A stretch of 64,000 nucleotides of DNA from positions 1 through 64,000 of the forward strand of contig BDDD01006641.1 in NCBI GenBank assembly GCA_001972305.1, in the 5' to 3' direction. The stretch is from Cephalotus follicularis. Taxonomy: Eukaryota; Streptophyta; Magnoliopsida; Oxalidales; Cephalotaceae. Below are positions 1 to 64,000 of the stretch, piece after piece. Positions within the stretch are counted from its first letter, which is position 1. The number at the start of each line of letters is the position of its first letter. The position numbers and the translations under genes are program-made. The notes under the pieces are model-generated. The model saw only the letters and a list, made by a program, of their open reading frames with translations, was not told the DNA's origin and ran no database searches.

Positions 1-451
1 AGTCGGCTGGATTCACTGGCAGTCGACTGGATCCCCTGGCAGTCGACTGGTGCCCTGCTTCAGTCGGCTGGATTGGGTGTTAAAAAGATACAGAAGCTTC
101 TGCCTGAAATGTGCACCCATGGCAGTCGACTGGTGTCCTGTGGCAGTCGACTGGATTAGCCTGGCAGTCGACTGGACCCCTGTGGCCGTCGACTGGATTG
201 GTGTTCCTGCAAATTCTGAGTTTGGTTGAAGGACCAGTCGGCTACACAACCCTTGGCAGTCGACTGGATTGCTTGCCAGTCGGCTGGATTGGCCTGTATC
301 TGCAGAAATGTTCTTTGCACAACTTTGGACATAAAATCAAGTGAGTATATGAAGTTATAACTCAAAGAATTATGCATACAAGTAATCTACGTTTGTTAAT
401 CATCAAAATAACATATGGCAATGCCATTAATTAGGGTGGCAAAGGCCAACA
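1..451 (-). mobile_element. COPIA-S0: SIRE-like Copia LTR, U3 part, cut by window edge
   Basis: This is the reverse complement of the first ~450 bp of the LTR seen at 14725 and 20037, ending at 451 in the complement of the TGTTGGCCTTTG start. It lies inside the left LARD1 LTR: the sequence from 452 continues the LARD LTR seen near 5692. ACTTT at 452-456 is the expected right target duplication; the left copy is off the window. It carries the RYCGAC array, with CpG centres at 4, 24, 44, 65, 127, 148, 169, 190, 239, 261 and 281. The cluster nearest the LTR start has three sites instead of four. Confidence 0.85.
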
Positions 452-1976
452 ACTTTACTCAAATAAAATCAAAGGGAGTATCGAAGAACGAAAGAACAAT
501 CCGTACATTAATCATAAAAGTGAAATTGGATTGTTTCAATAAAATCAGATAGCCAAAGAATGATAGAATCCGTACATTTCAACAAACAGATTCAACTCAG
601 ATAAAACCGAATGATAACTAAACGAAGAATCCATATTTTATTCGTAAAACAGAACTGAATTTGTACTCTAATAAAATCAGTAAGAGTGTATCAAGAAACG
701 AAGATCCGTACCTCATACGATCACAAAAACAACCTCAAGAATATATATCGAGACTTCTCTAGACCGCTCATCGGTTGTTTCAAATATGTAACAGAAATAA
801 AATCGTTCTCATAAGGACTTGGAATAAAACCAGACCACGACTCATGGGTCATTATACACTGATCATGACCATATAAGATAACAATAGGTTTAATACATCC
901 AATTCGCAGAAGTCTCACCTAAACATATTTTCGAATTCGCTAAGGTAAGCCCAATTTGTCCAATTCATCCAATTTCGAATCATAATACTAGTTCAACTCA
1001 TAATATCGCAAAACGATTACATAAATACATAATCCAACCGAAAACAGAATTTAACGGAGTAGGGTTCAGAGTTTACCGAAATTAGTCGGAACAGATAACA
1101 GAGTCAGAATCACATCGCGGAACTGGAACGGATCACACCTATGCGAAGAGCGGAGTCGGAAACTGTCAAAAAAATGTGTCGCCGGAGACTGCCGCGCGTG
1201 GGTTCACGCGTCGCCGCTGGCCGGCACGTTTCTGTCACGCGTCGCCGGTCAGACGCTGAAAAGGGCTGATCTGGATCATTTGAGGCCGGGGATCACATAT
1301 CCAGGGCGCGTTTGCCACAACGTCGCCGTATTTGGCCTGAACGAACACTTTTGACCGCGGTTGACTTTGCGCCGATCTGCTTTTTTGGCGTCGCCAAGGG
1401 TCGGGACTGGTCGGGTTCGCTCCCTCTCGATGCCAGGATGCCGAATATGACCTTGGCTTGTCGTGCCGATCACCGGAGCGGGAGAATCGACGCGAAACAG
1501 ATGCGAGAGAGAGAAGACGTCACGCACGCCGAAGGGGCCGTTGTCCGGCGTGGGGGTTGCGTCCGGTGGACTCAGGAGCTCGTGGGGGTTCGACCGGTGC
1601 CTTCGCCGGTGCCATATCGGTACCGACGCCGGTGACAGCGGCTGAGTGGGGAGAGAGAATGGGAGAGAGGGTGGCTGGAGAGAGAGAAGGAGAGAGAGAG
1701 AGAGAGAGAGAAGAGAAATTTTAATGTAAAATAGGGTTTTTGTTATTTAAAAATGCTGAAAGGGTTTTTAACGAGTAAATAAAAAGCCGAAAATTATTTT
1801 ATTTGTTCATGAACTTAATATCAAAACCCACTAGGCTAAGGCCAAAACCCGCTTAGCCTAGCCAAAAGCAAAACAATCCGAAAAACGGGCAGTCCACAAA
1901 CCGAAATAAAATAAACAGCCCAAACGAAACAGATCAAAAAGCCCGAAAATTCTATACGGAAAAACGGGATATTACA
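452..1976 (-). mobile_element. LARD1 3' LTR, partial
   Basis: On the minus strand this is the downstream LTR of LARD1. It matches 5692-7163 along its length, including the ~70-bp GTACGGAT repeats, a GC-rich block at about 1140-1650 and a GA tract at about 1674-1722. It ends at 1976 in GGGATATTACA, the complement of the LTR start TGTAATATCCC. Its other part lies left of the window because COPIA-S0 inserted into it. No protein-coding content is recognised. Confidence 0.85.
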
Positions 1977-3832
1977 TTTTCACCCCCCATAAAAAAATAT
2001 TTCATCCCAAAATCTATAACCCCTACTAACCTAAAACAAGCAAATTATCCAGACAGAACGCGCCATATCATATCAACGGAAACCTCAAACCATATGTAAA
2101 AACAGTATGGATAACCATAAAAAAAAACATGCTCTTAGGATTTCCTGAAATCGGGCATGATGTATTCGTTTATCGGACTCCATGCCACCTGATAAACCAT
2201 AGTTTATATGTTTGGAGATCAACTCTCATATCTCATCACAATCTATATGCTCGGGTTCAGCCCGCACCAAGCTACATCACAACTAAATCAAATATACCAT
2301 TTGCATGCGAAAGACAATCCTTTCAATACTCTAAAAGATTGGCTTAATCATATCCAAAATATCATAAGCATCCAAAAGATAATCATGTCAAAGAAATAAT
2401 CAATTGAGTACATTCTAACTCATATAATCTCCCAAAAATTGGGCATGTAGTATTCGTTTATCGGACATATGCCCCCTGTAAAGAAAACACAATTTATATC
2501 CACACTCCCGAATGAGGAACAATCAGTTATAAATAGGCTCAGCCCTCAGTAAACCAAAATTTAAATCCGAATCATCATTCCAATCTCTCAAGTGTGAACT
2601 CATGCATATCCAATACATCAACATACATCTCATAAGCACTGCCACATGTCGACAGGTTGATAACTGAATAAACATATCTCTTAAGTTACCTCTTATACAT
2701 AACAAGTCTCATAAATCTATACAATTTAGTTTATAAACGAAAGGCACTCTTTACAAATCATATAAACAATTCATATCCATTATCATAAGCAATAAATGTG
2801 TATAGAGGTGTAGTAGATATATATAATATCGATCATGTGAGATGCATATCTAGCATAAAATATGTGAACAATGCCATATCATATCCATATAAGCCATAAC
2901 ACAACCTGTCATTAGTAACTCCACCATATGTCATCATCCAAAGCCTTTTATCCATATCAATCCATGACCATGCTATATCAATTACATTTCATATCCGTTT
3001 GCGGTCCATATCCATTTACAATCCATATCCGTTTATGATTCATAGTCATTTAGCACTCCACTAGGAATCTAGAAGTAAACTCCATATCTAGTTAAAATCG
3101 AGGGGCTGACTAAATACATATACTGTCCCATACCAGCATATATAAGTAGTTAACTGTCACATCGGTTCATTCACAAACTATTTTGAGCATCCATGCAATG
3201 CCCACCCATTCAATAACAGTCCATCCGATCACTAACCATTCAATAACAACCCATTCAATCACTGTCCCATTCGATCACTGTTCATTTGATAACGGGTCAC
3301 ACGATCACTATTCATTTAACAACGGCCCTTACGATCACTATCTGTTCAATAACGGTCCTTAACGATACGATGTGATCGATAAAGATACGATGCGATTGAT
3401 AACGATACACTAGTCATCCATACACTATCCATTCACAAAGACCATTCATATTCTATCTCGATCAACCACTATTCGATACGGAAGCAATTAAGACAACACT
3501 TATGCTTTTCGGTCCATTCAATCGATCGCTTAGCATTATGACTCGTTCGGTCGGTCTTTTAATCGCTATACAGTTCGCTCATACCGTGCATCCTCTTGTG
3601 AAACAGCTGACTCAGCTACCGGATTAACACTCCTTAGTCGTCCGACTCTTCGTGTCATCAAAGAAACAAAACCGAAACCGAGTAAAACAAAGAGAGACAG
3701 AAAACTAGAATACAAAAGACATATCGAAACGACTCTTAAGGAATAGCCCTAACCCAAATGTCTACCCATCTCACAGGTCAAACCTAGATAGGTCTTCTAA
3801 GGAAAGAAAATCATATTCTCTGATACCATAAC
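1977..3832 (-). mobile_element. LARD1 internal region, non-coding
   Basis: These 1.86 kb lie between the two LARD1 LTRs. At 1977-1988 the complement reads as a polypurine tract beside the 3' LTR. At 3818-3828 the complement reads TGGTATCAGAG, a primer site for initiator Met-tRNA, four bases from the 5' LTR. There is no gag or pol similarity and only chance reading frames. The region holds short degenerate direct repeats (about 2985-3060 and 3205-3420) and two copies of a GTATTCGTTTATCGGA module (near 2160 and 2450). Long LTRs around a short non-coding interior, with intact priming signals, define a large retrotransposon derivative (LARD), which depends on another element's proteins. Confidence 0.82.
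3205..3420. repeat. Degenerate ~20-bp tandem repeat in LARD1
   Basis: Alternating variants of CCATTCAATAACGG and CGATCACTAT recur roughly every 18-22 bp, then decay into repeats of AACGATACGATG. A related array of CCATATCCGTTT units sits at about 2985-3060. No function is inferred. Confidence 0.6.
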
Positions 3833-6800
3833 TGTAACACCCCCGATTCGGAACTGGGATCACTCCCGATTCGGGATCGGTGTGTCACACAAAACTGAAC
3901 TAAAACATATCAAAGATCTTAATCATCATCAATATGTGGTGGTTCTAAAAATCTGAAAACATGTATAATCATGAAACATAAACTGAATCTGAAACATAAT
4001 CTGAAAATTTTATCATAAACCAAAATGTCATAATCCAAAAATCACAATACTGTTTAAATAACTGGCCTATACACGACCATAACATTACTAAAAACATAAC
4101 CGGATCAAACTCCTAGATGATCCTCTGACATAGGGTAACTCTCTCATCACACTTGCCCATGCTGTCCCTGAAAACCTGCCGCATGGAAAACCAAAAAACG
4201 TGACTGAGCAAACCTCAGTACGGATATAGAATCATAAAACAGTTTACGAACAGTTTATGAAACAAATCAGTTACGAAACAACATAAATACGAATCAAAAC
4301 AGAACGGTTTACGAAACAAAACAGAACAGTTACGAATCATAACAGATCAGTTACGAATCACAACAGAACGAAACAAAACTATATCCGAAATAAAACAGTT
4401 TACCAAAACGAAACAGTATCCGAAACAAAACAATATCATGCTCAATACAGTATCTGAAACAAACACGATACGATACAAAACATTCTACGGAACAAAAGAA
4501 AACAGTTTCTGAACAGTACGAAACAACATTTTACGGAACAAAACAAAACAGTAACGATAAATGATAATTTAAAAGCAGTAAGATTTCAAAGTTAACTCCA
4601 AACAGATATCTTAAGCAATATATCAGTTTAAACATTCTTTGAAATCACGTATGAGTTTTCATAAAAAAAACCAAATCCATAACTTTCAAAACATATACGA
4701 AACCTTTCAAAACATAAGTTCCATAACTGAGCACCAAAACACATAACATATCAGAAAAACATATAGCAAGGGAGTAGCTAATTCCACATTGCCAAATAGA
4801 ATTACAGTGTACGGCACTACATGTACAATTCACATATCATAACATATCCCAAATCATATAACTAGGATCGATCCGTACGCCTCTATCACAAATCATATCC
4901 AAGGATATCCCAGAGAGACGCCGTAAACTAATCACACCGTTACGGAAAGTGTCATGCCCCCGTGCCAGGCCCACAGCATGCCTATGGTACCCCCATAGGT
5001 GGTTACAAAAGCTCAGTATTTCATCATTTCAAAAATTTTGATTTCATCAAATCAATTTAAAATTCATAGAAAGGTTTCCCAAACATAATCATAAATCGTT
5101 CTCAACGATATAGTTTCACATAACGCATACTTTCATAATCAAAAGGCAACTCTTTTATTTTCACAATAAAGAGACATATCACAGCTGAATTTATAAAGCC
5201 AGAAATATTCGTTTTCGCAAAATATCAAACTGACTTCATTTTGAGACATGCAAAATATACTTAGTTCATAAAGCCAAATAAAACATATCATAAAACTGAA
5301 TTCATTTCAAATAATTCAGATGTCCAAAACTGATTTTATTTCGCTAAAATCGAAGAGAGTAGCAAAGAGCAGAATATCCGTACCCTATTCACAAAAGTAA
5401 AACTGAATTCATTTCAATAAAACTGATAGAGAAACCAAGGAAAGGAAATCTATACCAAATACAGAATCTGAAATTATCTCAAATAAAATCAGAAGGATAG
5501 CCAAGGAAGAAGGACATCCGTACAAAAGAAAACATAACCGACTTTATTTTAATAAAACCGACAGAGAAATCCAAAGCAAAGATAATCCGTACAATAACGA
5601 AGGATAAAGCTGAAATTTATTCTTTAACAAACCAGTAGGAGGGTATCAAAGAAAGAGTTATCCGTACATAATCATTAAACAGTAAAATTGACTTTACTCA
5701 AATAAAATCGAAGGGAGTATCCAAGAACGAGAGAACAATCCGTACATTAATCATAAAAGTGAAATTGGATTGTTTCAATAAAATCAGATAGCCAAAGAAC
5801 GATAGAATCCGTACATTTCAACTCAGATAAAACCGAATGATAACTAAACGAAGAATCCATATTTTATTTGCAAAATAGAACTGAATTCGTACTCTAATAA
5901 AATCAGTAAGAGTGTATCAAGAAACGAAGATCCGTACCTCATGCGATCACCAAAACAATCTCGAGAATATATATCGAGACTTCTCTAGACCGCTCATCGG
6001 TTGTTGCAAATATCTAACAGAAATAAAATCGTTCTCATAAGGACTTGAAATAAAATCAGACCACGACTCATGGGTCATTATACACTGATCATGACCATAT
6101 AAGATAACAATAGGTTTAATACATCCAATTCGCAGAAGTCTCATCTAAACATATTTTCGAATTTGCTAAGGTAAGTCCAATTTGTCCAATTCATCCAATT
6201 TGGAATCATAATACTAGTTTAACTCATAATATCGCAAAACGATTACATAAATACATAATCCAACCGAAAATAGAATTTAACGGAGTAGGGTTCAGAGTTT
6301 ACCGAAATTAGTCGGAACAGATAACAGAGCCAGAATCACATCACGGAACTGGAACGGATCACACCTATGCGAAGAGCGGAGCCGAAAACTATCAAAAAAA
6401 TGTGTCGCCGGAGACTGTCGCGCGTGGGCTCACGCGTCGCCGGTCCGACGCTGAAAAGGGCCGATCTGGAGCGTTTGAGGCCGGGGATCACATATCCAGG
6501 GCGCGTTTGCCACAACGCCGCCGTATTTGGCAGGAACGAACGCTTTTGACCGCGGTTGACTTTGCGCCGATCTGCTTTTTCGGCGACGCCAAGGGTCGGG
6601 GCTAGTCGGGTTCGCTTCCTCTCGACGCCAGGATGCCGAATAAGACCTTGGCTTATCGTGCTGATCACCGGAGCAGGAGAATCAACGCGAAACAGATGCG
6701 GGAGAGAGAAGACGTCACGCACGCCGAAGGGGCCATTGTCCGGCGTGGGGGTTGCGTCTGGTGGACTCAGCAGCTCGTGGGGGTTCGACCGGTGCCTTCG

Positions 6801-7163
6801 CTGGTGCCATATCGGTACCGACGCCGGTGACAGTGGCTGAGTGGGGAGAGAGAACGGGAGAGAGGGTGGCGGGAGAGAGAGAAGGAGAGAGAGAGAGAAG
6901 AGAAATTTTAATGTAAAATAGGGTTTTTGTTATTTAAAAATGCTGAAAGGGTTTTTAACAAGTAAATAAAAAGCCAAAAATTGTTTTATTTATTCATGGA
7001 CTTAATATCAAAACCCACCAGGCTAAGGCCAAAACCCGCTTAGCCTAGCCAAAAGCAAAACAAACCGAAAAACGTGCAGTCCACAAACCGAAATAAAATA
7101 AACAGCCCAAACGAAACAGATCAAAAAGCTCGAAAATTCTATACGGAAAAACGGGATATTACA
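3833..7163 (-). mobile_element. LARD1 5' LTR (3331 bp)
   Basis: The LTR is bounded by TGTAACACCCCCGA at 3833 and GGGATATTACA ending at 7163, next to the primer site on its left. TTTGT at 7164-7168 would be the target duplication; its partner is off the window. In transcription order (right to left) it contains a CT/GA tract (6846-6900), a GC-rich block (6360-6840), ~70-bp GTACGGAT repeats (5340-5945), the conserved LTR module (about 4856-5005), a run of ACGAAACAAAACAG repeats (4235-4560) and the U5 end. It interrupts the RT region of TEKAY1. Its U5 end resembles that of SOLO-A, whereas its U3 does not. Confidence 0.87.
5340..5945 (-). repeat. ~70-bp direct repeats with GTACGGAT core
   Basis: About nine degenerate units of 57-79 bp each carry ATCCGTAC (complement GTACGGAT), a CCAAGGAACGA-like stretch and an AATAAAATC stretch. 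Core positions are near 5379, 5449, 5518, 5587, 5660, 5740, 5809, 5866 and 5932. The same repeat is at about 470-720 in the other LARD1 LTR, and single units occur in SOLO-B (near 22030 and 22110) and GYP2 (near 36180). Confidence 0.7.
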
Positions 7164-9267
7164 TTTGTAGATTCTCAAAGAACAACAGTTGTATGCCAAA
7201 TTCGGCAAGTGCGATTTTTGGCTTGATCATTTCATCTTCCTTGGTCACATAGTGTCTGGAGAAGGCTTGGCGGTGGATCTGTCGAAGACTGAGGTTGTCC
7301 AGGATTGGCCACAACTGAAGAATGTAACTGAGGTGCGCAGTTTTCTTGGATTGGGGGGTTATTATCGAAAATTCATCCAGAACTTCTCTTGAGAATAGCC
7401 GCACCATTGTCGTAGTTGACCCAAAAGAAGATCTTGTTTATCTGGGATGAGGATTGTGAGACTAGTTTTACGGAATTGAAGGATCGGTTGATTTCCGCTC
7501 CTATTTTGGCATTACCCGATGGTAATGAGGATTTTACAGTATATAGAAATGCTTCGAGTAAAGGGTTGGGTTGCGTGTTGATGCAACACGGTAGAGTGAT
7601 TGCTTATGCTTCGAAGAATCTAAAGACATATGAAGAGAATTACCCATCACATGATCTTGAACTGGCTGCGATAGTGTTTGCTCTTCAGAAATGGAGGCAT
7701 TATTTGTATGGTGAAAATTTTGAGATATTCACCGATCATAAGAGCCTGAAGTACTTGTTCTGCCAAGATGAACTGAACATGAGGCAGTGTCGATGGGTTG
7801 AGTTCTTTAATGATTATGATTACAGTATCCAGTACCATCCTGGGAAAGCAAATGTTGTTGCTGATGCCTTAAATCATAAAGCTATATTAGCTAGTACGAT
7901 GGTATCTCAGTGGATAATGTTGGAGGATTTCCAAAGATGGACTCTGTTTGCATGATCCCCTAGGATCCTTCTTGCCAGTCTTCGAGCTCAGCCAGCACTA
8001 CTTGATGAGATAAAGGATGCTCAGATGTATGATCCTGAATTGTAGAAAATCCGAGAGGATTTGGAGTCGAGACCTGATTTCCAGGTACATTCTGATGGCA
8101 TACTGAGATATAGAGGATGGGTTTGTCTCCCAAATGTTGATGGGTTGAAGAATGAATTACTTTATGAAGCTCATAAATCTTAGTATAGCATACATCCTGA
8201 TAGTATGAAAATGTATCAGGATATGAAGCAAAATTATTGGTGTCCCGGCATGAAGAGGCAAATTGCTGAATACGTTTCTAAGTGTCTGACTTTCCAAAAA
8301 GTCAAGACTGAACACCAAAGGCCGGCAGGATTGTTACAGCCATTGCAAGTTGCGGAATGGAAATGCGAACACGTGACCATGGATTTTGTGTCGAGTTTTC
8401 CTATAACTCAAAATCGTCACAATGCAATGTGGGTTATCGTTGATAGACTTACAAAATCAGCTCACTTTCTGCCTACATATTTCACTGATTCAGCGAGCAA
8501 GTTGACTCGGTTATATATAAAGGAGATTGTGAGACTGCATGGTGTTCCGGTGAGCATTGTATGTGATAAGGACTCGATATTTACTTCCAACTTTTGGAAG
8601 AGATTCTAGGCAGCCTTTGGCACAAAGCTGAACCTCAGCACAGCTTTTCACCCAAAGACAGATGGACAGTCAGAGCATACTATCCAGACCTTGGAAGATA
8701 TGCTCTGAGCTTGTGTGATTGATTTTGCTGGTACTTGGGAAGATCACATTCCCTTGATAGAGTTTTCGTACAACAACAACTATCATTCAAGTATTTGCAT
8801 GGCTCCGTACGAGGCTCTTTATGGAAGGAAGTGTAGATCACCCATCTGTTGGGATGAGGTTAGAGAACGACTATTGCTTGGATCGAACCTGGTTGAGGAG
8901 ACTTCAGAGAAAGTCAAGGTTATCAAGGAAAGATTGCTTGCAGCGCAAGTCGACAAAAGAGCTATGTCGATAGTGTGAAGAGGAGACCTTTGACTTTCGA
9001 TGTTGGAGATCATGTATTTTTGAAGGCATCTCCTTGGAAGGGTGTTCAAAGGTTTGGGAAAAGGGGCAAGTAAGCTACGTGCTATATCGGTCCTTTTCAA
9101 ATTCTAGAGAGAGTTGGGGAGGTGGCTTATCAGCTCGCCTTGCCTCTTACATTTGTCAAGCATACATGACGTCTTCCATGTTTCTATGTTGCGAGGTTAC
9201 ATCCGAGATCAATCACATATCTTGGATTATGATTCGATATCGGTGCAAGATGATCTTTCTTGCGAGG
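7164..9267 (+). pseudogene. pol: TEKAY1 pol remnant: RT end, RNase H, integrase, broken
   Basis: The region reads in order: end of reverse transcriptase (7170-7389, with SFLGLGGYYRKF), RNase H (7416-7955), the integrase zinc-binding region (about 8185-8300), the integrase core (8370-8720) and the C-terminal part (8960-9267). The integrase catalytic D, D and E remain, in [11 protein letters not shown] and GQSEHTIQ. In RNase H the usual YxDAS is YRNAS, so the catalytic Asp is lost. Stops lie at 7390, 8043, 8181, 8607 and 8706, with frameshifts near 7400 and 8955. Motif order and the chromodomain-like tail at 11828 place it with Tekay/Del chromoviruses. LARD1 cuts it on the left and SOLO-A on the right. 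Confidence 0.88.
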
Positions 9268-11822
9268 TGTAACACCCCTGATTTGGAACCGAGAACACCC
9301 CCGATTCAGGATCGGGATGTCACACAAAACTAACTTACAAAAAAATCATGCCAAAACATCTTTAATCTTTATTCAAATCATCAAATTAAGATAAACTATC
9401 CTTCAACAAGATCATCAAGCCATAAATCCAAAACACTACGATAAACTTAAAACCTTAAATAATATTCAAATTCAAAACTAAGCTAAGTCTCAAAAATCTC
9501 TAAAGGTCCACACATGACCACAACATTACTAAAAGAAAAGAATTCAACTTCTAAAAAAATCCTCAATCCAAAGGTGTTTCTCTCATCACACTTGCCCCTG
9601 ATGTCCTTAATAACCTACCGCATGGAAAACAAAAATGCCCCTGAGCAAACCTCAGTACGGATATAGAATAATAAAACAGTTTACGAAACAAAACAGTACG
9701 AATCTTTTACAAAAACAGAACAATTCATGAGCAAACAAGATTTATGCAATTTAAATGGTATTCATGTCAAACAAACTTTCATAAAGTAGATATACGGTTT
9801 CTTTAATATCAGTTTCCAAAACTTTTTCATAACGGTGGTTCATATTGAGATATGCAATACGGTTTACGTATACATATGCAAGGGATCCTGCAGAATCCAC
9901 TTGTCTAACGAATTGATGTGTACGGCACTACACAATCAATTCTAATATCCGAACATAACATATCTTTCCTAGGGCCAACCCATACGCCTCTATCAGAAAT
10001 GGGATCCAAATCCTATTCACAGGATATCAAAAATGGTGAGAGACATCGTAGACTGATCACACCGCTACGGATGGTGTCATGTTCCCGTGACAGGCCTGCG
10101 ACATGCCTATGGTACCTCCATAGGGGGTTATATTCTCAGTAGCAACAATTTCAAAATAATAACTTTATCAAAAATCTTTTCAAAGATTGATTTACTCCAA
10201 AACCAATTCAAAACATATACACATATATACGGTTTTTCTGAACAAATTTAAAATCATTATCAAACGATAATAATCTGTAAATTCATAATTGCATAGTTAA
10301 AAGTCAACATGCTTTCATAACCAAAAATCAACTCATTATGATCTTGTAAAACATTTAAAAGCAATAATAACGAATAACGGTCATATTTTGTTCATAAACG
10401 TAAAAACGAAATTCATTTTAGTAAAATCAGAGGAATAATCAAGAGTGAAACTATTCATACTGTATTCATAAAGTAAAGCTAATTTTATTTCAGTAAAACC
10501 GAAGGAAAAATCTAAGAACGAAGAATCCATACCTTAGCCGCCCAAATCTAAACAATCACAAGAACGAATCTAAAGCACACGCGGAATCACTCTAACCTTC
10601 ACCGCAAATGTTTTGGAACCTTAAACATACCAACCAATCTAATTTACAACTAAATAGACGCTAAATATAAATTCCAGGAGAAAGCGTGAGAAAGCGTCGA
10701 CGTTCACATCAAAAGCGTCGACGCTTAAAGCATGGTGCTAAGGCTTACGACAAAGCGCAAGACAAAGCGTCGACAAAACATGATTATCCATGATGAAAAC
10801 GTCGACCCTCCAACAAAGTGTCGACGGTTAAGATATAAGAGTCGACAGGAAAACAAAAAAACAGCCGACGCTTTAACACATGCAAGACGATTAAAACATT
10901 TTTTCTATGCACAAGCGTCAACGGTTAGCACGAAAGAGTCGACGCTTTGGGTTAAAAACATAAAAAACGCGTCGATGTATCAGTTGCAACTTCAACAAAT
11001 ATCCAGTTCTCTCAACGTAAATCAATAAAACAGTAGCATGCAGGTTCTAAAACATGACTTCTATGTTTGAAAATACCAGTATAACATTTCAAATGCATAA
11101 ACATATTGATTTACAGGTTACATATAGCAATAACAACTTTTAAAACATGTTTTCTAGTATCGCATTATTTAAGATAGTTTCCATGCATTAACAATAAATT
11201 TTTGAACAATCTAATGACTTATATTCAATAAAACAGTAATATAAAATGAAATTATCATATCATACCTTTGGATGATGTGAAAATATACTGGAGACGATGA
11301 CAATACAATGGCTGCTTCTGGTTTTGAAAACAATGCAAATGGTTTGAAACAATGCAGTGATAGTGTTTTCAAATACATGAAAACGTGTGTTTTGATGGCG
11401 AAAACGTGTGTTTTGATGGAGAAAACATGTAGAGTAAAAGTTTTCCTTATAAACAGAAAACGCGGCAATTACTTAAGGAAACAAGATAATCAGATTATAG
11501 CAAGAATCCTGCATTCCTATCTAAGCCAGAGATCGCACCGTCCACGCACGAATAAGGAAATCGGTTTAAAGCGTCGACGATCACGCAAAAGTGTCGGCAC
11601 TTAACGTTTTAACTAAGGCATCGACGGCTATCACAAATCATCAGTGATTTACATATGTGCCAAGACATCGATGCTTGCTACAAAGGGTCGACGCTTAACG
11701 CCCAGAATCAAAGAGTTTTCCAAAAACAATTTTCAAATGGTCCAACGGAACATAACATATAGAATATGACAAAAACGTATCATATAACAACAAACATATA
11801 GGCAAAGAATCAGGATATTACG
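9268..11822 (-). mobile_element. SOLO-A: solo LTR inside TEKAY1 pol
   Basis: It runs from TGTAACACCCCTGATT at 9268 to GGATATTACG at 11822; the terminal A has become G. The pol frame resumes correctly on the other side (DDLSCE then SPVRILD). The expected target copies CGAGG (9263-9267) and TCAAG (11823-11827) match poorly, as in an old methylated insertion. No primer site, second LTR or coding sequence is present. It shares its U5 end with LARD1 and carries the conserved LTR module at about 9960-10130. Its U3 side (10680-11710) holds GCGTCGACGC-type palindromes. Confidence 0.8.
10690..11700 (-). promoter_or_regulatory. RYCGAC array, GCGTCGACGC type, in SOLO-A
   Basis: CpG centres lie at 10698, 10719, 10748, 10771, 10803, 10822, 10843, 10866, 10940 and 10973, with a second group at about 11570-11695. 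Several sites extend to the palindrome AAGCGTCGACGCTT. Spacing is 19-23 bp with larger steps near 29-32 bp. Many sites show CpG decay (for example GCGTCAACG). The array is on the U3 side of the LTR, so a regulatory role is plausible, but this is inferred from position and regularity only. Confidence 0.6.
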
Positions 11823-11827
11823 TCAAG

Positions 11828-11988
11828 AGTCACCTGTGAGGATCCTTGATTGGAAGACGCAAGTATTGAGGAATCGAATCATTCCTATGGTGAAGGTTCT
11901 ATGGAAGTTCCATCGACCTGATGCGGTGACATGGGAACGCGAAGATGATATTCGGGAATGTTATCCTCGTTTGTTTAGTAATGTTTGA
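11828..11988 (+). pseudogene. pol: TEKAY1 pol 3' end, chromodomain-like tail
   Basis: The frame continues from the break at 9267: SPVRILD, then a segment with the VKVLW and TWE motifs typical of the integrase tail of Tekay/Del chromoviruses, ending at TGA 11986-11988. The following text (ATTCGAGGACGAATTTTC) is the usual 3' end of these elements, just before the polypurine tract at about 12010-12023. In intact relatives this tail helps target integration to heterochromatin. Confidence 0.85.
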
Positions 11989-12009
11989 AATTCGAGGACG
12001 AATTTTCTT

Positions 12010-12023
12010 GAAGGAGGGAGGAT
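12010..12023 (+). other. TEKAY1 polypurine tract
   Basis: A GAAGGAGGGAGGAT tract sits immediately before the LTR start TGTAATGCCCGG at 12024. It is the plus-strand primer position and fixes the LTR boundary. Confidence 0.85.
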
Positions 12024-12184
12024 TGTAATGCCCGGATACTTTCTTCATTGCATTGTCGTGGTTCTCGATGTAAATTTATCGAGAATAAATGAAGATTATC
12101 AATTCCCCATCTTGAAATGTTAATCTTGAGTGAAAAGTATTAAGAAATGTTATAATGAGTTGAATTATGGAAAAGTGCGCTCAA

Positions 12185-12302
12185 GCATCGACGCCAAGGG
12201 TAAAGCGTCGATTCTTGGGGGAAACAGCCGACTGTCAAATAAAACTGTCGACTGGGAGACTGTTTGAGGAAACAGTCAACTGTTAGAGAAGAACAGTCGA
12301 CT
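12185..12302 (+). promoter_or_regulatory. RYCGAC array 1 in TEKAY1 LTR
   Basis: Site centres at 12189, 12209, 12229, 12249, 12277 and 12298 give steps of 20, 20, 20, 28 and 21 bp. Cores are ATCGAC, GTCGAT, GCCGAC, GTCGAC, GTCAAC (decayed) and GTCGAC. The array lies about 160-280 bp into the LTR. The single 28-bp step also appears in SOLO-B and GYP2. Confidence 0.7.
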
Positions 12303-12989
12303 GGATGACACTCTGTCAGAGCAACACATTAAATGATCACATGCAGCAACATAGGGGAAGGAAGAGAACGCCACATGTGCGTCATGCAGCCAAAAGGGAG
12401 AAAGAATGGGACACTTGTGCACCATTCAAGCTGTATGAGAGAGGGAAATGGACACTTGTGTGTATGCAGGTTAATTGAAGAGAGAGAGAGACCTTGGGTA
12501 CCATGCATACGGGCTGGAAGAGGGGAGAGAGAAATGAAACCTGTATAAACACTCTCTTCTCCATCTCTTCGTCCAGCACCTGGAAAGAAAGAAGAACAGA
12601 AAGAAAAATAGAGAGGAATAGAGACAACCAGTGAGAAAACGAGAAAAGTAGGGAGAGAAAGAGGGAAACCATTCTCCATTATTGGAAGCTTGGAGTTGGA
12701 CAGGATTGGAGCTTGCAGTACCGGACCTAGGGAGCTTGAAAGCTACTGGTCAGTGAAGCTTATAGAGGTGGACTTCGATTCCTAACTTGGAATCTAAGGT
12801 AGGGACTTTATAATTGTAATTTCAGTTCAATTATAGTAATGGTTCATTTGGTGAAATGCATGAGTGATGGTAGTGTTCTGTGGCCCATATGATGACCATT
12901 GATGATATTCTGTTACATGAATATTGTTGAATAGCTTGCAATAATCTGTTTAGATAAAATAGAATGGTTTGCATACTACTGTTCCGCAG

Positions 12990-13305
12990 AACAGTCGACT
13001 GTTGAAGGAAAACAGCCGACTGTTCAAGGTAGACAACCGACTATTAAAGGAAAACATTTGACTATGCATGTGTTATTTTGCCCAGACACTGCAGGAAGAT
13101 ACTATTGGGTGAATTGTATGTGTACTGTTTCGTAGAAACAACCGATTGTTAAAGGAAACAGTCAACTATTGAAGGAAACAGTCGACTGTTGAAGGAAAAC
13201 AACCAACTGTTGAAGGAAAACAGCCGATTATCCATGTGTTGCTCTGTGTAGAACAGCCGACCGTTAAAGGAAACAACCGACTGGTAAAGGAAAACAGCTG
13301 ATTGT
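12990..13305 (+). promoter_or_regulatory. RYCGAC array 2 in TEKAY1 LTR
   Basis: Runs of AACAGTCGACTGTT-type sites alternate with GAAGGA-rich spacers. Centres are 12996, 13017, 13038, 13059 (steps of 21), then 13143, 13163, 13183, 13204, 13225 (20-21), then 13258, 13278 and 13299 (20-21). About half have lost the CpG (GTCAAC, ACCAAC, CAGCTGAT), as expected from deamination of methylated cytosine. Confidence 0.72.
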
Positions 13306-14002
13306 TACTGTAAATAATGACTTTTAGAGGAAGCGGTAGATGTAGAAATGACGCTAAAAGAATCTGTTGCATTTTTGAGCATATGCTCGCCTGCATAATT
13401 GTTATTATTTGAATTGTGGATTGAAACGTAATTGATTCTCAAATGTTTTATCATTTTAGAAAATGCATACATGATTTTATAATAAATCATTATTTTATAC
13501 GAAAATGCTATTTTCGGAAGATTGAAACATTGTTATACGAAAATGAATATTTTCGAAATGATTGAAACATGATTTCAAAGACTGAATATAGTTTGAGAGA
13601 CTGAAATACATTTTGAATAAATGTATCATTTTCAAGTATTTTATAACTTATAAATTACTTGGAAAGGACTGATTTTGGATTGAATGATTTATTGTGATTG
13701 ATGTCGCGTCGACCGCGTGACGAAGTTATCATTGATGGATGGGGGCGGGATGTTCGCCTAGGTGCCAATAGATGGCTAAGGACACCCACACATGTTTGAG
13801 TTACTGAACACTTAGTGCGATTAACCTAGTTGCTGAACACAGAGTGTGAGCAACCTTTGATTGATTGGCTTGCTTCGGTTTGTCCGGGAGACAGGGGCCG
13901 GACTAAGGGTGCGACGTCGGGGCCAGGAGATGGCTACGCTATTCGTACAGTTGATTGGATTGATTGGTCCTTTGTGACATGATTGATGGATTGCATGGTT
14001 GT

Positions 14003-14719
14003 TGTAATACCCCGTTTGTTTGTGTGCTTATTTTCGGATTTTTATTTAATTTCATTTCGCTTTGTTATATTATGTTGGCCTATTTTATGTTTTGGGCTTT
14101 TATGTTTTGGGCTAAATGGTGTAGCTTTTGGACTTTTGGATAATGGCTAGAATAGCTACATGAATAAGTAGATATTATTTGAATTAATTCTTTTGTAATT
14201 TGATAATAACTTAAGGCAGTTTTATTATGAAAATGGAAAAAGTATTTTATTTGGAACTTAAATAGTGTAATATGGCAAATTGTTTCAATTTGGAAAACAA
14301 ATGATGTAATTTTGGTTAAAGGTTTATTTGTTTTGTATTTTAAAATCGGTTTTTAATTCAATATGGTAGGAGTGTTTCGATAGGAAACAAAATAAAGTAA
14401 TTTTGGCAAAAATTGTTTAATTGGGAAATAAATTCCTTATTACTATTTTAAAACCTATTTGTTTCCTAACTCTCCTCTCCCTCTCCCGTAAGTCTCTCCC
14501 CTCTCCCTCACAAAACAGATTTTCTTCCTTCTTTCTCCCTATCAATCCCGAAATTCTGCCTTCTTTCCACATTATATCAGATTTTGGATTCCTTTTTACC
14601 TTACCATGACCTAAATTGCCTTTCTTCTTGGTTAAGTATGCTATATGCTTATTGTTTGTGCCTCCATTGGTTATCTCTCTCTCCTGGAGCCGAACCTGCA
14701 TGATTAGAACCTGTTATTG
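14003..14719 (+). mobile_element. SOLO-B: solo Gypsy LTR, left part
   Basis: The LTR runs from TGTAATACCCCG at 14003 to GGGGGTGTTACA ending at 23512. Perfect target copies GTTGT lie at 13998-14002 and 23513-23517. COPIA-S1 interrupts it; without that it is about 3.2 kb. No internal region or second LTR is present, so it is a solo LTR left by unequal recombination. Its 3' part closely matches the reverse complement of 48450-49253, and it shares modules with the GYP2 LTRs. Confidence 0.9.
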
Positions 14720-14885
14720 TCTTCTGTTGGCCTTTGCCAACCCGTTTAATTACGTTACCATATGTTATTTTGATGATTAACAAACAGAGATTACTTGTAT
14801 GCATAATTCCTTGAGTTATAACTTCATGTACTCACTTGATTTTATGTCCAAAGTTGTGCCAAGAACATTTCTGTAGGAACAGGGC

Positions 14886-15325
14886 AATCCAGCCGACTGG
14901 CAAGCAATCCAGTCGACTGCCCAAGGTTGAGTAGTCGACTGTCAAGGGTTGTGTAGCCGACTGGTTCTTCAACCAAACTCAGATTTTGCAAGAACACCAA
15001 TCCAGTCGACTGCCACAGGGGTCCAGCGACTGCCAGGCCAAGACAGCCGACTGCCACAGGACACCAGTCGACTGCCATGGGTGCACATTTCAGGCAGTAG
15101 CTTTTGTATCTTTTTAACACCCAATCCAGCCGACTGAAGCAGGGGACCAGTCGACTGCCAGGGGGTCCAGTCGACTGCCAGTGAATCCAGCCGACTATTT
15201 TCAATTGTTCAATTTCAGGCAGTAGCATTTGTAAACTCCAATTTCAGCTCAACGGCCGACTGGAACAGAACATCCAGTCGACTGCCAGCTCCACCAGTCG
15301 ACTGCCAAGACCATGCAGCCGACTG
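14886..15325 (+). promoter_or_regulatory. RYCGAC array: four clusters of four sites, U3 of COPIA-S1
   Basis: CpG positions are 14894, 14914, 14936, 14958; 15007, 15027, 15048, 15069; 15131, 15152, 15172, 15192; and 15257, 15279, 15299, 15320. Steps within clusters are 20-22 bp; gaps between clusters are 49, 62 and 65 bp. Cores are GTCGAC or GCCGAC inside CAGTCGACTG or CAGCCGACTG. The array ends about 120 bp upstream of the TATA-like box at 15441, where enhancer sites are expected. GCCGAC is the DRE/CRT core, and RYCGAC is a described CBF-binding consensus (recalled, not looked up). Binding by such a factor is inference. Confidence 0.72.
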
Positions 15326-15440
15326 TCCAACACCAACGGCTATATTCAAATGTACGCGCCATCAATCCAGCTGACAGCCGTAGAAATCCAGCCTACTGGA
15401 TTTGTAACAGACTTGAAAAATAGATCCGTTGGAGCACAAG

Positions 15441-15448
15441 TATAAAGG
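15441..15448 (+). promoter_or_regulatory. TATA-like box of COPIA-S1 LTR
   Basis: TATAAAGG lies downstream of the palindrome array. It is repeated in the 3' LTR at 20753 and replaced by TATTTAAG at 49713 in COPIA-S2. It is the best candidate for the retrotransposon promoter, marking U3 to the left and R to the right. Confidence 0.55.
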
Positions 15449-15999
15449 GCAAAGTGAAGCATTCTTGGGGACAACTCTTGCAATCATATTGAACATTCAT
15501 TCTAGTCATCTCAAGTGCAATCCCAAAGCTTTCAAACATCAAAAGAGATCAATCCAAAGAAATCCTACACATTACAAAGCTTTAGTTTTACATTTCCTAT
15601 ACACTTGAAGCTTTGTTCAAAGTGAGCTACATTGTAAAACAAATTCCTACGAATTTGTAACCTTCAAACAATTACTTTCACACATACAAGAGAGGTTGTC
15701 TCTTGTATTGCTCGGTTGGAGCACATTTGTAATTCGCTTGGTTGGAGCGAAGGTTGTTGAAGCTCGGTTGGAGTTTCAAGCCCGGATTGGGGCATACCTA
15801 GTGAAATACTCAAGGAGAGGCCTTGGGGAGTGGACGTAGGCGGTTTGTCGAACCACTATATATCCGTTTGCAATTCTCTCAACCCTACACTCTTTACTTT
15901 CCGCAATTGTGTGCTTGAGTTATTTGAATTGTTAGTGGTATTTTTGCTAGTTATTTTTTATTAGTCTATTCACCCCCCCCCCTCTAGACTTCCTACAAT

Positions 16000-16011
16000 T
16001 GGTATCAGAGC
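16000..16011 (+). other. COPIA-S1 primer-binding site
   Basis: TGGTATCAGAGC is complementary to the 3' end of initiator Met-tRNA. It begins two bases after the LTR end at 15997 and primes minus-strand DNA synthesis. Confidence 0.9.
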
Positions 16012-16053
16012 GGGTTGCTCATACTATTAAGATTAACATCTTGAGTTAAGATC

Positions 16054-17166
16054 ATGGCCTCAACTAGCATGAACAACCAATCCCGACACAATGACGATGT
16101 CTCCGAATTTAAGGTACCATTCTTTAGTGGTGACAATTTTCCGTATTGGAAAAGTCGTATGGAGATATACCTTAAGTCTAGAGACTTTAGGAATTGGCTT
16201 AGTGTAAAAAATGGCCCTCACACCCCTATGAAGCTAAATGATAAAAACAAACTCATTTCCAAACCGGAAGACGAATGGGATGAGGATGACTTTAGGAAAT
16301 TGACCATAGATAATAAGGCTTTAAATATATTGCTTGTCTCTCTTGATAAAACCGAATACAATCTCGTTAGGAGATGTACTTCTGCACATGAGGTATGGAA
16401 ATTGCTCATCCTTACCCATGAGGGTACCGAGCAAGTTATGAATGCTAAACTTGCTTTGTTAAATAGAGATTACGAATTATTTAAAATGCAACCGAACGAA
16501 TCCATTAAGAATTTGTATAATCGGTTGCTTGACATTACTAATGGTTTGCTTAGTCTTGGAAAGGTGTTTGGACAGGACGAACTCGTGAGGAAATTGCTAG
16601 GGTGTCTCAACGATGAATGGGAACCCAAGGTGACGGCAATTGAAGAATCGAAAGACTTGAAGACCATGGAAATTGAAGAACTTCTTGGCTCCCTCATGAC
16701 TCATGAGGTAAAATTGAACAAGAAATCGGCAAATCTTGTGGAGACAAAGCCACAAGAGGAGATAAGAAAGGACATTGCTCTTAAAAGTACACACAAAGAA
16801 GAAATGTCAAGTGAATATGAGCTAGAGGAAGAGGACTATGTTCTCTTTGCGAAACGGTTCACAAAATTCGTAAAGATGAACAAAGCAAGAAGGTTCCAAA
16901 GAAAGAACTTCAACAAGGGAGAGGGAAGCAAGATGGATCCTCCTGCATGCTTCGAATGCAATAAACCGGGGCACATCAAAGTTGATTGTCCACAATTGAA
17001 GAAAAAGAAGTTATTCAAGAAGAAAGCACTCAAGGCATGGCACCTTAGTGATGACGAATCCTCCGATGATGAAGTCACCGAGCAAGTGGCAAACCTATGC
17101 TTCATGGCATTGAGTGACGATGAGGATAGCGAAAATGAGGTAGGCGATTCTTACACATTTGGTTAA
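16054..17166 (+). CDS. gag: Copia Gag polyprotein (COPIA-S1)
   Basis: This is a 370-codon open frame starting 42 bases after the primer site. The N-terminal part (about residues 15-70, with FSGDNFPYWK) and the following helical region match the DUF4219/UBN2-type Copia capsid. A CCHC zinc knuckle (CFECNKPGHIKVDC) is at residues 299-312, followed by a Lys-rich stretch and an acidic tail (DDESSDDE). Gag forms the virus-like particle and packages RNA. The frame stops at TAA 17164 but continues in the same frame directly after it, so this may be a single-stop break of a longer Gag. The ATG is the first in the frame after the primer site. Confidence 0.88.
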   Translation: MASTSMNNQSRHNDDVSEFKVPFFSGDNFPYWKSRMEIYLKSRDFRNWLSVKNGPHTPMKLNDKNKLISKPEDEWDEDDFRKLTIDNKALNILLVSLDKTEYNLVRRCTSAHEVWKLLILTHEGTEQVMNAKLALLNRDYELFKMQPNESIKNLYNRLLDITNGLLSLGKVFGQDELVRKLLGCLNDEWEPKVTAIEESKDLKTMEIEELLGSLMTHEVKLNKKSANLVETKPQEEIRKDIALKSTHKEEMSSEYELEEEDYVLFAKRFTKFVKMNKARRFQRKNFNKGEGSKMDPPACFECNKPGHIKVDCPQLKKKKLFKKKALKAWHLSDDESSDDEVTEQVANLCFMALSDDEDSENEVGDSYTFG

Positions 17167-17841
17167 TTGCAATTTCCTTTTGATGAATTACTTGTAGAGT
17201 TTAAGAAGAAATGTTCACAATGCACTTTACTTAAGAAAAACATGACCAGTGGAGAAAAAGAAAAAGAGTTACTAGTTATTGAAAATGAACATTTGAGAAA
17301 TGACATTGCCATTTTAGAACATGAACTAGCTAAAAGGGATAATGACATAGCTAAACCTACTTCATCTAGTGACATTGCATTAGAAAAAGAAGTAGAATCA
17401 CTCAAAGAGAAAAATGTGAATTTAGAAAAATCCTTTAGCAAATTCACTCTAGGTAGCAAAAAGTTAGAAGAGATGTTAGGTAGTCAAAGATCATACCTAG
17501 ATAAAACCGGCATAGGCTATGCTCCTCTAGAGGTTAAGGCTAAGTTAAAAAAGACTAGAATTAGACCTCATTGTACTTATTGCAATAAAATGGGACATAC
17601 TAGAAATAAATGCTTTAGAAGGATTGCACACTCACATCACTCACACACTAGACCATCACCTAATCATAATCCAATTACTTTTAGACAAGTGTGGGTTCCC
17701 AAGGGAACTATGAGTCCTAAATGTAACATTAAAGGACCCAATAAACAATGGGTACCAAGATCAAATTCCTTTAACACTTTTATAGGTGGAACAATGCTTG
17801 CGGGCAAACCACAAAGAGGAGCAACCGTGGTATATGGATAG
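17167..17841 (+). pseudogene. gag: Gag C-terminal extension with coiled coil and second zinc knuckle
   Basis: It lies in the same frame as gag, separated by one TAA, and has no ATG of its own at the start. Residues about 30-110 are rich in Glu, Lys and Leu with heptad spacing, suggesting a coiled coil. A second knuckle (CTYCNKMGHTRNKC) is at about residue 136, followed by a His/Pro-rich stretch and a WVPK-type linker known from SIRE-like elements. The frame ends at TAG 17839. The protease continues in the next frame, so a +1 shift near 17800-17825 separates them, either decay or programmed. Confidence 0.75.
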
Positions 17842-18409
17842 CAGGTGCTCGAAGCACATGACTGGTGACAAAAGCCTCTTCATCGATCTCAAGGAAGTTG
17901 ATGGAGGAAAGGTCACCTTTGGGGACAACAACAAGGCCAAATTTTGTGGCATTGGTTCAATTGGTAACAAATTCTCTACTCTAATTGAAAATGTATCTTA
18001 TGTTGTAGGCCTTAAGCATAATTTGCTTAGTGTTAGTCAATTATGTAGATATAAAATTAATTTTGAGTCCTCACTTTGTCACATTATTGATTCTAGCACC
18101 AATATTGTAAAGTTTGTTGGTCATAGACAAGGCAATGTGTATGTGGTTTATTTAAAAGAAATGTTTTCAAAAGATGTTTGTTTTAATGCAAATACAAATG
18201 ATAAATGGCTTTGGCATAGAAGATTAGGCCATGCTAGCATGGATGTTCTTGCCAAACTTTCAAGAAAAGATTTAGTAATTGGTTTGCCTAAAATGAAATT
18301 TGAAAATGATAAATTGTGTGATGCTTGTGCACAAGGCAAACAAACAAGAACATATTTCAAGGCTAAAAATGTTGTTTCTACTACTCGTATTTTGAATGGG
18401 ATGGTTTGA
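17786..18409 (+). pseudogene. pol: Copia protease and pre-integrase domain, truncated pol
   Basis: The aspartic protease motif reads WYMDSRCSKHMTG: the usual DSG triad is DSR, so the protease is probably inactive. Next comes the GAG-pre-integrase domain with an HHCC pattern (LWHRRLGHAS and CDACAQGKQTR). The pol similarity ends abruptly at about 18388 within VSTTR, just before the integrase core should begin, and the frame stops at 18407. No integrase core, RT or RNase H follows anywhere in the element. Confidence 0.82.
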
Positions 18410-19340
18410 TTACATTTGCTCATCTCATGTCATTTATCCTAGATTAGTGAAGCTATTCTATGCCAATTTAGAGTCCTCCACCACTTGTATTGCAAATTCC
18501 TTTGTTTTAGGCACTCCTATATCAATTACTCCTGATTTGCTAGCTGAAACCTTAGGAATTCCTAATGAGGGAATTACTCATTTCAATGATATTGGAAAAA
18601 CGGAGGCCCTAGGAATTTGTTTAGAACAACCAAATGTCAATCCTCTTATGAATGTGACTAGTAGTCACTTGCCTATTGCCTCTAGGATCATTCTCCTACT
18701 TGTAACAAACACAATCCTCCCAAGAGAAGGCTCGCACACCCTCCTTTCAGAGCGAGACCTTAAATTCGTTGCATGTGTCAAGAATGGAACCCTTATTAAC
18801 CTTCCTTATCTCATTGTCAACCACATGTTATCTCGACCAAATCACACACCTTATCCTATGCTTCTCAGTAGGATCATTATGGTTGCCCTTGCATCACTTA
18901 ACATTGATATTCCTGATGATGAGCTAAGTTTTAAACCTTCCCATAAGCAGTTGGTGAATAAGGCAGGGCTTAGACTGTGTAACATTATATTTGAGGATGG
19001 TGAGTGGGTCAAGTTACAAGGCAGAGGTAGAGAGAAAATAAGAGAGCAAGTTAATGTAAGACCAGGAGATGATGAGGATGAGGATGAGGACGATCCTCAG
19101 CAGTTTGAGGTGCGTCCGAGTGTTGGTCAGAGCAGCAGCAGCAGCAGGCCTACCCTGGAGTCACTTCAGGCTAGGATGGATCTTGCCCAACCCAACATCG
19201 AATATCTTAAAGGGCCAATGAACCAGTTCGGTGAAGGACAAGCAAATATCATTCAAGGACAAGCCGACATCCTTCGTGGCCAAGCCAGTCTCCTTGAGAT
19301 GTTTCAAAATGCATTTCCCCAGCATCCTCCTCCCTCTTGA
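18396..19340 (+). CDS. ORF of 314 codons replacing pol; plant transposon-protein-like domain
   Basis: The frame is open and begins at the point where Copia pol is lost; its ATG overlaps the end of the protease frame. Residues 5-215 resemble the plant-specific domain often annotated as putative plant transposon protein (segments such as YPRLVKLFYANL and LLAETLGIP). An acidic run (DDEDEDEDD, about residue 228) and a Ser run follow. The C-terminal part repeats GQANIIQGQADILRGQ in 7-residue steps, suggesting a short coiled coil. It has no catalytic motif I recognise. It could be a captured gene piece or a relative of the env-like ORF of SIRE elements. An open frame in an otherwise broken element suggests recent capture or selection. 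Confidence 0.65.
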   Translation: MGWFDYICSSHVIYPRLVKLFYANLESSTTCIANSFVLGTPISITPDLLAETLGIPNEGITHFNDIGKTEALGICLEQPNVNPLMNVTSSHLPIASRIILLLVTNTILPREGSHTLLSERDLKFVACVKNGTLINLPYLIVNHMLSRPNHTPYPMLLSRIIMVALASLNIDIPDDELSFKPSHKQLVNKAGLRLCNIIFEDGEWVKLQGRGREKIREQVNVRPGDDEDEDEDDPQQFEVRPSVGQSSSSSRPTLESLQARMDLAQPNIEYLKGPMNQFGEGQANIIQGQADILRGQASLLEMFQNAFPQHPPPS

Positions 19341-20036
19341 GCTACATTTGCATCTCATGTGTTTTTATTATATTTTCAAACTTTGCCAATGTAATATCTT
19401 TCGATGTTTTTGAATTGTAAAAGACAATGTGTTGGTTGATGTACTTAATGTTTTTTTAGTATTTAATGACAATATGCATTTGATCTTTAATGTTTTATGT
19501 ATGGAATTACAATGTGTTTCATATTATTGCTTTGATCTTGTTTACAATGTGGTTAATGCACTTGTTTATGTACTTCAAGTTTTAATTGGTAAATGGAATT
19601 GTGCTTCAATCTTTATTGATCTTCAATTGATTGAATATGGTTTCTCTTATTGCATTGACCTTATTGATAAAATTGAATTTGAATGCATATGTTGAGGGGG
19701 AGCTCTTCAATCCATGCTATGATTGAGGGGGAGCTTCCATTTCTCTTTTTGTTATTTGACAAAAAGGGGGAGAAATATTATTTTGCATTGCACATATTGC
19801 ATGGAAATTGAAAGTTTGCATAAATGAAGTTGCATGCATTTGGGGGAATTATATTACTAAAACTTCATATTGATGAGATGGGTTGTAATCTTGCATTGAG
19901 CAAGTGTGTTTTGATATAACATATGCCTTGGATATGCCAAAATTGATAAAATTGGACTTTGAACTAAAAATGGTTAAGTTTGTCAAGAATTTATGCAAAA
20001 TATGCATGTTTTGTCAATCATCAAAAGGGTGGAGAT
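19341..20036 (+). mobile_element. COPIA-S1 3' untranslated region and polypurine tract
   Basis: This is about 0.7 kb of AT-rich sequence with TTGAGGGGGAGC twice (near 19693 and 19724), an AAAAAGGGGGAG tract (near 19763) and the final tract AAAAGGGTGGAGA at about 20022-20036. Several G-rich purine tracts before the last one are usual for SIRE-type elements. No coding sequence is recognised. Confidence 0.75.
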
Positions 20037-20998
20037 TGTTGGCCTTTGCCACCCCGTTTAATTGCGTTACCATATGTTATTTTGATGATTAACAAACAGA
20101 GATTACTTGTATGCATAATTCCTTGAGTTATAACTTCATATGCTCACTTGATTTTATGTCCAAAGTTGTGCCAAGAACATTTCTGCAGGAACAGGGCAAT
20201 CCAGCCGACTGGCAAGCAATCCAGTCGACTGCCCCAGGTTGAGTAGTCGACTGCCAAGGGTTGTGTAGCCGACTGGTTCTTCAACCAAACTCAGAATTTG
20301 CAGGAACACCAATCCAGTCGACTGCCACAGGGTCCAATCGACTGCCAGGCCAAGACAGCCGACTGCCACAGGACACCAGTCGACTGCCATGGGTGCACAT
20401 TTCAGGCAGTAGCTTCTGTATCTTTTTAACACCCAATCCAGCCGACTGAAGCAGGGGACCAGTCGACTGCCAGGGGGTCCAGTCGACTGTCAGTGAATCC
20501 AGCCGACTGTTTTCAATTGTGCAATTTCAGGCAGTAGCATTTGTAAACTCCAATTTCAGCTCAACAGCCGACTGGAACAGAGCATCCAGTCGACTGCCAG
20601 CCAAACCAGTCGACTGCCCAGAGGAGACAGCCGACTGCCCAACACCAACGGCTATATTCAAATGTACGCCCCATCAATCCAGCTGACTGTCGTCCAAATC
20701 CAGCCGACTGGATTTGTAGCAGACTTGAAAAATAGATCCGTTGGAGAACAAGTATAAAGGGCAAAGTGAAGCATTCTTGGGGACAACTCTTGCAATCATA
20801 TTGAACATTCATTCTAGTCATCTCAAGTGCAATCCCAAAGCTTTCAAACATCAAAAGAGATCAATCCAAAGCAATCCTACACATTACAAAGCTTTAGTTT
20901 TACATTTCCTATACACTTGAAGCTTTGTTCAAAGTGAGCTACATTGTAAAACAAATTCCTACGAATTTGTAACCTTCCCCCCCTCTAGACTTCCTACA
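20037..20998 (+). mobile_element. COPIA-S1 3' LTR (962 bp, internally deleted)
   Basis: It matches the 5' LTR from TGTTGGCC to CTTCCTACA but jumps from AACCTTC (20971-20977) to CCCCCCCTCTAGAC, losing about 300 bp of R-U5. All sixteen palindrome sites are kept at the same steps (20206, 20226, 20248, 20270; 20319, 20339, 20360, 20381; 20443, 20464, 20484, 20504; 20569, 20591, 20611, 20632). The TATA-like box is at 20753. Confidence 0.9.
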
Positions 20999-21607
20999 TC
21001 TTCTTTGCTTCACTGAATCAGGTTTGTTCCTCTGTTATTATGGTTAGCATTTGGTTTTGGTTTTATTGTTATCCAATTCTATTTCATGATGGTTGCTAGT
21101 GTGGTTTATTTGATTTCTGCAACTCTAAGTGCTATCATGGTTTCTGAACCTGTCAACATGCATTAGGTAGATGTTATGTACTAGTTTTGATAAACAAATA
21201 ATGATAGTTGACAAGAAATTGATCATATAGGCATCTATGCATGAAATTGAAATTTGTCTCTTAATAAAATATGAACATGGTTATCCTATTGGCTTGTGTC
21301 CTGGTGTTTTGTAATGGCAGCCTTAGAACACCAAATATGAACTATCTAATCTGGCATAATAACCTAGTAATAATGCCTTGATGGAATCGGATCATAGGAA
21401 TAGAGGTTAGAATTTCATAAGTCTCTTTAAAAAGTGTGATCACCATTGCATGATTTCTTGATTCGGGGTGTTTAAATGCAACTGTAAAGTCACATAAGTC
21501 CTATGTAAGTGTTTAAGATCATCTGGTAATGTGGTAAAATGATTTTGACAGAAGATTGGCTTAGACTTGTGTAATTCCTGCTGTATTTTGCTGTTCCGAC
21601 GAGCAGA

Positions 21608-21812
21608 ACAGTCGACTGTCCATTTAAACAGTGACTGTTAGACTTTGAGTAGTCGACTGCCTTGTAAAACAGTCGGCTGGTTGCCTTGCACAGTCAACTG
21701 GACCCCTGTCACAGTCGACTGGATTCAACCCAGTTTGAGTAGTCGGCTGCCTATGCGATACAGTTGACTGCCATCTTTGAACAGTCGACTGGATTTTGTT
21801 ACAGCCGGCTGG
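21608..21812 (+). promoter_or_regulatory. RYCGAC array in SOLO-B
   Basis: Centres at 21613, 21633 (one base lost), 21654, 21674, 21695 (GTCAAC), 21716, 21744, 21765 (GTTGAC), 21786 and 21806 give steps of 20, 21, 20, 21, 21, 28, 21, 21 and 20. Extended sites read ACAGTCGACTGG or AGTCGGCTGC. The spacing matches that of the unrelated Copia LTR nested only a few hundred bases away. Confidence 0.75.
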
Positions 21813-22435
21813 AATTGTCCAGTAAATTTTCTGGTTTCAAGTTTCGTTATCCGTTAGGTTTTGTAATGATTTGGAGTATGCTTTTGACACTGCTAAATTG
21901 CTGTTTGATGTTTGGAAGTGATTTTTGAACCCTTATATGAATGATATTGTATATTTTAGATTCTTGTGCTTCGAGGGACTTTTAAAATTGTTGATCAATT
22001 CGTCTATCTTTGTTGTGATCGCATAAGGTATGGATGTTTCGTTCCTTGATACCCTCCTATCGGTTTTACTGTTGTAAATAAAAGATAGTTTTACTTTATG
22101 AATAATGTACGGATTTTTTGCTCTTTGGCTATCTGCTTTTATTGGAACTATCCCGTTTCACTTTTTATGAACTTGGCTATGTTTTATGATTCGATACGAT
22201 TTTGAAAATAAAAGTCAGTTGACATTTTGCGATTTTAATGTTCTTGACTTTACTCTTATGCTATGATATGTTAAGAAATATGATACGATCATCTCTTTAT
22301 AATGGAAAATAAATGAGTTGATACTATGTAATGATTTTGATATGCCCAGAAAATGTTTAGAAAATGTGTTTACGTTTTAAAATTGTTTTTGGAAATAAAG
22401 CAATGTTTTTGAAACAAGGATATACACAGAGATAT

Positions 22436-22600
22436 TTCCTACCTATGGAGGTACCATAGGCATGTCGTAGGCCTGGCACGGGGACATGACACTTCCGTAG
22501 CAGTGTGATTTGACTACGGCGCTCTCTATGTTATGAATAAGTCCCATGAGGTGGACTTATGGATCCGATATGTGTGATAGAGGCGTATGGGTCGACTCTA
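22436..22600 (+). repeat. Conserved LTR module with CCTATGG...CCATAGG hairpin
   Basis: The block starts with CCTATGGAGGTACCATAGG, an inverted repeat, then GGCATGTCGTAGGCCTGG, ACACTTCCGTAGCAGTGTGA and GATAGAGGCGTATGG. The same block occurs at about 4856-5005 and 9960-10130 (both reversed), 36486-36560 (truncated) and 42228-42400. A companion box, CCGCATGG...GAGCAAACCTCAGTACGGAT or its complement, occurs at about 4180, 9615, 23085, 42400 and 48830. It is more conserved than surrounding LTR sequence, so it may hold RNA packaging, polyadenylation or strand-transfer signals. Confidence 0.65.
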
Positions 22601-23517
22601 GTTATTTGTTATGTTAAGGATATGGATTTTGGGGGATTGATTGTGAAGTGCCGTACACGTCTTTTCATTTGGCATGTGGGCCTCATGAACCCCTTGCACT
22701 TATGCATATGTGTATGCACTTTGGATCTCGGTAATGAGATTATGGAATCGGATAAGTCTCTGTTATTTGTTTTGGATCTCTATGATGAGATTATGGAATC
22801 GGATAAGTTTTTGGTTTTGAAATCTTTAACTTGGATAACGCTAAAGGAATTTGAATGTTTGATTCGGATACTGTTTTGAATTTAGATTTGGTTTTGAACT
22901 TGGATTATGTTTGAAATTGAATAACGCTTTGAAAATTAGATATTCGTTTTGAATTGATTGTATGATTACTTACCTTCGCTTTTGGAAATAATGTCAAATT
23001 TATTTTTATGTATGAGGTATATGATATTTAAAGGTTTAGGTATTTTCTATCCTTTGAACTATCTTTTTATGTTTTATGATTCTATATCCGTACTGAGGTT
23101 TGCTCAGCCGCGTATTTGTTTCCATGCGGCAGGTATTCGGGGACAACATCCGGGCAATGTGTGATGAGCAAGATGTCACCTATGTTTAAGGATCATCTAG
23201 GGGATTAGTCCAGTTATGTTTAATTATTTTATGGTCATGATAGGACCCCTTTTGAACAATGTTATGCCTTTCAGTTTATGACTTTGGATTATGTTTCAGT
23301 TTTTGGTTTATGTTTAAGTTTTCAGATTATGAATAAAGTTTTCAGACTATGTCCTAGATTATAAATGTTATGTTTAGACCATCACGCAATTTGAATAAAA
23401 GAGGAGTTAATAATCTGATAAAAGGGATAAAATCGAGTTATATTTCATGATAGGTTATGTTTAGTTTCAGTTTATGAACTGGTAAGGACTCCCGCCGTTC
23501 GGGGGTGTTACAGTTGT

Positions 23518-24064
23518 AGCCACTTGGCATGGTTGCATACCTATTGACTGATATGCATATATATACATATATGTATTGTTATATATTATGTACTGCATCG
23601 TGAATGCATTCATTTCATGACATTGTTATCGTTGATCCCAAATTACATTTATACTTTCTCTACTTAGCCAGTGGATTCGGCTAACCCTATCAATTTCAGA
23701 TTAAAGCAGTTGGATGGACATTGCACGAGCGCGGTATTTGAAGAGAATGTTTAAGGAGTTTAAACTATATTTCTTTCGAGAAATGTTGATTTGGATATTG
23801 TATTAATGGAATCATGTATTGACTTAATTTAGTTCATGCTCCGATTTATGGGCAATTGACGATGGATATTGTATTGTTGATTATCAGTTTGGTAACATGT
23901 AGTATGGGATGAATGTTACGTTTTTAGTTCAGCTTATGACTTATATGCTTCCGCAATGAAATGATATGATTAAAAAGTTTTAAATTTCTCATATTTTTGT
24001 ATAAGCGGAATAAACATGTTGATTGCCACGACCTAAGGGTTATTTATGGAAATGGGGTGTGACA
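23518..24064 (+). mobile_element. TEKAY1 3' LTR, right part
   Basis: This resumes the TEKAY1 LTR after SOLO-B and ends AATGGGGTGTGACA at 24064. It keeps the GACTTAG/TTAGCC...GGCTAACCC region (near 23660) and CGATTTATGGGCAATTGACGA, parallel to 43650-43900 in SOLO-C, so the two LTRs are related. The next five bases, CCATC, would be the right target copy. The minus-strand Reina frame starts immediately after. Confidence 0.85.
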
Positions 24065-25950
24065 CCATCTATCTGTGGGTGATAACTAGAAGAGATATTC
24101 ATCTGTGACCCAAGGAGCTTGGAAACTTCAAACCAAAAAGACCCTGTGAATCCTGCATCCCTGTTGCTTACTATGCTCTAATGTATTCCCCAATTTTTCA
24201 CCACATGCTTGAAGAGCAAGTAGGCTGTCTCTTATGCCAAACAAAATCTTGAGGCTGGGATGAAGGTAGCATATTTAGAGAACCGATCTACTACCACTAA
24301 GATGCCTGTATAATCCCCTGCTTTGGGAAGTCTTATGATGAAGCCAAGAGAAACACTTTCCCACGGCTTTGTCAGCATGGGTAAGGGGTTAAGTAACCCA
24401 GCTATTTTCTATCTCTCTACTTTATCCTATTGGCAAACTAGGCATGTCCTGGTGTAGTACATCACATCGCTCTTCATTTGGGGCTAATAGTTGTTTTGCT
24501 TCAAAAGTGCGTAAGTTCGATGCCAACTCGGATGGCTGGCCCACAAAGTATCATGGCACTCTCGCAAAAGGCTCTTCCCTAGATCTCTTGCCCTAGGAAC
24601 ATATAAATGATAACCCTTAGCCATCAACAGACTTCCCTCAATCCAAAATAATGGTCACATCTTTCCCTGGTTTGCCAACTTCATGATAGCTTGCACTTGC
24701 GAGTCTTTGTCTAAGTTCTCTTTAATTTTCTCTCGCAAAGATGTCTCTACTTGGATGGCAGAAAAATGGGCTAGAGATTTCAAGGCTATCAATCGTGTCT
24801 GTCTACTCAGGGCATCTGCTGCTTGGTTTATGTGTCCTGCTTTGTACTCAAAGTTGAAATGGAATTCAACTAGAAATTCTTGTCACCTTGCTTGTTTTGA
24901 CGTCAACTTTGGCTAAGCGAGAAAGTGGCTAATGGCAGTGTTGTTAGTTTTCACTGTGAACTTTGAACCAAGCAAGTAGTGTCGCCATGTTTTGAGAAAA
25001 TGAATTATTGCCAATAGCTCCTTCTCTTAGACTATTTATCTTCGTTCTTCTTCGCTCAACTTCTGACTCTCATAGGCAAAAAAGGTTCCATCTTTACACA
25101 CCCCTCCAAAGCAAAGTCTGAGGCATCCGTTTGTACTTCAAATGGTTGTACCACATTCAGGAGGGCCAATACCAGATCCCTTATCATTGCTTCCTTCAAG
25201 CCATCAGAATCTTCTTGGCACTTGCCGGTCCACTACCATATGCTACCCTTCTTCAATAACTCTGTCAAAGAGTTCGCTCTTCTGGAGCACCCTTCCACTA
25301 ATTTGCGATAGTAATTAGCCAAACCCAAAAATGATAGAAGTTCACTTACATTTTTTGGGGCTCTCCAGTCTTGGATTACTTGCATCTTCTTCAAATCCAT
25401 ATCGATATGCCCTTGCTTGATGACTTGCCCAAGGAAATGAATTCATTCTTGAGCAAAGACGCACTTCTCTTTCTTCACATATAACTGATTCTCCTTCAGT
25501 CTATCGAATACCTGACATAAATGTTCAGCATGTTCCTCTAATGTAGAACTATAAACCACAGTATCATCAAGGTAGACCACCACAAACTTGTCAAGATAAT
25601 CATGAAAGACCCGATTCATCAGGGTGCAGAAGGTTACGGGAGCATTAGTATGTCCAAAAGGCATGACCCGAAACTCAAATGCCCCATAACAAGTAACACA
25701 ATAGGTCTTCTGTTTATCTCGCTCGGCAATCCGAACTTAGTAATAGCTAGATCGCAATTCAAGCTTTGTGAAGTACTTGACTTGATTGAGTTGATCAAAT
25801 AGGTCAACAATGAGAGGAATTGGGTACTTATTCCACATGGTGACTTTGTTCAACGCCCGATAATCCACACACAACCGCAGACTCCCCCTTTGTTTCTTCT
25901 AAAATAACATTGGGGCACCAAAAGGAGCTGTAGATGGCCTTATAAAACCT
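24065..25950 (-). pseudogene. pol: REINA remnant: integrase, RNase H and RT, broken
   Basis: Read leftwards on the minus strand: RT (about 25950-25300, open piece 25443-25664 with MPFGHTNAPVTF and VVVYLDDTVVYS, so YLDD is intact), RNase H (about 25250-24850), integrase zinc-binding region and core (about 24520-24065, with VVDRFSK and SNRDAGF). It ends at YHPQIDG, where TEKAY1 inserted, so the rest of integrase lies off the window. Many stops and frameshifts are present. The motif wording resembles Reina-type chromoviruses. No LTR of this element is in the window. Confidence 0.83.
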
Positions 25951-27409
25951 ACCTCCAGGAGTTCACCATTCGGTAAGAAGCCTTAGCTGACGGTTTGACC
26001 CTAGCAACAACTCAATCTCATGATATATACTTCTTCATGGTGGTAAGGACTGGGGTAGCTTCTCGGGCATTATGTCTTGGTAAGAGATTAGAAGTTGACT
26101 CCCTTTTTGAATTGGATTGTTGAAAGCAACTTCTTCTTGTGAAATGGTTGAGTTGATATTGGTACAACACATGGGCAGTCTCCCATTATCAACAAGCAAC
26201 TTGCAGCAGCGATAGGAATGGACTTAGCTTAGGTAAAAAACTCAAGTCCCGAAACCATGTCAAATCCATTCATTGGTGCGACAGTGAAGTTAGCTCGTCT
26301 ACCCATGACCCTATTTTCAATAGAACATCCTTTGCGAGCCCTTCCATAGCTAAGGGCTTTGAGTTTACTGCCTTCAACAGTCTGGTGTCTTTTATGATAC
26401 ACATGTCTGTCCTTCATGCCTCTTTCAGGTCTATGAAGTTGTGAGTTGTCCCTGTAACCACCATGGCTTGGGAGGTCTTCCCATTGATTTCAATGTTGAC
26501 ATACATAAGGCGACCTTCGCGACTTTTCTTGCTCTCCTCTAGTTTTTGATTGAGAGCATTAAGAAATCTGAGGGCTCCTACCCCCATGGTTGTAGGCTCT
26601 TCCTCTTCTTCTTGCCATTCTTGCTCTTGAGTTGTTCCTCTAGTTGAAGCTTGTAAGGCATTCAAGGTTGCTTTGTGTGGGCATTCCGCTACCCTGTGAG
26701 GTCCATTACACAAGAAACAAGACATAGTTCTTATTTGGGTGTTCGAGACAGTAGAGTTGAAAGCTGTCGATGATGAAGGCTCTCTCGAAGATTTGGACCT
26801 CCTCTCCCCTCCCCCACTTATGGGTCTGCTTGCTTTCAAGAAACGCTCATTACTTCCTGATGGAGTTTGTGATAGGAGCTTCCTTTTTAGATGGGTATCA
26901 GCATAGTCATTCAGTTGTTCGGCCACTGTTTGTGGCAAGGCAAGGTCTGGGACCCTTTGTCAATGCAATTAAGCTATTTTGCATGACTTTAAGCCTTGCA
27001 CGAAATAGAACAACTTATCATTCTCGGACATTTCATGAATATCAAGCATTAGGACAAAGAAGGACTTTACATACTCCCGCATACTACCAGTTTATCTTAA
27101 TTCCCTAAGGTGATGTCTTGCAATATACTCTACAATGGAAAAACTGATTCTTCAACTCATGCTTGAGGTCTTCCCAAGCTAATGGTGCATTGATTGGCCT
27201 ATATGTTCGCATATTTGGTCTGCCACCTTAACTTGGCATCTCCTGCATACATGGTAGCCATTGTCTCCTTGTTATCCTTCTCTGCATGGACCACTCGGAA
27301 GTATTGGTCCATGTCAAAGAGAAAATTCTCCAATTCTTTGGCATCTTGGGGGCTCCCTCATAAAGTCTTGGTTCAGGCACCTTAACTTTTCTAGCTTCTA
27401 TGTTATTAG
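25951..27409 (-). pseudogene. gag: REINA remnant: gag and protease, broken
   Basis: On the minus strand, gag capsid similarity runs from about 27400 to 26940. An open piece at 26414-26938 (174 codons) follows with a zinc knuckle CFLCNGPHRVAEC and the start of the protease. The usual protease DTG reads VTG, losing the catalytic Asp. Frame breaks separate it from the RT. COPIA-T cuts gag at 27409; ATTAG (27405-27409) is its left target copy, and no right copy is visible. Confidence 0.8.
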
Positions 27410-30098
27410 TGTTAGATTATGGTATCCCTGCAAGCCACGAGGAGGCTGCAGACATATGTACTTTACATATGACACACTCTTGAATCGTACATTCTTAGTT
27501 CCATTCATGTTCTATTGTGCATATTCAGTCAATATTGGCATTTGCTATAAGTATTATCCCAAACTGTCTCAACAGATCAATTGATCACCATGTCAACTAA
27601 ATACACATATAGCGCCCTATCCATAAAGGGTTAGATCTCGTGGCTGGGAGGTTATGAGAATGAGATCCTTACTCCCTCGTGACAAAAGTTCCAAGCCATA
27701 GGTTCACTTTCTTAGGGCAATTGATGAACCGCAAAGACTTGCCGTATTATGCTTGCCCTCTTGCATATGGGGGATGGATTATCTCATTGCCATTTGGGTT
27801 TTAACCTAAAGCTGATGTGAGTGCGTGCAGAGGCATGTTACTGAACTGACCCACCATAGGTTATCCAGTTGGAGAGTCAACACCTCTGTCAATAGAGTTC
27901 TTATTGTCGCAATAGTGTTTAGTCAAAGGTGACTAGTAGATCAGACGTGATTTACGTTGTGTCCTTAGACCTGAACGGCCGGCATGTGTTGTGTAGTAGC
28001 CGCTTGGCTTTGATTTCCGCATTCCCCAGCACTAGCCATGTGCTGGCAAAAGGGTTGTCTTTGGGCCTTGTGGGAGCTGCATTAAGATGTACGGGCTAGT
28101 GCGCAAGATGGGATCGTCACACCCGTGTTGAGGGTTATAGGCTCTATAATATCTATGACCATTGAAGACTTAAAACCACGGCCGGGTACTGGGAGATTGG
28201 GAACGAGAGGTTTCCTGGGATATCTTCCATAGTCTCAATGCATTCATAAAATTATAGTTATCGCGGTTTTACCTAGGGTTGACATTAATCCAAGGCCTAG
28301 TCCGGGATAGAAGCCGAGATGAGGAAGGATACGTGGCACATAAACCGATGACAGTGATAAAGCATTGGTTAATCGGCTGACATATGATAGACGTGGTAGT
28401 TTGTGGTCCACGAATCCGGGGGTTGTTTAAGATCACACCAGGGCTATTTAGATAGTCGAAAGACTATTGGGATGGTCGTACCAAGACGTCGGGATGTTCT
28501 TGGAAATATATCATTGTACTAGAATTCCAACAAGACTTTGGGGTCCCATCTGATTTTGGAACAGGTTGACGTGTGAGAGACGTGTCATTTAGTGAGATGT
28601 TAGCATCGAAGTGAGATGTTACTTTGCTAGTGGAAATATTAATTTGCTTGACATGTGTCACTTTTTATTAAGCGAGTGTGAGCATCGCCATAATGAAATG
28701 TTCCCGACGAAGGGTTTATTGTGAACTGGTGAATGCATTTGCAGTTATTTATGGAGAGAGCTTTGGGGGACTTTTTGGAAGAATTTGGGCTAGGGATTGG
28801 ATTCCCTATTGGGATAAATTTTGGGCTTTCATTTGCCTAAAAATTGGACCTTAACATTTGCCAGAGAATGGTATATGAACATGACCCAAAGTCATGCCCA
28901 AAATGTAGCCTACTTTAGTTGACTTTTCAACTAAACATATGCCACCTTGCATTTGGAAATGCACACGGCTCCTTTGATAAATTGTGTAGCTGTCCACTTG
29001 ACCTTATTAGAGAGGAGAATAATGAGAAAAGATGGTGAGTCATGTGTGCTATACGGATTGGCATGCAAAGAGATATATAAATGTCTTTTGTTGACTTACT
29101 TTTACACACTTTTGGACTTCCTCTCTTTATTCTCTTCTCCACCCGTCACACTCTCTTCTTCTTCTTCTCACCGTCTCCTCTCTTCCTCCATCAATGGAGA
29201 CTCCATGAACTTCATGGTTAATGAAGAAAAGATCACAATAAATTCACCTCTCACCTTCCAAAGTTCAATATAGGTGGAGATAGTTTCTTCTATGGACTCC
29301 ATCTTTACTTATTTGGATGATAATTTAGGTGATGGAAACTCAACCTTCAAGGCAATCAAAATGGCTTCACAAATGTTGTAGCTACATGTTAGGGGATGAA
29401 TCTTTGTGAAGGTGAAAGATTTGATTTCAAGTTTGGAGGTACACACAAGTTTGGGAAGTGGGCTAAGGATTAGGTAATTGAATTATACCACTTTCCTTCA
29501 TCTTGTGTGTTGTTTTTGTGCATGTTTTATGTTGGGTTGAGGGCTAGGATTGTCGTCCCAACCCTGATGTTTCCTTGCAGGTTCCGTCCCAATTCCTTAC
29601 CCTAAGGGTTTGTGAATGGTGGTTCGGGTTTTAGGGGTTGCATGCTATGGTGATTGTGTGCACTCCCTAACCTGAATTGTTGGCTGGTGTTTTGTGGTGA
29701 CAAGGAGAATTTTTGGGTTTTGTAGGCAGGGTATGGATCCCTTTCCCAACCCAATTCTTCCTTGTTTTGTGCCCTAGAGAACCCTTAGGGTTTTGCTAGG
29801 TTAGGGTTTAAGGTTTGGAGCATTGTGTTAGGGTATTGGTGCGTTACCCTAATGTTAAAATTGGAGTGATCAATTTCTTGGATAGAGAATTCTCAGCTCC
29901 AATCCGCCAACCCTAACTTGCTTGGAATGTTGTCATGGTTCGATTTATACCCTAATTATAGATCCTAGGGTTTAATGGGACACTAATGGACTTGGTTTTT
30001 AGGGTATCCCTTTGCTAAGGGATTGAAATTTTTTAAAATGTATGTTCCGCAACCCTAATGTCCATTAATGTTCCAACCCTCATTGAGACTTTCCAACA
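27410..30098 (+). mobile_element. COPIA-T 5' LTR (2689 bp)
   Basis: The LTR starts TGTTAGATTATGG and ends TTTCCAACA, two bases before the primer site at 30101. Its first ~1.4 kb match 47050-48449 with many substitutions, so the element is older than those nested in it. No RYCGAC array and no coding sequence are seen. A CT-rich segment lies at about 29125-29190. Confidence 0.85.
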
Positions 30099-30100
30099 AG

Positions 30101-30112
30101 TGGTATCAGAGC
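30101..30112 (+). other. COPIA-T primer-binding site
   Basis: TGGTATCAGAGC follows the 5' LTR with a two-base spacer and is complementary to the initiator Met-tRNA 3' end. It confirms the plus orientation. Confidence 0.88.
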
Positions 30113-32229
30113 CTCCTAATTAGGCTCAATTGGACCTCTTTTTAATGTCTAGTGGATTGCTTTGAGTTGTTATACCCTAGACTGAAATATAAACTCCCAA
30201 ACACTGGAGTGTTAGTTGGCAATTTTTGGTCAATTGGAATTTGTGATTTCTAGTTGATTTTTGCCAATGATTTGAACTTGTGTAAATGACCAATAAATGG
30301 ATTCTTTGGTGATCCAAAAATTAATACATTGGGTGTTGATGATGCAAGGGGCATTCTAACATCCGTATGTATGATTTAGGATCTCAAACGGACCGTAAAA
30401 AGTCATAAACAGGATGTTTAAAAGTGTCGAGAAATTCTGTTAGAAAACTGGTTATGTACGATAGTTTCTGTTCAGATTTTTTGCACTAGGTGAGTGCAGA
30501 CTTTCTGGCAGTTACAATATACAGAAAGTTGAACTAGTTAGTGACAGTCTGAGTGCCAGAATATTCTGCACATTTTATGGCAATTCCTACTAAGATTCTG
30601 GCAGATTCTGCATACTTATTGACAATTTCCAGCACAATTAATGTAAGTTGCCAGCTGGATTCTTGTAAGCTTCTGGCAAGCTTCCGGTAAGCTTGTCTTT
30701 GCAGTTTCTATGCAATCTTCGCACAGTCACTGGCAGGAATACTGTATGGATTGGACAGGTTCATACCAGGGTGTTCTGAAAGAGATTCAATTCACTTTTG
30801 CACATAGTTCATTTATACGATGCAATTTATTCAAGATGAATATTAATATTAGTTTATTCTCGTATTTATTTGCTTGTTTTTCCACTCAAATAGATCCAAT
30901 GGATGGATCAATTAACATATGTAGTGTGGAACTATATATAGGGTGACTAGATTTTAATTTATCTAGTGGGAGTAGAATTTTTATTTGCCTTGTAAATAAA
31001 TCGATAAACCATTAAACATTAAATTTTTACGTGTTTATTCATTAAATATATTAGGTGAATATATTTTTTGAATTTCTTGTGCATGCTGGTAGACTTGGGG
31101 CTCGACCTAGTTTTTTAGTTTTCTTTTCGTGGATATTATTTAATTTATTTATTACAATAGTATTCATATGGTATGTAATAAGGTTGTCTGCGCGCACCAT
31201 TTATTTTTTCTTATCTATTATTTGTAAGTGTAAAATATATATATTCTCCCTCAATATTGTTTTCTTATTCTTTTATAATACTAGTGATATAATTTTAAAA
31301 AGATAAGCAATAGAGCTTGAAGAGAAGATCAAGAAAAATACAAGACCATTTGAAGGCCATGTATGCATTGTATGAATACTGTAATAAAGTAGTTATTAAA
31401 TAATTATCGCCTAGAAGACCGAGTGGTCACGTTTGGCTCACGTGATCACTATAATAGTTAAAGTCCCAAGTCAGGCCATTTTTTTAGGATTCATAAGATG
31501 GATGTTTTTCTTTTTGCAAACAATCCAAACACTTTCAAGCCTGCTCAACTGTCCAAATGGATTGGAAGATAATTAAATTATCTAAAACGACTATGGTAAT
31601 ATATAAAATTTGATGAGACCAAATTCCTCCAATTTATGAAATAATAAGTCCATAAGCGGTGGGGCACTAGGGTGTCCTGTCGTTGGCCTTTCACGATCTT
31701 CGTTGAATGTGTGTGGACATATTGGGGATAACACTGCAAAGCAGAGGTCATCCGTATGACCATTTCTATTCAATTTCAGTGTGCGGTGCACTGGAAGGAA
31801 GTAACCATGTTTTTGCACTCTGACAAGCAAACTTGTGGGGATCAAAACGGGTTTATTTCTTTGAGGATTGTGGGTTTAACTTTTATCGGGATCTTATGGT
31901 TGTTGTCATGCCAAAGCTGAGGCCATAAGGGCCGACGGGCTTAATCTTGTATCAGATCTTACATGGAGGACAAGAGGTCCTTATGTAAACTGACACTCGT
32001 GTCTACCTATTTTGCTTATTGTGGTTATTGTCAACCAAAGTTGAGGTCATAATAAGTGATATAGATTTCGATCCCCACTAGGAAGCAAAGGGCTTCCCAA
32101 ATTCCACATGGAGATGTGAGATACGATTAGAATAGTGGGAATGAACCATAATTACAAAAGACTAAGGATTATGGTAATAACATTAATGGAATTATCTGTT
32201 AAAATTCTCTCTCTCTTTCCTCATATAGG
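30113..32229 (+). mobile_element. COPIA-T leader, no gene seen
   Basis: This is about 2.1 kb between the primer site and the first gag similarity. It contains several TTCTGGCA-type short repeats near 30500-30720 and AT-rich sequence with only chance frames (such as 31055-31306, which is low-complexity hydrophobic). A pyrimidine tract and AG (32200-32228) precede the gag segment and could be an old splice acceptor, but that is not established. Confidence 0.5.
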
Positions 32230-33317
32230 TTGCTAGTTTTCACATACTCGATTAATTACTCAAATTCCAGACAACACAAACAATCAAACATCTTTAACAC
32301 TCCTAAACTTGAACATATGATTTTCACTGAATGGATACGCGTTGTGCGTAACATTCTCACGAGCATGAGAGTTGCTCATGTTATGACTGAGATACACCCT
32401 GAGCTAGTGAACAATATATCCGACCATCACAAGGCTAGTTGGGATAAATGGTGGGATGACGATTATCGAGCTCGTATCCTAGAAATTATTGGCATGCCGC
32501 CACCATTGCACATAAGGGTTATGCACTCACAGACCTTGTGTGCCATGCTTGCACAACTCGAGGAGTTGTATGGCACCTAGTGATGACTGTAAAGGCAGAT
32601 GTTGACCAGGAGAGGTCAAGATCATCTGTGATACCTCGATTTCCTACTTGAATAATCTCAATGGGAGATAGATCAAGTGAATATAATTATAAGGGTGAAA
32701 ACCCAATGAATAGGCAGTTAGTGCAAGGGGATTCCATTCTAGAAATGATCAAAAGTTTTTCAAAGGAGTATGCTTACTTCCATTGTGGGAATTTAAGGCT
32801 TTGGAAGAGATTGTAATATATTCCTATAGTCCAAAGCTGGAAATGCCTTAGGGTAAGGTACTTCCATGTTTTATCTAGCTTACAATGTAAGTTAAACTTG
32901 GGTAAGTGACTCAGGTTGTGAGACTAACATTGATAACTCTTTGCAGATGCTACGAGACGCTAGATAGCTGAGAGCTGGTAAAGCTAAAGACTGGCGCCAC
33001 GGTGATGGATAGAGGATTCACACCAATGTTGTTGGCATTTGTGAATTGTATATTTTTTCAAATGGTTCTGTAAAAGACTTGATCTCTGTAAATAAACAAT
33101 ATTGTTTTATATTTGTATAAGATGAGCTGAGAGCTCAATTTTTTATGTTAATTATTAGTCTTATAATTTATAATATTCTAGATAGTGCAAGAGGCACATG
33201 GACTAAAGAGATCTGTGTCTTATGCAATCACCATTAACAATTTAAGAAACTACAAATAAAAGACTATGAAAATTGTTTGGTCCATTATGTCTTTTATATA
33301 TCTTCCACTTTTATTCT
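32230..33317 (+). pseudogene. gag: COPIA-T gag remnant
   Basis: Frame 32230-32580 resembles the N-terminal Copia gag (about residues 33-115: FTEWIRVVRNIL, then WDKWWDDDYRARI) of Tork-like elements. Downstream, a decayed zinc knuckle (FHCGNLRLWKR) can be read near 32785-32820 and a Lys-rich tail near 32960-32990, with stops and unrelated sequence between. Protease and integrase core are not recognised before SOLO-C interrupts at 33318. Confidence 0.7.
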
Positions 33318-34677
33318 TGTAACGCCCGACATTTTCCTATGTTGTAATTTCACAATGTAACGTGTTTTTATTGTGGAATTAATAAAGTGATGGATTCTAA
33401 GACTTTGATGATGTTTTCCAAACTCTAATAATGTTAATTTTAAAGTAAAAATGTTAAAGAAATGTTAAAAAGGCAAATCAATGAGAAATGATGCTGTTTT
33501 GGAGGAAACGCGTCGACGCCTTTCTAAACACGTCGACGTCCTTGAAGCAAAGGGGTGCACGTAACTGCATGCACATGACGCAGGCGTGAACATCGACGCC
33601 CTCGTGTGAAAAGGGGAAAGACGTCGATGTCTTTGAAGAATACGTCGATGCGTAACATCGAATGTCAGGCACGTTACTCTGTTGACAAAATAACGTGCAA
33701 GGGGGCACTATCTAGGCATTTTAACGTGCAGATCATGACGTGTTGAGCATGCAATATGGTACCCTGAACTGCTAGGACTGAAATGGCAGGAGTGGGAAGG
33801 CATGTGAGAGCATGCATTGGCCTTGGCAGCAAAGGGGAGACACCTGGTGCGCCATGCAACCAGGTGTGGGGAAGGTGTGAAGAAAGAGGGGATTCTGGCG
33901 TTGGTGCAAAAGGAAACAAACTTCAACCAACATAAAACTCCCTTCTCTTCCCAAAACGAACGAGGAGGAAAATAAGAGAAAGGAAAACACAAAAGAAACA
34001 GTGAGGAGGGATAAACGTTTCCACCGTTGTTGAACTTGGTTGGAGCTTGGAACTTGGGGCTGGTGGCTTGCAGCAACGGGACGGACCTGGAGGGGCTGTT
34101 GTGACCAGCTTGGAACGCAAAGAGGTGGACTTTCTAGTTCCTAACTTGGAACAAAAGGTAGGGGAAGCCATAACTGTAATCTTGAGATTAATGTTCATGC
34201 ATGGACTATGGTTTTGGTGTATAAATTGCATGATTACTGAATTGATTTTGCTCACTGGATCGATGCCATGTTATGCTAGATATGTGATATGTATCTGCAT
34301 GTTGGTTCCCTGCCTTGATTACATGTTGTTTTGCATGTATATGGTTTGTAATGGTTACTGTCTGTTACATCGTGAGGAAGAAGATGACTGCTACTCGAAA
34401 AACGTCAACGCCTTTTAATAACATCGACGTCTTTGGGTTGTTTGCTTGGTTACTGACGTGAAACAGATCGACATCTTTGGAAAAACATCGACGCCTTTGG
34501 CTATCTGCTTGGGTTTTGATGTATTACACGTCGACGCCTAAGGTTCCTACCTTAACGCATCGACGCCGTAAGCAATACGCTGACGTTTAAAGGTTCCAGA
34601 CCTTGAGCGTCGATACATATGAAATGGACATTGACGTCTTTAAACAGTAGAACGCGCTGACACTAAGGACTTGGACA
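33318..34677 (+). mobile_element. SOLO-C: solo LTR, left part
   Basis: The LTR starts TGTAACGCCCGACATT and, after the nested GYP2, ends AAAACGGGGTGTGACA at 44076; without GYP2 it is about 2.7 kb. Target copies ATTCT (33313-33317) and ATACT (44077-44081) differ at one base. There is no interior and no second LTR. It is related to the TEKAY1 LTR in its 3' half. It carries many ATCGACG/CGTCGACG sites. Confidence 0.85.
33511..33661 (+). promoter_or_regulatory. RYCGAC array 1 in SOLO-C
   Basis: Sites CGTCGACG (33514, 33534), CATCGACG (33594), ACGTCGAT (33625, 33646) and ACATCGA (33659) show steps of 20 and 21 bp with longer gaps between. The flanking bases ACGCC or ACGTC followed by CTTT recur, giving this LTR its own version of the site. 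Confidence 0.6.
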
Positions 34678-34682
34678 TCGAT
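34400..34682 (+). promoter_or_regulatory. RYCGAC array 2 in SOLO-C, hit by GYP2
   Basis: Centres are near 34406, 34425, 34469, 34489, 34532, 34561, 34582, 34611, 34632, 34659 and 34679, and continue after GYP2 at 42753 and 42773. Steps cluster at 19-22 and 27-29 bp, with 43-44 bp where a site seems lost. GYP2 inserted in the site at 34678-34682, so its target copy TCGAT is the motif core. Confidence 0.65.
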
Positions 34683-36829
34683 TGTAATAACCTGCTCCTT
34701 CGTAAATATTTTTTTTTACGGATTTTATATGTGTTTTCGGGCTTTTACTTTTGTTTAATTTTAAAAGTCCGGTTGCCCTATGATCGGGTTTACGTGAATT
34801 GAGTTGACTAATACCAGTCCGAAATTTGGGTATATTATGCTATGTTGGGTTTGGGTTTTATTTATTTTATAATAATTCAAAATTAGTTATTAAAAACAAT
34901 TTATTTACCTTTTATTTTAAAATCCATTAATTCTTTAATTTTCCTTTTTCCTATTTTAACATTTTCTCCCACTTTTCTCCTACTTCCTCCCATCTTCCTC
35001 CTTCTTTCCAGCAAATTCCTTCCTCCCACCATCAAATGTCATGCTAAAGTCTCTCTTTTCCTATTTCAAAATCCAGAAAAGTTTCCTTTCTTCCCCCTTT
35101 TGTCAAATCATGTCTCCTCCTTTCTCCTTTATTGAGTGCCTTTGTCATTTTAAATGTTGCCTTCATCTTTCTTGCAAGCCATTGCAGATTCTATCTTGTT
35201 AGTGTGCAATAATTTGCTGTGTAATTCATTCATCAAATTCGTAGAGGTAAATTCGATTCTTAGTTGTTCTTCAAGTTGAATTCATTGGGTTTGCTAAACT
35301 TCTCTTTATTTTGGTTGGTCTCTGTTTTTGTCACAGCAGATTGTGTGTTTGTGTTTGTGTTCCTCCTGCTAGTTTCTGTGTCCTTAACATCACTACAGGT
35401 CAGTTAATTCGTCCCCTTTAATTATAGTTTTGTTTCAATGGCATACTTTGAGTTTTTATGCTCTTGGTGTCTTTGGGTCATTGATTCTTGCCTAATCATG
35501 TTGTCATTGTGTTAGTAATGTTATCAGCACATTTTATGCATCTATATATGTCACAAACTGAGTTTATAACATCTGTAATCAATTAGAGACAGAATTTGGA
35601 CATATACATGCATTGCCTTCTTATTTCCTTTTGTAAGACAAATCACTATCAAGTTGTTTCCTTGTCAAATTTGTGTTTGTATGTCACCTACAAGTCATAT
35701 ATGATCATATGTTTATGTCATTATGTCCCTAGTTTAATGTAGAAACCATTTGAACCATTTTCAGTAGCAAATAGTCGGATTTCCAACTCTTCTGTCGCCC
35801 AGAACAGTTTGCTGTCTCTGTGGACAGTCGGCTGGAATGGTTGTGTAGTCGACTGGAGGGATGAACACAGTCGACTGCCTACACTTTTAATTGTGTAGTC
35901 GACTGGACCATATGAACAGTCGACTGCCATGCCTCCCCAGTCGACTGGAACCCTGTTTTAGTCGACTGTTTTGCCCTGGAATGTGCTGTTTTCAACTGTT
36001 TTGATTCGTTTGACCCCCCAATCGATCCGAATCTTTTCCAAACACTGTTAAGAGTCTGTTTAATGCTTCTGATATATTTTAGACTCTTACACGTATGATT
36101 TTGAATGCCTTTTAGATTGTGTGCTTCAAAGGAGAAATTGTTTTTGATCGCCTATTTGTAAGTACCGTGTAAGCGCATAAGGTACGGATTTTCTGTTCCT
36201 TGGCTATCTGACATTCAAACTGAAACTGTTTTGATAAGCACCTTCGTTTATGAAATCAACGATGTTTCATGATTTTTATACGTTTCAAATTTAAAGTTGG
36301 TTTGACATTTTAATTGATTCCGACTTTATCTATACGATATGTTAGGATACGATATGTTAGGATATGATATGTTATAATACTATTGTGAGCAGTTTTTGAA
36401 TATGTTGTGTGAAAACATATTTATGTGATTTAAGTTGATTTTGATAAATCAATTATTTTTGAATTAAATACTGAGTATTGTACCCACCTATGGGGCGTAT
36501 CCATAGGCACGTCGTGGGCCTGGCACGGGAACGTGACACTTCCGTATGATGACCACCCTATGTGTTGGATCCTTAGGAGAGTGATCCTTATGTTATGTTT
36601 AGTGGTCTGATATATGGATTTTTATGTTTTATGTTTTAAATTGGAACTAATTTATGTTATAAATTTTCCGCAACTACTTAATATGTTAAATGTTAAGTTT
36701 TGAATTTTTGATAAGACTGCCACGTTTTCTGGCTGTTATTGGCTAATAAAGCAAGTTATTATGATTTGTTAAGTTGAGTTATGTTATGATATGACCCTGT
36801 GACGACTCCCACCGTCCGAGGGTGTTACA
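34683..36829 (+). mobile_element. GYP2 5' LTR (2147 bp)
   Basis: It starts TGTAATAACCTGC and ends GAGGGTGTTACA. Compared with the 3' LTR it lacks a segment equal to 42290-42446 (157 bp), joining at about 36546. The lost piece includes most of the conserved LTR module. It carries a palindrome array at 35772-35966 and a CT-rich run near 34965-35010. Confidence 0.9.
35772..35966 (+). promoter_or_regulatory. RYCGAC array in GYP2 5' LTR
   Basis: Centres 35776, 35796, 35809 (decayed), 35829, 35850, 35872, 35900, 35921, 35942 and 35963 give steps of 20, 13, 20, 21, 22, 28, 21, 21 and 21. Cores are mostly GTCGAC within AGTCGACTGG or AGTCGACTGC. The 28-bp step stands in the same place as in SOLO-B, so these two Gypsy arrays share ancestry. 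Confidence 0.75.
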
Positions 36830-36834
36830 GATTG

Positions 36835-36845
36835 TGGTATCAGAG
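36835..36845 (+). other. GYP2 primer-binding site
   Basis: TGGTATCAGAG lies five bases after the 5' LTR end and is complementary to initiator Met-tRNA. Confidence 0.9.
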
Positions 36846-36998
36846 AATTAGGTTTTGTTTCCTTATAAGACCTAACTAGGTTTGACCTATGAGATTGGGT
36901 AGACACCGGGTTAGGCTGCTTTGTTATGATCTTACGATAAGTTTTCTGTTTTTTGTTTTGTTCCTTGTGATGTTTTATGTTTAAGTGCCTTTTCGTAG

Positions 36999-39900
36999 AT
37001 GGCACGTATAAGGAACGCTGCTCGGAGGACTGCACCCGTTGAGGCTTAGGAAGCTAGAAATGAGCCTACTATGAAGGAGCTCGTACGTCAGGCAGTCGCT
37101 CAGGAGATACAACGGGTGTTGAGTGAGCAGAATCTGAATCAGGACCGTAGGGAGCCAGTTGTTGCTAATGATGCTCCAGCTGATATCCAGTTAGGAAGAG
37201 ATGCTGGGGACAGGACTGATACACCCACTTATGTTTGGCTTGAGCGGTTCCAGAAGCAGAGACCGCAGTCTTTCAGCTCAGCTGTGACACCGGTGGAAGC
37301 TGAGCACTGGATTACTAATATGGACAAGATCTTTGATGTGCTTGGTTACAGTGATGAACAGAAGATTAAGTTAGCTGTGTACAAGCTTGAGGGTGATGCT
37401 CAGAAATGGTGGAAAGCTGTGGTTTTGGCTAAGGGTGGCAACTATGCAGAGACTTTAACCTGGTCTGAGTTTTGCGAGGTCTTTTATCAGCAGTACTTTC
37501 CCACCACTGATAAAAAGGCTTACGCCAGAGAATTTATCAATACCAGACAGAAGGATGGAGAGTCGGTGACAGAGTTCTTGACCCGTTTCACTAGGCTTGC
37601 CTGTTTTGCTGGTTCTGCGGCAGGGACAACATTGGAGCAGGCAGAAAAGTTCAAATGGAAGTTGCTCTACCAGTTCCGGGGTAAATTGATCAACACCAGG
37701 TTTGCTGATGTATCTGAAGTGGCTAATGCGGCAAAGAACATTGAGCTGGAAAGGTTAGATTTCCAGGCTGCTCGACAGGAGTTTGACAGAAAGAGAAACA
37801 GAGTTGATTCTCAGGGGCAAGGTTCTGGACAGAATAAGAATAGGAATGGCAAGCGTGGGAAGAGAAATGATAACCGGCGATAGCAATATCCCGGTAATGA
37901 CCCGAGGCAGACTCAGGGAGCTGCGGATGTCCAGATTGCCAAGTGTAATATGTGTGGTAGACAGCATCCGGTGGGAGTGTGTTACAAGGCTAGTGGAGCC
38001 TGTTTTGTGTGTTGACAGAAAGGGCATTTTGTGAAGGATTGTCCAGACCCTCGTGCGAAGGAAAGGAAGGGGAACAATGCAGATCATGGACAGCGTAACG
38101 TGGGAGGTCGTGTCTTTGCTATCACGACTCAGCAGGCAGCTAATGCACCAGGTACAGTTTCGGGCTCTATTTATGTTGGTAACCGTAGGGCTTATGTTTT
38201 GTATGATACTGGATCGACCCACTCGGTCGTAGCGAGGTCTTTTGTTCGGCATCTTTGGATGTCTTCCCAGTTGCTTGATCCAGCTTTGGTTCTTTCGACC
38301 CCTACGGGTTCTTCTGTTGTGATATCTGAGTGCTTTTATGCTTGTCCTCTTGTTTTTGATGATCGAATTCGTGATGCTGATCTTTTGCCTATCGATATGT
38401 ACGACTTCGATATGATTCTTGGAATGAACTGGTTGAATCGACATCGGGCTACGATTGACTGCTATGCTCGAAGGGTTCTGTTTGGGGATGTGAATAGTCA
38501 TGATTTTGTTTATCAGGGTTCACAGCCGAGGAAAGAAGTGAAAGTTATATCCGCTTTGAAAGCTCAGAAATTGGTAGCTAAGGGCGCTGAAGGTTTCTTA
38601 GCTGTTGTGAAGGATGTCTCAAAGGTTGAGCCTCGCCTTGAAGACTATCCTGTGGTACAAGAATTTTCTGATGTGTTTCTGGAGGAGTTACCGGGTTTAC
38701 CACCGCAACGGGAAGTGGAGTTTACCATCGAACTCATTCCCGGAGCGGCGACTATATCTAAGGCACCTTACAGAATGGCACCGTTGGAACTGCAAGAGTT
38801 GTAGAAACAGTTGCAAGAGCTGTTGGATCAGGGTTTCATTCGGCCTAGTGTTTCGCCGTGGGGTGCTCCGGTTCTTTTTGTGAAGAAGAAAGATGGGTCT
38901 ATGAGGTTATGTATAGATTACAGAGAGTTGAACCGAATCACTGTTCGGAATAAATACCCACTACCTAGGATTGATGACTTGTTTGATCAACTCCAAGGTG
39001 CTCGGTATTTCTCGAAGATCGATTTGAGATCGGGATATCATCAACTTCGGATAAAGGATGAAGATGTGCCTAAAACTGCTTTCCGTACTCGGTATGGGCA
39101 TTATGAGTTTTTGGTGATGCCTTTCGGACTCACTAATGCATCGGCAGTTTTCATGGATATGATGAACAGGGTTTTTCATGAGTACTTGGATCAGTTTGTT
39201 ATAGTGTTCATTGATGACATTCTTGTGTATTCCAAGTCGAAGGTAGAGCATGAAGAACAGCTTCGCATTGTGTTGAGTATTATGAGGAAGAATCAGCTAT
39301 ACGCGAAGTTCTCGAAGTGTGAGTTCTGGTTGGAACAAGTGGCGTTTTTGGGTCATGTGGTTACATCGGAAGGTATTTGTGTGGATCCTGCTAAAGTTAA
39401 GGCTATTACGAAATGGCCGAGACCTACCACAGTGACGGAGGTTAGGAGCTTCTTGGGTTTGGCTGGATATTATAGGCGGTTTGTGGAAGGCTTTTCCTCT
39501 ATAGCCCTACCACTTACTCAGCTTATGAGGAAAGGAGCGAAGTTTGAATGGAATGAGGAGCGAGAAGCAAGCTTCGAGAAATTGAAGAATGGTCTTGTGT
39601 CAGCACCAATTCTTCATTTGCCATCTGGGTCGGGTGGATACCAGATATATAGCGATGCTTCTAAGAAGGGTTTGGGATGTGTTCTGATGCAGCACGGTCA
39701 TGTGATAGCTTATGCTTCGAGATAGTTGAAACCTTACGAAGTGAACTATCCTACAAATGATCTCGAGTTGGCAGCGGTAGTGTTTGCGTTGAAGATTTCG
39801 AGGCACTACTTGTATGGAGAAACTTGTGACGTCTTTACCGATCATAAAAGTCTCAAGTATATCTTTACGCAGAAAGAGTTGAACATGCGTCAAAGAAGGT

Positions 39901-40364
39901 GGTTGGAACTTTTGAAAGACTATGATTTGAACATTCAGTACCATCCTGGTAAAGCGAATGTGGTAGCTGATGCTCTAAGCCGGAAGAGTTCTGGGAATGT
40001 AGCGGCTTCGCTTACTCAGCCGTAGTTGATAGCTGATATGGAATGGATGGATTTGCATCTGTATGTTCGGGGTTCTGATGGTTGTATTGCTGCGATGAAT
40101 GTTGAGCCTACTCTTGTATCTCGGATTAAGACAGCTCAAGGTGACGATGGTGAACTTTGGGTCTTAGTCCAGAATGTTGAAAGGGGTAAGCAATCAGAGT
40201 TCCGTATAGATGAGCAAGGTGAGATATGGCTGGGTAATCGGTTGTGTGTTCGGTCAGATTCTTCTATCAGAGAAGCTGTTTTGTCAGAGGCACACAGTTC
40301 TCCATTTTCTATACATCCAGGTTCCACGAAAATGTATATGTATAAGGACTTGAAGAATTTGTGA
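36999..40364 (+). pseudogene. gag-pol: GYP2 gag-pol: one frame, six stops, integrase deleted
   Basis: From ATG 36999 the same frame runs 1122 codons without a frameshift. In order: gag capsid (about 37200-37760, WWKA), two zinc knuckles (about 37950-38045), protease (DTGS near 38207), RT (38810-39370, IDD motif in VFIDDILVY), RNase H (39640-39990, YSDAS intact), and an integrase zinc-binding stub (HPGSTKMY, 40313-40363). Stops: TAG at 37047, 37881, 38802, 39723 and 40023, and TGA at 38013. The catalytic residues I can see are intact. Integrase core and tail are missing. Element type is closest to Tekay/Del chromoviruses. Movement would need integrase supplied by a relative. Confidence 0.88.
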
Positions 40365-40398
40365 TTTCGGGACGAAATCTTCTTTTTAGGGGGGTGGA

Positions 40399-42729
40399 TG
40401 TAATACCCTGCTTGTTCGTAAATATTTTTTTTTACGGATTTTATATGTGTTTTCGGGCTTTTAATTTTGTTTAATTTTAAAAGTCAGGTTGCCCTATGAT
40501 CGGGTTTATGTGAATTGAGTTGACTAATACCAGTCCGAAATTTGGGTATAATATGCTATGTTGGGTTTGGGTTTTATTTATTTTATAATAATTCAAAATT
40601 ATTTATTAAAAACATTTTATTTACCTTTTATTTTAAAATTCATTAATTCTTTTATTAATTCTTTAATTTTCCTTTTTCTTATTTTAACATTTTCTCCCAC
40701 TTTTCTCCTACTTCCTTCCATCTTCCTCCTTCTTTCCAGCAAATTCCTTCCTCCCACCATCAAATGTCATGCTAAAGTCTCTCTTTTCCTATTTCAAAAT
40801 CCAGAAAAGTTTCCTTTCTTCCCCCTTTTGTCAAATCATGTCTCCTCCTTTCTCCTTTATTGAGTGCCTTTGTCATTTTAAATGTTGCCTTCATCTTTCT
40901 TGCAAGCCACTACAGATTCTATCTTGTTAGTGTGCAATAATCTGCTGAGTAATTCATTCATCAAATTCGTAGAGGTAAATTCGATTCTTAGTTGTTCTTC
41001 AAGTTGAATTCATTGGGTTTGCTAAACTTCTCTTTATTTTGGTTGGTCTCTGTTTTTGTCACAGCAGATTGTGTGTTTGTGTTTGTGTTCCTCCTGCTAG
41101 TTTCTGTGTCCTTAACATCACTATAGGTCAGTTAATTCGTCCCCTTTAATTATAGTTTTGTTTCAATGGCATACTTTGAGTTTTTATGCTCTTGGTGTCT
41201 TTGGGTCATTGATTCTTGCCTAATCATGTTGTCATTGTGTTAGTAATGTTATCAGCACGTTTTATGCATCTATATATGTCACAAACTGAGTTTATAACAT
41301 CTGTATTCAATTAGAGACAGAATTTTGACATATACATGCATTGCCTTCTTACTTCCTTTTGTAAGACAAATCACTATCAAGTTGTTTCCTTGTCAAATTT
41401 GTGTTTGTATGTCACCTACAAGTCATATATGATCATATGTTTATGTCCTTATGTCCCTAGTTTAATGTAGAAACCATTTGAACCATTTTCAGTAGCAAAT
41501 CGTTGGATTTCAAACTGTTCTGTTGCCCAGAACAGTCGGCCGTCTCTGTGGACAGTCGTCTGGAATGGTTGTGTAGTCGACTGGAGGGATGAACACACTC
41601 GACTGCCTGCACTTTTAATTGTGTAGTCGACTGGACCATATGAACAGTCGACTGCCATGCCTCCCGAGTCGACTGGAACCCTGTTTTAGTCGACTGTTTT
41701 GCCCTGGAATGTACTGTTTTCAACTGTTTTGATTCGTTTGACCCCCGAATCTATCCGAATCTTTTCCAAACACTGTTAAGAGTCTGTTTAATGCTTCTGA
41801 TATGTTTTAGACTCTTACACGTATGATTTTGAATGCCTTTTAGATTGTGTGCTTCAAAGGAGAAATTGTTTTTGATCGCCTAATTGTAAGTACCGTGTAA
41901 GCGCATAAGGTACGGATTTTCTGTTCCTTGGCTATCTGACATTCAAACTGAAATTGTTTTGATAAGCACCTTCATTTATGAAATCAACGATGTTTCATGA
42001 TTTTGATACGTTTCGAATTTAAAGTTGGTTTGACATTTTAATTGATTCCGACTTTATCTATACGATATGTCATGGTACGATATGTTAGGATACGATATGT
42101 TATGATATGATATGTTATAATACTATTGTGAGCAGTTTTTGAATATGTTGTGTGAAAACATATTTATGTGATTTAAGTTGATTTTGATAAATCAATTATT
42201 TTTGAATTAAATACTGAGTATTGTACCCACCTATGCGGCGTATCCATAGGCACGTCGTGGGCCTTGTACGGGGACGTGACACTTCCGTAGTAGTGTGATT
42301 AGACTACGGCGTCTCTGAGTGTATGAACGAATCCCATGAGGTGGATTTGTGGATCCGCTATGTGATAGAGGCGTATGAATCGATTCTCCGCGTTTTTGTT
42401 TCCATGCGGCAGGTTTTCAGGAGCAACGGGGGAAAGTGTGATTGAGTGATGACCACCCTATGTGTTGGATCCTTAGGAGAGTGATCCTTATGTTATGTTT
42501 AGTGGTCTGATATATGGATTTTTATGTTTTATGTTTTAAATTGGAACTGATTTATGTTATAAATTTTTCGCAACTACTTAATATGTTAAATGTTAAGTTT
42601 TGAATTTTTGATAAGACTGCCTCGTTTTCTGGCTGTTATTGGCTAATAAAGCAAGTTATTATGATTTGTTAAGTTGAGTTATGTTATGATATGACCCTGT
42701 GACGACTCCCGCCGTCCGGGGGTGTTACA
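40399..42729 (+). mobile_element. GYP2 3' LTR (2331 bp)
   Basis: It starts TGTAATACCCTGC after the tract AGGGGGGTGGA and ends GGGGGTGTTACA. It keeps the full conserved module at 42228-42400, including GATAGAGGCGTATG and CCGCATGGCAGG. Palindrome centres are 41537, 41557, 41578, 41600, 41628, 41649, 41670 and 41691 (steps 20, 21, 22, 28, 21, 21, 21), identical in spacing to the corresponding part of the 5' LTR. Confidence 0.9.
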
Positions 42730-42734
42730 TCGAT

Positions 42735-44076
42735 GTTGATGGACAAAGACATCGATGCCTTTTAATAGACATCGACGTCTTTTGGTACTGTATGGAGGTT
42801 TCCTTATCTAACGATGCGAAACGATCCCGATTCCTGTTTGGGTGCATTTGAGAATTTATGCATTGCATATACACTGTTTACTGCCTGTTTGTTTACTGTT
42901 TGTAAATCGTTTATGATTTCTAAAGTTATGATATTTAGAAATGCATATGTGAACTCGGAATGCGCTATTTTGAGTATGAAAATATGTATTGGTTAATAAC
43001 GCATTTTCGAACAAACTGGAAAGCGATTTACACTACTTGTTTCTTCAAAAGTATTCCTACTACTGAAAATACATATTTCAAATGTTATTCAAAATATTTG
43101 AAAATGAACTGCCTGTTGTCGATCTAAACGATAAATAATGTACTACTTACTGCACTGTTTACTGTTTTGATTCACCGTTTGCTCTGTGAATTTATTGTGG
43201 TTGTGCTTGAGCCACTGGTTGCATAGCGGAGATTGCCAGCGCCGGCTAGTGGTAGGGTTGACCTAGGGGCCAGGAGTTGGCTGGGTAACTCACTGTACTG
43301 TACTGTTGCCTTGCTTGGTTGCCTGGAGTAGGGACCGAAGTGGGAGTGAACGCGGGGCCAGGAGTTGGCGGCGTTACACATACTGCCTGACTGTTGTGGT
43401 CCTTTGTGGACTTACTGTACTGCCTGTTGGTCCTTTTCGGACATTACTGTGCCTGTTGATGTAACCCTGGCCGGGTTACAATTGTACTGTTCTTGCATAC
43501 ATATATTTTCGTATATATGTACCCACTGTTATTTTTACTGTACCGCTAAAATATATATATATATATATAAACTGATATTTCCTACACTGCATCATTTATG
43601 CATACATCACATGACATGCATTTAATGTTGATCCCGAGCTACTTTTATGACTTAGCCGAGTGAGGACAAAGGCTAACCCCTTACTTTACAGATTGATGCA
43701 GTGGACCGGTTGGACTGGCACGGACGAAGAACAAGTCGTTATGCTGTTTTATTCTTGGTTTTACTTATTCTAAGTTGTAATAAACTGTTTTGATTAAGGA
43801 TTTCTAATGTACTGTACTTATGGTTTTGTTTAAGGTTGGGATTTAATATTGTACTGTGATCACGCTCCGTTTTGTGGGCCATTAACAATGACTGATTTGT
43901 TTGGGTAGCGTGCAGTATGGGATGCACGTTACGTATTTTCAGCTTATGAATCTTATGCTTCCGCAACTGATATCTTATTTAAAAGTTTAAATTTTATGGT
44001 ATTTACATGAGCTGAATTTATATGTTAATTGCCTTCACCGCTTTAATGTTGTCTTCTCAAAAAACGGGGTGTGACA
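42735..44076 (+). mobile_element. SOLO-C: solo LTR, right part
   Basis: This is the continuation after GYP2. It begins with two more palindrome sites (42753, 42773), contains GGGGCCAGGAGTTGGC twice (near 43280 and 43350), a TA microsatellite (about 43548-43569), the GACTTAGCCGAGTGAGGAC region (near 43648) and ends GGGGTGTGACA. No coding sequence is recognised. Confidence 0.83.
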
Positions 44077-44081
44077 ATACT

Positions 44082-46036
44082 GGTAATGCACTACAGTGGC
44101 AGAGCATATCCTAATCCGGATTCTTTCAAAATCCGTCCCCTCCATATCTAGTGAGATATTGAAATGGAGGAAACCCAGCCTAAATCAATATTAGGTTAAG
44201 GTTGTCCAGCTTATGTAGGAAGGTGAGCACCTTATAAGCTAGAGGCACGATTGAGACGTTGCCGGTTTTGTGGAATGTCCTAAGAGAAGCTTAGGATATT
44301 ATTTCTACCATCCCAGCAAACAAAAGATATTTGTTTCGCGTATTGCAAAATTCCTAAGATAAGGAATACCTGATTGCAGAAAGAAGTGGGAGTTAGGTGA
44401 GACTAAGAGAGTTTCCACCAAGTGAAAACCCACAGGACGATAAGGAATTAGAGGTTTAATCCTCCAGAGACATAACTGGGAAAGGGATCCCAATCTGAGA
44501 TAGAATCTTAGTAAGGCACTCCTTTAGCGAGGGGATCAAGCAAAGGTTTTCGACAGCACCTGAGAAATAAGGTTTTCTCAATGAAGGCACCGACAAACCT
44601 AACGTTTGCGATGATGATGAGCCTGTCAGCTATGAGGAAGCAGTAAAGTGCACTGATTCCAGGGCATGGTAAGAGACTATGAAATCCGAAAAGGACTCCG
44701 TGTATGCCTATCAAGTGAGGGACTTGGGATACGCACCCGAAGGCATAAAATCCTATCGGATGCTAATAAATCTTTAGGACGAAGATTGGAGTTAATGGAA
44801 AAGGTTAAAACATTTAGAGCACAATTGGTCGCGAAAGGGTATAGACTAAGACAAGAGGTCGACTATACCGAAACTTTCTCACCAGTCGCAATGCTTAAGT
44901 CCATTCGGATTATGCTTGACATATGTCACTTCTCTTGAAGTGAATATGAGCATTAGCACAGTATGTGCAAGCTCCAAAGGTCTATGACCGTAAGCAAGCA
45001 TCCCGTAGCTGAAACATCCATTTTGATTTCATCAAATATATGGATAAGCCTAATGTCTACCGGAAACAGGATAACCCAGTAATCACTTTCTTGGCACTGT
45101 ATGTAGGAGACGTACTACACGTAGAGGATGATGTATGTATGTTGAAGTACAGTTAAGGAAGAACTTCTCCGTAAAGTATTTGGGAAGGACTTCCTACGTT
45201 TTGAGAATGAAGATCTATAATAGATAGATCAAGTAGGTTGCTTGGACTTTCCCAAAGCTAGTACATCAGCAAGTAGCTGAAATAGTATGGAAACGAATTC
45301 CATATATGGCTTACTTCCAATTAGCCAAGGAATTCACCTTTCTAGGAGGATGTCTTCTAAGACTTATGACGAGAGGACACGTATGAATAGGCAACCTTAT
45401 GCTTCGGTAATAGGCTCCATCATGTATGCCATACTTCATACTAGGCCTGATGTCGATATGCCTAAGGGTCTGGTCGATTTCAGTCCAATCCCTGTAAGAG
45501 ACACTGGAACATTGTCAAGAGGATATAATGCCTGTGAAAGACTTAGGACTATTTCTTGACACATGGAGAAGATAGTGAATTGAGACGTAAGAGTTAGGTC
45601 AACTCTAGTTTCAATTGTGATTCGAATGATCACAAATCCACTTCAGGGTATGTGTTGGTCCTGAATGGAAGTGCTGTATGAGTGGGAAGAGTTAGAGGCA
45701 GTTGAGGACTGCAGACTCGAGCATGGAATAAGAGTATGTTGCAACCTGTGATACCGATGTTGGTTGCTGGTTTGGATGCAGAAGTTCATTGTTGAACTTT
45801 ATGTGGTTTTAACCATCTGTCGTCTAGTTGTGGTGACTATGACAAAGATGGAGGTCGTTGCACAAGCCTAGGAACCCGGGTCTCATTACTACCCAAACAT
45901 ATACATCAACGGTATCATTTGATCATGGAGATCATAAAAGAATGTAACATCTCGGAAGAGATGATATTGAGGAAATATATGAGACATCATTTGAGTAGAT
46001 GTCACCAAAGAGAGAGTCGCACGGGAAGCAAACTTA
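44082..46036 (+). pseudogene. pol: COPIA-T pol remnant: integrase end, RT, RNase H
   Basis: Decayed similarity in order: integrase C-terminal strand near 44240-44420 (FCG...FLPSQQTKD), an RT segment at 44800-44935 (FRAQLVAKGYR and YTETFSPVA), an RT catalytic region near 45090-45130 where the expected YVDD reads YVGD, and the RNase H lead-in near 45300-45470 (PYASVIGSIMYA). Wording is closest to Tork-type Copia. Many stops and frameshifts separate the pieces. It ends at ANLAD near 46040, where the 5S-derived element inserted; the matching ADPLTKSM lies at 46961. Confidence 0.78.
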
Positions 46037-46283
46037 GCAGATGTGACACCCCGCTTAAGAGTGGGCAAGGAGACATAACTCTCCATGTAGATTAAGCCAT
46101 CCTGAGGAAAGAGCTCTCGATGCCATCCAAAAGAAAGAGCTATCCATGGATGAAGCTGCCCTTGTGATAGGAATGAACCGGATCCATCGAAATGGGAAAA
46201 TTGTAGTTGTGCTATATAAGAAATGATCCTAGAATCTAATCGTATGAGGCACCTTTTGATGGATTGGCTTAGGAGTTAGTGGA

Positions 46284-46342
46284 AACTCCAAGGTTAAGCG
46301 TGCTACGCTCAGGAAACCAGGATGGGTGACCTCCTGGGAAGC
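46284..46342 (+). ncRNA. 5S rRNA-like segment, copy A (non-functional relic or internal promoter)
   Basis: AACTCCAAGGTTAAGCGTGC and AGGATGGGTGACCTCCTGGG match the central and 3' parts of plant 5S rRNA, which contain boxes A and C of the RNA polymerase III internal promoter. The stretch between them differs (ACGCTCAGGAAACC for the usual TTGGGCGAGAGTAGT). The 5' part of 5S RNA is not recognised. It is not a ribosomal gene, but it might still bind TFIIIA. Confidence 0.75.
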
Positions 46343-46803
46343 CTGACCAATCCATCAAGTAGGACAAAACCGTGATGTATCACGCCTGTGGGACAAAAGC
46401 GGACAATCTCTCATGTGGTTAAGGTTCTAGGATCATTTATTATATAGCACAACTACAATTTTCCCATTTCGATGGATCCGGTTCATTCCTGTCACAAGGG
46501 CGGCTTCATCCATGGATAGCTCTTTCCTTTGGATGGCATCGAGAGCTCTTTCCTCAAGATGGCTTAATCTACATGGACAGCTTTGTCTCCTTGCCTACTC
46601 TTAAGCAGAAGATTAAGCCATCCTGAGGAAAGAGCTCTCGATGCCATCCAAAGGAAAGAGCTATCCATGGATGAAGCCGCCCTTGTGACAGGAATGAACC
46701 GAATCCATCAAAATGGGGAAATTGTAGTTGTGCTATATAAGAAATGATCCTAGAACCTAATCATATGAGCGTCTTTTGATGGATTGGCATGGCAGTTAGT
46801 GGA

Positions 46804-46862
46804 AACTCCAAGGTTAAGCGTGCTGCACTCAGGAAACCAGGATGGGTGACCTCTTGGGAAGC
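46804..46862 (+). ncRNA. 5S rRNA-like segment, copy B
   Basis: This is the same segment as at 46284 with box A kept (GTTAAGCGTGCT) and one change in box C (CTCTTGGG for CTCCTGGG). It is in the same orientation as copy A. Confidence 0.72.
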
Positions 46863-46963
46863 CTGACTAATCCATCAAGTAGGACAAAACCGTGATGTAC
46901 CACGTCCGTGGGACAAAAGCAAACAATCTTTCATGTGGTTAAGGTTCAAGTCATTACAGCAGA

Positions 46964-47049
46964 CCCACTGACCAAATCCATGAGCAATACTCAATAGTGA
47001 GATATGCTTAGGCTGTAGGTCTTCGTGGCTGGATGGCCAAGCGGGAGAT
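46964..47049 (+). pseudogene. pol: COPIA-T pol end and polypurine tract
   Basis: This resumes the frame broken by the 5S element (ADPLTKSM), then runs through the end of RNase H to the tract AAGCGGGAGAT at 47039-47049 next to the 3' LTR. It shows that pol reached its normal end. Confidence 0.75.
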
Positions 47050-48449
47050 TGTTACATTAAGGTGTCCCTGAAAGCCACGAAGAGGCTGCATACATATGTA
47101 CTTTACATATGACACACTCTTGAATCGCACATTCTTAGTTCCATTTGTGTTCTATTGTGCATATTCAGTAAATATTGGCATTTTCTATATGTATTATCCC
47201 AAACCGTCTCGACGGATCGGTTGATCACCATGTCAACTGAATACACATATAGCGCTATGTCCATAAAGGATTGGATCTCGTGCTGGGATGTTATGAGAAT
47301 GAGATCCTTACTCCCTTGTGACAAAAGTTCTAAGTCATAGGTTCACTTTCTTAGGGTAATTAATGAACCGCAAAGAGTTGTCGTATTATGCTTGCCCACT
47401 TGCGTGTGGGGGATGGATCATCTCATTGCCATTTGGGTTTTACCCCAAAACTGATGCGGGTGCATGCAGAGGCACGACGTTGAATTGACCCACCATAGGT
47501 TATCTATTTGGATAGTCAACACCTCTGTCAATAGAGTTCCTATTGTCATGGTAGATTTTAGTCAAAGGCAACTAGTAGATCATACGTGATTTACATTGTA
47601 TCCTTAGACCTAAGCGGCTGGCATGCGTTGTGTAGTAACCACTTGGCTTTGATTCCGCCTTCCCCAGCACCAACCACGTGCTGGCACAAGGGTTGTCTTT
47701 GGGCCTTGTGGGAGTTGCATTGAGATGTATGGGCAAGTGCGCAAGATGGGATAGTCACACCTGTGTTGAGGGTTATAGGCTCTATAACATCTGTGACCAT
47801 TAAAGACTTAAAACCCCGGTCGAGTACTGGGAGATTGGGAATGAGAGGTTTCCTGGATATCTCCCATAGTCTCAATGCGTTCATAAAATTATAGTTATCG
47901 CGGTTTTACCTAGGGTTGACATTAATCCAAGCCCTAATCCGCGGTCGGAGCCGAGATGAGAAAGGATACGTGGCACATAAACAGATAACAGTGATAAAGC
48001 ACTAGTTAACCGACTGACATAAGATAGACGTGGTACTTTGTGGTCCACGGATCCGGGGGTGATTTAAAATCACACCGGGGCTATTTAGATAGTTGAAAGA
48101 CTATTGGGATGGTCGTACCAGGACGTTGGGATGTTCTGGGAAATATATCATTGTACCCGAATTCCAATCGGGCTTTAGGGTCGTGCCTGATTTTGGAACA
48201 GGTTGACGTGTGAGAGACATGTCATTTAGTGAGAGGTTAGTATCTAAGTGAGATGTTACTTTGCTAGTGGACATTTTATTTGCTTGACATGTGTCACTTT
48301 TTATTAAGGGAGTGTGAGCATCGCCACAATGAAATGTTCCCAGCGAAAGTGCATTTGCAGTTATTTATAGAGAGAGCTTTCTGATTTCATTTACCTAAAA
48401 ATTGGACCTTAACATTTTCAAGAGAATGGTATATAAACATGACCCAAAT
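47050..48449 (+). mobile_element. COPIA-T 3' LTR, first 1.4 kb
   Basis: It starts TGTTACATTAAGG and follows 27410-28890 with many substitutions and a small deletion near 48345-48375. It is interrupted at 48449 by a minus-oriented LTR; CAAAT (48445-48449) is the left target copy. The remaining ~1.2 kb of this LTR are not found in the window. Confidence 0.83.
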
Positions 48450-49253
48450 TGTAACACCCCCGATTCGGAGGGAGTCGTTACGGTTCCTAATCCGAGACTA
48501 ATCATAACCTATCTTATAACATAGCTCAATTTTATTCTTTTTATCAAAATATTAACTCGTCTTTTATTCAAATTGCGTGATGGTCTAAGCATAACATTTA
48601 TAAACTAAGACATAATCTGAAAACTTTATTCATAATCCGAAAACTTAAACATAAACCAAAGCTGAAACATAATTCAAGGTCATAAACTGAAAGACACAAT
48701 ATTACTCAAATAGGGGTTTTAACATGACCATAAAATAACTAAACATAAACAAGTCCATCTCCTAAGTGTTCCTTATCATAGGTGACGTCTCGCTCATCAC
48801 ACATTGCCCGGATGCTATCCCAGAATACCTGCCGCATGGAAACAAAAACGCGGCTGAGCAAACCTCAGTACGGATATAGAATCATAAAACATAAAACGAT
48901 AATTGAAAAGATAAAAAATACCTGAATTTTTTGAATATATCATACGACACATGTAAAAAATAATTATAAACAGTTCTATCAATTCAAAACCAATATTCGA
49001 ATTTCAAAACGTTAACAAATTTCAAAAACGATATCTGAAAGCAAAGTCTGATTTCAAAGCATAGTCTAAGTTTCAATGCAAATCAAAATCCCAAAACAAT
49101 ATTCAAAACAATACTCAAAATCTTTTTAACATAGTCCGAATCAAAAAGGGTTTCAAAACAAAACATATCCGATTCCGATATCTCATAACAGAGATCCAAA
49201 ACATATAACAGAGACTTATCCGATTCTGAAATCTCATAATAGAGATCCAAAGT
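48450..49253 (-). mobile_element. Minus-strand Gypsy LTR fragment, SOLO-B family
   Basis: It starts TGTAACACCCCCGATTCGGA and closely follows the reverse complement of the last ~800 bp of SOLO-B, including the CCGCATGG...CTCAGTACGGAT box (48830-48890) and the repeated CGATTC...ATCTCATA segment (about 49170-49250). COPIA-S2 cuts it at 49253; its U3 side is not in the window. Confidence 0.83.
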
Positions 49254-50266
49254 TGTTGGCCTTTGCCACCCCGATTAAATGTTTTCCACATGTTATTTTG
49301 ATGATTAACAAACGTAAATTACTTGTATGAATAAATTCTTCAAGTTATAAATGCATTTACTCACTTAATCTTGTGTCCAAAGTTGTGCCAAGGTTGTATA
49401 TGCAGGTACAGGCAATTCCAGCCGACTGGAGGCAATTCCAGCCGACTGGAATGGGGTCCAGCCGAATGTCCAGGATCCAGCCGACTGATACAGAAACTTT
49501 TGCAACTTCAAATTCTGCCTCACCAGCCGACTGAATCGAGGAAACAGCCGACTGCCGAGCATTCCAGCCGACTGCATACATACTCCAGCCGACTGCCCAC
49601 TCCCAACGGCTATATTCAAATAAACGCGCCATCAATCCAGCCAGCTGCCGTCCAAATCCAGCCGACTGGATTTGCATCAGACTGTTAAAAATAGATCCGT
49701 TGGAGGCTTAACTATTTAAGGAAATTTGGAGCTCTTAGAGGATTGATCAAGCATTCAAGTGCCATACAATCTGAAGCTATCTCAAGCTCAATACAAAGCA
49801 ATCAAAGAATCAAAAGAGATCAAATCCAAAGCAATCTACACATTCACAAAGCTTTACACTCTTACTTTGTAAACACTTATAGCTTTGTTCAAAGTTGTGC
49901 TTCATTGTAAACAAATTCGCAAAGAATTTGTAAACACTTAAACATTTACTTTCATTCATACAAGAGAGGTTGTCTCTTGTATTGCTCGGTTGGAGCAAAT
50001 TGTATTTCGCTTGGTTGGAGCGAAAATTTGTTGGAGCTCGGTTGGAGTTCCAAGCCCGGATTGGGGCATACTAGTGAATACTCAAGGGGAGGCCTTGGGG
50101 AGTGGACGTAGGCGGTTTGCCGAACCACTATAAATCCGTTTGCACCTTCTAAACCCTACACTCTTTACTTTATGTATTGTGTGTTTGTGTATTTATTTAC
50201 AATTGGTGGTATATTTGCTAGATTAATTTTTATAAGTCTATTCACCCCCCCTCTAGACTTCCTACA
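49254..50266 (+). mobile_element. COPIA-S2 5' LTR (1013 bp)
   Basis: This is the same family as COPIA-S1 (TGTTGGCC start, CTTCCTACA end) but a shorter subtype. U3 has two palindrome clusters instead of four, and the TATA-like box is TATTTAAG at 49713. AAAGT at 49249-49253 is the left target copy. The three TTGGAGC repeats of R-U5 (near 49985-50045) are kept. Confidence 0.88.
49419..49594 (+). promoter_or_regulatory. GCCGAC array in COPIA-S2, two clusters of four
   Basis: CpG positions 49423, 49443, 49463, 49482 and 49528, 49549, 49569, 49590 give steps of 20, 20, 19, then a gap of 46, then 21, 20, 21. All eight sites are CAGCCGA(C/A)TG; no GTCGAC is present. GCCGAC is the DRE/CRT core. The four-site cluster is kept while cluster number and core variant differ from COPIA-S1. 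Confidence 0.72.
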
Positions 50267-50268
50267 AT

Positions 50269-50687
50269 TGGTATCAGAGAAGGTTAACTCTTTATTAAGA
50301 TTAACATCTTGAGTTTAGATCAATGGCCTCATCTAGCATGAACACCCAATCCCGACATAATGACGACGTCTCCGAATTTAAGGTTCCATTTTTTAGTGGT
50401 GACGATTTTCCTTATTGGAAAAGTCGGATGGAGATATACCTTAAGTCTAGAGACTTTAAAAATTGGCTTAGTGTAAAAAATGGTCCTCATATCCCTATGA
50501 AATAAAATGATAAAAATGAACTTGTCTCCAAACCGGAAGACGAATGGGATGAGGAGGATTTTAGAAAATTGACCGTAGATAACAAGGCCTTGAACATTTT
50601 ACTTGTAGCCTTAGACAAGACCGAATACAATCTCGTTAGGAGATGTACTTCCGCACATGAGGTGTGGAAATTGCTCATACTTACCCA
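50269..50687 (+). pseudogene. gag: COPIA-S2 primer site and gag start, truncated
   Basis: The primer site TGGTATCAGAG is at 50269-50279. Gag opens at 50323 with the same N-terminus as COPIA-S1 gag (FSGDDFPYWK). A TAA at 50503 breaks the frame; similarity continues to 50687 (VRRCTSAHEVWKLL) and then stops in mid-domain. The DNA to the right is Tat-like Gypsy gag, so this is a rearrangement junction. Confidence 0.82.
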
Positions 50688-51344
50688 CATCTAATCAATG
50701 TGGAGCAAGGAAAAAATGAATCCATTAGAGACTACTTGACCCGATTCAACAAGGAATCTCTTATGGTAAATGACATGGAACCTTCCTTTGCTCTAGCAGC
50801 CTTGAACAGTGAATTGAGAGACAATTCAGCTTTCACTTTCTCACTGATGAAAAAGCATGCACTAGATATGGAAGACCTCATTAGAATAGCTGAAAAGTAC
50901 ATAAATGCAATGGAGGGTTTGACGGATAGAAAGGAGAAGAGGAAAGGGGGGCCAGAGCTAACGAAAGGTGACCCGAGGTACAAACTCTCCAAGAGGGGGG
51001 ACTCACCAAAAAGGGGATCATCAATCCCCCATCAAAATAGTTTCACTCCTCTCTTGGAGACGCGAACCAGAATCCTTGCAGTGGAGAAGGAAACAGTTCC
51101 AATCCAGTAGGTAGCATCGTTGAGAACCCCGACAGATAAGTGGGACTCGAGCAAGTACTGCCGATACCACCGTGATCATGGGCATGATAAGGAGGAGTGT
51201 AGGCAGTTGACAAATAAGATAGAGGACCTAATTCACAAAGGTCATATGAGGAAATATATGTGGATAGGGATGCTCCCCAGGGAAGAAGGGAGCCCAAAGA
51301 AGAAGCTCCACAACAGGGAGAGGAGCAACAACCTAGAGGTGTGA
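50688..51344 (+). pseudogene. gag: Tat-like Gypsy gag fragment
   Basis: In one frame, the retrotransposon gag domain (about 50695-50930, with ESIRDYLTRFN) is followed by a Lys-rich linker and the CHHC-type knuckle YCRYHRDHGHDKEEC (about 51160-51205), typical of Tat/Ogre elements. A single TAG at 51108 interrupts it. Protease is only hinted at (to about 51550), and RT, RNase H and integrase are absent. The N-terminal part of gag, leader and 5' LTR are missing on the left. Confidence 0.8.
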
Positions 51345-51559
51345 TACACACCATTTCTGGAGGGATTGCAGCTGGAGGCGATCACAGTCATGCCAGAAAG
51401 GCCTGTGCAAGACAGACATTTTTCGTGTAGCAACAACACATGCGGGGAGAAACTTTGAAGATTGGTGGAGAAGAGGAGGTGATATCCTTCTCAGTGTCAA
51501 ATTTGGAGGGAGTACATCTCCCTCACAATAACTCAGAGGTGTGATACACATGATTTCTT

Positions 51560-53407
51560 GCTTAAGAATGGTTCTCAGCTGAGAGAGGTCAAGATACGGT
51601 AATTGATTACGCCCCTCAAAAATAATAGAGATGTATTTGTCTAGTCTGCAAAAAAGAAGTACTATCAGTGAAGAAATGAATAAATGGTCAATCCATTCAA
51701 TAGAGATGATATTTCTTTAATACATTTCACCGTTCTAAGTTTGCAAGGGACAGGAGGTTTAATATTCACATCCTTAAACCTCTGAACAACCTTCAGTAGT
51801 CCCCGCGATAAAAGCTGCAAGTCTGAAGCAGACTACTCCCAGTAGAGGAGCAATCATAGCAGGGCCTTGCTACAGGACCACAGCTCTCCAAGTCTAAAGC
51901 AGACTACTCCCAACAGATGAGTAATCAGAGCAAGTCCTTGATACACGACTACAGCTCTGCTAGTCTCAAGCAGACTAAAGCTTTAATACAAGCTTATAAA
52001 AGACTCCCAAGGGAGCAGTTAGAGAAGGAAGTTCAATGTTCAAATCCTTAAACCTCTAAACATCCTTCAACAGTTTTACAATAAAAGACTCCCAAAGGAG
52101 CAGTCAGAGAAGGAGGTTCAATGTTCACGTCCTTAAACCTCTGAACAGCCTTCAATAGTTCCACAATAAAAGACTCCCAATGGAGTAGTCAGAGAAGGAG
52201 GTCTGATGTTAGTGTCCTTAAACCTATTAACAACTTTCCACAGTTCCAAGTCTGTAAGGAAGAAGAGGTCTAATGTTCACGTCCTTAAACCTCTAAATAG
52301 CCTTCATCAATTCCAAGTCTGCAAGGAAGAGGAGGTCTGATGTTCACGTCCTTAAACCTCTGAACAGCCTTCATCAATTCCAAGTCTGCAAGGAAGAGGA
52401 GGTCTGATGTTCACGTTTATAAACCTCTGAATAGCCTTTATCAGTTCCAAATTTGCAAGGAAGGGGAGGTACAGTGTTCATGTCTTTAAACCTCTAAATA
52501 GCCTTCAACAGTTCCCCCAATAGAAGATTATAGCTTTAATAGAAGCTTATTTAAAGACTCCCAAGGGAGCAATCAGAGTAGGTCCTTGATACAGGACCAC
52601 AGCTCTCCATAGCTTTAATACAAGATTGTTTAAAGACTCCCAATAGAGCAATCAGAGTAGGCTCTTGATACAGGACCAGAGCTCTCCAAGTCTCAAGCGG
52701 ACTAAAGCTTTAATACAAGCTTACTTATAGACTACCAATGGAGCAATCAGAGTAGGTCCTTGATACAGGACCAGAGCTCTCCAAGTATCAAGCGGACTAA
52801 AGCTTTAATACAAGCTTATTCAAAGACTCCAAAAGGAGCAATCCGATCAGGTCCTTGATACAGAACAACAGCTATGCCAGTCTCAAGAAGACTAAAAGCT
52901 TTAATACAAGCTTATTCAAGACTCCCAAGGGAGTAGTCAGAGCATGTCCTTAATACAGAACCAGAGCTCTTCCAGTCTCAAGTAGACTAAAGCTTTAATA
53001 CAAGCTTATTCAAAGACTCCCAATGGAGCAATTCAAAGACTCCCAATGGAGCAAATGTTGGTCTGCAAACCCATAAGAACTTGTCACACCAGACCTTAAT
53101 CGTATCTTGATCTACGAACACATAAGAACTCGCAAAGATCAAGTTTGTTAGCTGAGCCCTTTAATACAAGTCCCCCCATGGGGGCTAAAAAGCTCAGGCA
53201 ACCTGGTCTGAAAAATATCAGACCAATACGAAATCTTTGTCTGCAAACCTATAAGAACTTGTCAGACCAGACCTAAAATCTTGGTCTGTGAACACATAAG
53301 AACTCGCAAAGATTAAGTCTTGTTGGCTGAGCGCTTTGATACAAGCGCCCCCATGGGGCTAAAGCTTAGGCGACCTGGTCTGAAAAATATCAGGCCAGTA
53401 CGAAAGA
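51560..53407 (+). repeat. Tat-like element 3' region: three tandem repeat families
   Basis: Family 1 has 65-87-bp units with ATGTTCACGTCCTTAAACCT (51750 and 52030-52500). Family 2 has ~90-120-bp units with AGCTTTAATACAAGCTTA and GACTCCCAATGGAGCAATC (51970 and 52525-53050). Family 3 is two ~170-bp units beginning GTCTGCAAACCCATAAGAAC and ending ATATCAGACCAATACGAA (53063-53231 and 53236-53404). Such arrays between pol and the 3' LTR are characteristic of Tat-lineage Gypsy elements. Pol is deleted, so the array nearly touches gag. Confidence 0.7.
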
Positions 53408-53638
53408 TGTTGGGCGTTCTCATACAAATTTTCCTAAGGGAATTGAAGAGCTGAAATGGACAAAGTATGGAGACGCTAGACTAAATGAAACAAAAAACTA
53501 TTCTTTATTGCTTTTCCAGAGTAAGAGCTACAAGAATACAAAGGTAGAAGGCAAATAAAAGCAAAAATACATAAAGCTAAAGAGGAGCAGGGTCCTGAAC
53601 ATCCTTAGGCTGGGGAACAGCAACGGTCTCCAAAGCAG

Positions 53639-54060
53639 TCACAGAGGGGCATTAGAAGTAGAGGAAGGAAGCTTTCCAGCATCACCGGCAGAGGACGGGA
53701 TAGTCAGATCTAGGAGCTCAGCCCTTTGTAACTCTTTCTCCTCCAGGGCAAGACGAACTTTCTTCTCCTCGGCCTCTATCCCTTCAGGAAGAAAGTCAAA
53801 ATTTCCCGCTGACTCACAATATATGATAGTAGTCAGAGGAATCTCAAGATGAAGAGTAGCCACCCAGTTGTGGTAAGTATAGAAGCCCCGTTGAAAATAT
53901 CCCACAGACTCCATGAAGACTTCCTCCCAAAAGCTAGAGAAGCCTTGTAGTTGTCTACGGCTTCATCTATTGTGTCTTAAAACTCAGCCGAAGCCTTGAA
54001 GTCTTCCACGGCCCCAGCCAAAGCGTCTTTCCTCAGGAGTAGCTAGTCTGCAAGTTTGCT
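53639..54060 (-). pseudogene. Antisense ORF (aORF) remnant of Tat-like element
   Basis: The open piece 53639-53914 (91 codons) is the end of a longer broken minus-strand frame that can be followed to about 54060 (VEDFKASAEF, one stop, then AVDNYKASLAF). It has a Glu/Lys-rich segment (EAEEKKVRLALEEKELQ) and a Ser-rich C-terminus. Antisense ORFs between pol and the 3' LTR are known from Grande and Retand-type Tat elements; their function is unknown. Position and style fit, but I identify it by resemblance only. Confidence 0.55.
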
Positions 54061-54682
54061 TGACTCTGGCAATCTGAAACTTGTGAAGAGAGAGCGGGAA
54101 ACGGAGAGAAGCCTGTAAGCCAAAATGGGCTCAATTGAGCATCAAAGACATGCTCAAGCAAGACCACCTCATAAATACTTCTCCTCCTCTGTAAAGTCCA
54201 AAGACGGACTAGGGGAGCATCTGATATGAGAAAATTTCTAGACAAATAAGGCACTGACACGTGTCATATGGAACCAACAGTTCTCACAATTAAATGGCCT
54301 AAAATCGTGGTGATAATTGGGAGATAACGCCTCCATTCAAAGATAAGGAAATGACCGAGAATTTCGGCCAAATCCAAGGGACCAAGAAACCTCCTCCATG
54401 ATGTTAGCAATTTAGAGACAGTTACGATAGGTACAGCCATAAATACCCCCACGAAAGACTATGGGGATGTTGGCCAATTTACCGCACTAGGATTATCTTC
54501 TCTACTATCGAAGGGTCCCCATGAGTAAAAACTCCTAGGTTTTTGATAGTTTCCTATTTTTGTGTGTAGGGAAGACCAGAGAACCCAGATCTAGTACTTT
54601 TTTCGGAGCATCCTACGTTTTTTTCAACAAATCAAACCTCCACACGTGCAGGACTATTGTGAAGTTGATTTCTGTATCAACA
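54061..54682 (+). mobile_element. Tat-like element 3' LTR, approximate
   Basis: The segment ends TTTCTGTATCAACA at 54682, the usual 3' end of Tat-type LTRs before GTTTGGCGCC; here GTTTG continues and the rest of the primer site is absent, consistent with a 3' LTR. The LTR start is not settled: TGTTGG occurs at 53408 and 54469 (the latter after a purine run ACTATGGGGA). The start given here is only the end of the aORF. Confidence 0.5.
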
Positions 54683-56513
54683 GTTTGTGACATACTGTTG
54701 GATTTAAAACTCAAACACAAATAACTAAAAATTTAATACTATTATTAAATCCGAAATTAGTTTAATAAAATATATCAGTCATACTGAATGGTTTCAAACA
54801 AAATTAACTGCTAACAAATGTCTGTCTCCAACAAACATACTGTTTAATTTAAAATTCAAACACAAATAACTGAAAATTTAATAATATTATTAAATCCGAA
54901 ATTAGTTTAATAAAATATATGACATCCAAAATAATAATATCAATATATAAAATTAATCTGAATTTAGCAAAAAATAGCTTCTAATGATCCAGAAGCATTC
55001 AAGCATGCAAAGTGCACCAAAATCACTCCATTATCGCGACACCCGCATGCAAGTATTAAAGAGTGTCTCACGCTCTATCACAATTATCAAGCACCGTTTG
55101 CACTCAGAAGCTTGTAGTTGAGCAATGTGGGATGTAATTCTTTTTGTTTGACACACAAACTTAACAACAATCCCCCACTGTATTTATAAAACAAATTTTT
55201 TAAATCAAAACAAATATAAAATTAATATTATACGTAGCCAAAATTATTCAATAAATCAATATACGTACATAAATCTATCTCTCGAGTTAAACCTTTATTT
55301 AGTGTCATTAGTGGTTATAACATTAAAGTAATCACCTTTAATTACAGAAATGAAAATAATATACATATAATAATCTTATGTTCAAGCAAGAAGTTCTATA
55401 TTTATACTTAGCACTATTATGGCCTTGTGCTCGATCCTGTTCATGAACTCTCCGAAAGTAAATCTTAGCTCCCTAAAAAGTGGCATTACTTTTAAGTTCA
55501 TATAGGTGAATTTTACAATATGTCTCCGTTACTTTGGACACACTACGTAAATTGGATTAAAACTCATTAAGAGTAGTACTCAACCTCTAGATTTATAACG
55601 GACAGTATTGACTACTCACTTAAAGGCTCGTATATGTCAATACTAAACAAGCACATTGTAATAACTTGTTTTACCCCATTAAAATTATAAGCTAATTATT
55701 TGTTAGCAATAAGTTTGGTTACTATTACTAGTGATTTATCATAAACTTTCAGCCTCATTTCCCTGGACGTCATCCTATGTTTGTATATAAAATTAATCTA
55801 AATTTAGCAAAAAATAGCGTCTAATGATCCACGAGCGCGCAAACGTGCTAAGTGCGTCAAAATCGCTTCATTATCACGCCACTTGCACGCGAGTATTATA
55901 GAGTGTCTCAGACTCTATCATAATTATCAAGCACTATTTTCATTTTCAGATACATAGTGTCTTAGAAGTTTATAGTTCACCAATGTAAGATGTAACTCTT
56001 TTTTTTTTTTGTTGGGCAAACAAACTAGACAACATTTTAATTGGAAAGTAATTCCTAAAGGTTAGTCAAGGACTCATTGTTTAATTTTTGTAACATTTGT
56101 TTGCTATCATCTATTATCTATTATAGTTACCATATCAATATGGGTAATATATATTTGAATGGTTGGTTAAGGGTGTGTTTGGTATTATTCTGTGTTTTAC
56201 AAAAGTATTGTATTAAAGTACTATGACAAAGTAGTTTTTTTCAATCAATATATTTAGGTCCAATTCACAAGCACTTTCTTATAAGTAAAAATGAAAACTG
56301 TTTTTCTTCAAACTCAGTTGAATTCTTATTTATCGAACATTAAGAGTCTGTTTAGTACCGTTATGTATTTCATAAAAGTATTGTGTGTAAAAAATAATAC
56401 AATTAAAAATGTTATGACAAAGCAGTTTCTAAACTAATATATTTTGGTCCAGTCTAAAATACACTTTTTTATATGAAAAAGGTAAAAGTGTTTTTACTCA
56501 AAACTCAGTTAGG
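54683..56513. repeat. AT-rich unidentified repeat DNA with internal duplications
   Basis: No gene is recognised. Direct repeats include a 72-bp segment at 54705-54776 and 54847-54921 (CTAAAAATTTAAT...AATAAAATATAT); a ~130-bp segment at 54950-55090 and 55795-55925 (TTAGCAAAAAATAGC...GAGTGTCTCA); and a ~170-bp tandem pair at about 56170-56340 and 56343-56513 (TTTGGTATTATTCTG and TTTAGTACCGTTATG starts, each ending AACTCAGTT). The first two may be parts of one decayed element of unknown class. Confidence 0.55.
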
Positions 56514-56518
56514 TTATT

Positions 56519-58782
56519 TGTCACACCCGTCCCGACCGAGGAGGATGCGACCACCACGTGGTAAGCCTCCTTTCGGAAACCTCCACGTGATATCTTAAAA
56601 CCAGTTTGAAAACTACTTAAAAACCATACAATTAATTTAAAAACCATAAAATTGAACTTTTCTAAAACTTGAAAATAATTCTAACTCTTAAATTTTTACG
56701 AAAATCGGGCATGGAATATCCGTTTATCGGAATATACCCCTTGTAAAGGAAAATACAATTTATAAATGGGCTCAGCCATTAGTAATCCACACTCCCGTAG
56801 GAGTTAAAGCAGTAATGATAAAAAGGTCAGGCTCAGCCTCGACCAAACGGAAGTAAAAGAACTGAAGTAAATTTAATATATACAAACATGGTTATGATAT
56901 AAAATAAACTCCCCAAAATGCCCCAAGTGCATGAAATGTAGAAATGAGGCATGCAGACTCGGTAGGCATACAAGTAGCTCCTCATAATACCTAAACTGGT
57001 GAATACAACAGAAAACATAAGCTCGACTCAGAGCTGAACCACCGGTCTCAAAATTGAAAAAAAATAAAACGGGAAGGGGGTTAGTCTACATGACTAGTGA
57101 GATGAAACAAAAAAGACTCATGATACACTCGCTCACCTATACTTGAAGTTCAAAACAAAAAAAATACTTGTATCGGTATACAGATAAACAGAATGAAAAC
57201 AGAGTAAAACATAATTTAAAACAGAATTAAGACAGAAATAAAACCAGATAATATCAGAAGTAAAACAGAATAATATCATAATTTAAAACAGAGTAATATC
57301 ATAAGTAAAACGGAGTAATACAGGTAATGCAAGGGTCCTTGATAGTAATAATGACTCCTGGGCCCCGTCAGGCTGAACATCCAGCAGAAAGTGGCGTAGG
57401 TACCGTCGTCCCTATGTGCCAACAGAGCTCAATACACGTGCAGAGAATAAACCACTAAAGTGGTAATAGTATCATCAATAATCGAAGTCCCCAAGAGCAT
57501 CAACAATGTATACTCTTTAAAATATGTATTTAAAGCAGAAGTCGAAGTGAGTTAAGAATCCTCACTGTAAAGCTAATTTATAGAAGTCATAGGCCGTGAG
57601 TACGGCTACTAGTTTCAATTAGATATTTCTGAATATAATTGAAAATAATTTTTCAGAAATCTATACAAACATTAAAAGCATTTCATAATTAAAATGATTA
57701 AACAGAAAGTTCCACTCACAGCACGACGTGTAACTACGTCTGGTCGTCTCCACCCGGTCTAGCAACAGGAGCAGGGTCCTCTGTTATACAGACAACAGAC
57801 ATATATATATATATATGTCAGACCAGACTCGACAATTAAGTAGAAAACTCAAACACGTACCATGCCGTGCAATGTTTTATGCAATGGAATGCGTGCAGAT
57901 GTCAGATAACTATAACCGACCTATACGGCCAACAGTAGCAGAAGTACGATTATAAAAACATCGTTTAAACCTCTCATAAAGGCCAATGGCCTAAAATCAC
58001 ATGTTGGTTTATCAAATTTTTAACATTTAAAGTCCAGATAAGTTTTTAAACTATTAAAACTAAAATCCAGCGACAGTCCATTAACCAAGGGCCCAAAAGA
58101 AACCCGTAGGGTTCTCAACGGGGGCCGATTTTTACAATTAAAGCTTCAAGAGTATCCAGAATACTTTACAATCTCACAAACAGTTCAAATATGCTTAAAA
58201 ACTGATAGTAAAGTGATTAAACGAAGCTAACACAGAAACCGATGCATCGGGACAGAAAAATCAACGCTAAAGAAAGAAATTTTTTTATCGTTTGAGGTCT
58301 TACCAAAGTTCAAAATGGACTAAACTTGAACTAGAAGATCAGCGGAGGACGAAGATTGGAAATGGTGGTGGTGCCGGCAAGACGCCGCTGTCGGAGAATG
58401 GCGCACGCATGACACGGGTTGCCTTGCCGGCCTCAGTTGGTCACGGGGCTGATGTGGTTAGCTTTGTCTCGTCGAAAGGAGTCGGGAAACAGTCTCAGAA
58501 CGCTGAACGGAGCACGGAAAGGGGTTCATCGTAGCAGTACAAGCCGCGAGCTTCCGGTGGCTGTTTCAGGCACTTCTGGTGGTCAAAAGGCGATGATCCT
58601 TCAGACTTTTTGGTAGGTCAGGGTAGGGGCTTTCAGATGGTGGTGGTAGGACCCCGGTGAATGGTGATGGATGGCGGGGAATTCGGTGACAGAAGGAAGC
58701 CCCGTCAGAGGGGAGTCTAGTGGTGGTCTTGCGTCGATCCGATACTGGGAAGACTTCGAACAACAGGGTTAAAGATTTGTGT

Positions 58783-58821
<39 letters not shown>

Positions 58822-59238
58822 TGGGAAATGAGAGAGAAAAAGGGAGAATAGGAGCTTTTATAGTCCACGACCCTACCATCATTCGATCCTTGTACCGGTC
58901 GAACCCAAAAAATCATCAATGGACTGGTCATTTGATATTTTTATCAGTGTAACAAATATAAGGTAGTTTCGGCATTGAAAAGCAGATAAAATACAATATC
59001 AGTTAATATTGTTAAAAGATACGCGAATTTACGGAAAAGTTTAAAAGCATTTCAGAAAATTCTAATCGATCAAGGCTATAAATTTTTAAGTAGTATAAAA
59101 TAACATAAAACATGAGTAATGTGTATAATATGTTATGTATGTCATGCATGAAATTATGCGACTTACTGACAGATCAGACAGAAAGCTACATGGCTTACAG
59201 GGACAAGTTCAGAAATTTATTGGGACACGGGTGTCACA
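56519..59238 (-). mobile_element. SOLO-D: solo Gypsy-type LTR (2720 bp)
   Basis: It runs from TGTCACACCCGTCCCGACC to GACACGGGTGTCACA with perfect TTATT copies (56514-56518 and 59239-59243). Orientation is minus: reversed, it shows GGGCCCAGGAGTCATT and GACTAACCCCC boxes in the order of the TEKAY1 and SOLO-C LTRs. It includes a GC-rich block (58320-58760) beside a GA tract. No interior or primer site is present. Its start resembles the LTR beginning at 63586. Confidence 0.87.
58784..58819. repeat. (GA)n microsatellite in SOLO-D
   Basis: About 18 GA units on the plus strand lie beside the GC-rich block. Similar GA tracts sit at equivalent positions in the LARD1 LTRs (1674-1722 and 6846-6900), and a CT-rich tract is near 63925-63985. 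Confidence 0.85.
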
Positions 59239-59385
59239 TTATTGTTTATTAAACACTAAGTGATACTGTTTTTAAAATGATATTATTTTTAAGTCCAAAA
59301 ATATTTTTGATAACCCAAAAATAACACTAAACTGACACTAAAATGGATTTACAATCACATGCTATAACAAGATCATCAACGAAAT

Positions 59386-60182
59386 TGTTGATGCAGAAAA
59401 CTTTCCTTCAACATTACCCTACGTGGAGGGCTTTGATTTGTTAATGGAAACGCTCGAGAATATGCCTGAGAAGAACAGTAGGTTTGAATTCCCTGCACAA
59501 AGTAAGCAAACACGTTGAAGGTCCAGAAGGTTGTTCTCCCGGAGACACTTCGACGCTCAAGTTAGGCAATGCATAGAGAGTTTAGGTTCTTTTGAGAATA
59601 AAAATGGCTGACCTTTGTTTTGACTGTGAGACTAGTATTTATAGTGTTGGTTTGTAACTGCCTAAGCGTGTAAATCGGAGGTGTTAAGTATCCCCTAAGG
59701 AAATGCCGAGGATTTCGGACATTTCCCTTGATCTCCGCCGGATTTGGTGGTACATTCCCTATAAGACGTTTATCATATCTCATCTTTCCATGTTTGAAGA
59801 GGTGAATCCCTATAATGTAGGCTGATTTTATGACATCATCCTGTGGAGGACGAGGAATGAGAGGTCCTCTCGTCTCTTATCCGCTTCTAGGTCTTCAACG
59901 TCAAGAGCTTCTTCAAGGGCTGACGCCTGAAGCATTAGGTCCTCTGCAATGCTGCCGATGAAGAGGTCTCCTGTGACGCAGTCGAGGAGGAGGTCCTCGG
60001 CACTGGTGCCGAGGAGGAGTTCCTCATCACTGATGCCGAAGAGGATGTCTTCACATGTTTCTCTAGCTGAAGTTAATAAGCTTCCTCTAGCCATACACAT
60101 GTAAGTTTTAATGCCCCTAGACACTTGGCTACGTCTGCGCAGGACACGTGTCGTTCTGTGTATAGATAGATTTTTCCCTACA
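59386..60182 (-). mobile_element. Tat-like LTR (about 797 bp), no clear target copies
   Basis: Reversed, it begins TGTAGGGAAAAATC and ends TTTTCTGCATCAACA, the end form seen at 54682. A TATA box (CTATAAATAC on the minus strand, near 59636-59646) is followed by a GACGCTCAAGTTAG-type stretch (complement, near 59550), the usual order in Tat LTRs. Flanks GAAAT and TCAGA do not match and no primer site adjoins, so this is a solo or truncated LTR with altered flanks. Confidence 0.55.
59860..60060 (-). repeat. Minisatellite encoding acidic repeats inside the Tat-like LTR
   Basis: Units of about 30-33 bp carry GAGGAGGTCCTC and GTGCCGAGGAGG. Because the unit is near a multiple of three, the minus strand stays open for 98 codons (59828-60124) with repeats like SAEDLLL and SDEELLL. 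I regard it as a U3 minisatellite rather than a gene. Confidence 0.55.
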
Positions 60183-60358
60183 TCAGAAGTAATATCATCT
60201 TATGTCTTGAGCTTGCATAGTATATAAGCTGCATTAAAAGACGTGCATTACTCTCAACTTTTTTTTTTCAAAGGACTTGATGAAATTAGTTAATTTTCTT
60301 CCTTCTGATTATGGGCTACGTAAAAAAATGGCTCTAAAGTATTTCAAGTAATTGTTTA

Positions 60359-60867
60359 GGTTGCGTTTGTTTGGAGGAAAATATTTTCCTCATTTTTATG
60401 TGTTTGGTAACCTTTAGAAAATAAGTCAACGGAAAATATTTTTCAGTCGACGGAAAATCTTAATATAAATATAGGAAAATGTTTTCCTTAAAAAAAAGGG
60501 TGAAAATATTTTCTCGTCCATTTTCTCTCACAATTAAAAAAAATCATAACAAATCTTTCTCTCTCCACACTCTCTCTCTCCCTCCCTCCCTCTTTCTCTA
60601 TCTCTCTCTCTCTATCTATCTATCTCTCTCTCTCTCTTCTTTCTCCCTCTCTCTTTCTCTCTCTATCTCTATCTTAGTATAGATATGTTAATGGACACAA
60701 AATAATTTTATTAACAAGAGAAAATATTTTCTAAATTATATTCCAAATAGTGAAAAATATTTTCTACATTATACACCAAACACAGGAAAAAAATATTTTT
60801 CAAGAAAATATTTTCCAGTAAAAATATTTTCTTCAAAAAAAATATTTTCTTCCAAACAAACAGAGCC
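60359..60867. mobile_element. hAT-like MITE (509 bp)
   Basis: Terminal inverted repeats GGTTGCGTTTGTTTGGA and GGCTCTGTTTGTTTGGA (complement at the right end) continue into GGAAAATATTTTCC-type palindromes inside both ends. Flanking 8-mers ATTGTTTA and TTAGTTCA agree at five of eight positions, suggesting a decayed 8-bp duplication as made by hAT transposases. It is non-coding and includes a CT microsatellite. Confidence 0.65.
60556..60675. repeat. (CT)n/(CTAT)n microsatellite inside the MITE
   Basis: About 120 bp are almost pure pyrimidine: CT runs, CCCT runs and CTAT runs. The 67-codon frame across it is a low-complexity artefact. Confidence 0.85.
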
Positions 60868-63585
60868 TTAGTTCATGATCTCAATTTTTATTTTAGTCAA
60901 TTGATTATTTCAATTTTAATATTTGGTTCAATTAAATACTCTATTTATTTTAGTTAAATAAAGTAAATTAGGGATGACAATAAAGAAGGGAGGAGAGGAG
61001 TGAATATGTCATTTCTCGTCTTAGTTTCTCTCTCGTTAGTTTTATTTTTACTCAGCAGTGCTTTGTCTCCATTATAGAGACGGCGAGGAATCTTCATCCC
61101 CTCTTTATAGGTGTTAATAAATTCTTATTCGAGTTGTATACATTAAAGAAGAAAAAAATTTATTTGACTAAAAAAAATTACTTTTTGTTCATTATAGTAC
61201 TAATTTAAACATAATAATTTAATATCCTTTCTAATTTTTCATAAGATACACATAAATAAATGTGTTTTTATAAATTTTTAAATGAATAAAAGTATAATCA
61301 TATTTAATTTATAAATATTGATTAAACGGGCGAGTATAGATAAAGGTGAAAATTATCCTCACAATTCTCTTAGAGAATTCCGTTCTAGCTACTATCTGTT
61401 TTACAATCACGTTGACATTGTATTTATTATTTACCATATTTACAATCTCACACACACACACATATATATATATAGTCAAACTCAATTCAAATACATGAAA
61501 GTTTATTAAACAAAATACAATACAAAAATCTAACACTTCTATCATTTATATTGAAAGAAATAGGATTTAAGAGTATAATAAAGGAGAAATTCTTGCATGT
61601 ACTTAATGCACTACATAACCGTACACTTAACTAATAATACTCATATATGTAAACATAATTAATAATAATTATTTGATAAATTAAAAATAAACATCATTAA
61701 CTATACTTTTATGAATTTACGTACTACGTATCCTATTAACTAATAGTATTTAATAATTTCTCGTAACAAAGAGAGATACAAATCGTACTGTGTGGGCTTG
61801 CATTTGATCAATGTTTAAAAATCCAAATTGGTTTCAACCTGTTTAGAAGTTTGGGTCAAGGCTTGACCGCAAATCAAAATTTAAAAATCTGAATTGATTT
61901 TGATTCATATCAAGGTTTGGGTCAAGGTCTAATCGGTCAAACCGGGGATATCATAGGTAATGTTAATAATATATAAAATTATAAAAATGAAACTACGTAA
62001 GTCATAACAGCCAACACAATACACAAAATGATCTGTTGCAGTTATATTAAAATAAATATTCATTTTGTGTATTATATTCCTCATCATTATTAATAAATGT
62101 ATTACCCTTCATATACTATATATTCATTGTTTATGATTAGTTGTGAAATCAATTGTAGTAATTAAACGTATTAATTGCATATATAGGATGTTTAACCAAT
62201 AATTTTAATAAAAAAATATAGTAAAAAGTGTTTAAAATTGATAATAGGAAACCAAACAAGATAAGTTTTTTTTTAATTTAAAAAAGAAGAAGATAAAATA
62301 TCCATATAAAAATTCTATGTGAATAATTTATATTAACATGTATGTATTATCATTCACATGTCATTCATTAAGTAAAGACGCATCATTAAATCGTAAAAAT
62401 TTCGAAAAACTTAGCATTATTATAAGGACTTACCTCTAATTCTCAATACCTGTATACACCATTGTAATGAGCAGTTAATAAATAATTTTATAAATCTTAA
62501 CTTAATCTTTAAAAAAAATTTCAAAGTGATATGATTAAATATCATTGATTATGTTTCTAAAAAGTCATAATTGATTTTAAAAATACATAAAATATAACAA
62601 ATGATACTTGACCATATTACTTTCAATTTTTTTTTTTTTGTGATTAATAAAAAAAACATTTAATTAATACCCGTTTACCTAAGAATATTGGTTGGCAATA
62701 GTTGATGTTTCAATCGAAAGTGTTACGCTGCCGTGAAGTACTGGGTTTTAATGGTTAGGCCAATAACTCGCGGTTTTCGGTGTGCTAGTTTGACATTGTG
62801 GTATGGTGGAATATTTAATTAAAAAATAATAGTTGTGATTGATGTTTGTAATTTTTTCTTTATATATATACGCACACCACGGTGTTTGCTACTTCAGTTT
62901 TTATTGAAATTTTATAAAATTCCTATTACGTCCTTAATTTATTTTGAGAATTTCCTTAATAAAAAAATTTCAACTTACATAGTTCTCTTAAAGGAGCACA
63001 AATATAATAAAATAACATATGCATCTTATTTCACCCTTTTTAACATTCCATAAAAACAGTTGCTTCTCATCATCCATACTATCCAAGTAAATTTTATTTC
63101 ATCAATTTTTTCGTTTGGTCAATGAGTTAAAAATATTTTAGTGAGATAAATTTTAGTTGATTTTTTTCATCTTATCTTATCTTCTAGTTTATTTTATGAT
63201 TTATGTTTTTGTTTGGTAAATTTTCTTTAGAGAAGAGAGAATTGAAACGGTGACAAAAATAACTAATTTCTTACGATCTCTACTATTTCATAAAATGATA
63301 TATATAGCAATTTGAATAAATGAAATTTACCTTTGATTATAAAAATAACTAAGATCTATCTTTTAATACACTTCTTTTAATAAATATAAATTAAAACCTT
63401 CATGACATATTTAAGAAAATTCACTTTATGACTATTCGAATGATTTTATAAATTTACAACACTTTTAAATACCGATTTACTAAACACTCAACTTTTTGTG
63501 GGCATATAAATTAGTACTCTTTACTCATAACTTATAAAAATTGTGTTTTTTTTACTAGTTGTTGGCGTGGCGTGGGTGCATATTG
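60868..63585. other. AT-rich intergenic DNA, no gene recognised
   Basis: This is very AT-rich with only short chance frames. It contains a CA/TA microsatellite at about 61448-61475 and a local pair of GTTTGGGTCAAGG segments (near 61850 and 61915). It is the least repeat-like stretch of the window by eye, but I cannot exclude decayed elements. Confidence 0.6.
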
Positions 63586-64000
63586 TGTGACATCCGTGTC
63601 CTTGTACGGTCGGTGTCTGTGAGCCTACGAGGCTTCTGTCTGTCTGTCTGTCTGTTAATCTGTTTTCTGGCATTCATGATATGCATCATGACATTATTTA
63701 AAATTTTTGCGATTTTATTCTGATGGTTTTCTGCATAAGAAATGAATTTGCCTTTCCGAAAATAGAACAATGTTTTACGAAAACTGCTGCTGATTTCGGA
63801 AAATAGCCCAAGTGGTATGTCCTAAACATCCGATTTCTGTCCGTAACGGTTAAATTCTAAACAAAACTCTTTCTGTTATGGTGGAAATTATATATATGTG
63901 TTAAAATTGCAAATTTTCTTATAAAATTTGCCTTTCTCTCTCATCTCTCCCGCTGTCTCTCTCCTCTCTCCCGTCTCTCTCTGTTGTCACCCTTCTGCCG
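63586..64000 (+). mobile_element. Start of a Gypsy-type LTR related to SOLO-D, cut by window end
   Basis: TGTGACATCCGTGTCC matches the reversed start of SOLO-D (TGTGACACCCGTGTCC), and both continue with TTTCTGTCTG and CATGA...ATGACAT segments. A CTGT run lies at 63631-63652, and a CT-rich leader at about 63925-63985 corresponds to the GA tract of SOLO-D. TATTG (63581-63585) would be the left target copy. Confidence 0.75.

Follow-up and report, generated by a model that had tools for sequence, protein, structure and literature searches.

LTR promoters that collect the sites of stress factors, such as the heat-shock elements of ONSEN and the boxes of Tnt1 and Tto1, involve one family each and a known factor, and are not known to have a set of arm classes that crosses superfamilies. 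The RM boxes of Sireviruses (Bousios et al. 2010, PMC2829016) are another close counterpart of the arrays described here. As far as the available portion of that paper goes, both are palindromic, occur at least 8 times per element, lie in the upper LTR upstream of the TATA box and have divergent flanks; the published arrays start 200-400 bp into the LTR, compared with about 165 bp here, and the Vitis RM box CGGTCGACCG has the same GTCGAC core. However, the published boxes carry a CGG-CCG signature, whereas the present ones have a TCGA core with CAG, GCG or ACG arms and lack that signature, as does Tnd-1 in the published RM table. In the same portion, RMs are reported to be absent from 30 classic Ty1/copia elements, whereas here both Gypsy LTRs and the leader of a classic Copia element contain such boxes, and the helical phasing and arm covariation seen here go beyond the RM-box description (PMC2829016).

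In maize Sireviruses, as here, LTR palindromes form clusters in the cis-region; in maize, small RNAs map there in excess (Bousios et al. 2016, as cited in PMC10760457). The maize motif, CACCGGAC/GTCCGGTG, is unlike the boxes here, and the passages of PMC10760457 concerned describe a Helitron counterpart but no Gypsy one, in contrast to the Gypsy arrays of the present genome. The VANC-target arrays of VANDAL elements also resemble ours in having a short motif, dense non-coding tandem arrays and a family-specific motif type (PMC5735166). Unlike here, VANC targets are bound by a DNA-transposon-encoded protein and are dense only in the cognate family; moreover, the relevant sections of PMC5735166 do not describe the motif as a dyad, whereas the present boxes are dyads.

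Phased arrays in the window and across the genome

We analyzed a 64,000-nucleotide window of the Cephalotus follicularis genome (Table 1). The RYCGAC/GTCGRY core occurred at 107 sites in ten LTR copies, with 56 adjacent gaps of 19-22 bp, compared with a mean of 10.3 sites (maximum 21) and 0.034 gaps (maximum 2) in 1000 dinucleotide shuffles of these copies, for which the SOLO-C borders were preliminary. The LTRs of LARD1, COPIA-T and SOLO-D were predicted to lack arrays; taken together, the 49,484 bases outside the ten copies held 28 scattered core sites. Under uniform placement with the site number fixed, p was <=0.003 in nine of the ten copies; SOLO-C, scored on exact cores only, gave p=0.11, and three of the nine units of its array are degenerate. 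These data bear out the original prediction that arrays with 19-22 bp steps occur in both Copia and Gypsy LTRs, and its larger steps of 28-29, 46-49 and 62-65 bp are present as 28, 46-52, 62-65 and 73-75 bp. The predicted range of 12185..42775 proved too narrow, with further arrays at 20-286, 10693-11695 and 49419-49668.

The arrays are real and genome-wide. Across the 1.58-Gb genome, with a reversed-pattern control, GTCGAC pairs were abundant at spacings of 21 bp (105,145) and 20 bp (41,498) but scarce at 25 bp (773) and 16 bp (68). Pairs spaced 19-22 bp apart numbered 51 in an unbiased sample of 20 regions of 10 kb, picked by contig number, whereas 100 shuffles averaged 0.28 and never exceeded 2. 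Peaks at 20-22 bp no stronger than in shuffled sequence, the outcome on which the prediction had been staked, were found neither in the window nor in the 20 regions nor genome-wide.

In both the unbiased sample and the window, a period of 10.4-10.5 bp persisted in distances >44 bp. Distances of 44-130 bp alone in the 20 regions peaked at 10.4 bp with a power of 23.1, whereas none of 1000 jittered sets exceeded 8.0; the best period in 15 targeted loci was 7.1 bp, not 10.4 bp. The 28-bp step common in Gypsy arrays corresponds to 2.7 turns, off the main helical face. This long-range phase is unexplained by RNA hairpins, in which adjacent palindromes would pair in the transcript and serve the element or seed host small RNAs. 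Folding z-scores of TEKAY1 (-6.9), SOLO-C (-4.0), group 1 of SOLO-B (-3.7) and S1 (-2.5) are in line with hairpins, and maize Sireviruses offer a precedent, as far as the cited passages go (PMC10760457). However, boxes are kept in S2, whose units with a one-sided C fold near shuffles (z -1.2, matched or bettered by 26 of 200 shuffles), and in GYP2 group 2 (z -1.0). We therefore consider hairpins an unlikely explanation, although an RNA role is possible for those Gypsy groups situated past the likely start site.

Table 1. Array-bearing LTRs and associated features of the window
Feature	Position	Strand	Description
S0 Sirevirus LTR	1..452	-	truncated by window start; 89% identical to S1 LTR
S0 class-A units	20-286		10 full, one cut at window edge
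SOLO-A LTR	10500..11826	-	end not defined; class-B units
SOLO-A class-B groups	11570-11695 and 10693-10978		the second lies further downstream along the element
GYP2 3' LTR	12024..14002	+	arrays in two groups
GYP2 group 1	12185-12303		two class-B units followed by four of class A; steps 20,20,20,28,21
GYP2 group 2	12992-13304		class A, several units degenerate; downstream of TATA-like box near 12544
SOLO-C Gypsy LTR, 5' part	14003..14724	+	broken by S1
S1 Sirevirus 5' LTR	14725..15997	+	units 14890-15398
S1 internal region	15998..20036	+	gag, partial pol, PF20167 ORF
S1 3' LTR	20037..20998	+	internally deleted; units 20202-20710
SOLO-C Gypsy LTR, 3' part	21004..22690	+	end approximate; class-A array 21609-21811
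SOLO-B LTR	33318..34682	+	class-B units 33510-33651 and 34402-34637
TEKAY1 5' LTR	34683..36829	+	class-A array 35825-35968; PBS at 36835
TEKAY1 3' LTR	40399..42729	+	class-A array 41533-41696
S2 Sirevirus LTR	49254..50265	+	9 class-A units 49419-49668

Sirevirus arrays

By its PBS-junction, PPT, attachment-site and poly-C signatures, the COPIA-S family (S0, S1 and S2) is a Sirevirus. The junction of the S1 5' LTR and PBS reads CA/ATTGG followed by TATCAGAGC (15996-16011), and S2, L012 and L043 share this junction, its last base being A. PPT octamers AGGGGGAG lie upstream of the S1 3' LTR at 19695, 19726 and 19765, an AT/TG attachment site lies at 20035-20038 with the variant AGGGTGGAG as terminal PPT, and the poly-C integrase signal CACCCCCCCCCCTCTAGACTTCCTACA, expected ~21 bp from the LTR end, is found at the 3' end of the S1 LTR. 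The COPIA-S array is therefore an example of a known structure, the Sirevirus RM boxes: its palindromes number 10 in S0 (cut), 16 and 18 in S1 and 9 in S2, and arrays lie upstream of a TATA-like box in the Sireviruses S1 (at about 15441, LTR offset 716) and L012. The boxes read CAGYCGACTG, without the CGG-CCG signature.

The S0 steps are 20,20,21,62,21,21,21,49,22,20, and eight of the nine class-A units of S2 are exactly CAGCCGACTG. Among 12 Sirevirus U3 pieces selected by PBS junction alone, class A is carried by L046 and L049, and class B by L050 and L053; the printed sites of L048 and L044 read as C-like; L052 and L047 are sparse and mixed; and four pieces have no array. Some class-B arrays in this set are irregular.

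Structure and conservation of the box

The single RYCGAC hexamer of the original prediction had to be replaced as the unit by an extended dyad, in which a TCGA core is flanked by symmetrically covarying arms: CAG/CTG (class A), GCG/CGC (class B) or ACG/CGT (class C), with different classes mixed within the GYP2 array. Class C was assigned by reading printed sites, the script labels being cruder (L048 scored 10 B and 4 C). Classes B and C intergrade, as in AGGCGTCGATGTCT beside AGACGTCGATGTCT within one array, and may therefore be one loose specificity. Among 85 array sites, which are not independent within one array, the arms were symmetric at outer position 1 in 69 and at outer position 2 in 47, compared with 34.7 and 24.3 when re-paired. 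Position 3 was symmetric in 44 of the 85 genome-sample sites (33.0 expected), with no excess in the window (20 of 65 versus 19.5).

In S1 and S2 the outer arm columns hold 1.3-1.9 bits, similar to the core, whereas spacer columns are mostly <0.5 bits, apart from two directly before the box (0.7-1.3). RYCGAC is a consensus for barley CBF proteins. If the boxes were RYCGAC/DRE sites of a CBF/DREB (AP2) enhancer that gives the LTR a cold or drought response, as originally proposed, conservation limited to the AP2 core would be expected; this is not so in S1 and S2, where arm conservation roughly equals that of the core although a six-base site would not need that, and symmetric arm switching is not called for either. 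The RYCGAC core itself is present on at least one strand of most units (15 of 16 in the S1 5' LTR, 8 of 9 in S2 and 6 of 9 in SOLO-C), all S2 sites share one orientation, Y is the chief variation within Sirevirus arrays, and PLACE stress-factor matches have been published for Sirevirus boxes, according to the available portion of PMC2829016. Nevertheless, the CBF/DREB reading is unsupported as stated and seems improbable.

Most arrays keep their boxes where spacers diverge. Between the S1 3' LTR and S2, differences fall on 5 of 90 box, 54 of 160 spacer and 113 of 430 outside positions (p=1e-7 and 3e-6), in a MAFFT alignment that may pair boxes not strictly orthologous. S0 and S1 differ at only 3 of 108 box and 10 of 177 spacer positions, and between the TEKAY1 LTRs the boxes are not spared (3 of 70 box versus 1 of 74 spacer differences). 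Units of the S1 5' LTR form tandem repeats, mostly in groups of four, and in three of the four groups the Y positions spell C-T-T-C. Such repeats could reflect a functionless minisatellite: a 21-bp unit would have been amplified by slippage within a single LTR family and then carried to others through recombination or template switching; the inverted spacers described below would also suit descent. We regard this as improbable, slightly more so than the hairpin and CBF/DREB readings, as boxes are far better conserved than spacers in most arrays, most spacers among the 50 class-B pairs listed occur once (one recurs six times), and symmetrically covarying arm classes are unexpected if one unit was merely copied.

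Gypsy and classic Copia arrays

Gypsy elements were found with A, B or B/C arms, and A and B/C arms each recur in both Sirevirus and Gypsy. A class-C array in the 5' leader of L026, a Copia element with a 0.5-kb LTR, indicates that RM boxes are not confined to Sireviruses. GYP2 group 1 lies upstream of its TATA-like box, no TATA-like box was found in the SOLO-A LTR, and SOLO-B and the GYP2 LTR are 67.5% identical over 160 bp. S1 has inserted into the SOLO-C LTR, leaving a TCTTC target duplication (14720-14724 and 20999-21003); SOLO-C is therefore split in two parts.

The SOLO-C Gypsy family has spacer sequence in common with Sirevirus arrays, in inverted orientation (79 bp between L040 and S0; p=0.001 within-spacer, 0.0045 under a column null). 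This similarity suggests one inverted array transfer, and some array sharing across superfamilies may be due to exchange. The predicted sharing of core and spacing by unrelated LTR families is thus supported, and both causes proposed for it have evidence: recurring arm classes for a common factor, and inverted shared spacers for cassette exchange. The boxes are in principle not new, as palindromic, high-copy Sirevirus LTR boxes were published in 2010 (PMC2829016); relative to the portion of that paper available, the new points are that Gypsy LTRs and one classic Copia leader have them, and that A as well as B/C arms are found among Sireviruses and among Gypsy elements.

Proposed mechanism and biological meaning

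We propose that the arrays are probably cis-regulatory platforms in retrotransposon control regions, with boxes read by one or more dimeric proteins. Each box would be a dyad for a dimeric sequence-specific DNA-binding protein, or a few paralogues, and the two-turn spacing would align many molecules on one face of the DNA, where they might jointly affect LTR transcription or chromatin state. Arrays would enlarge via tandem duplication within an LTR and were probably transferred at least once between superfamilies, inverted. From these sequence patterns we infer that a protein would bind the boxes, that it may be host-encoded and that it may activate rather than repress. An element-encoded, VANC-like anti-silencing protein, with arm classes as specificities that shift with the protein, seems very improbable. 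S1 does have an extra ORF (PF20167), and VANC targets are short tandem-arrayed motifs that differ among related elements, as the relevant sections of PMC5735166 describe. However, a non-exhaustive scan of 20 window ORFs gave gag/pol domains, a weak eIF3g match, sub-threshold zinc-finger matches and PF20167, but no DNA-binding ORF common to Sirevirus and Gypsy; an RT domain was not found in the four S1 ORFs scanned.

The pattern points to DNA-binding proteins common to unrelated elements. More tentatively, and with rather less confidence than in the platform itself, we speculate that, within one plant, Sireviruses, classic Copia elements and Gypsy elements have each become dependent on the same dyad-binding protein family, whose sites they carry in phase-locked arrays, their lineages switching in parallel between CAG and GCG/ACG arms around a fixed TCGA. 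Sirevirus palindromes have been on record since 2010 and, to our knowledge, still lack a bound factor. Boxes in unrelated superfamilies, >100,000 phased pairs and symmetric arm classes make the question of that factor testable: a candidate must read the TCGA dyad, discriminate between arms and tolerate or need the two-turn phase. Such a genome would also show in what way unrelated elements share a single host control system or compete over it and, if the dyad-binding family is indeed common to them, the arrays would represent a genome-wide, cross-superfamily regulatory or anti-silencing code that can be read from sequence.

Number and spacing of the sites

In the ten LTR copies of the window, we counted 107 RYCGAC/GTCGRY sites, compared with 10.3 in dinucleotide shuffles, and 56 adjacent steps of 19-22 bp, compared with 0.034. 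The original prediction was that Copia and Gypsy LTRs alike carry such sites every ~20-21 bp; comparison with shuffled LTRs therefore fails to refute it, and the spacing stands. The home genome, Cephalotus follicularis (1.58 Gb, 9746 contigs), was scanned for GTCGAC pairs with the reversed pattern as the control. Pairs numbered 105,145 at 21 bp (control, 1,224), 41,498 at 20 bp (391), 773 at 25 bp (71) and 68 at 16 bp (72); being counts of repeats, these are possibly lower bounds. Twenty unbiased 10-kb regions of the same genome, selected by contig number and including 10,737 N bases, yielded 266 sites where 100 shuffles averaged 124. They contained 51 pairs spaced 19-22 bp apart (0.28 shuffled), and clusters of at least three sites occurred in 11 of the 20. 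The shuffles of the window and of the 20 regions, as well as the genome-wide pair controls, thus argue against a chance origin of the arrays.

Structure of the boxes

The array unit is a dyad longer than the RYCGAC hexamer. Each such box has a TCGA core and arms of class A (CAG/CTG), B (GCG/CGC) or C (ACG/CGT), with spacers between the boxes. The class A box is CAGYCGACTG, and class B is near AAGCGTCGACGCTT; in the genome sample, class C is AGACGTCGACGTCT with one-sided variants, according to our reading of the printed sites, and classes B and C intergrade. Full class B boxes form 1,915 exact 21-bp pairs (control, 3), and full class C boxes form 46 (control, 0). Information content in the Sirevirus copies S1 and S2 is 0.9-1.9 bits at the ten box columns and mostly below 0.5 at spacer columns, except for two columns 5′ of the box (0.7-1.3 bits); the box of TEKAY1, a Gypsy element, has a looser first arm base (0.7 bits). 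The arms mirror each other across the dyad at positions 1, 2 and 3 in 69, 47 and 44 of 85 genome-sample boxes, compared with 34.7, 24.3 and 33.0 after random re-pairing, and in the window the symmetry holds at positions 1 (54/65) and 2 (46/65) and is absent at position 3 (20/65 vs 19.5 re-paired); the associated p-values are optimistic because sites within one array are related.

RYCGAC fits the barley CBF consensus, and the LTRs of ONSEN and Tto1 are precedents for the gathering of stress-factor sites. However, the conservation of ten columns and the symmetry of arms beyond the core weaken the suggested CBF/DREB reading, in which each site is a plain six-base one.

Conservation and helical phase

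When the S1 3′ LTR was compared with S2, differences fell at 5/90 box positions, 54/160 spacer positions and 113/430 positions outside the array (Fisher p=1e-7 for boxes vs spacers and 3e-6 for boxes vs outside). The S1 5′ LTR gave 8/90 and 59/160 for boxes and spacers, respectively, and the contrast between S0 and S1 was small (3/108 and 10/177). Conserved boxes amid diverged spacers in S1 and S2 weaken the explanation of the arrays as a pure minisatellite. In the TEKAY1 LTR pair, boxes were unspared (3/70 vs 1/74 for spacers), as expected after insertion. Of the 35 CpGs in the S1 5′ LTR, 16 lie within boxes, and the CpG ratio outside boxes is 0.39. Between the two S1 LTRs, differences were more frequent in array spacers (24/339) than outside (8/432) and occurred in blocks, with most boxes intact (5/170 differing). 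This blockwise pattern is a hint that recombination may have taken place among S1 family members.

In the 20 unbiased regions, distances between all site pairs lying 12-130 bp apart peaked at a period of 10.2 bp. Restriction to 44-130 bp, which excludes the 21-bp and 42-bp steps from the peak, gave 10.4 bp (power 23.1, where 1000 jittered sets reached at most 8.0), and the window gave 10.5 bp (18.7 vs a null maximum of 7.2). The reversed-core control was clean in the 20 regions (power 1.3) and partly contaminated in the window because class A boxes contain CAGCCG. Fifteen loci, mostly picked by spacing, had a best period of 7.1 bp; beyond 44 bp, their 10-bp power was 9.6, above the null maximum of 7.2. 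The 28-bp step found in many Gypsy arrays is off-phase.

Elements carrying the arrays

COPIA-S, to which S0, S1 and S2 belong, shows three Sirevirus hallmarks, namely the PBS junction, PPT octamers with AT/TG and the poly-C signal, as published in PMC2829016. S1 is inserted in the SOLO-C LTR with the target duplication TCTTC; no RT domain was found in its four scanned ORFs, and an ORF for a putative plant transposon protein (PF20167) occupies the env-like gene position. TEKAY1 encodes Gypsy gag, protease and RT domains, and its originally given lineage, Tekay, is putative. Tanacetum and Helianthus, both Asteraceae, led its RT protein search among the best 120 of 8000 scored candidates, all below the cut-off. 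GYP2, SOLO-A and SOLO-B, all Gypsy LTRs, have two site groups apiece, and those of GYP2 flank a TATA-like box, one on each side.

Exact matches to the Sirevirus junction numbered 3,357, and the U3 pieces at the first twelve were classified; at least three sites were present in 8 of these 12. The Gypsy set, in contrast, was picked otherwise than by junction.

Arm classes and coordinates of arrays and neighbouring features
Lineage or setting	Element or locus	Coordinates	Class or description
Sirevirus	S0, S1, S2, L043		A
Sirevirus	S1 LTR pair	window 14725-15665, 20037-20977	
Sirevirus	S1 PF20167 ORF	window 18396-19340	
Sirevirus	L012		mostly B, upstream of TATA-like box
Sirevirus U3	L046, L049		A (17/17, 9/10 sites)
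Sirevirus U3	L050, L053		B (4/5, 5/6 sites)
Sirevirus U3	L048, L044		C-like by inspection (15, 3 sites); script scoring differs (10 B/4 C, 2 B/1 C)
Sirevirus U3	L052, L047		sparse, mixed (5 sites each)
Sirevirus U3	L045, L051, L054; L055		zero sites; one site
Gypsy	TEKAY1, SOLO-C, GYP2, L018		A, within LTR
Gypsy	L023		A, just ahead of aligned LTR
Gypsy	L029		A, upstream of PBS
Gypsy	SOLO-A, SOLO-B		B
Gypsy	L024		weakly B, adjoining Gypsy pol
Gypsy	L028		C-like, both LTRs
Gypsy	L019		mixed B/C, adjoining Gypsy pol
Classic Copia	L026 (LTR 0.5 kb)	3848-4040	C, AAAGAC[AG]TCGATGTCTTT; RNA leader directly after PBS, outside U3
PF20167 homologue	L029	647-1552, minus strand	61%; Sirevirus-type gag nearby, opposite strand
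Satellite	L022	1-5189	~163-bp tandem units, 5 kb, adjoining GTCGAC arrays
Tandem repeat block	window	51732-53032	periods 67-95 bp, without GTCGAC cores
Direct and inverted repeats	window	46053-46955	copies 88-95% identical, inside 1 kb

Outside plants, the array pair pattern had one match in viral contigs (L001, on a contig of 58% GC, attributed to chance), and the triple pattern had none there. The triple pattern matched five prokaryote loci in genome contigs (L002-L006), tandem repeats of 21-24 bp with 51-71% GC that contain CAGTCGACTG and are considered to have no relation to the plant arrays. The only viral-contig match of the Sirevirus junction was a phage-like contig (L007) with DNA polymerase B, RecA and DnaB domains. 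Among the titles and abstract openings listed for the literature searched, mostly outside subscription journals, none described palindromic arrays common to Copia and Gypsy LTRs, and a search for palindromic GTCGAC in LTR retrotransposons found none. Papers that contain CAGTCGACTG seem, judging from their titles, to deal with other subjects.

Possible exchange or recruitment

Array likeness was tested by shuffling the spacers with the boxes held fixed. All four Sirevirus arrays resembled SOLO-C when it was inverted (p 0.0005 to 0.0085) and none did in direct orientation (p>=0.07); of the 24 comparisons involving TEKAY1 or GYP2, a single one fell below 0.05 (S1 3′ LTR vs inverted TEKAY1 3′ LTR, p=0.006). 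Jointly, inverted SOLO-C had a mean score of 53.75 vs 33.9 (p=0.00025; p=0.003 under a column-preference null), inverted TEKAY1 gave p=0.05 (0.40 under that null) and the best single score gave p=0.01 (0.07). SOLO-C-family copies elsewhere agree (L040 vs S0, 79 bp, p=0.001; p=0.0045). Among 18 Sirevirus-Gypsy pairs, which include the L009 array and are related, so that the counts are non-independent, p<0.05 was reached by 14 inverted and 2 direct comparisons under the within-spacer null and by 8 and 2 under the column null.

The polarity of the one-sided variant was CAGCCGACT in 42/42 cases in six Sirevirus arrays and the reverse, AGTCGGCT, in 4/4 cases in five oriented TEKAY1/SOLO-C-like arrays, two of which (L042 and L010) had none; L009 was left out of this count because its orientation is known from the array alone. 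GYP2 has two such variants in the Sirevirus sense. A single inverted transfer would fit the likeness between Sirevirus and SOLO-C arrays but leaves the B and C arrays unexplained.

Putative mechanism

RNA pairing was strong in TEKAY1 (z -6.9), SOLO-C (-4.0) and group 1 of SOLO-B (-3.7) and weaker, with the boxes kept, in S1 (-2.5), S2 (-1.2) and group 2 of GYP2 (-1.0). The weak pairing of S2 and GYP2 group 2 argues against RNA hairpins as the conserved feature. The sequence data point to a dimer that would recognize double-stranded DNA on one helical face; its action may be to activate, to counter silencing or to repress on behalf of the host. Because no extra gene common to the Sirevirus and Gypsy lineages was found in what was scanned, the factor would more probably be host-encoded than element-encoded.
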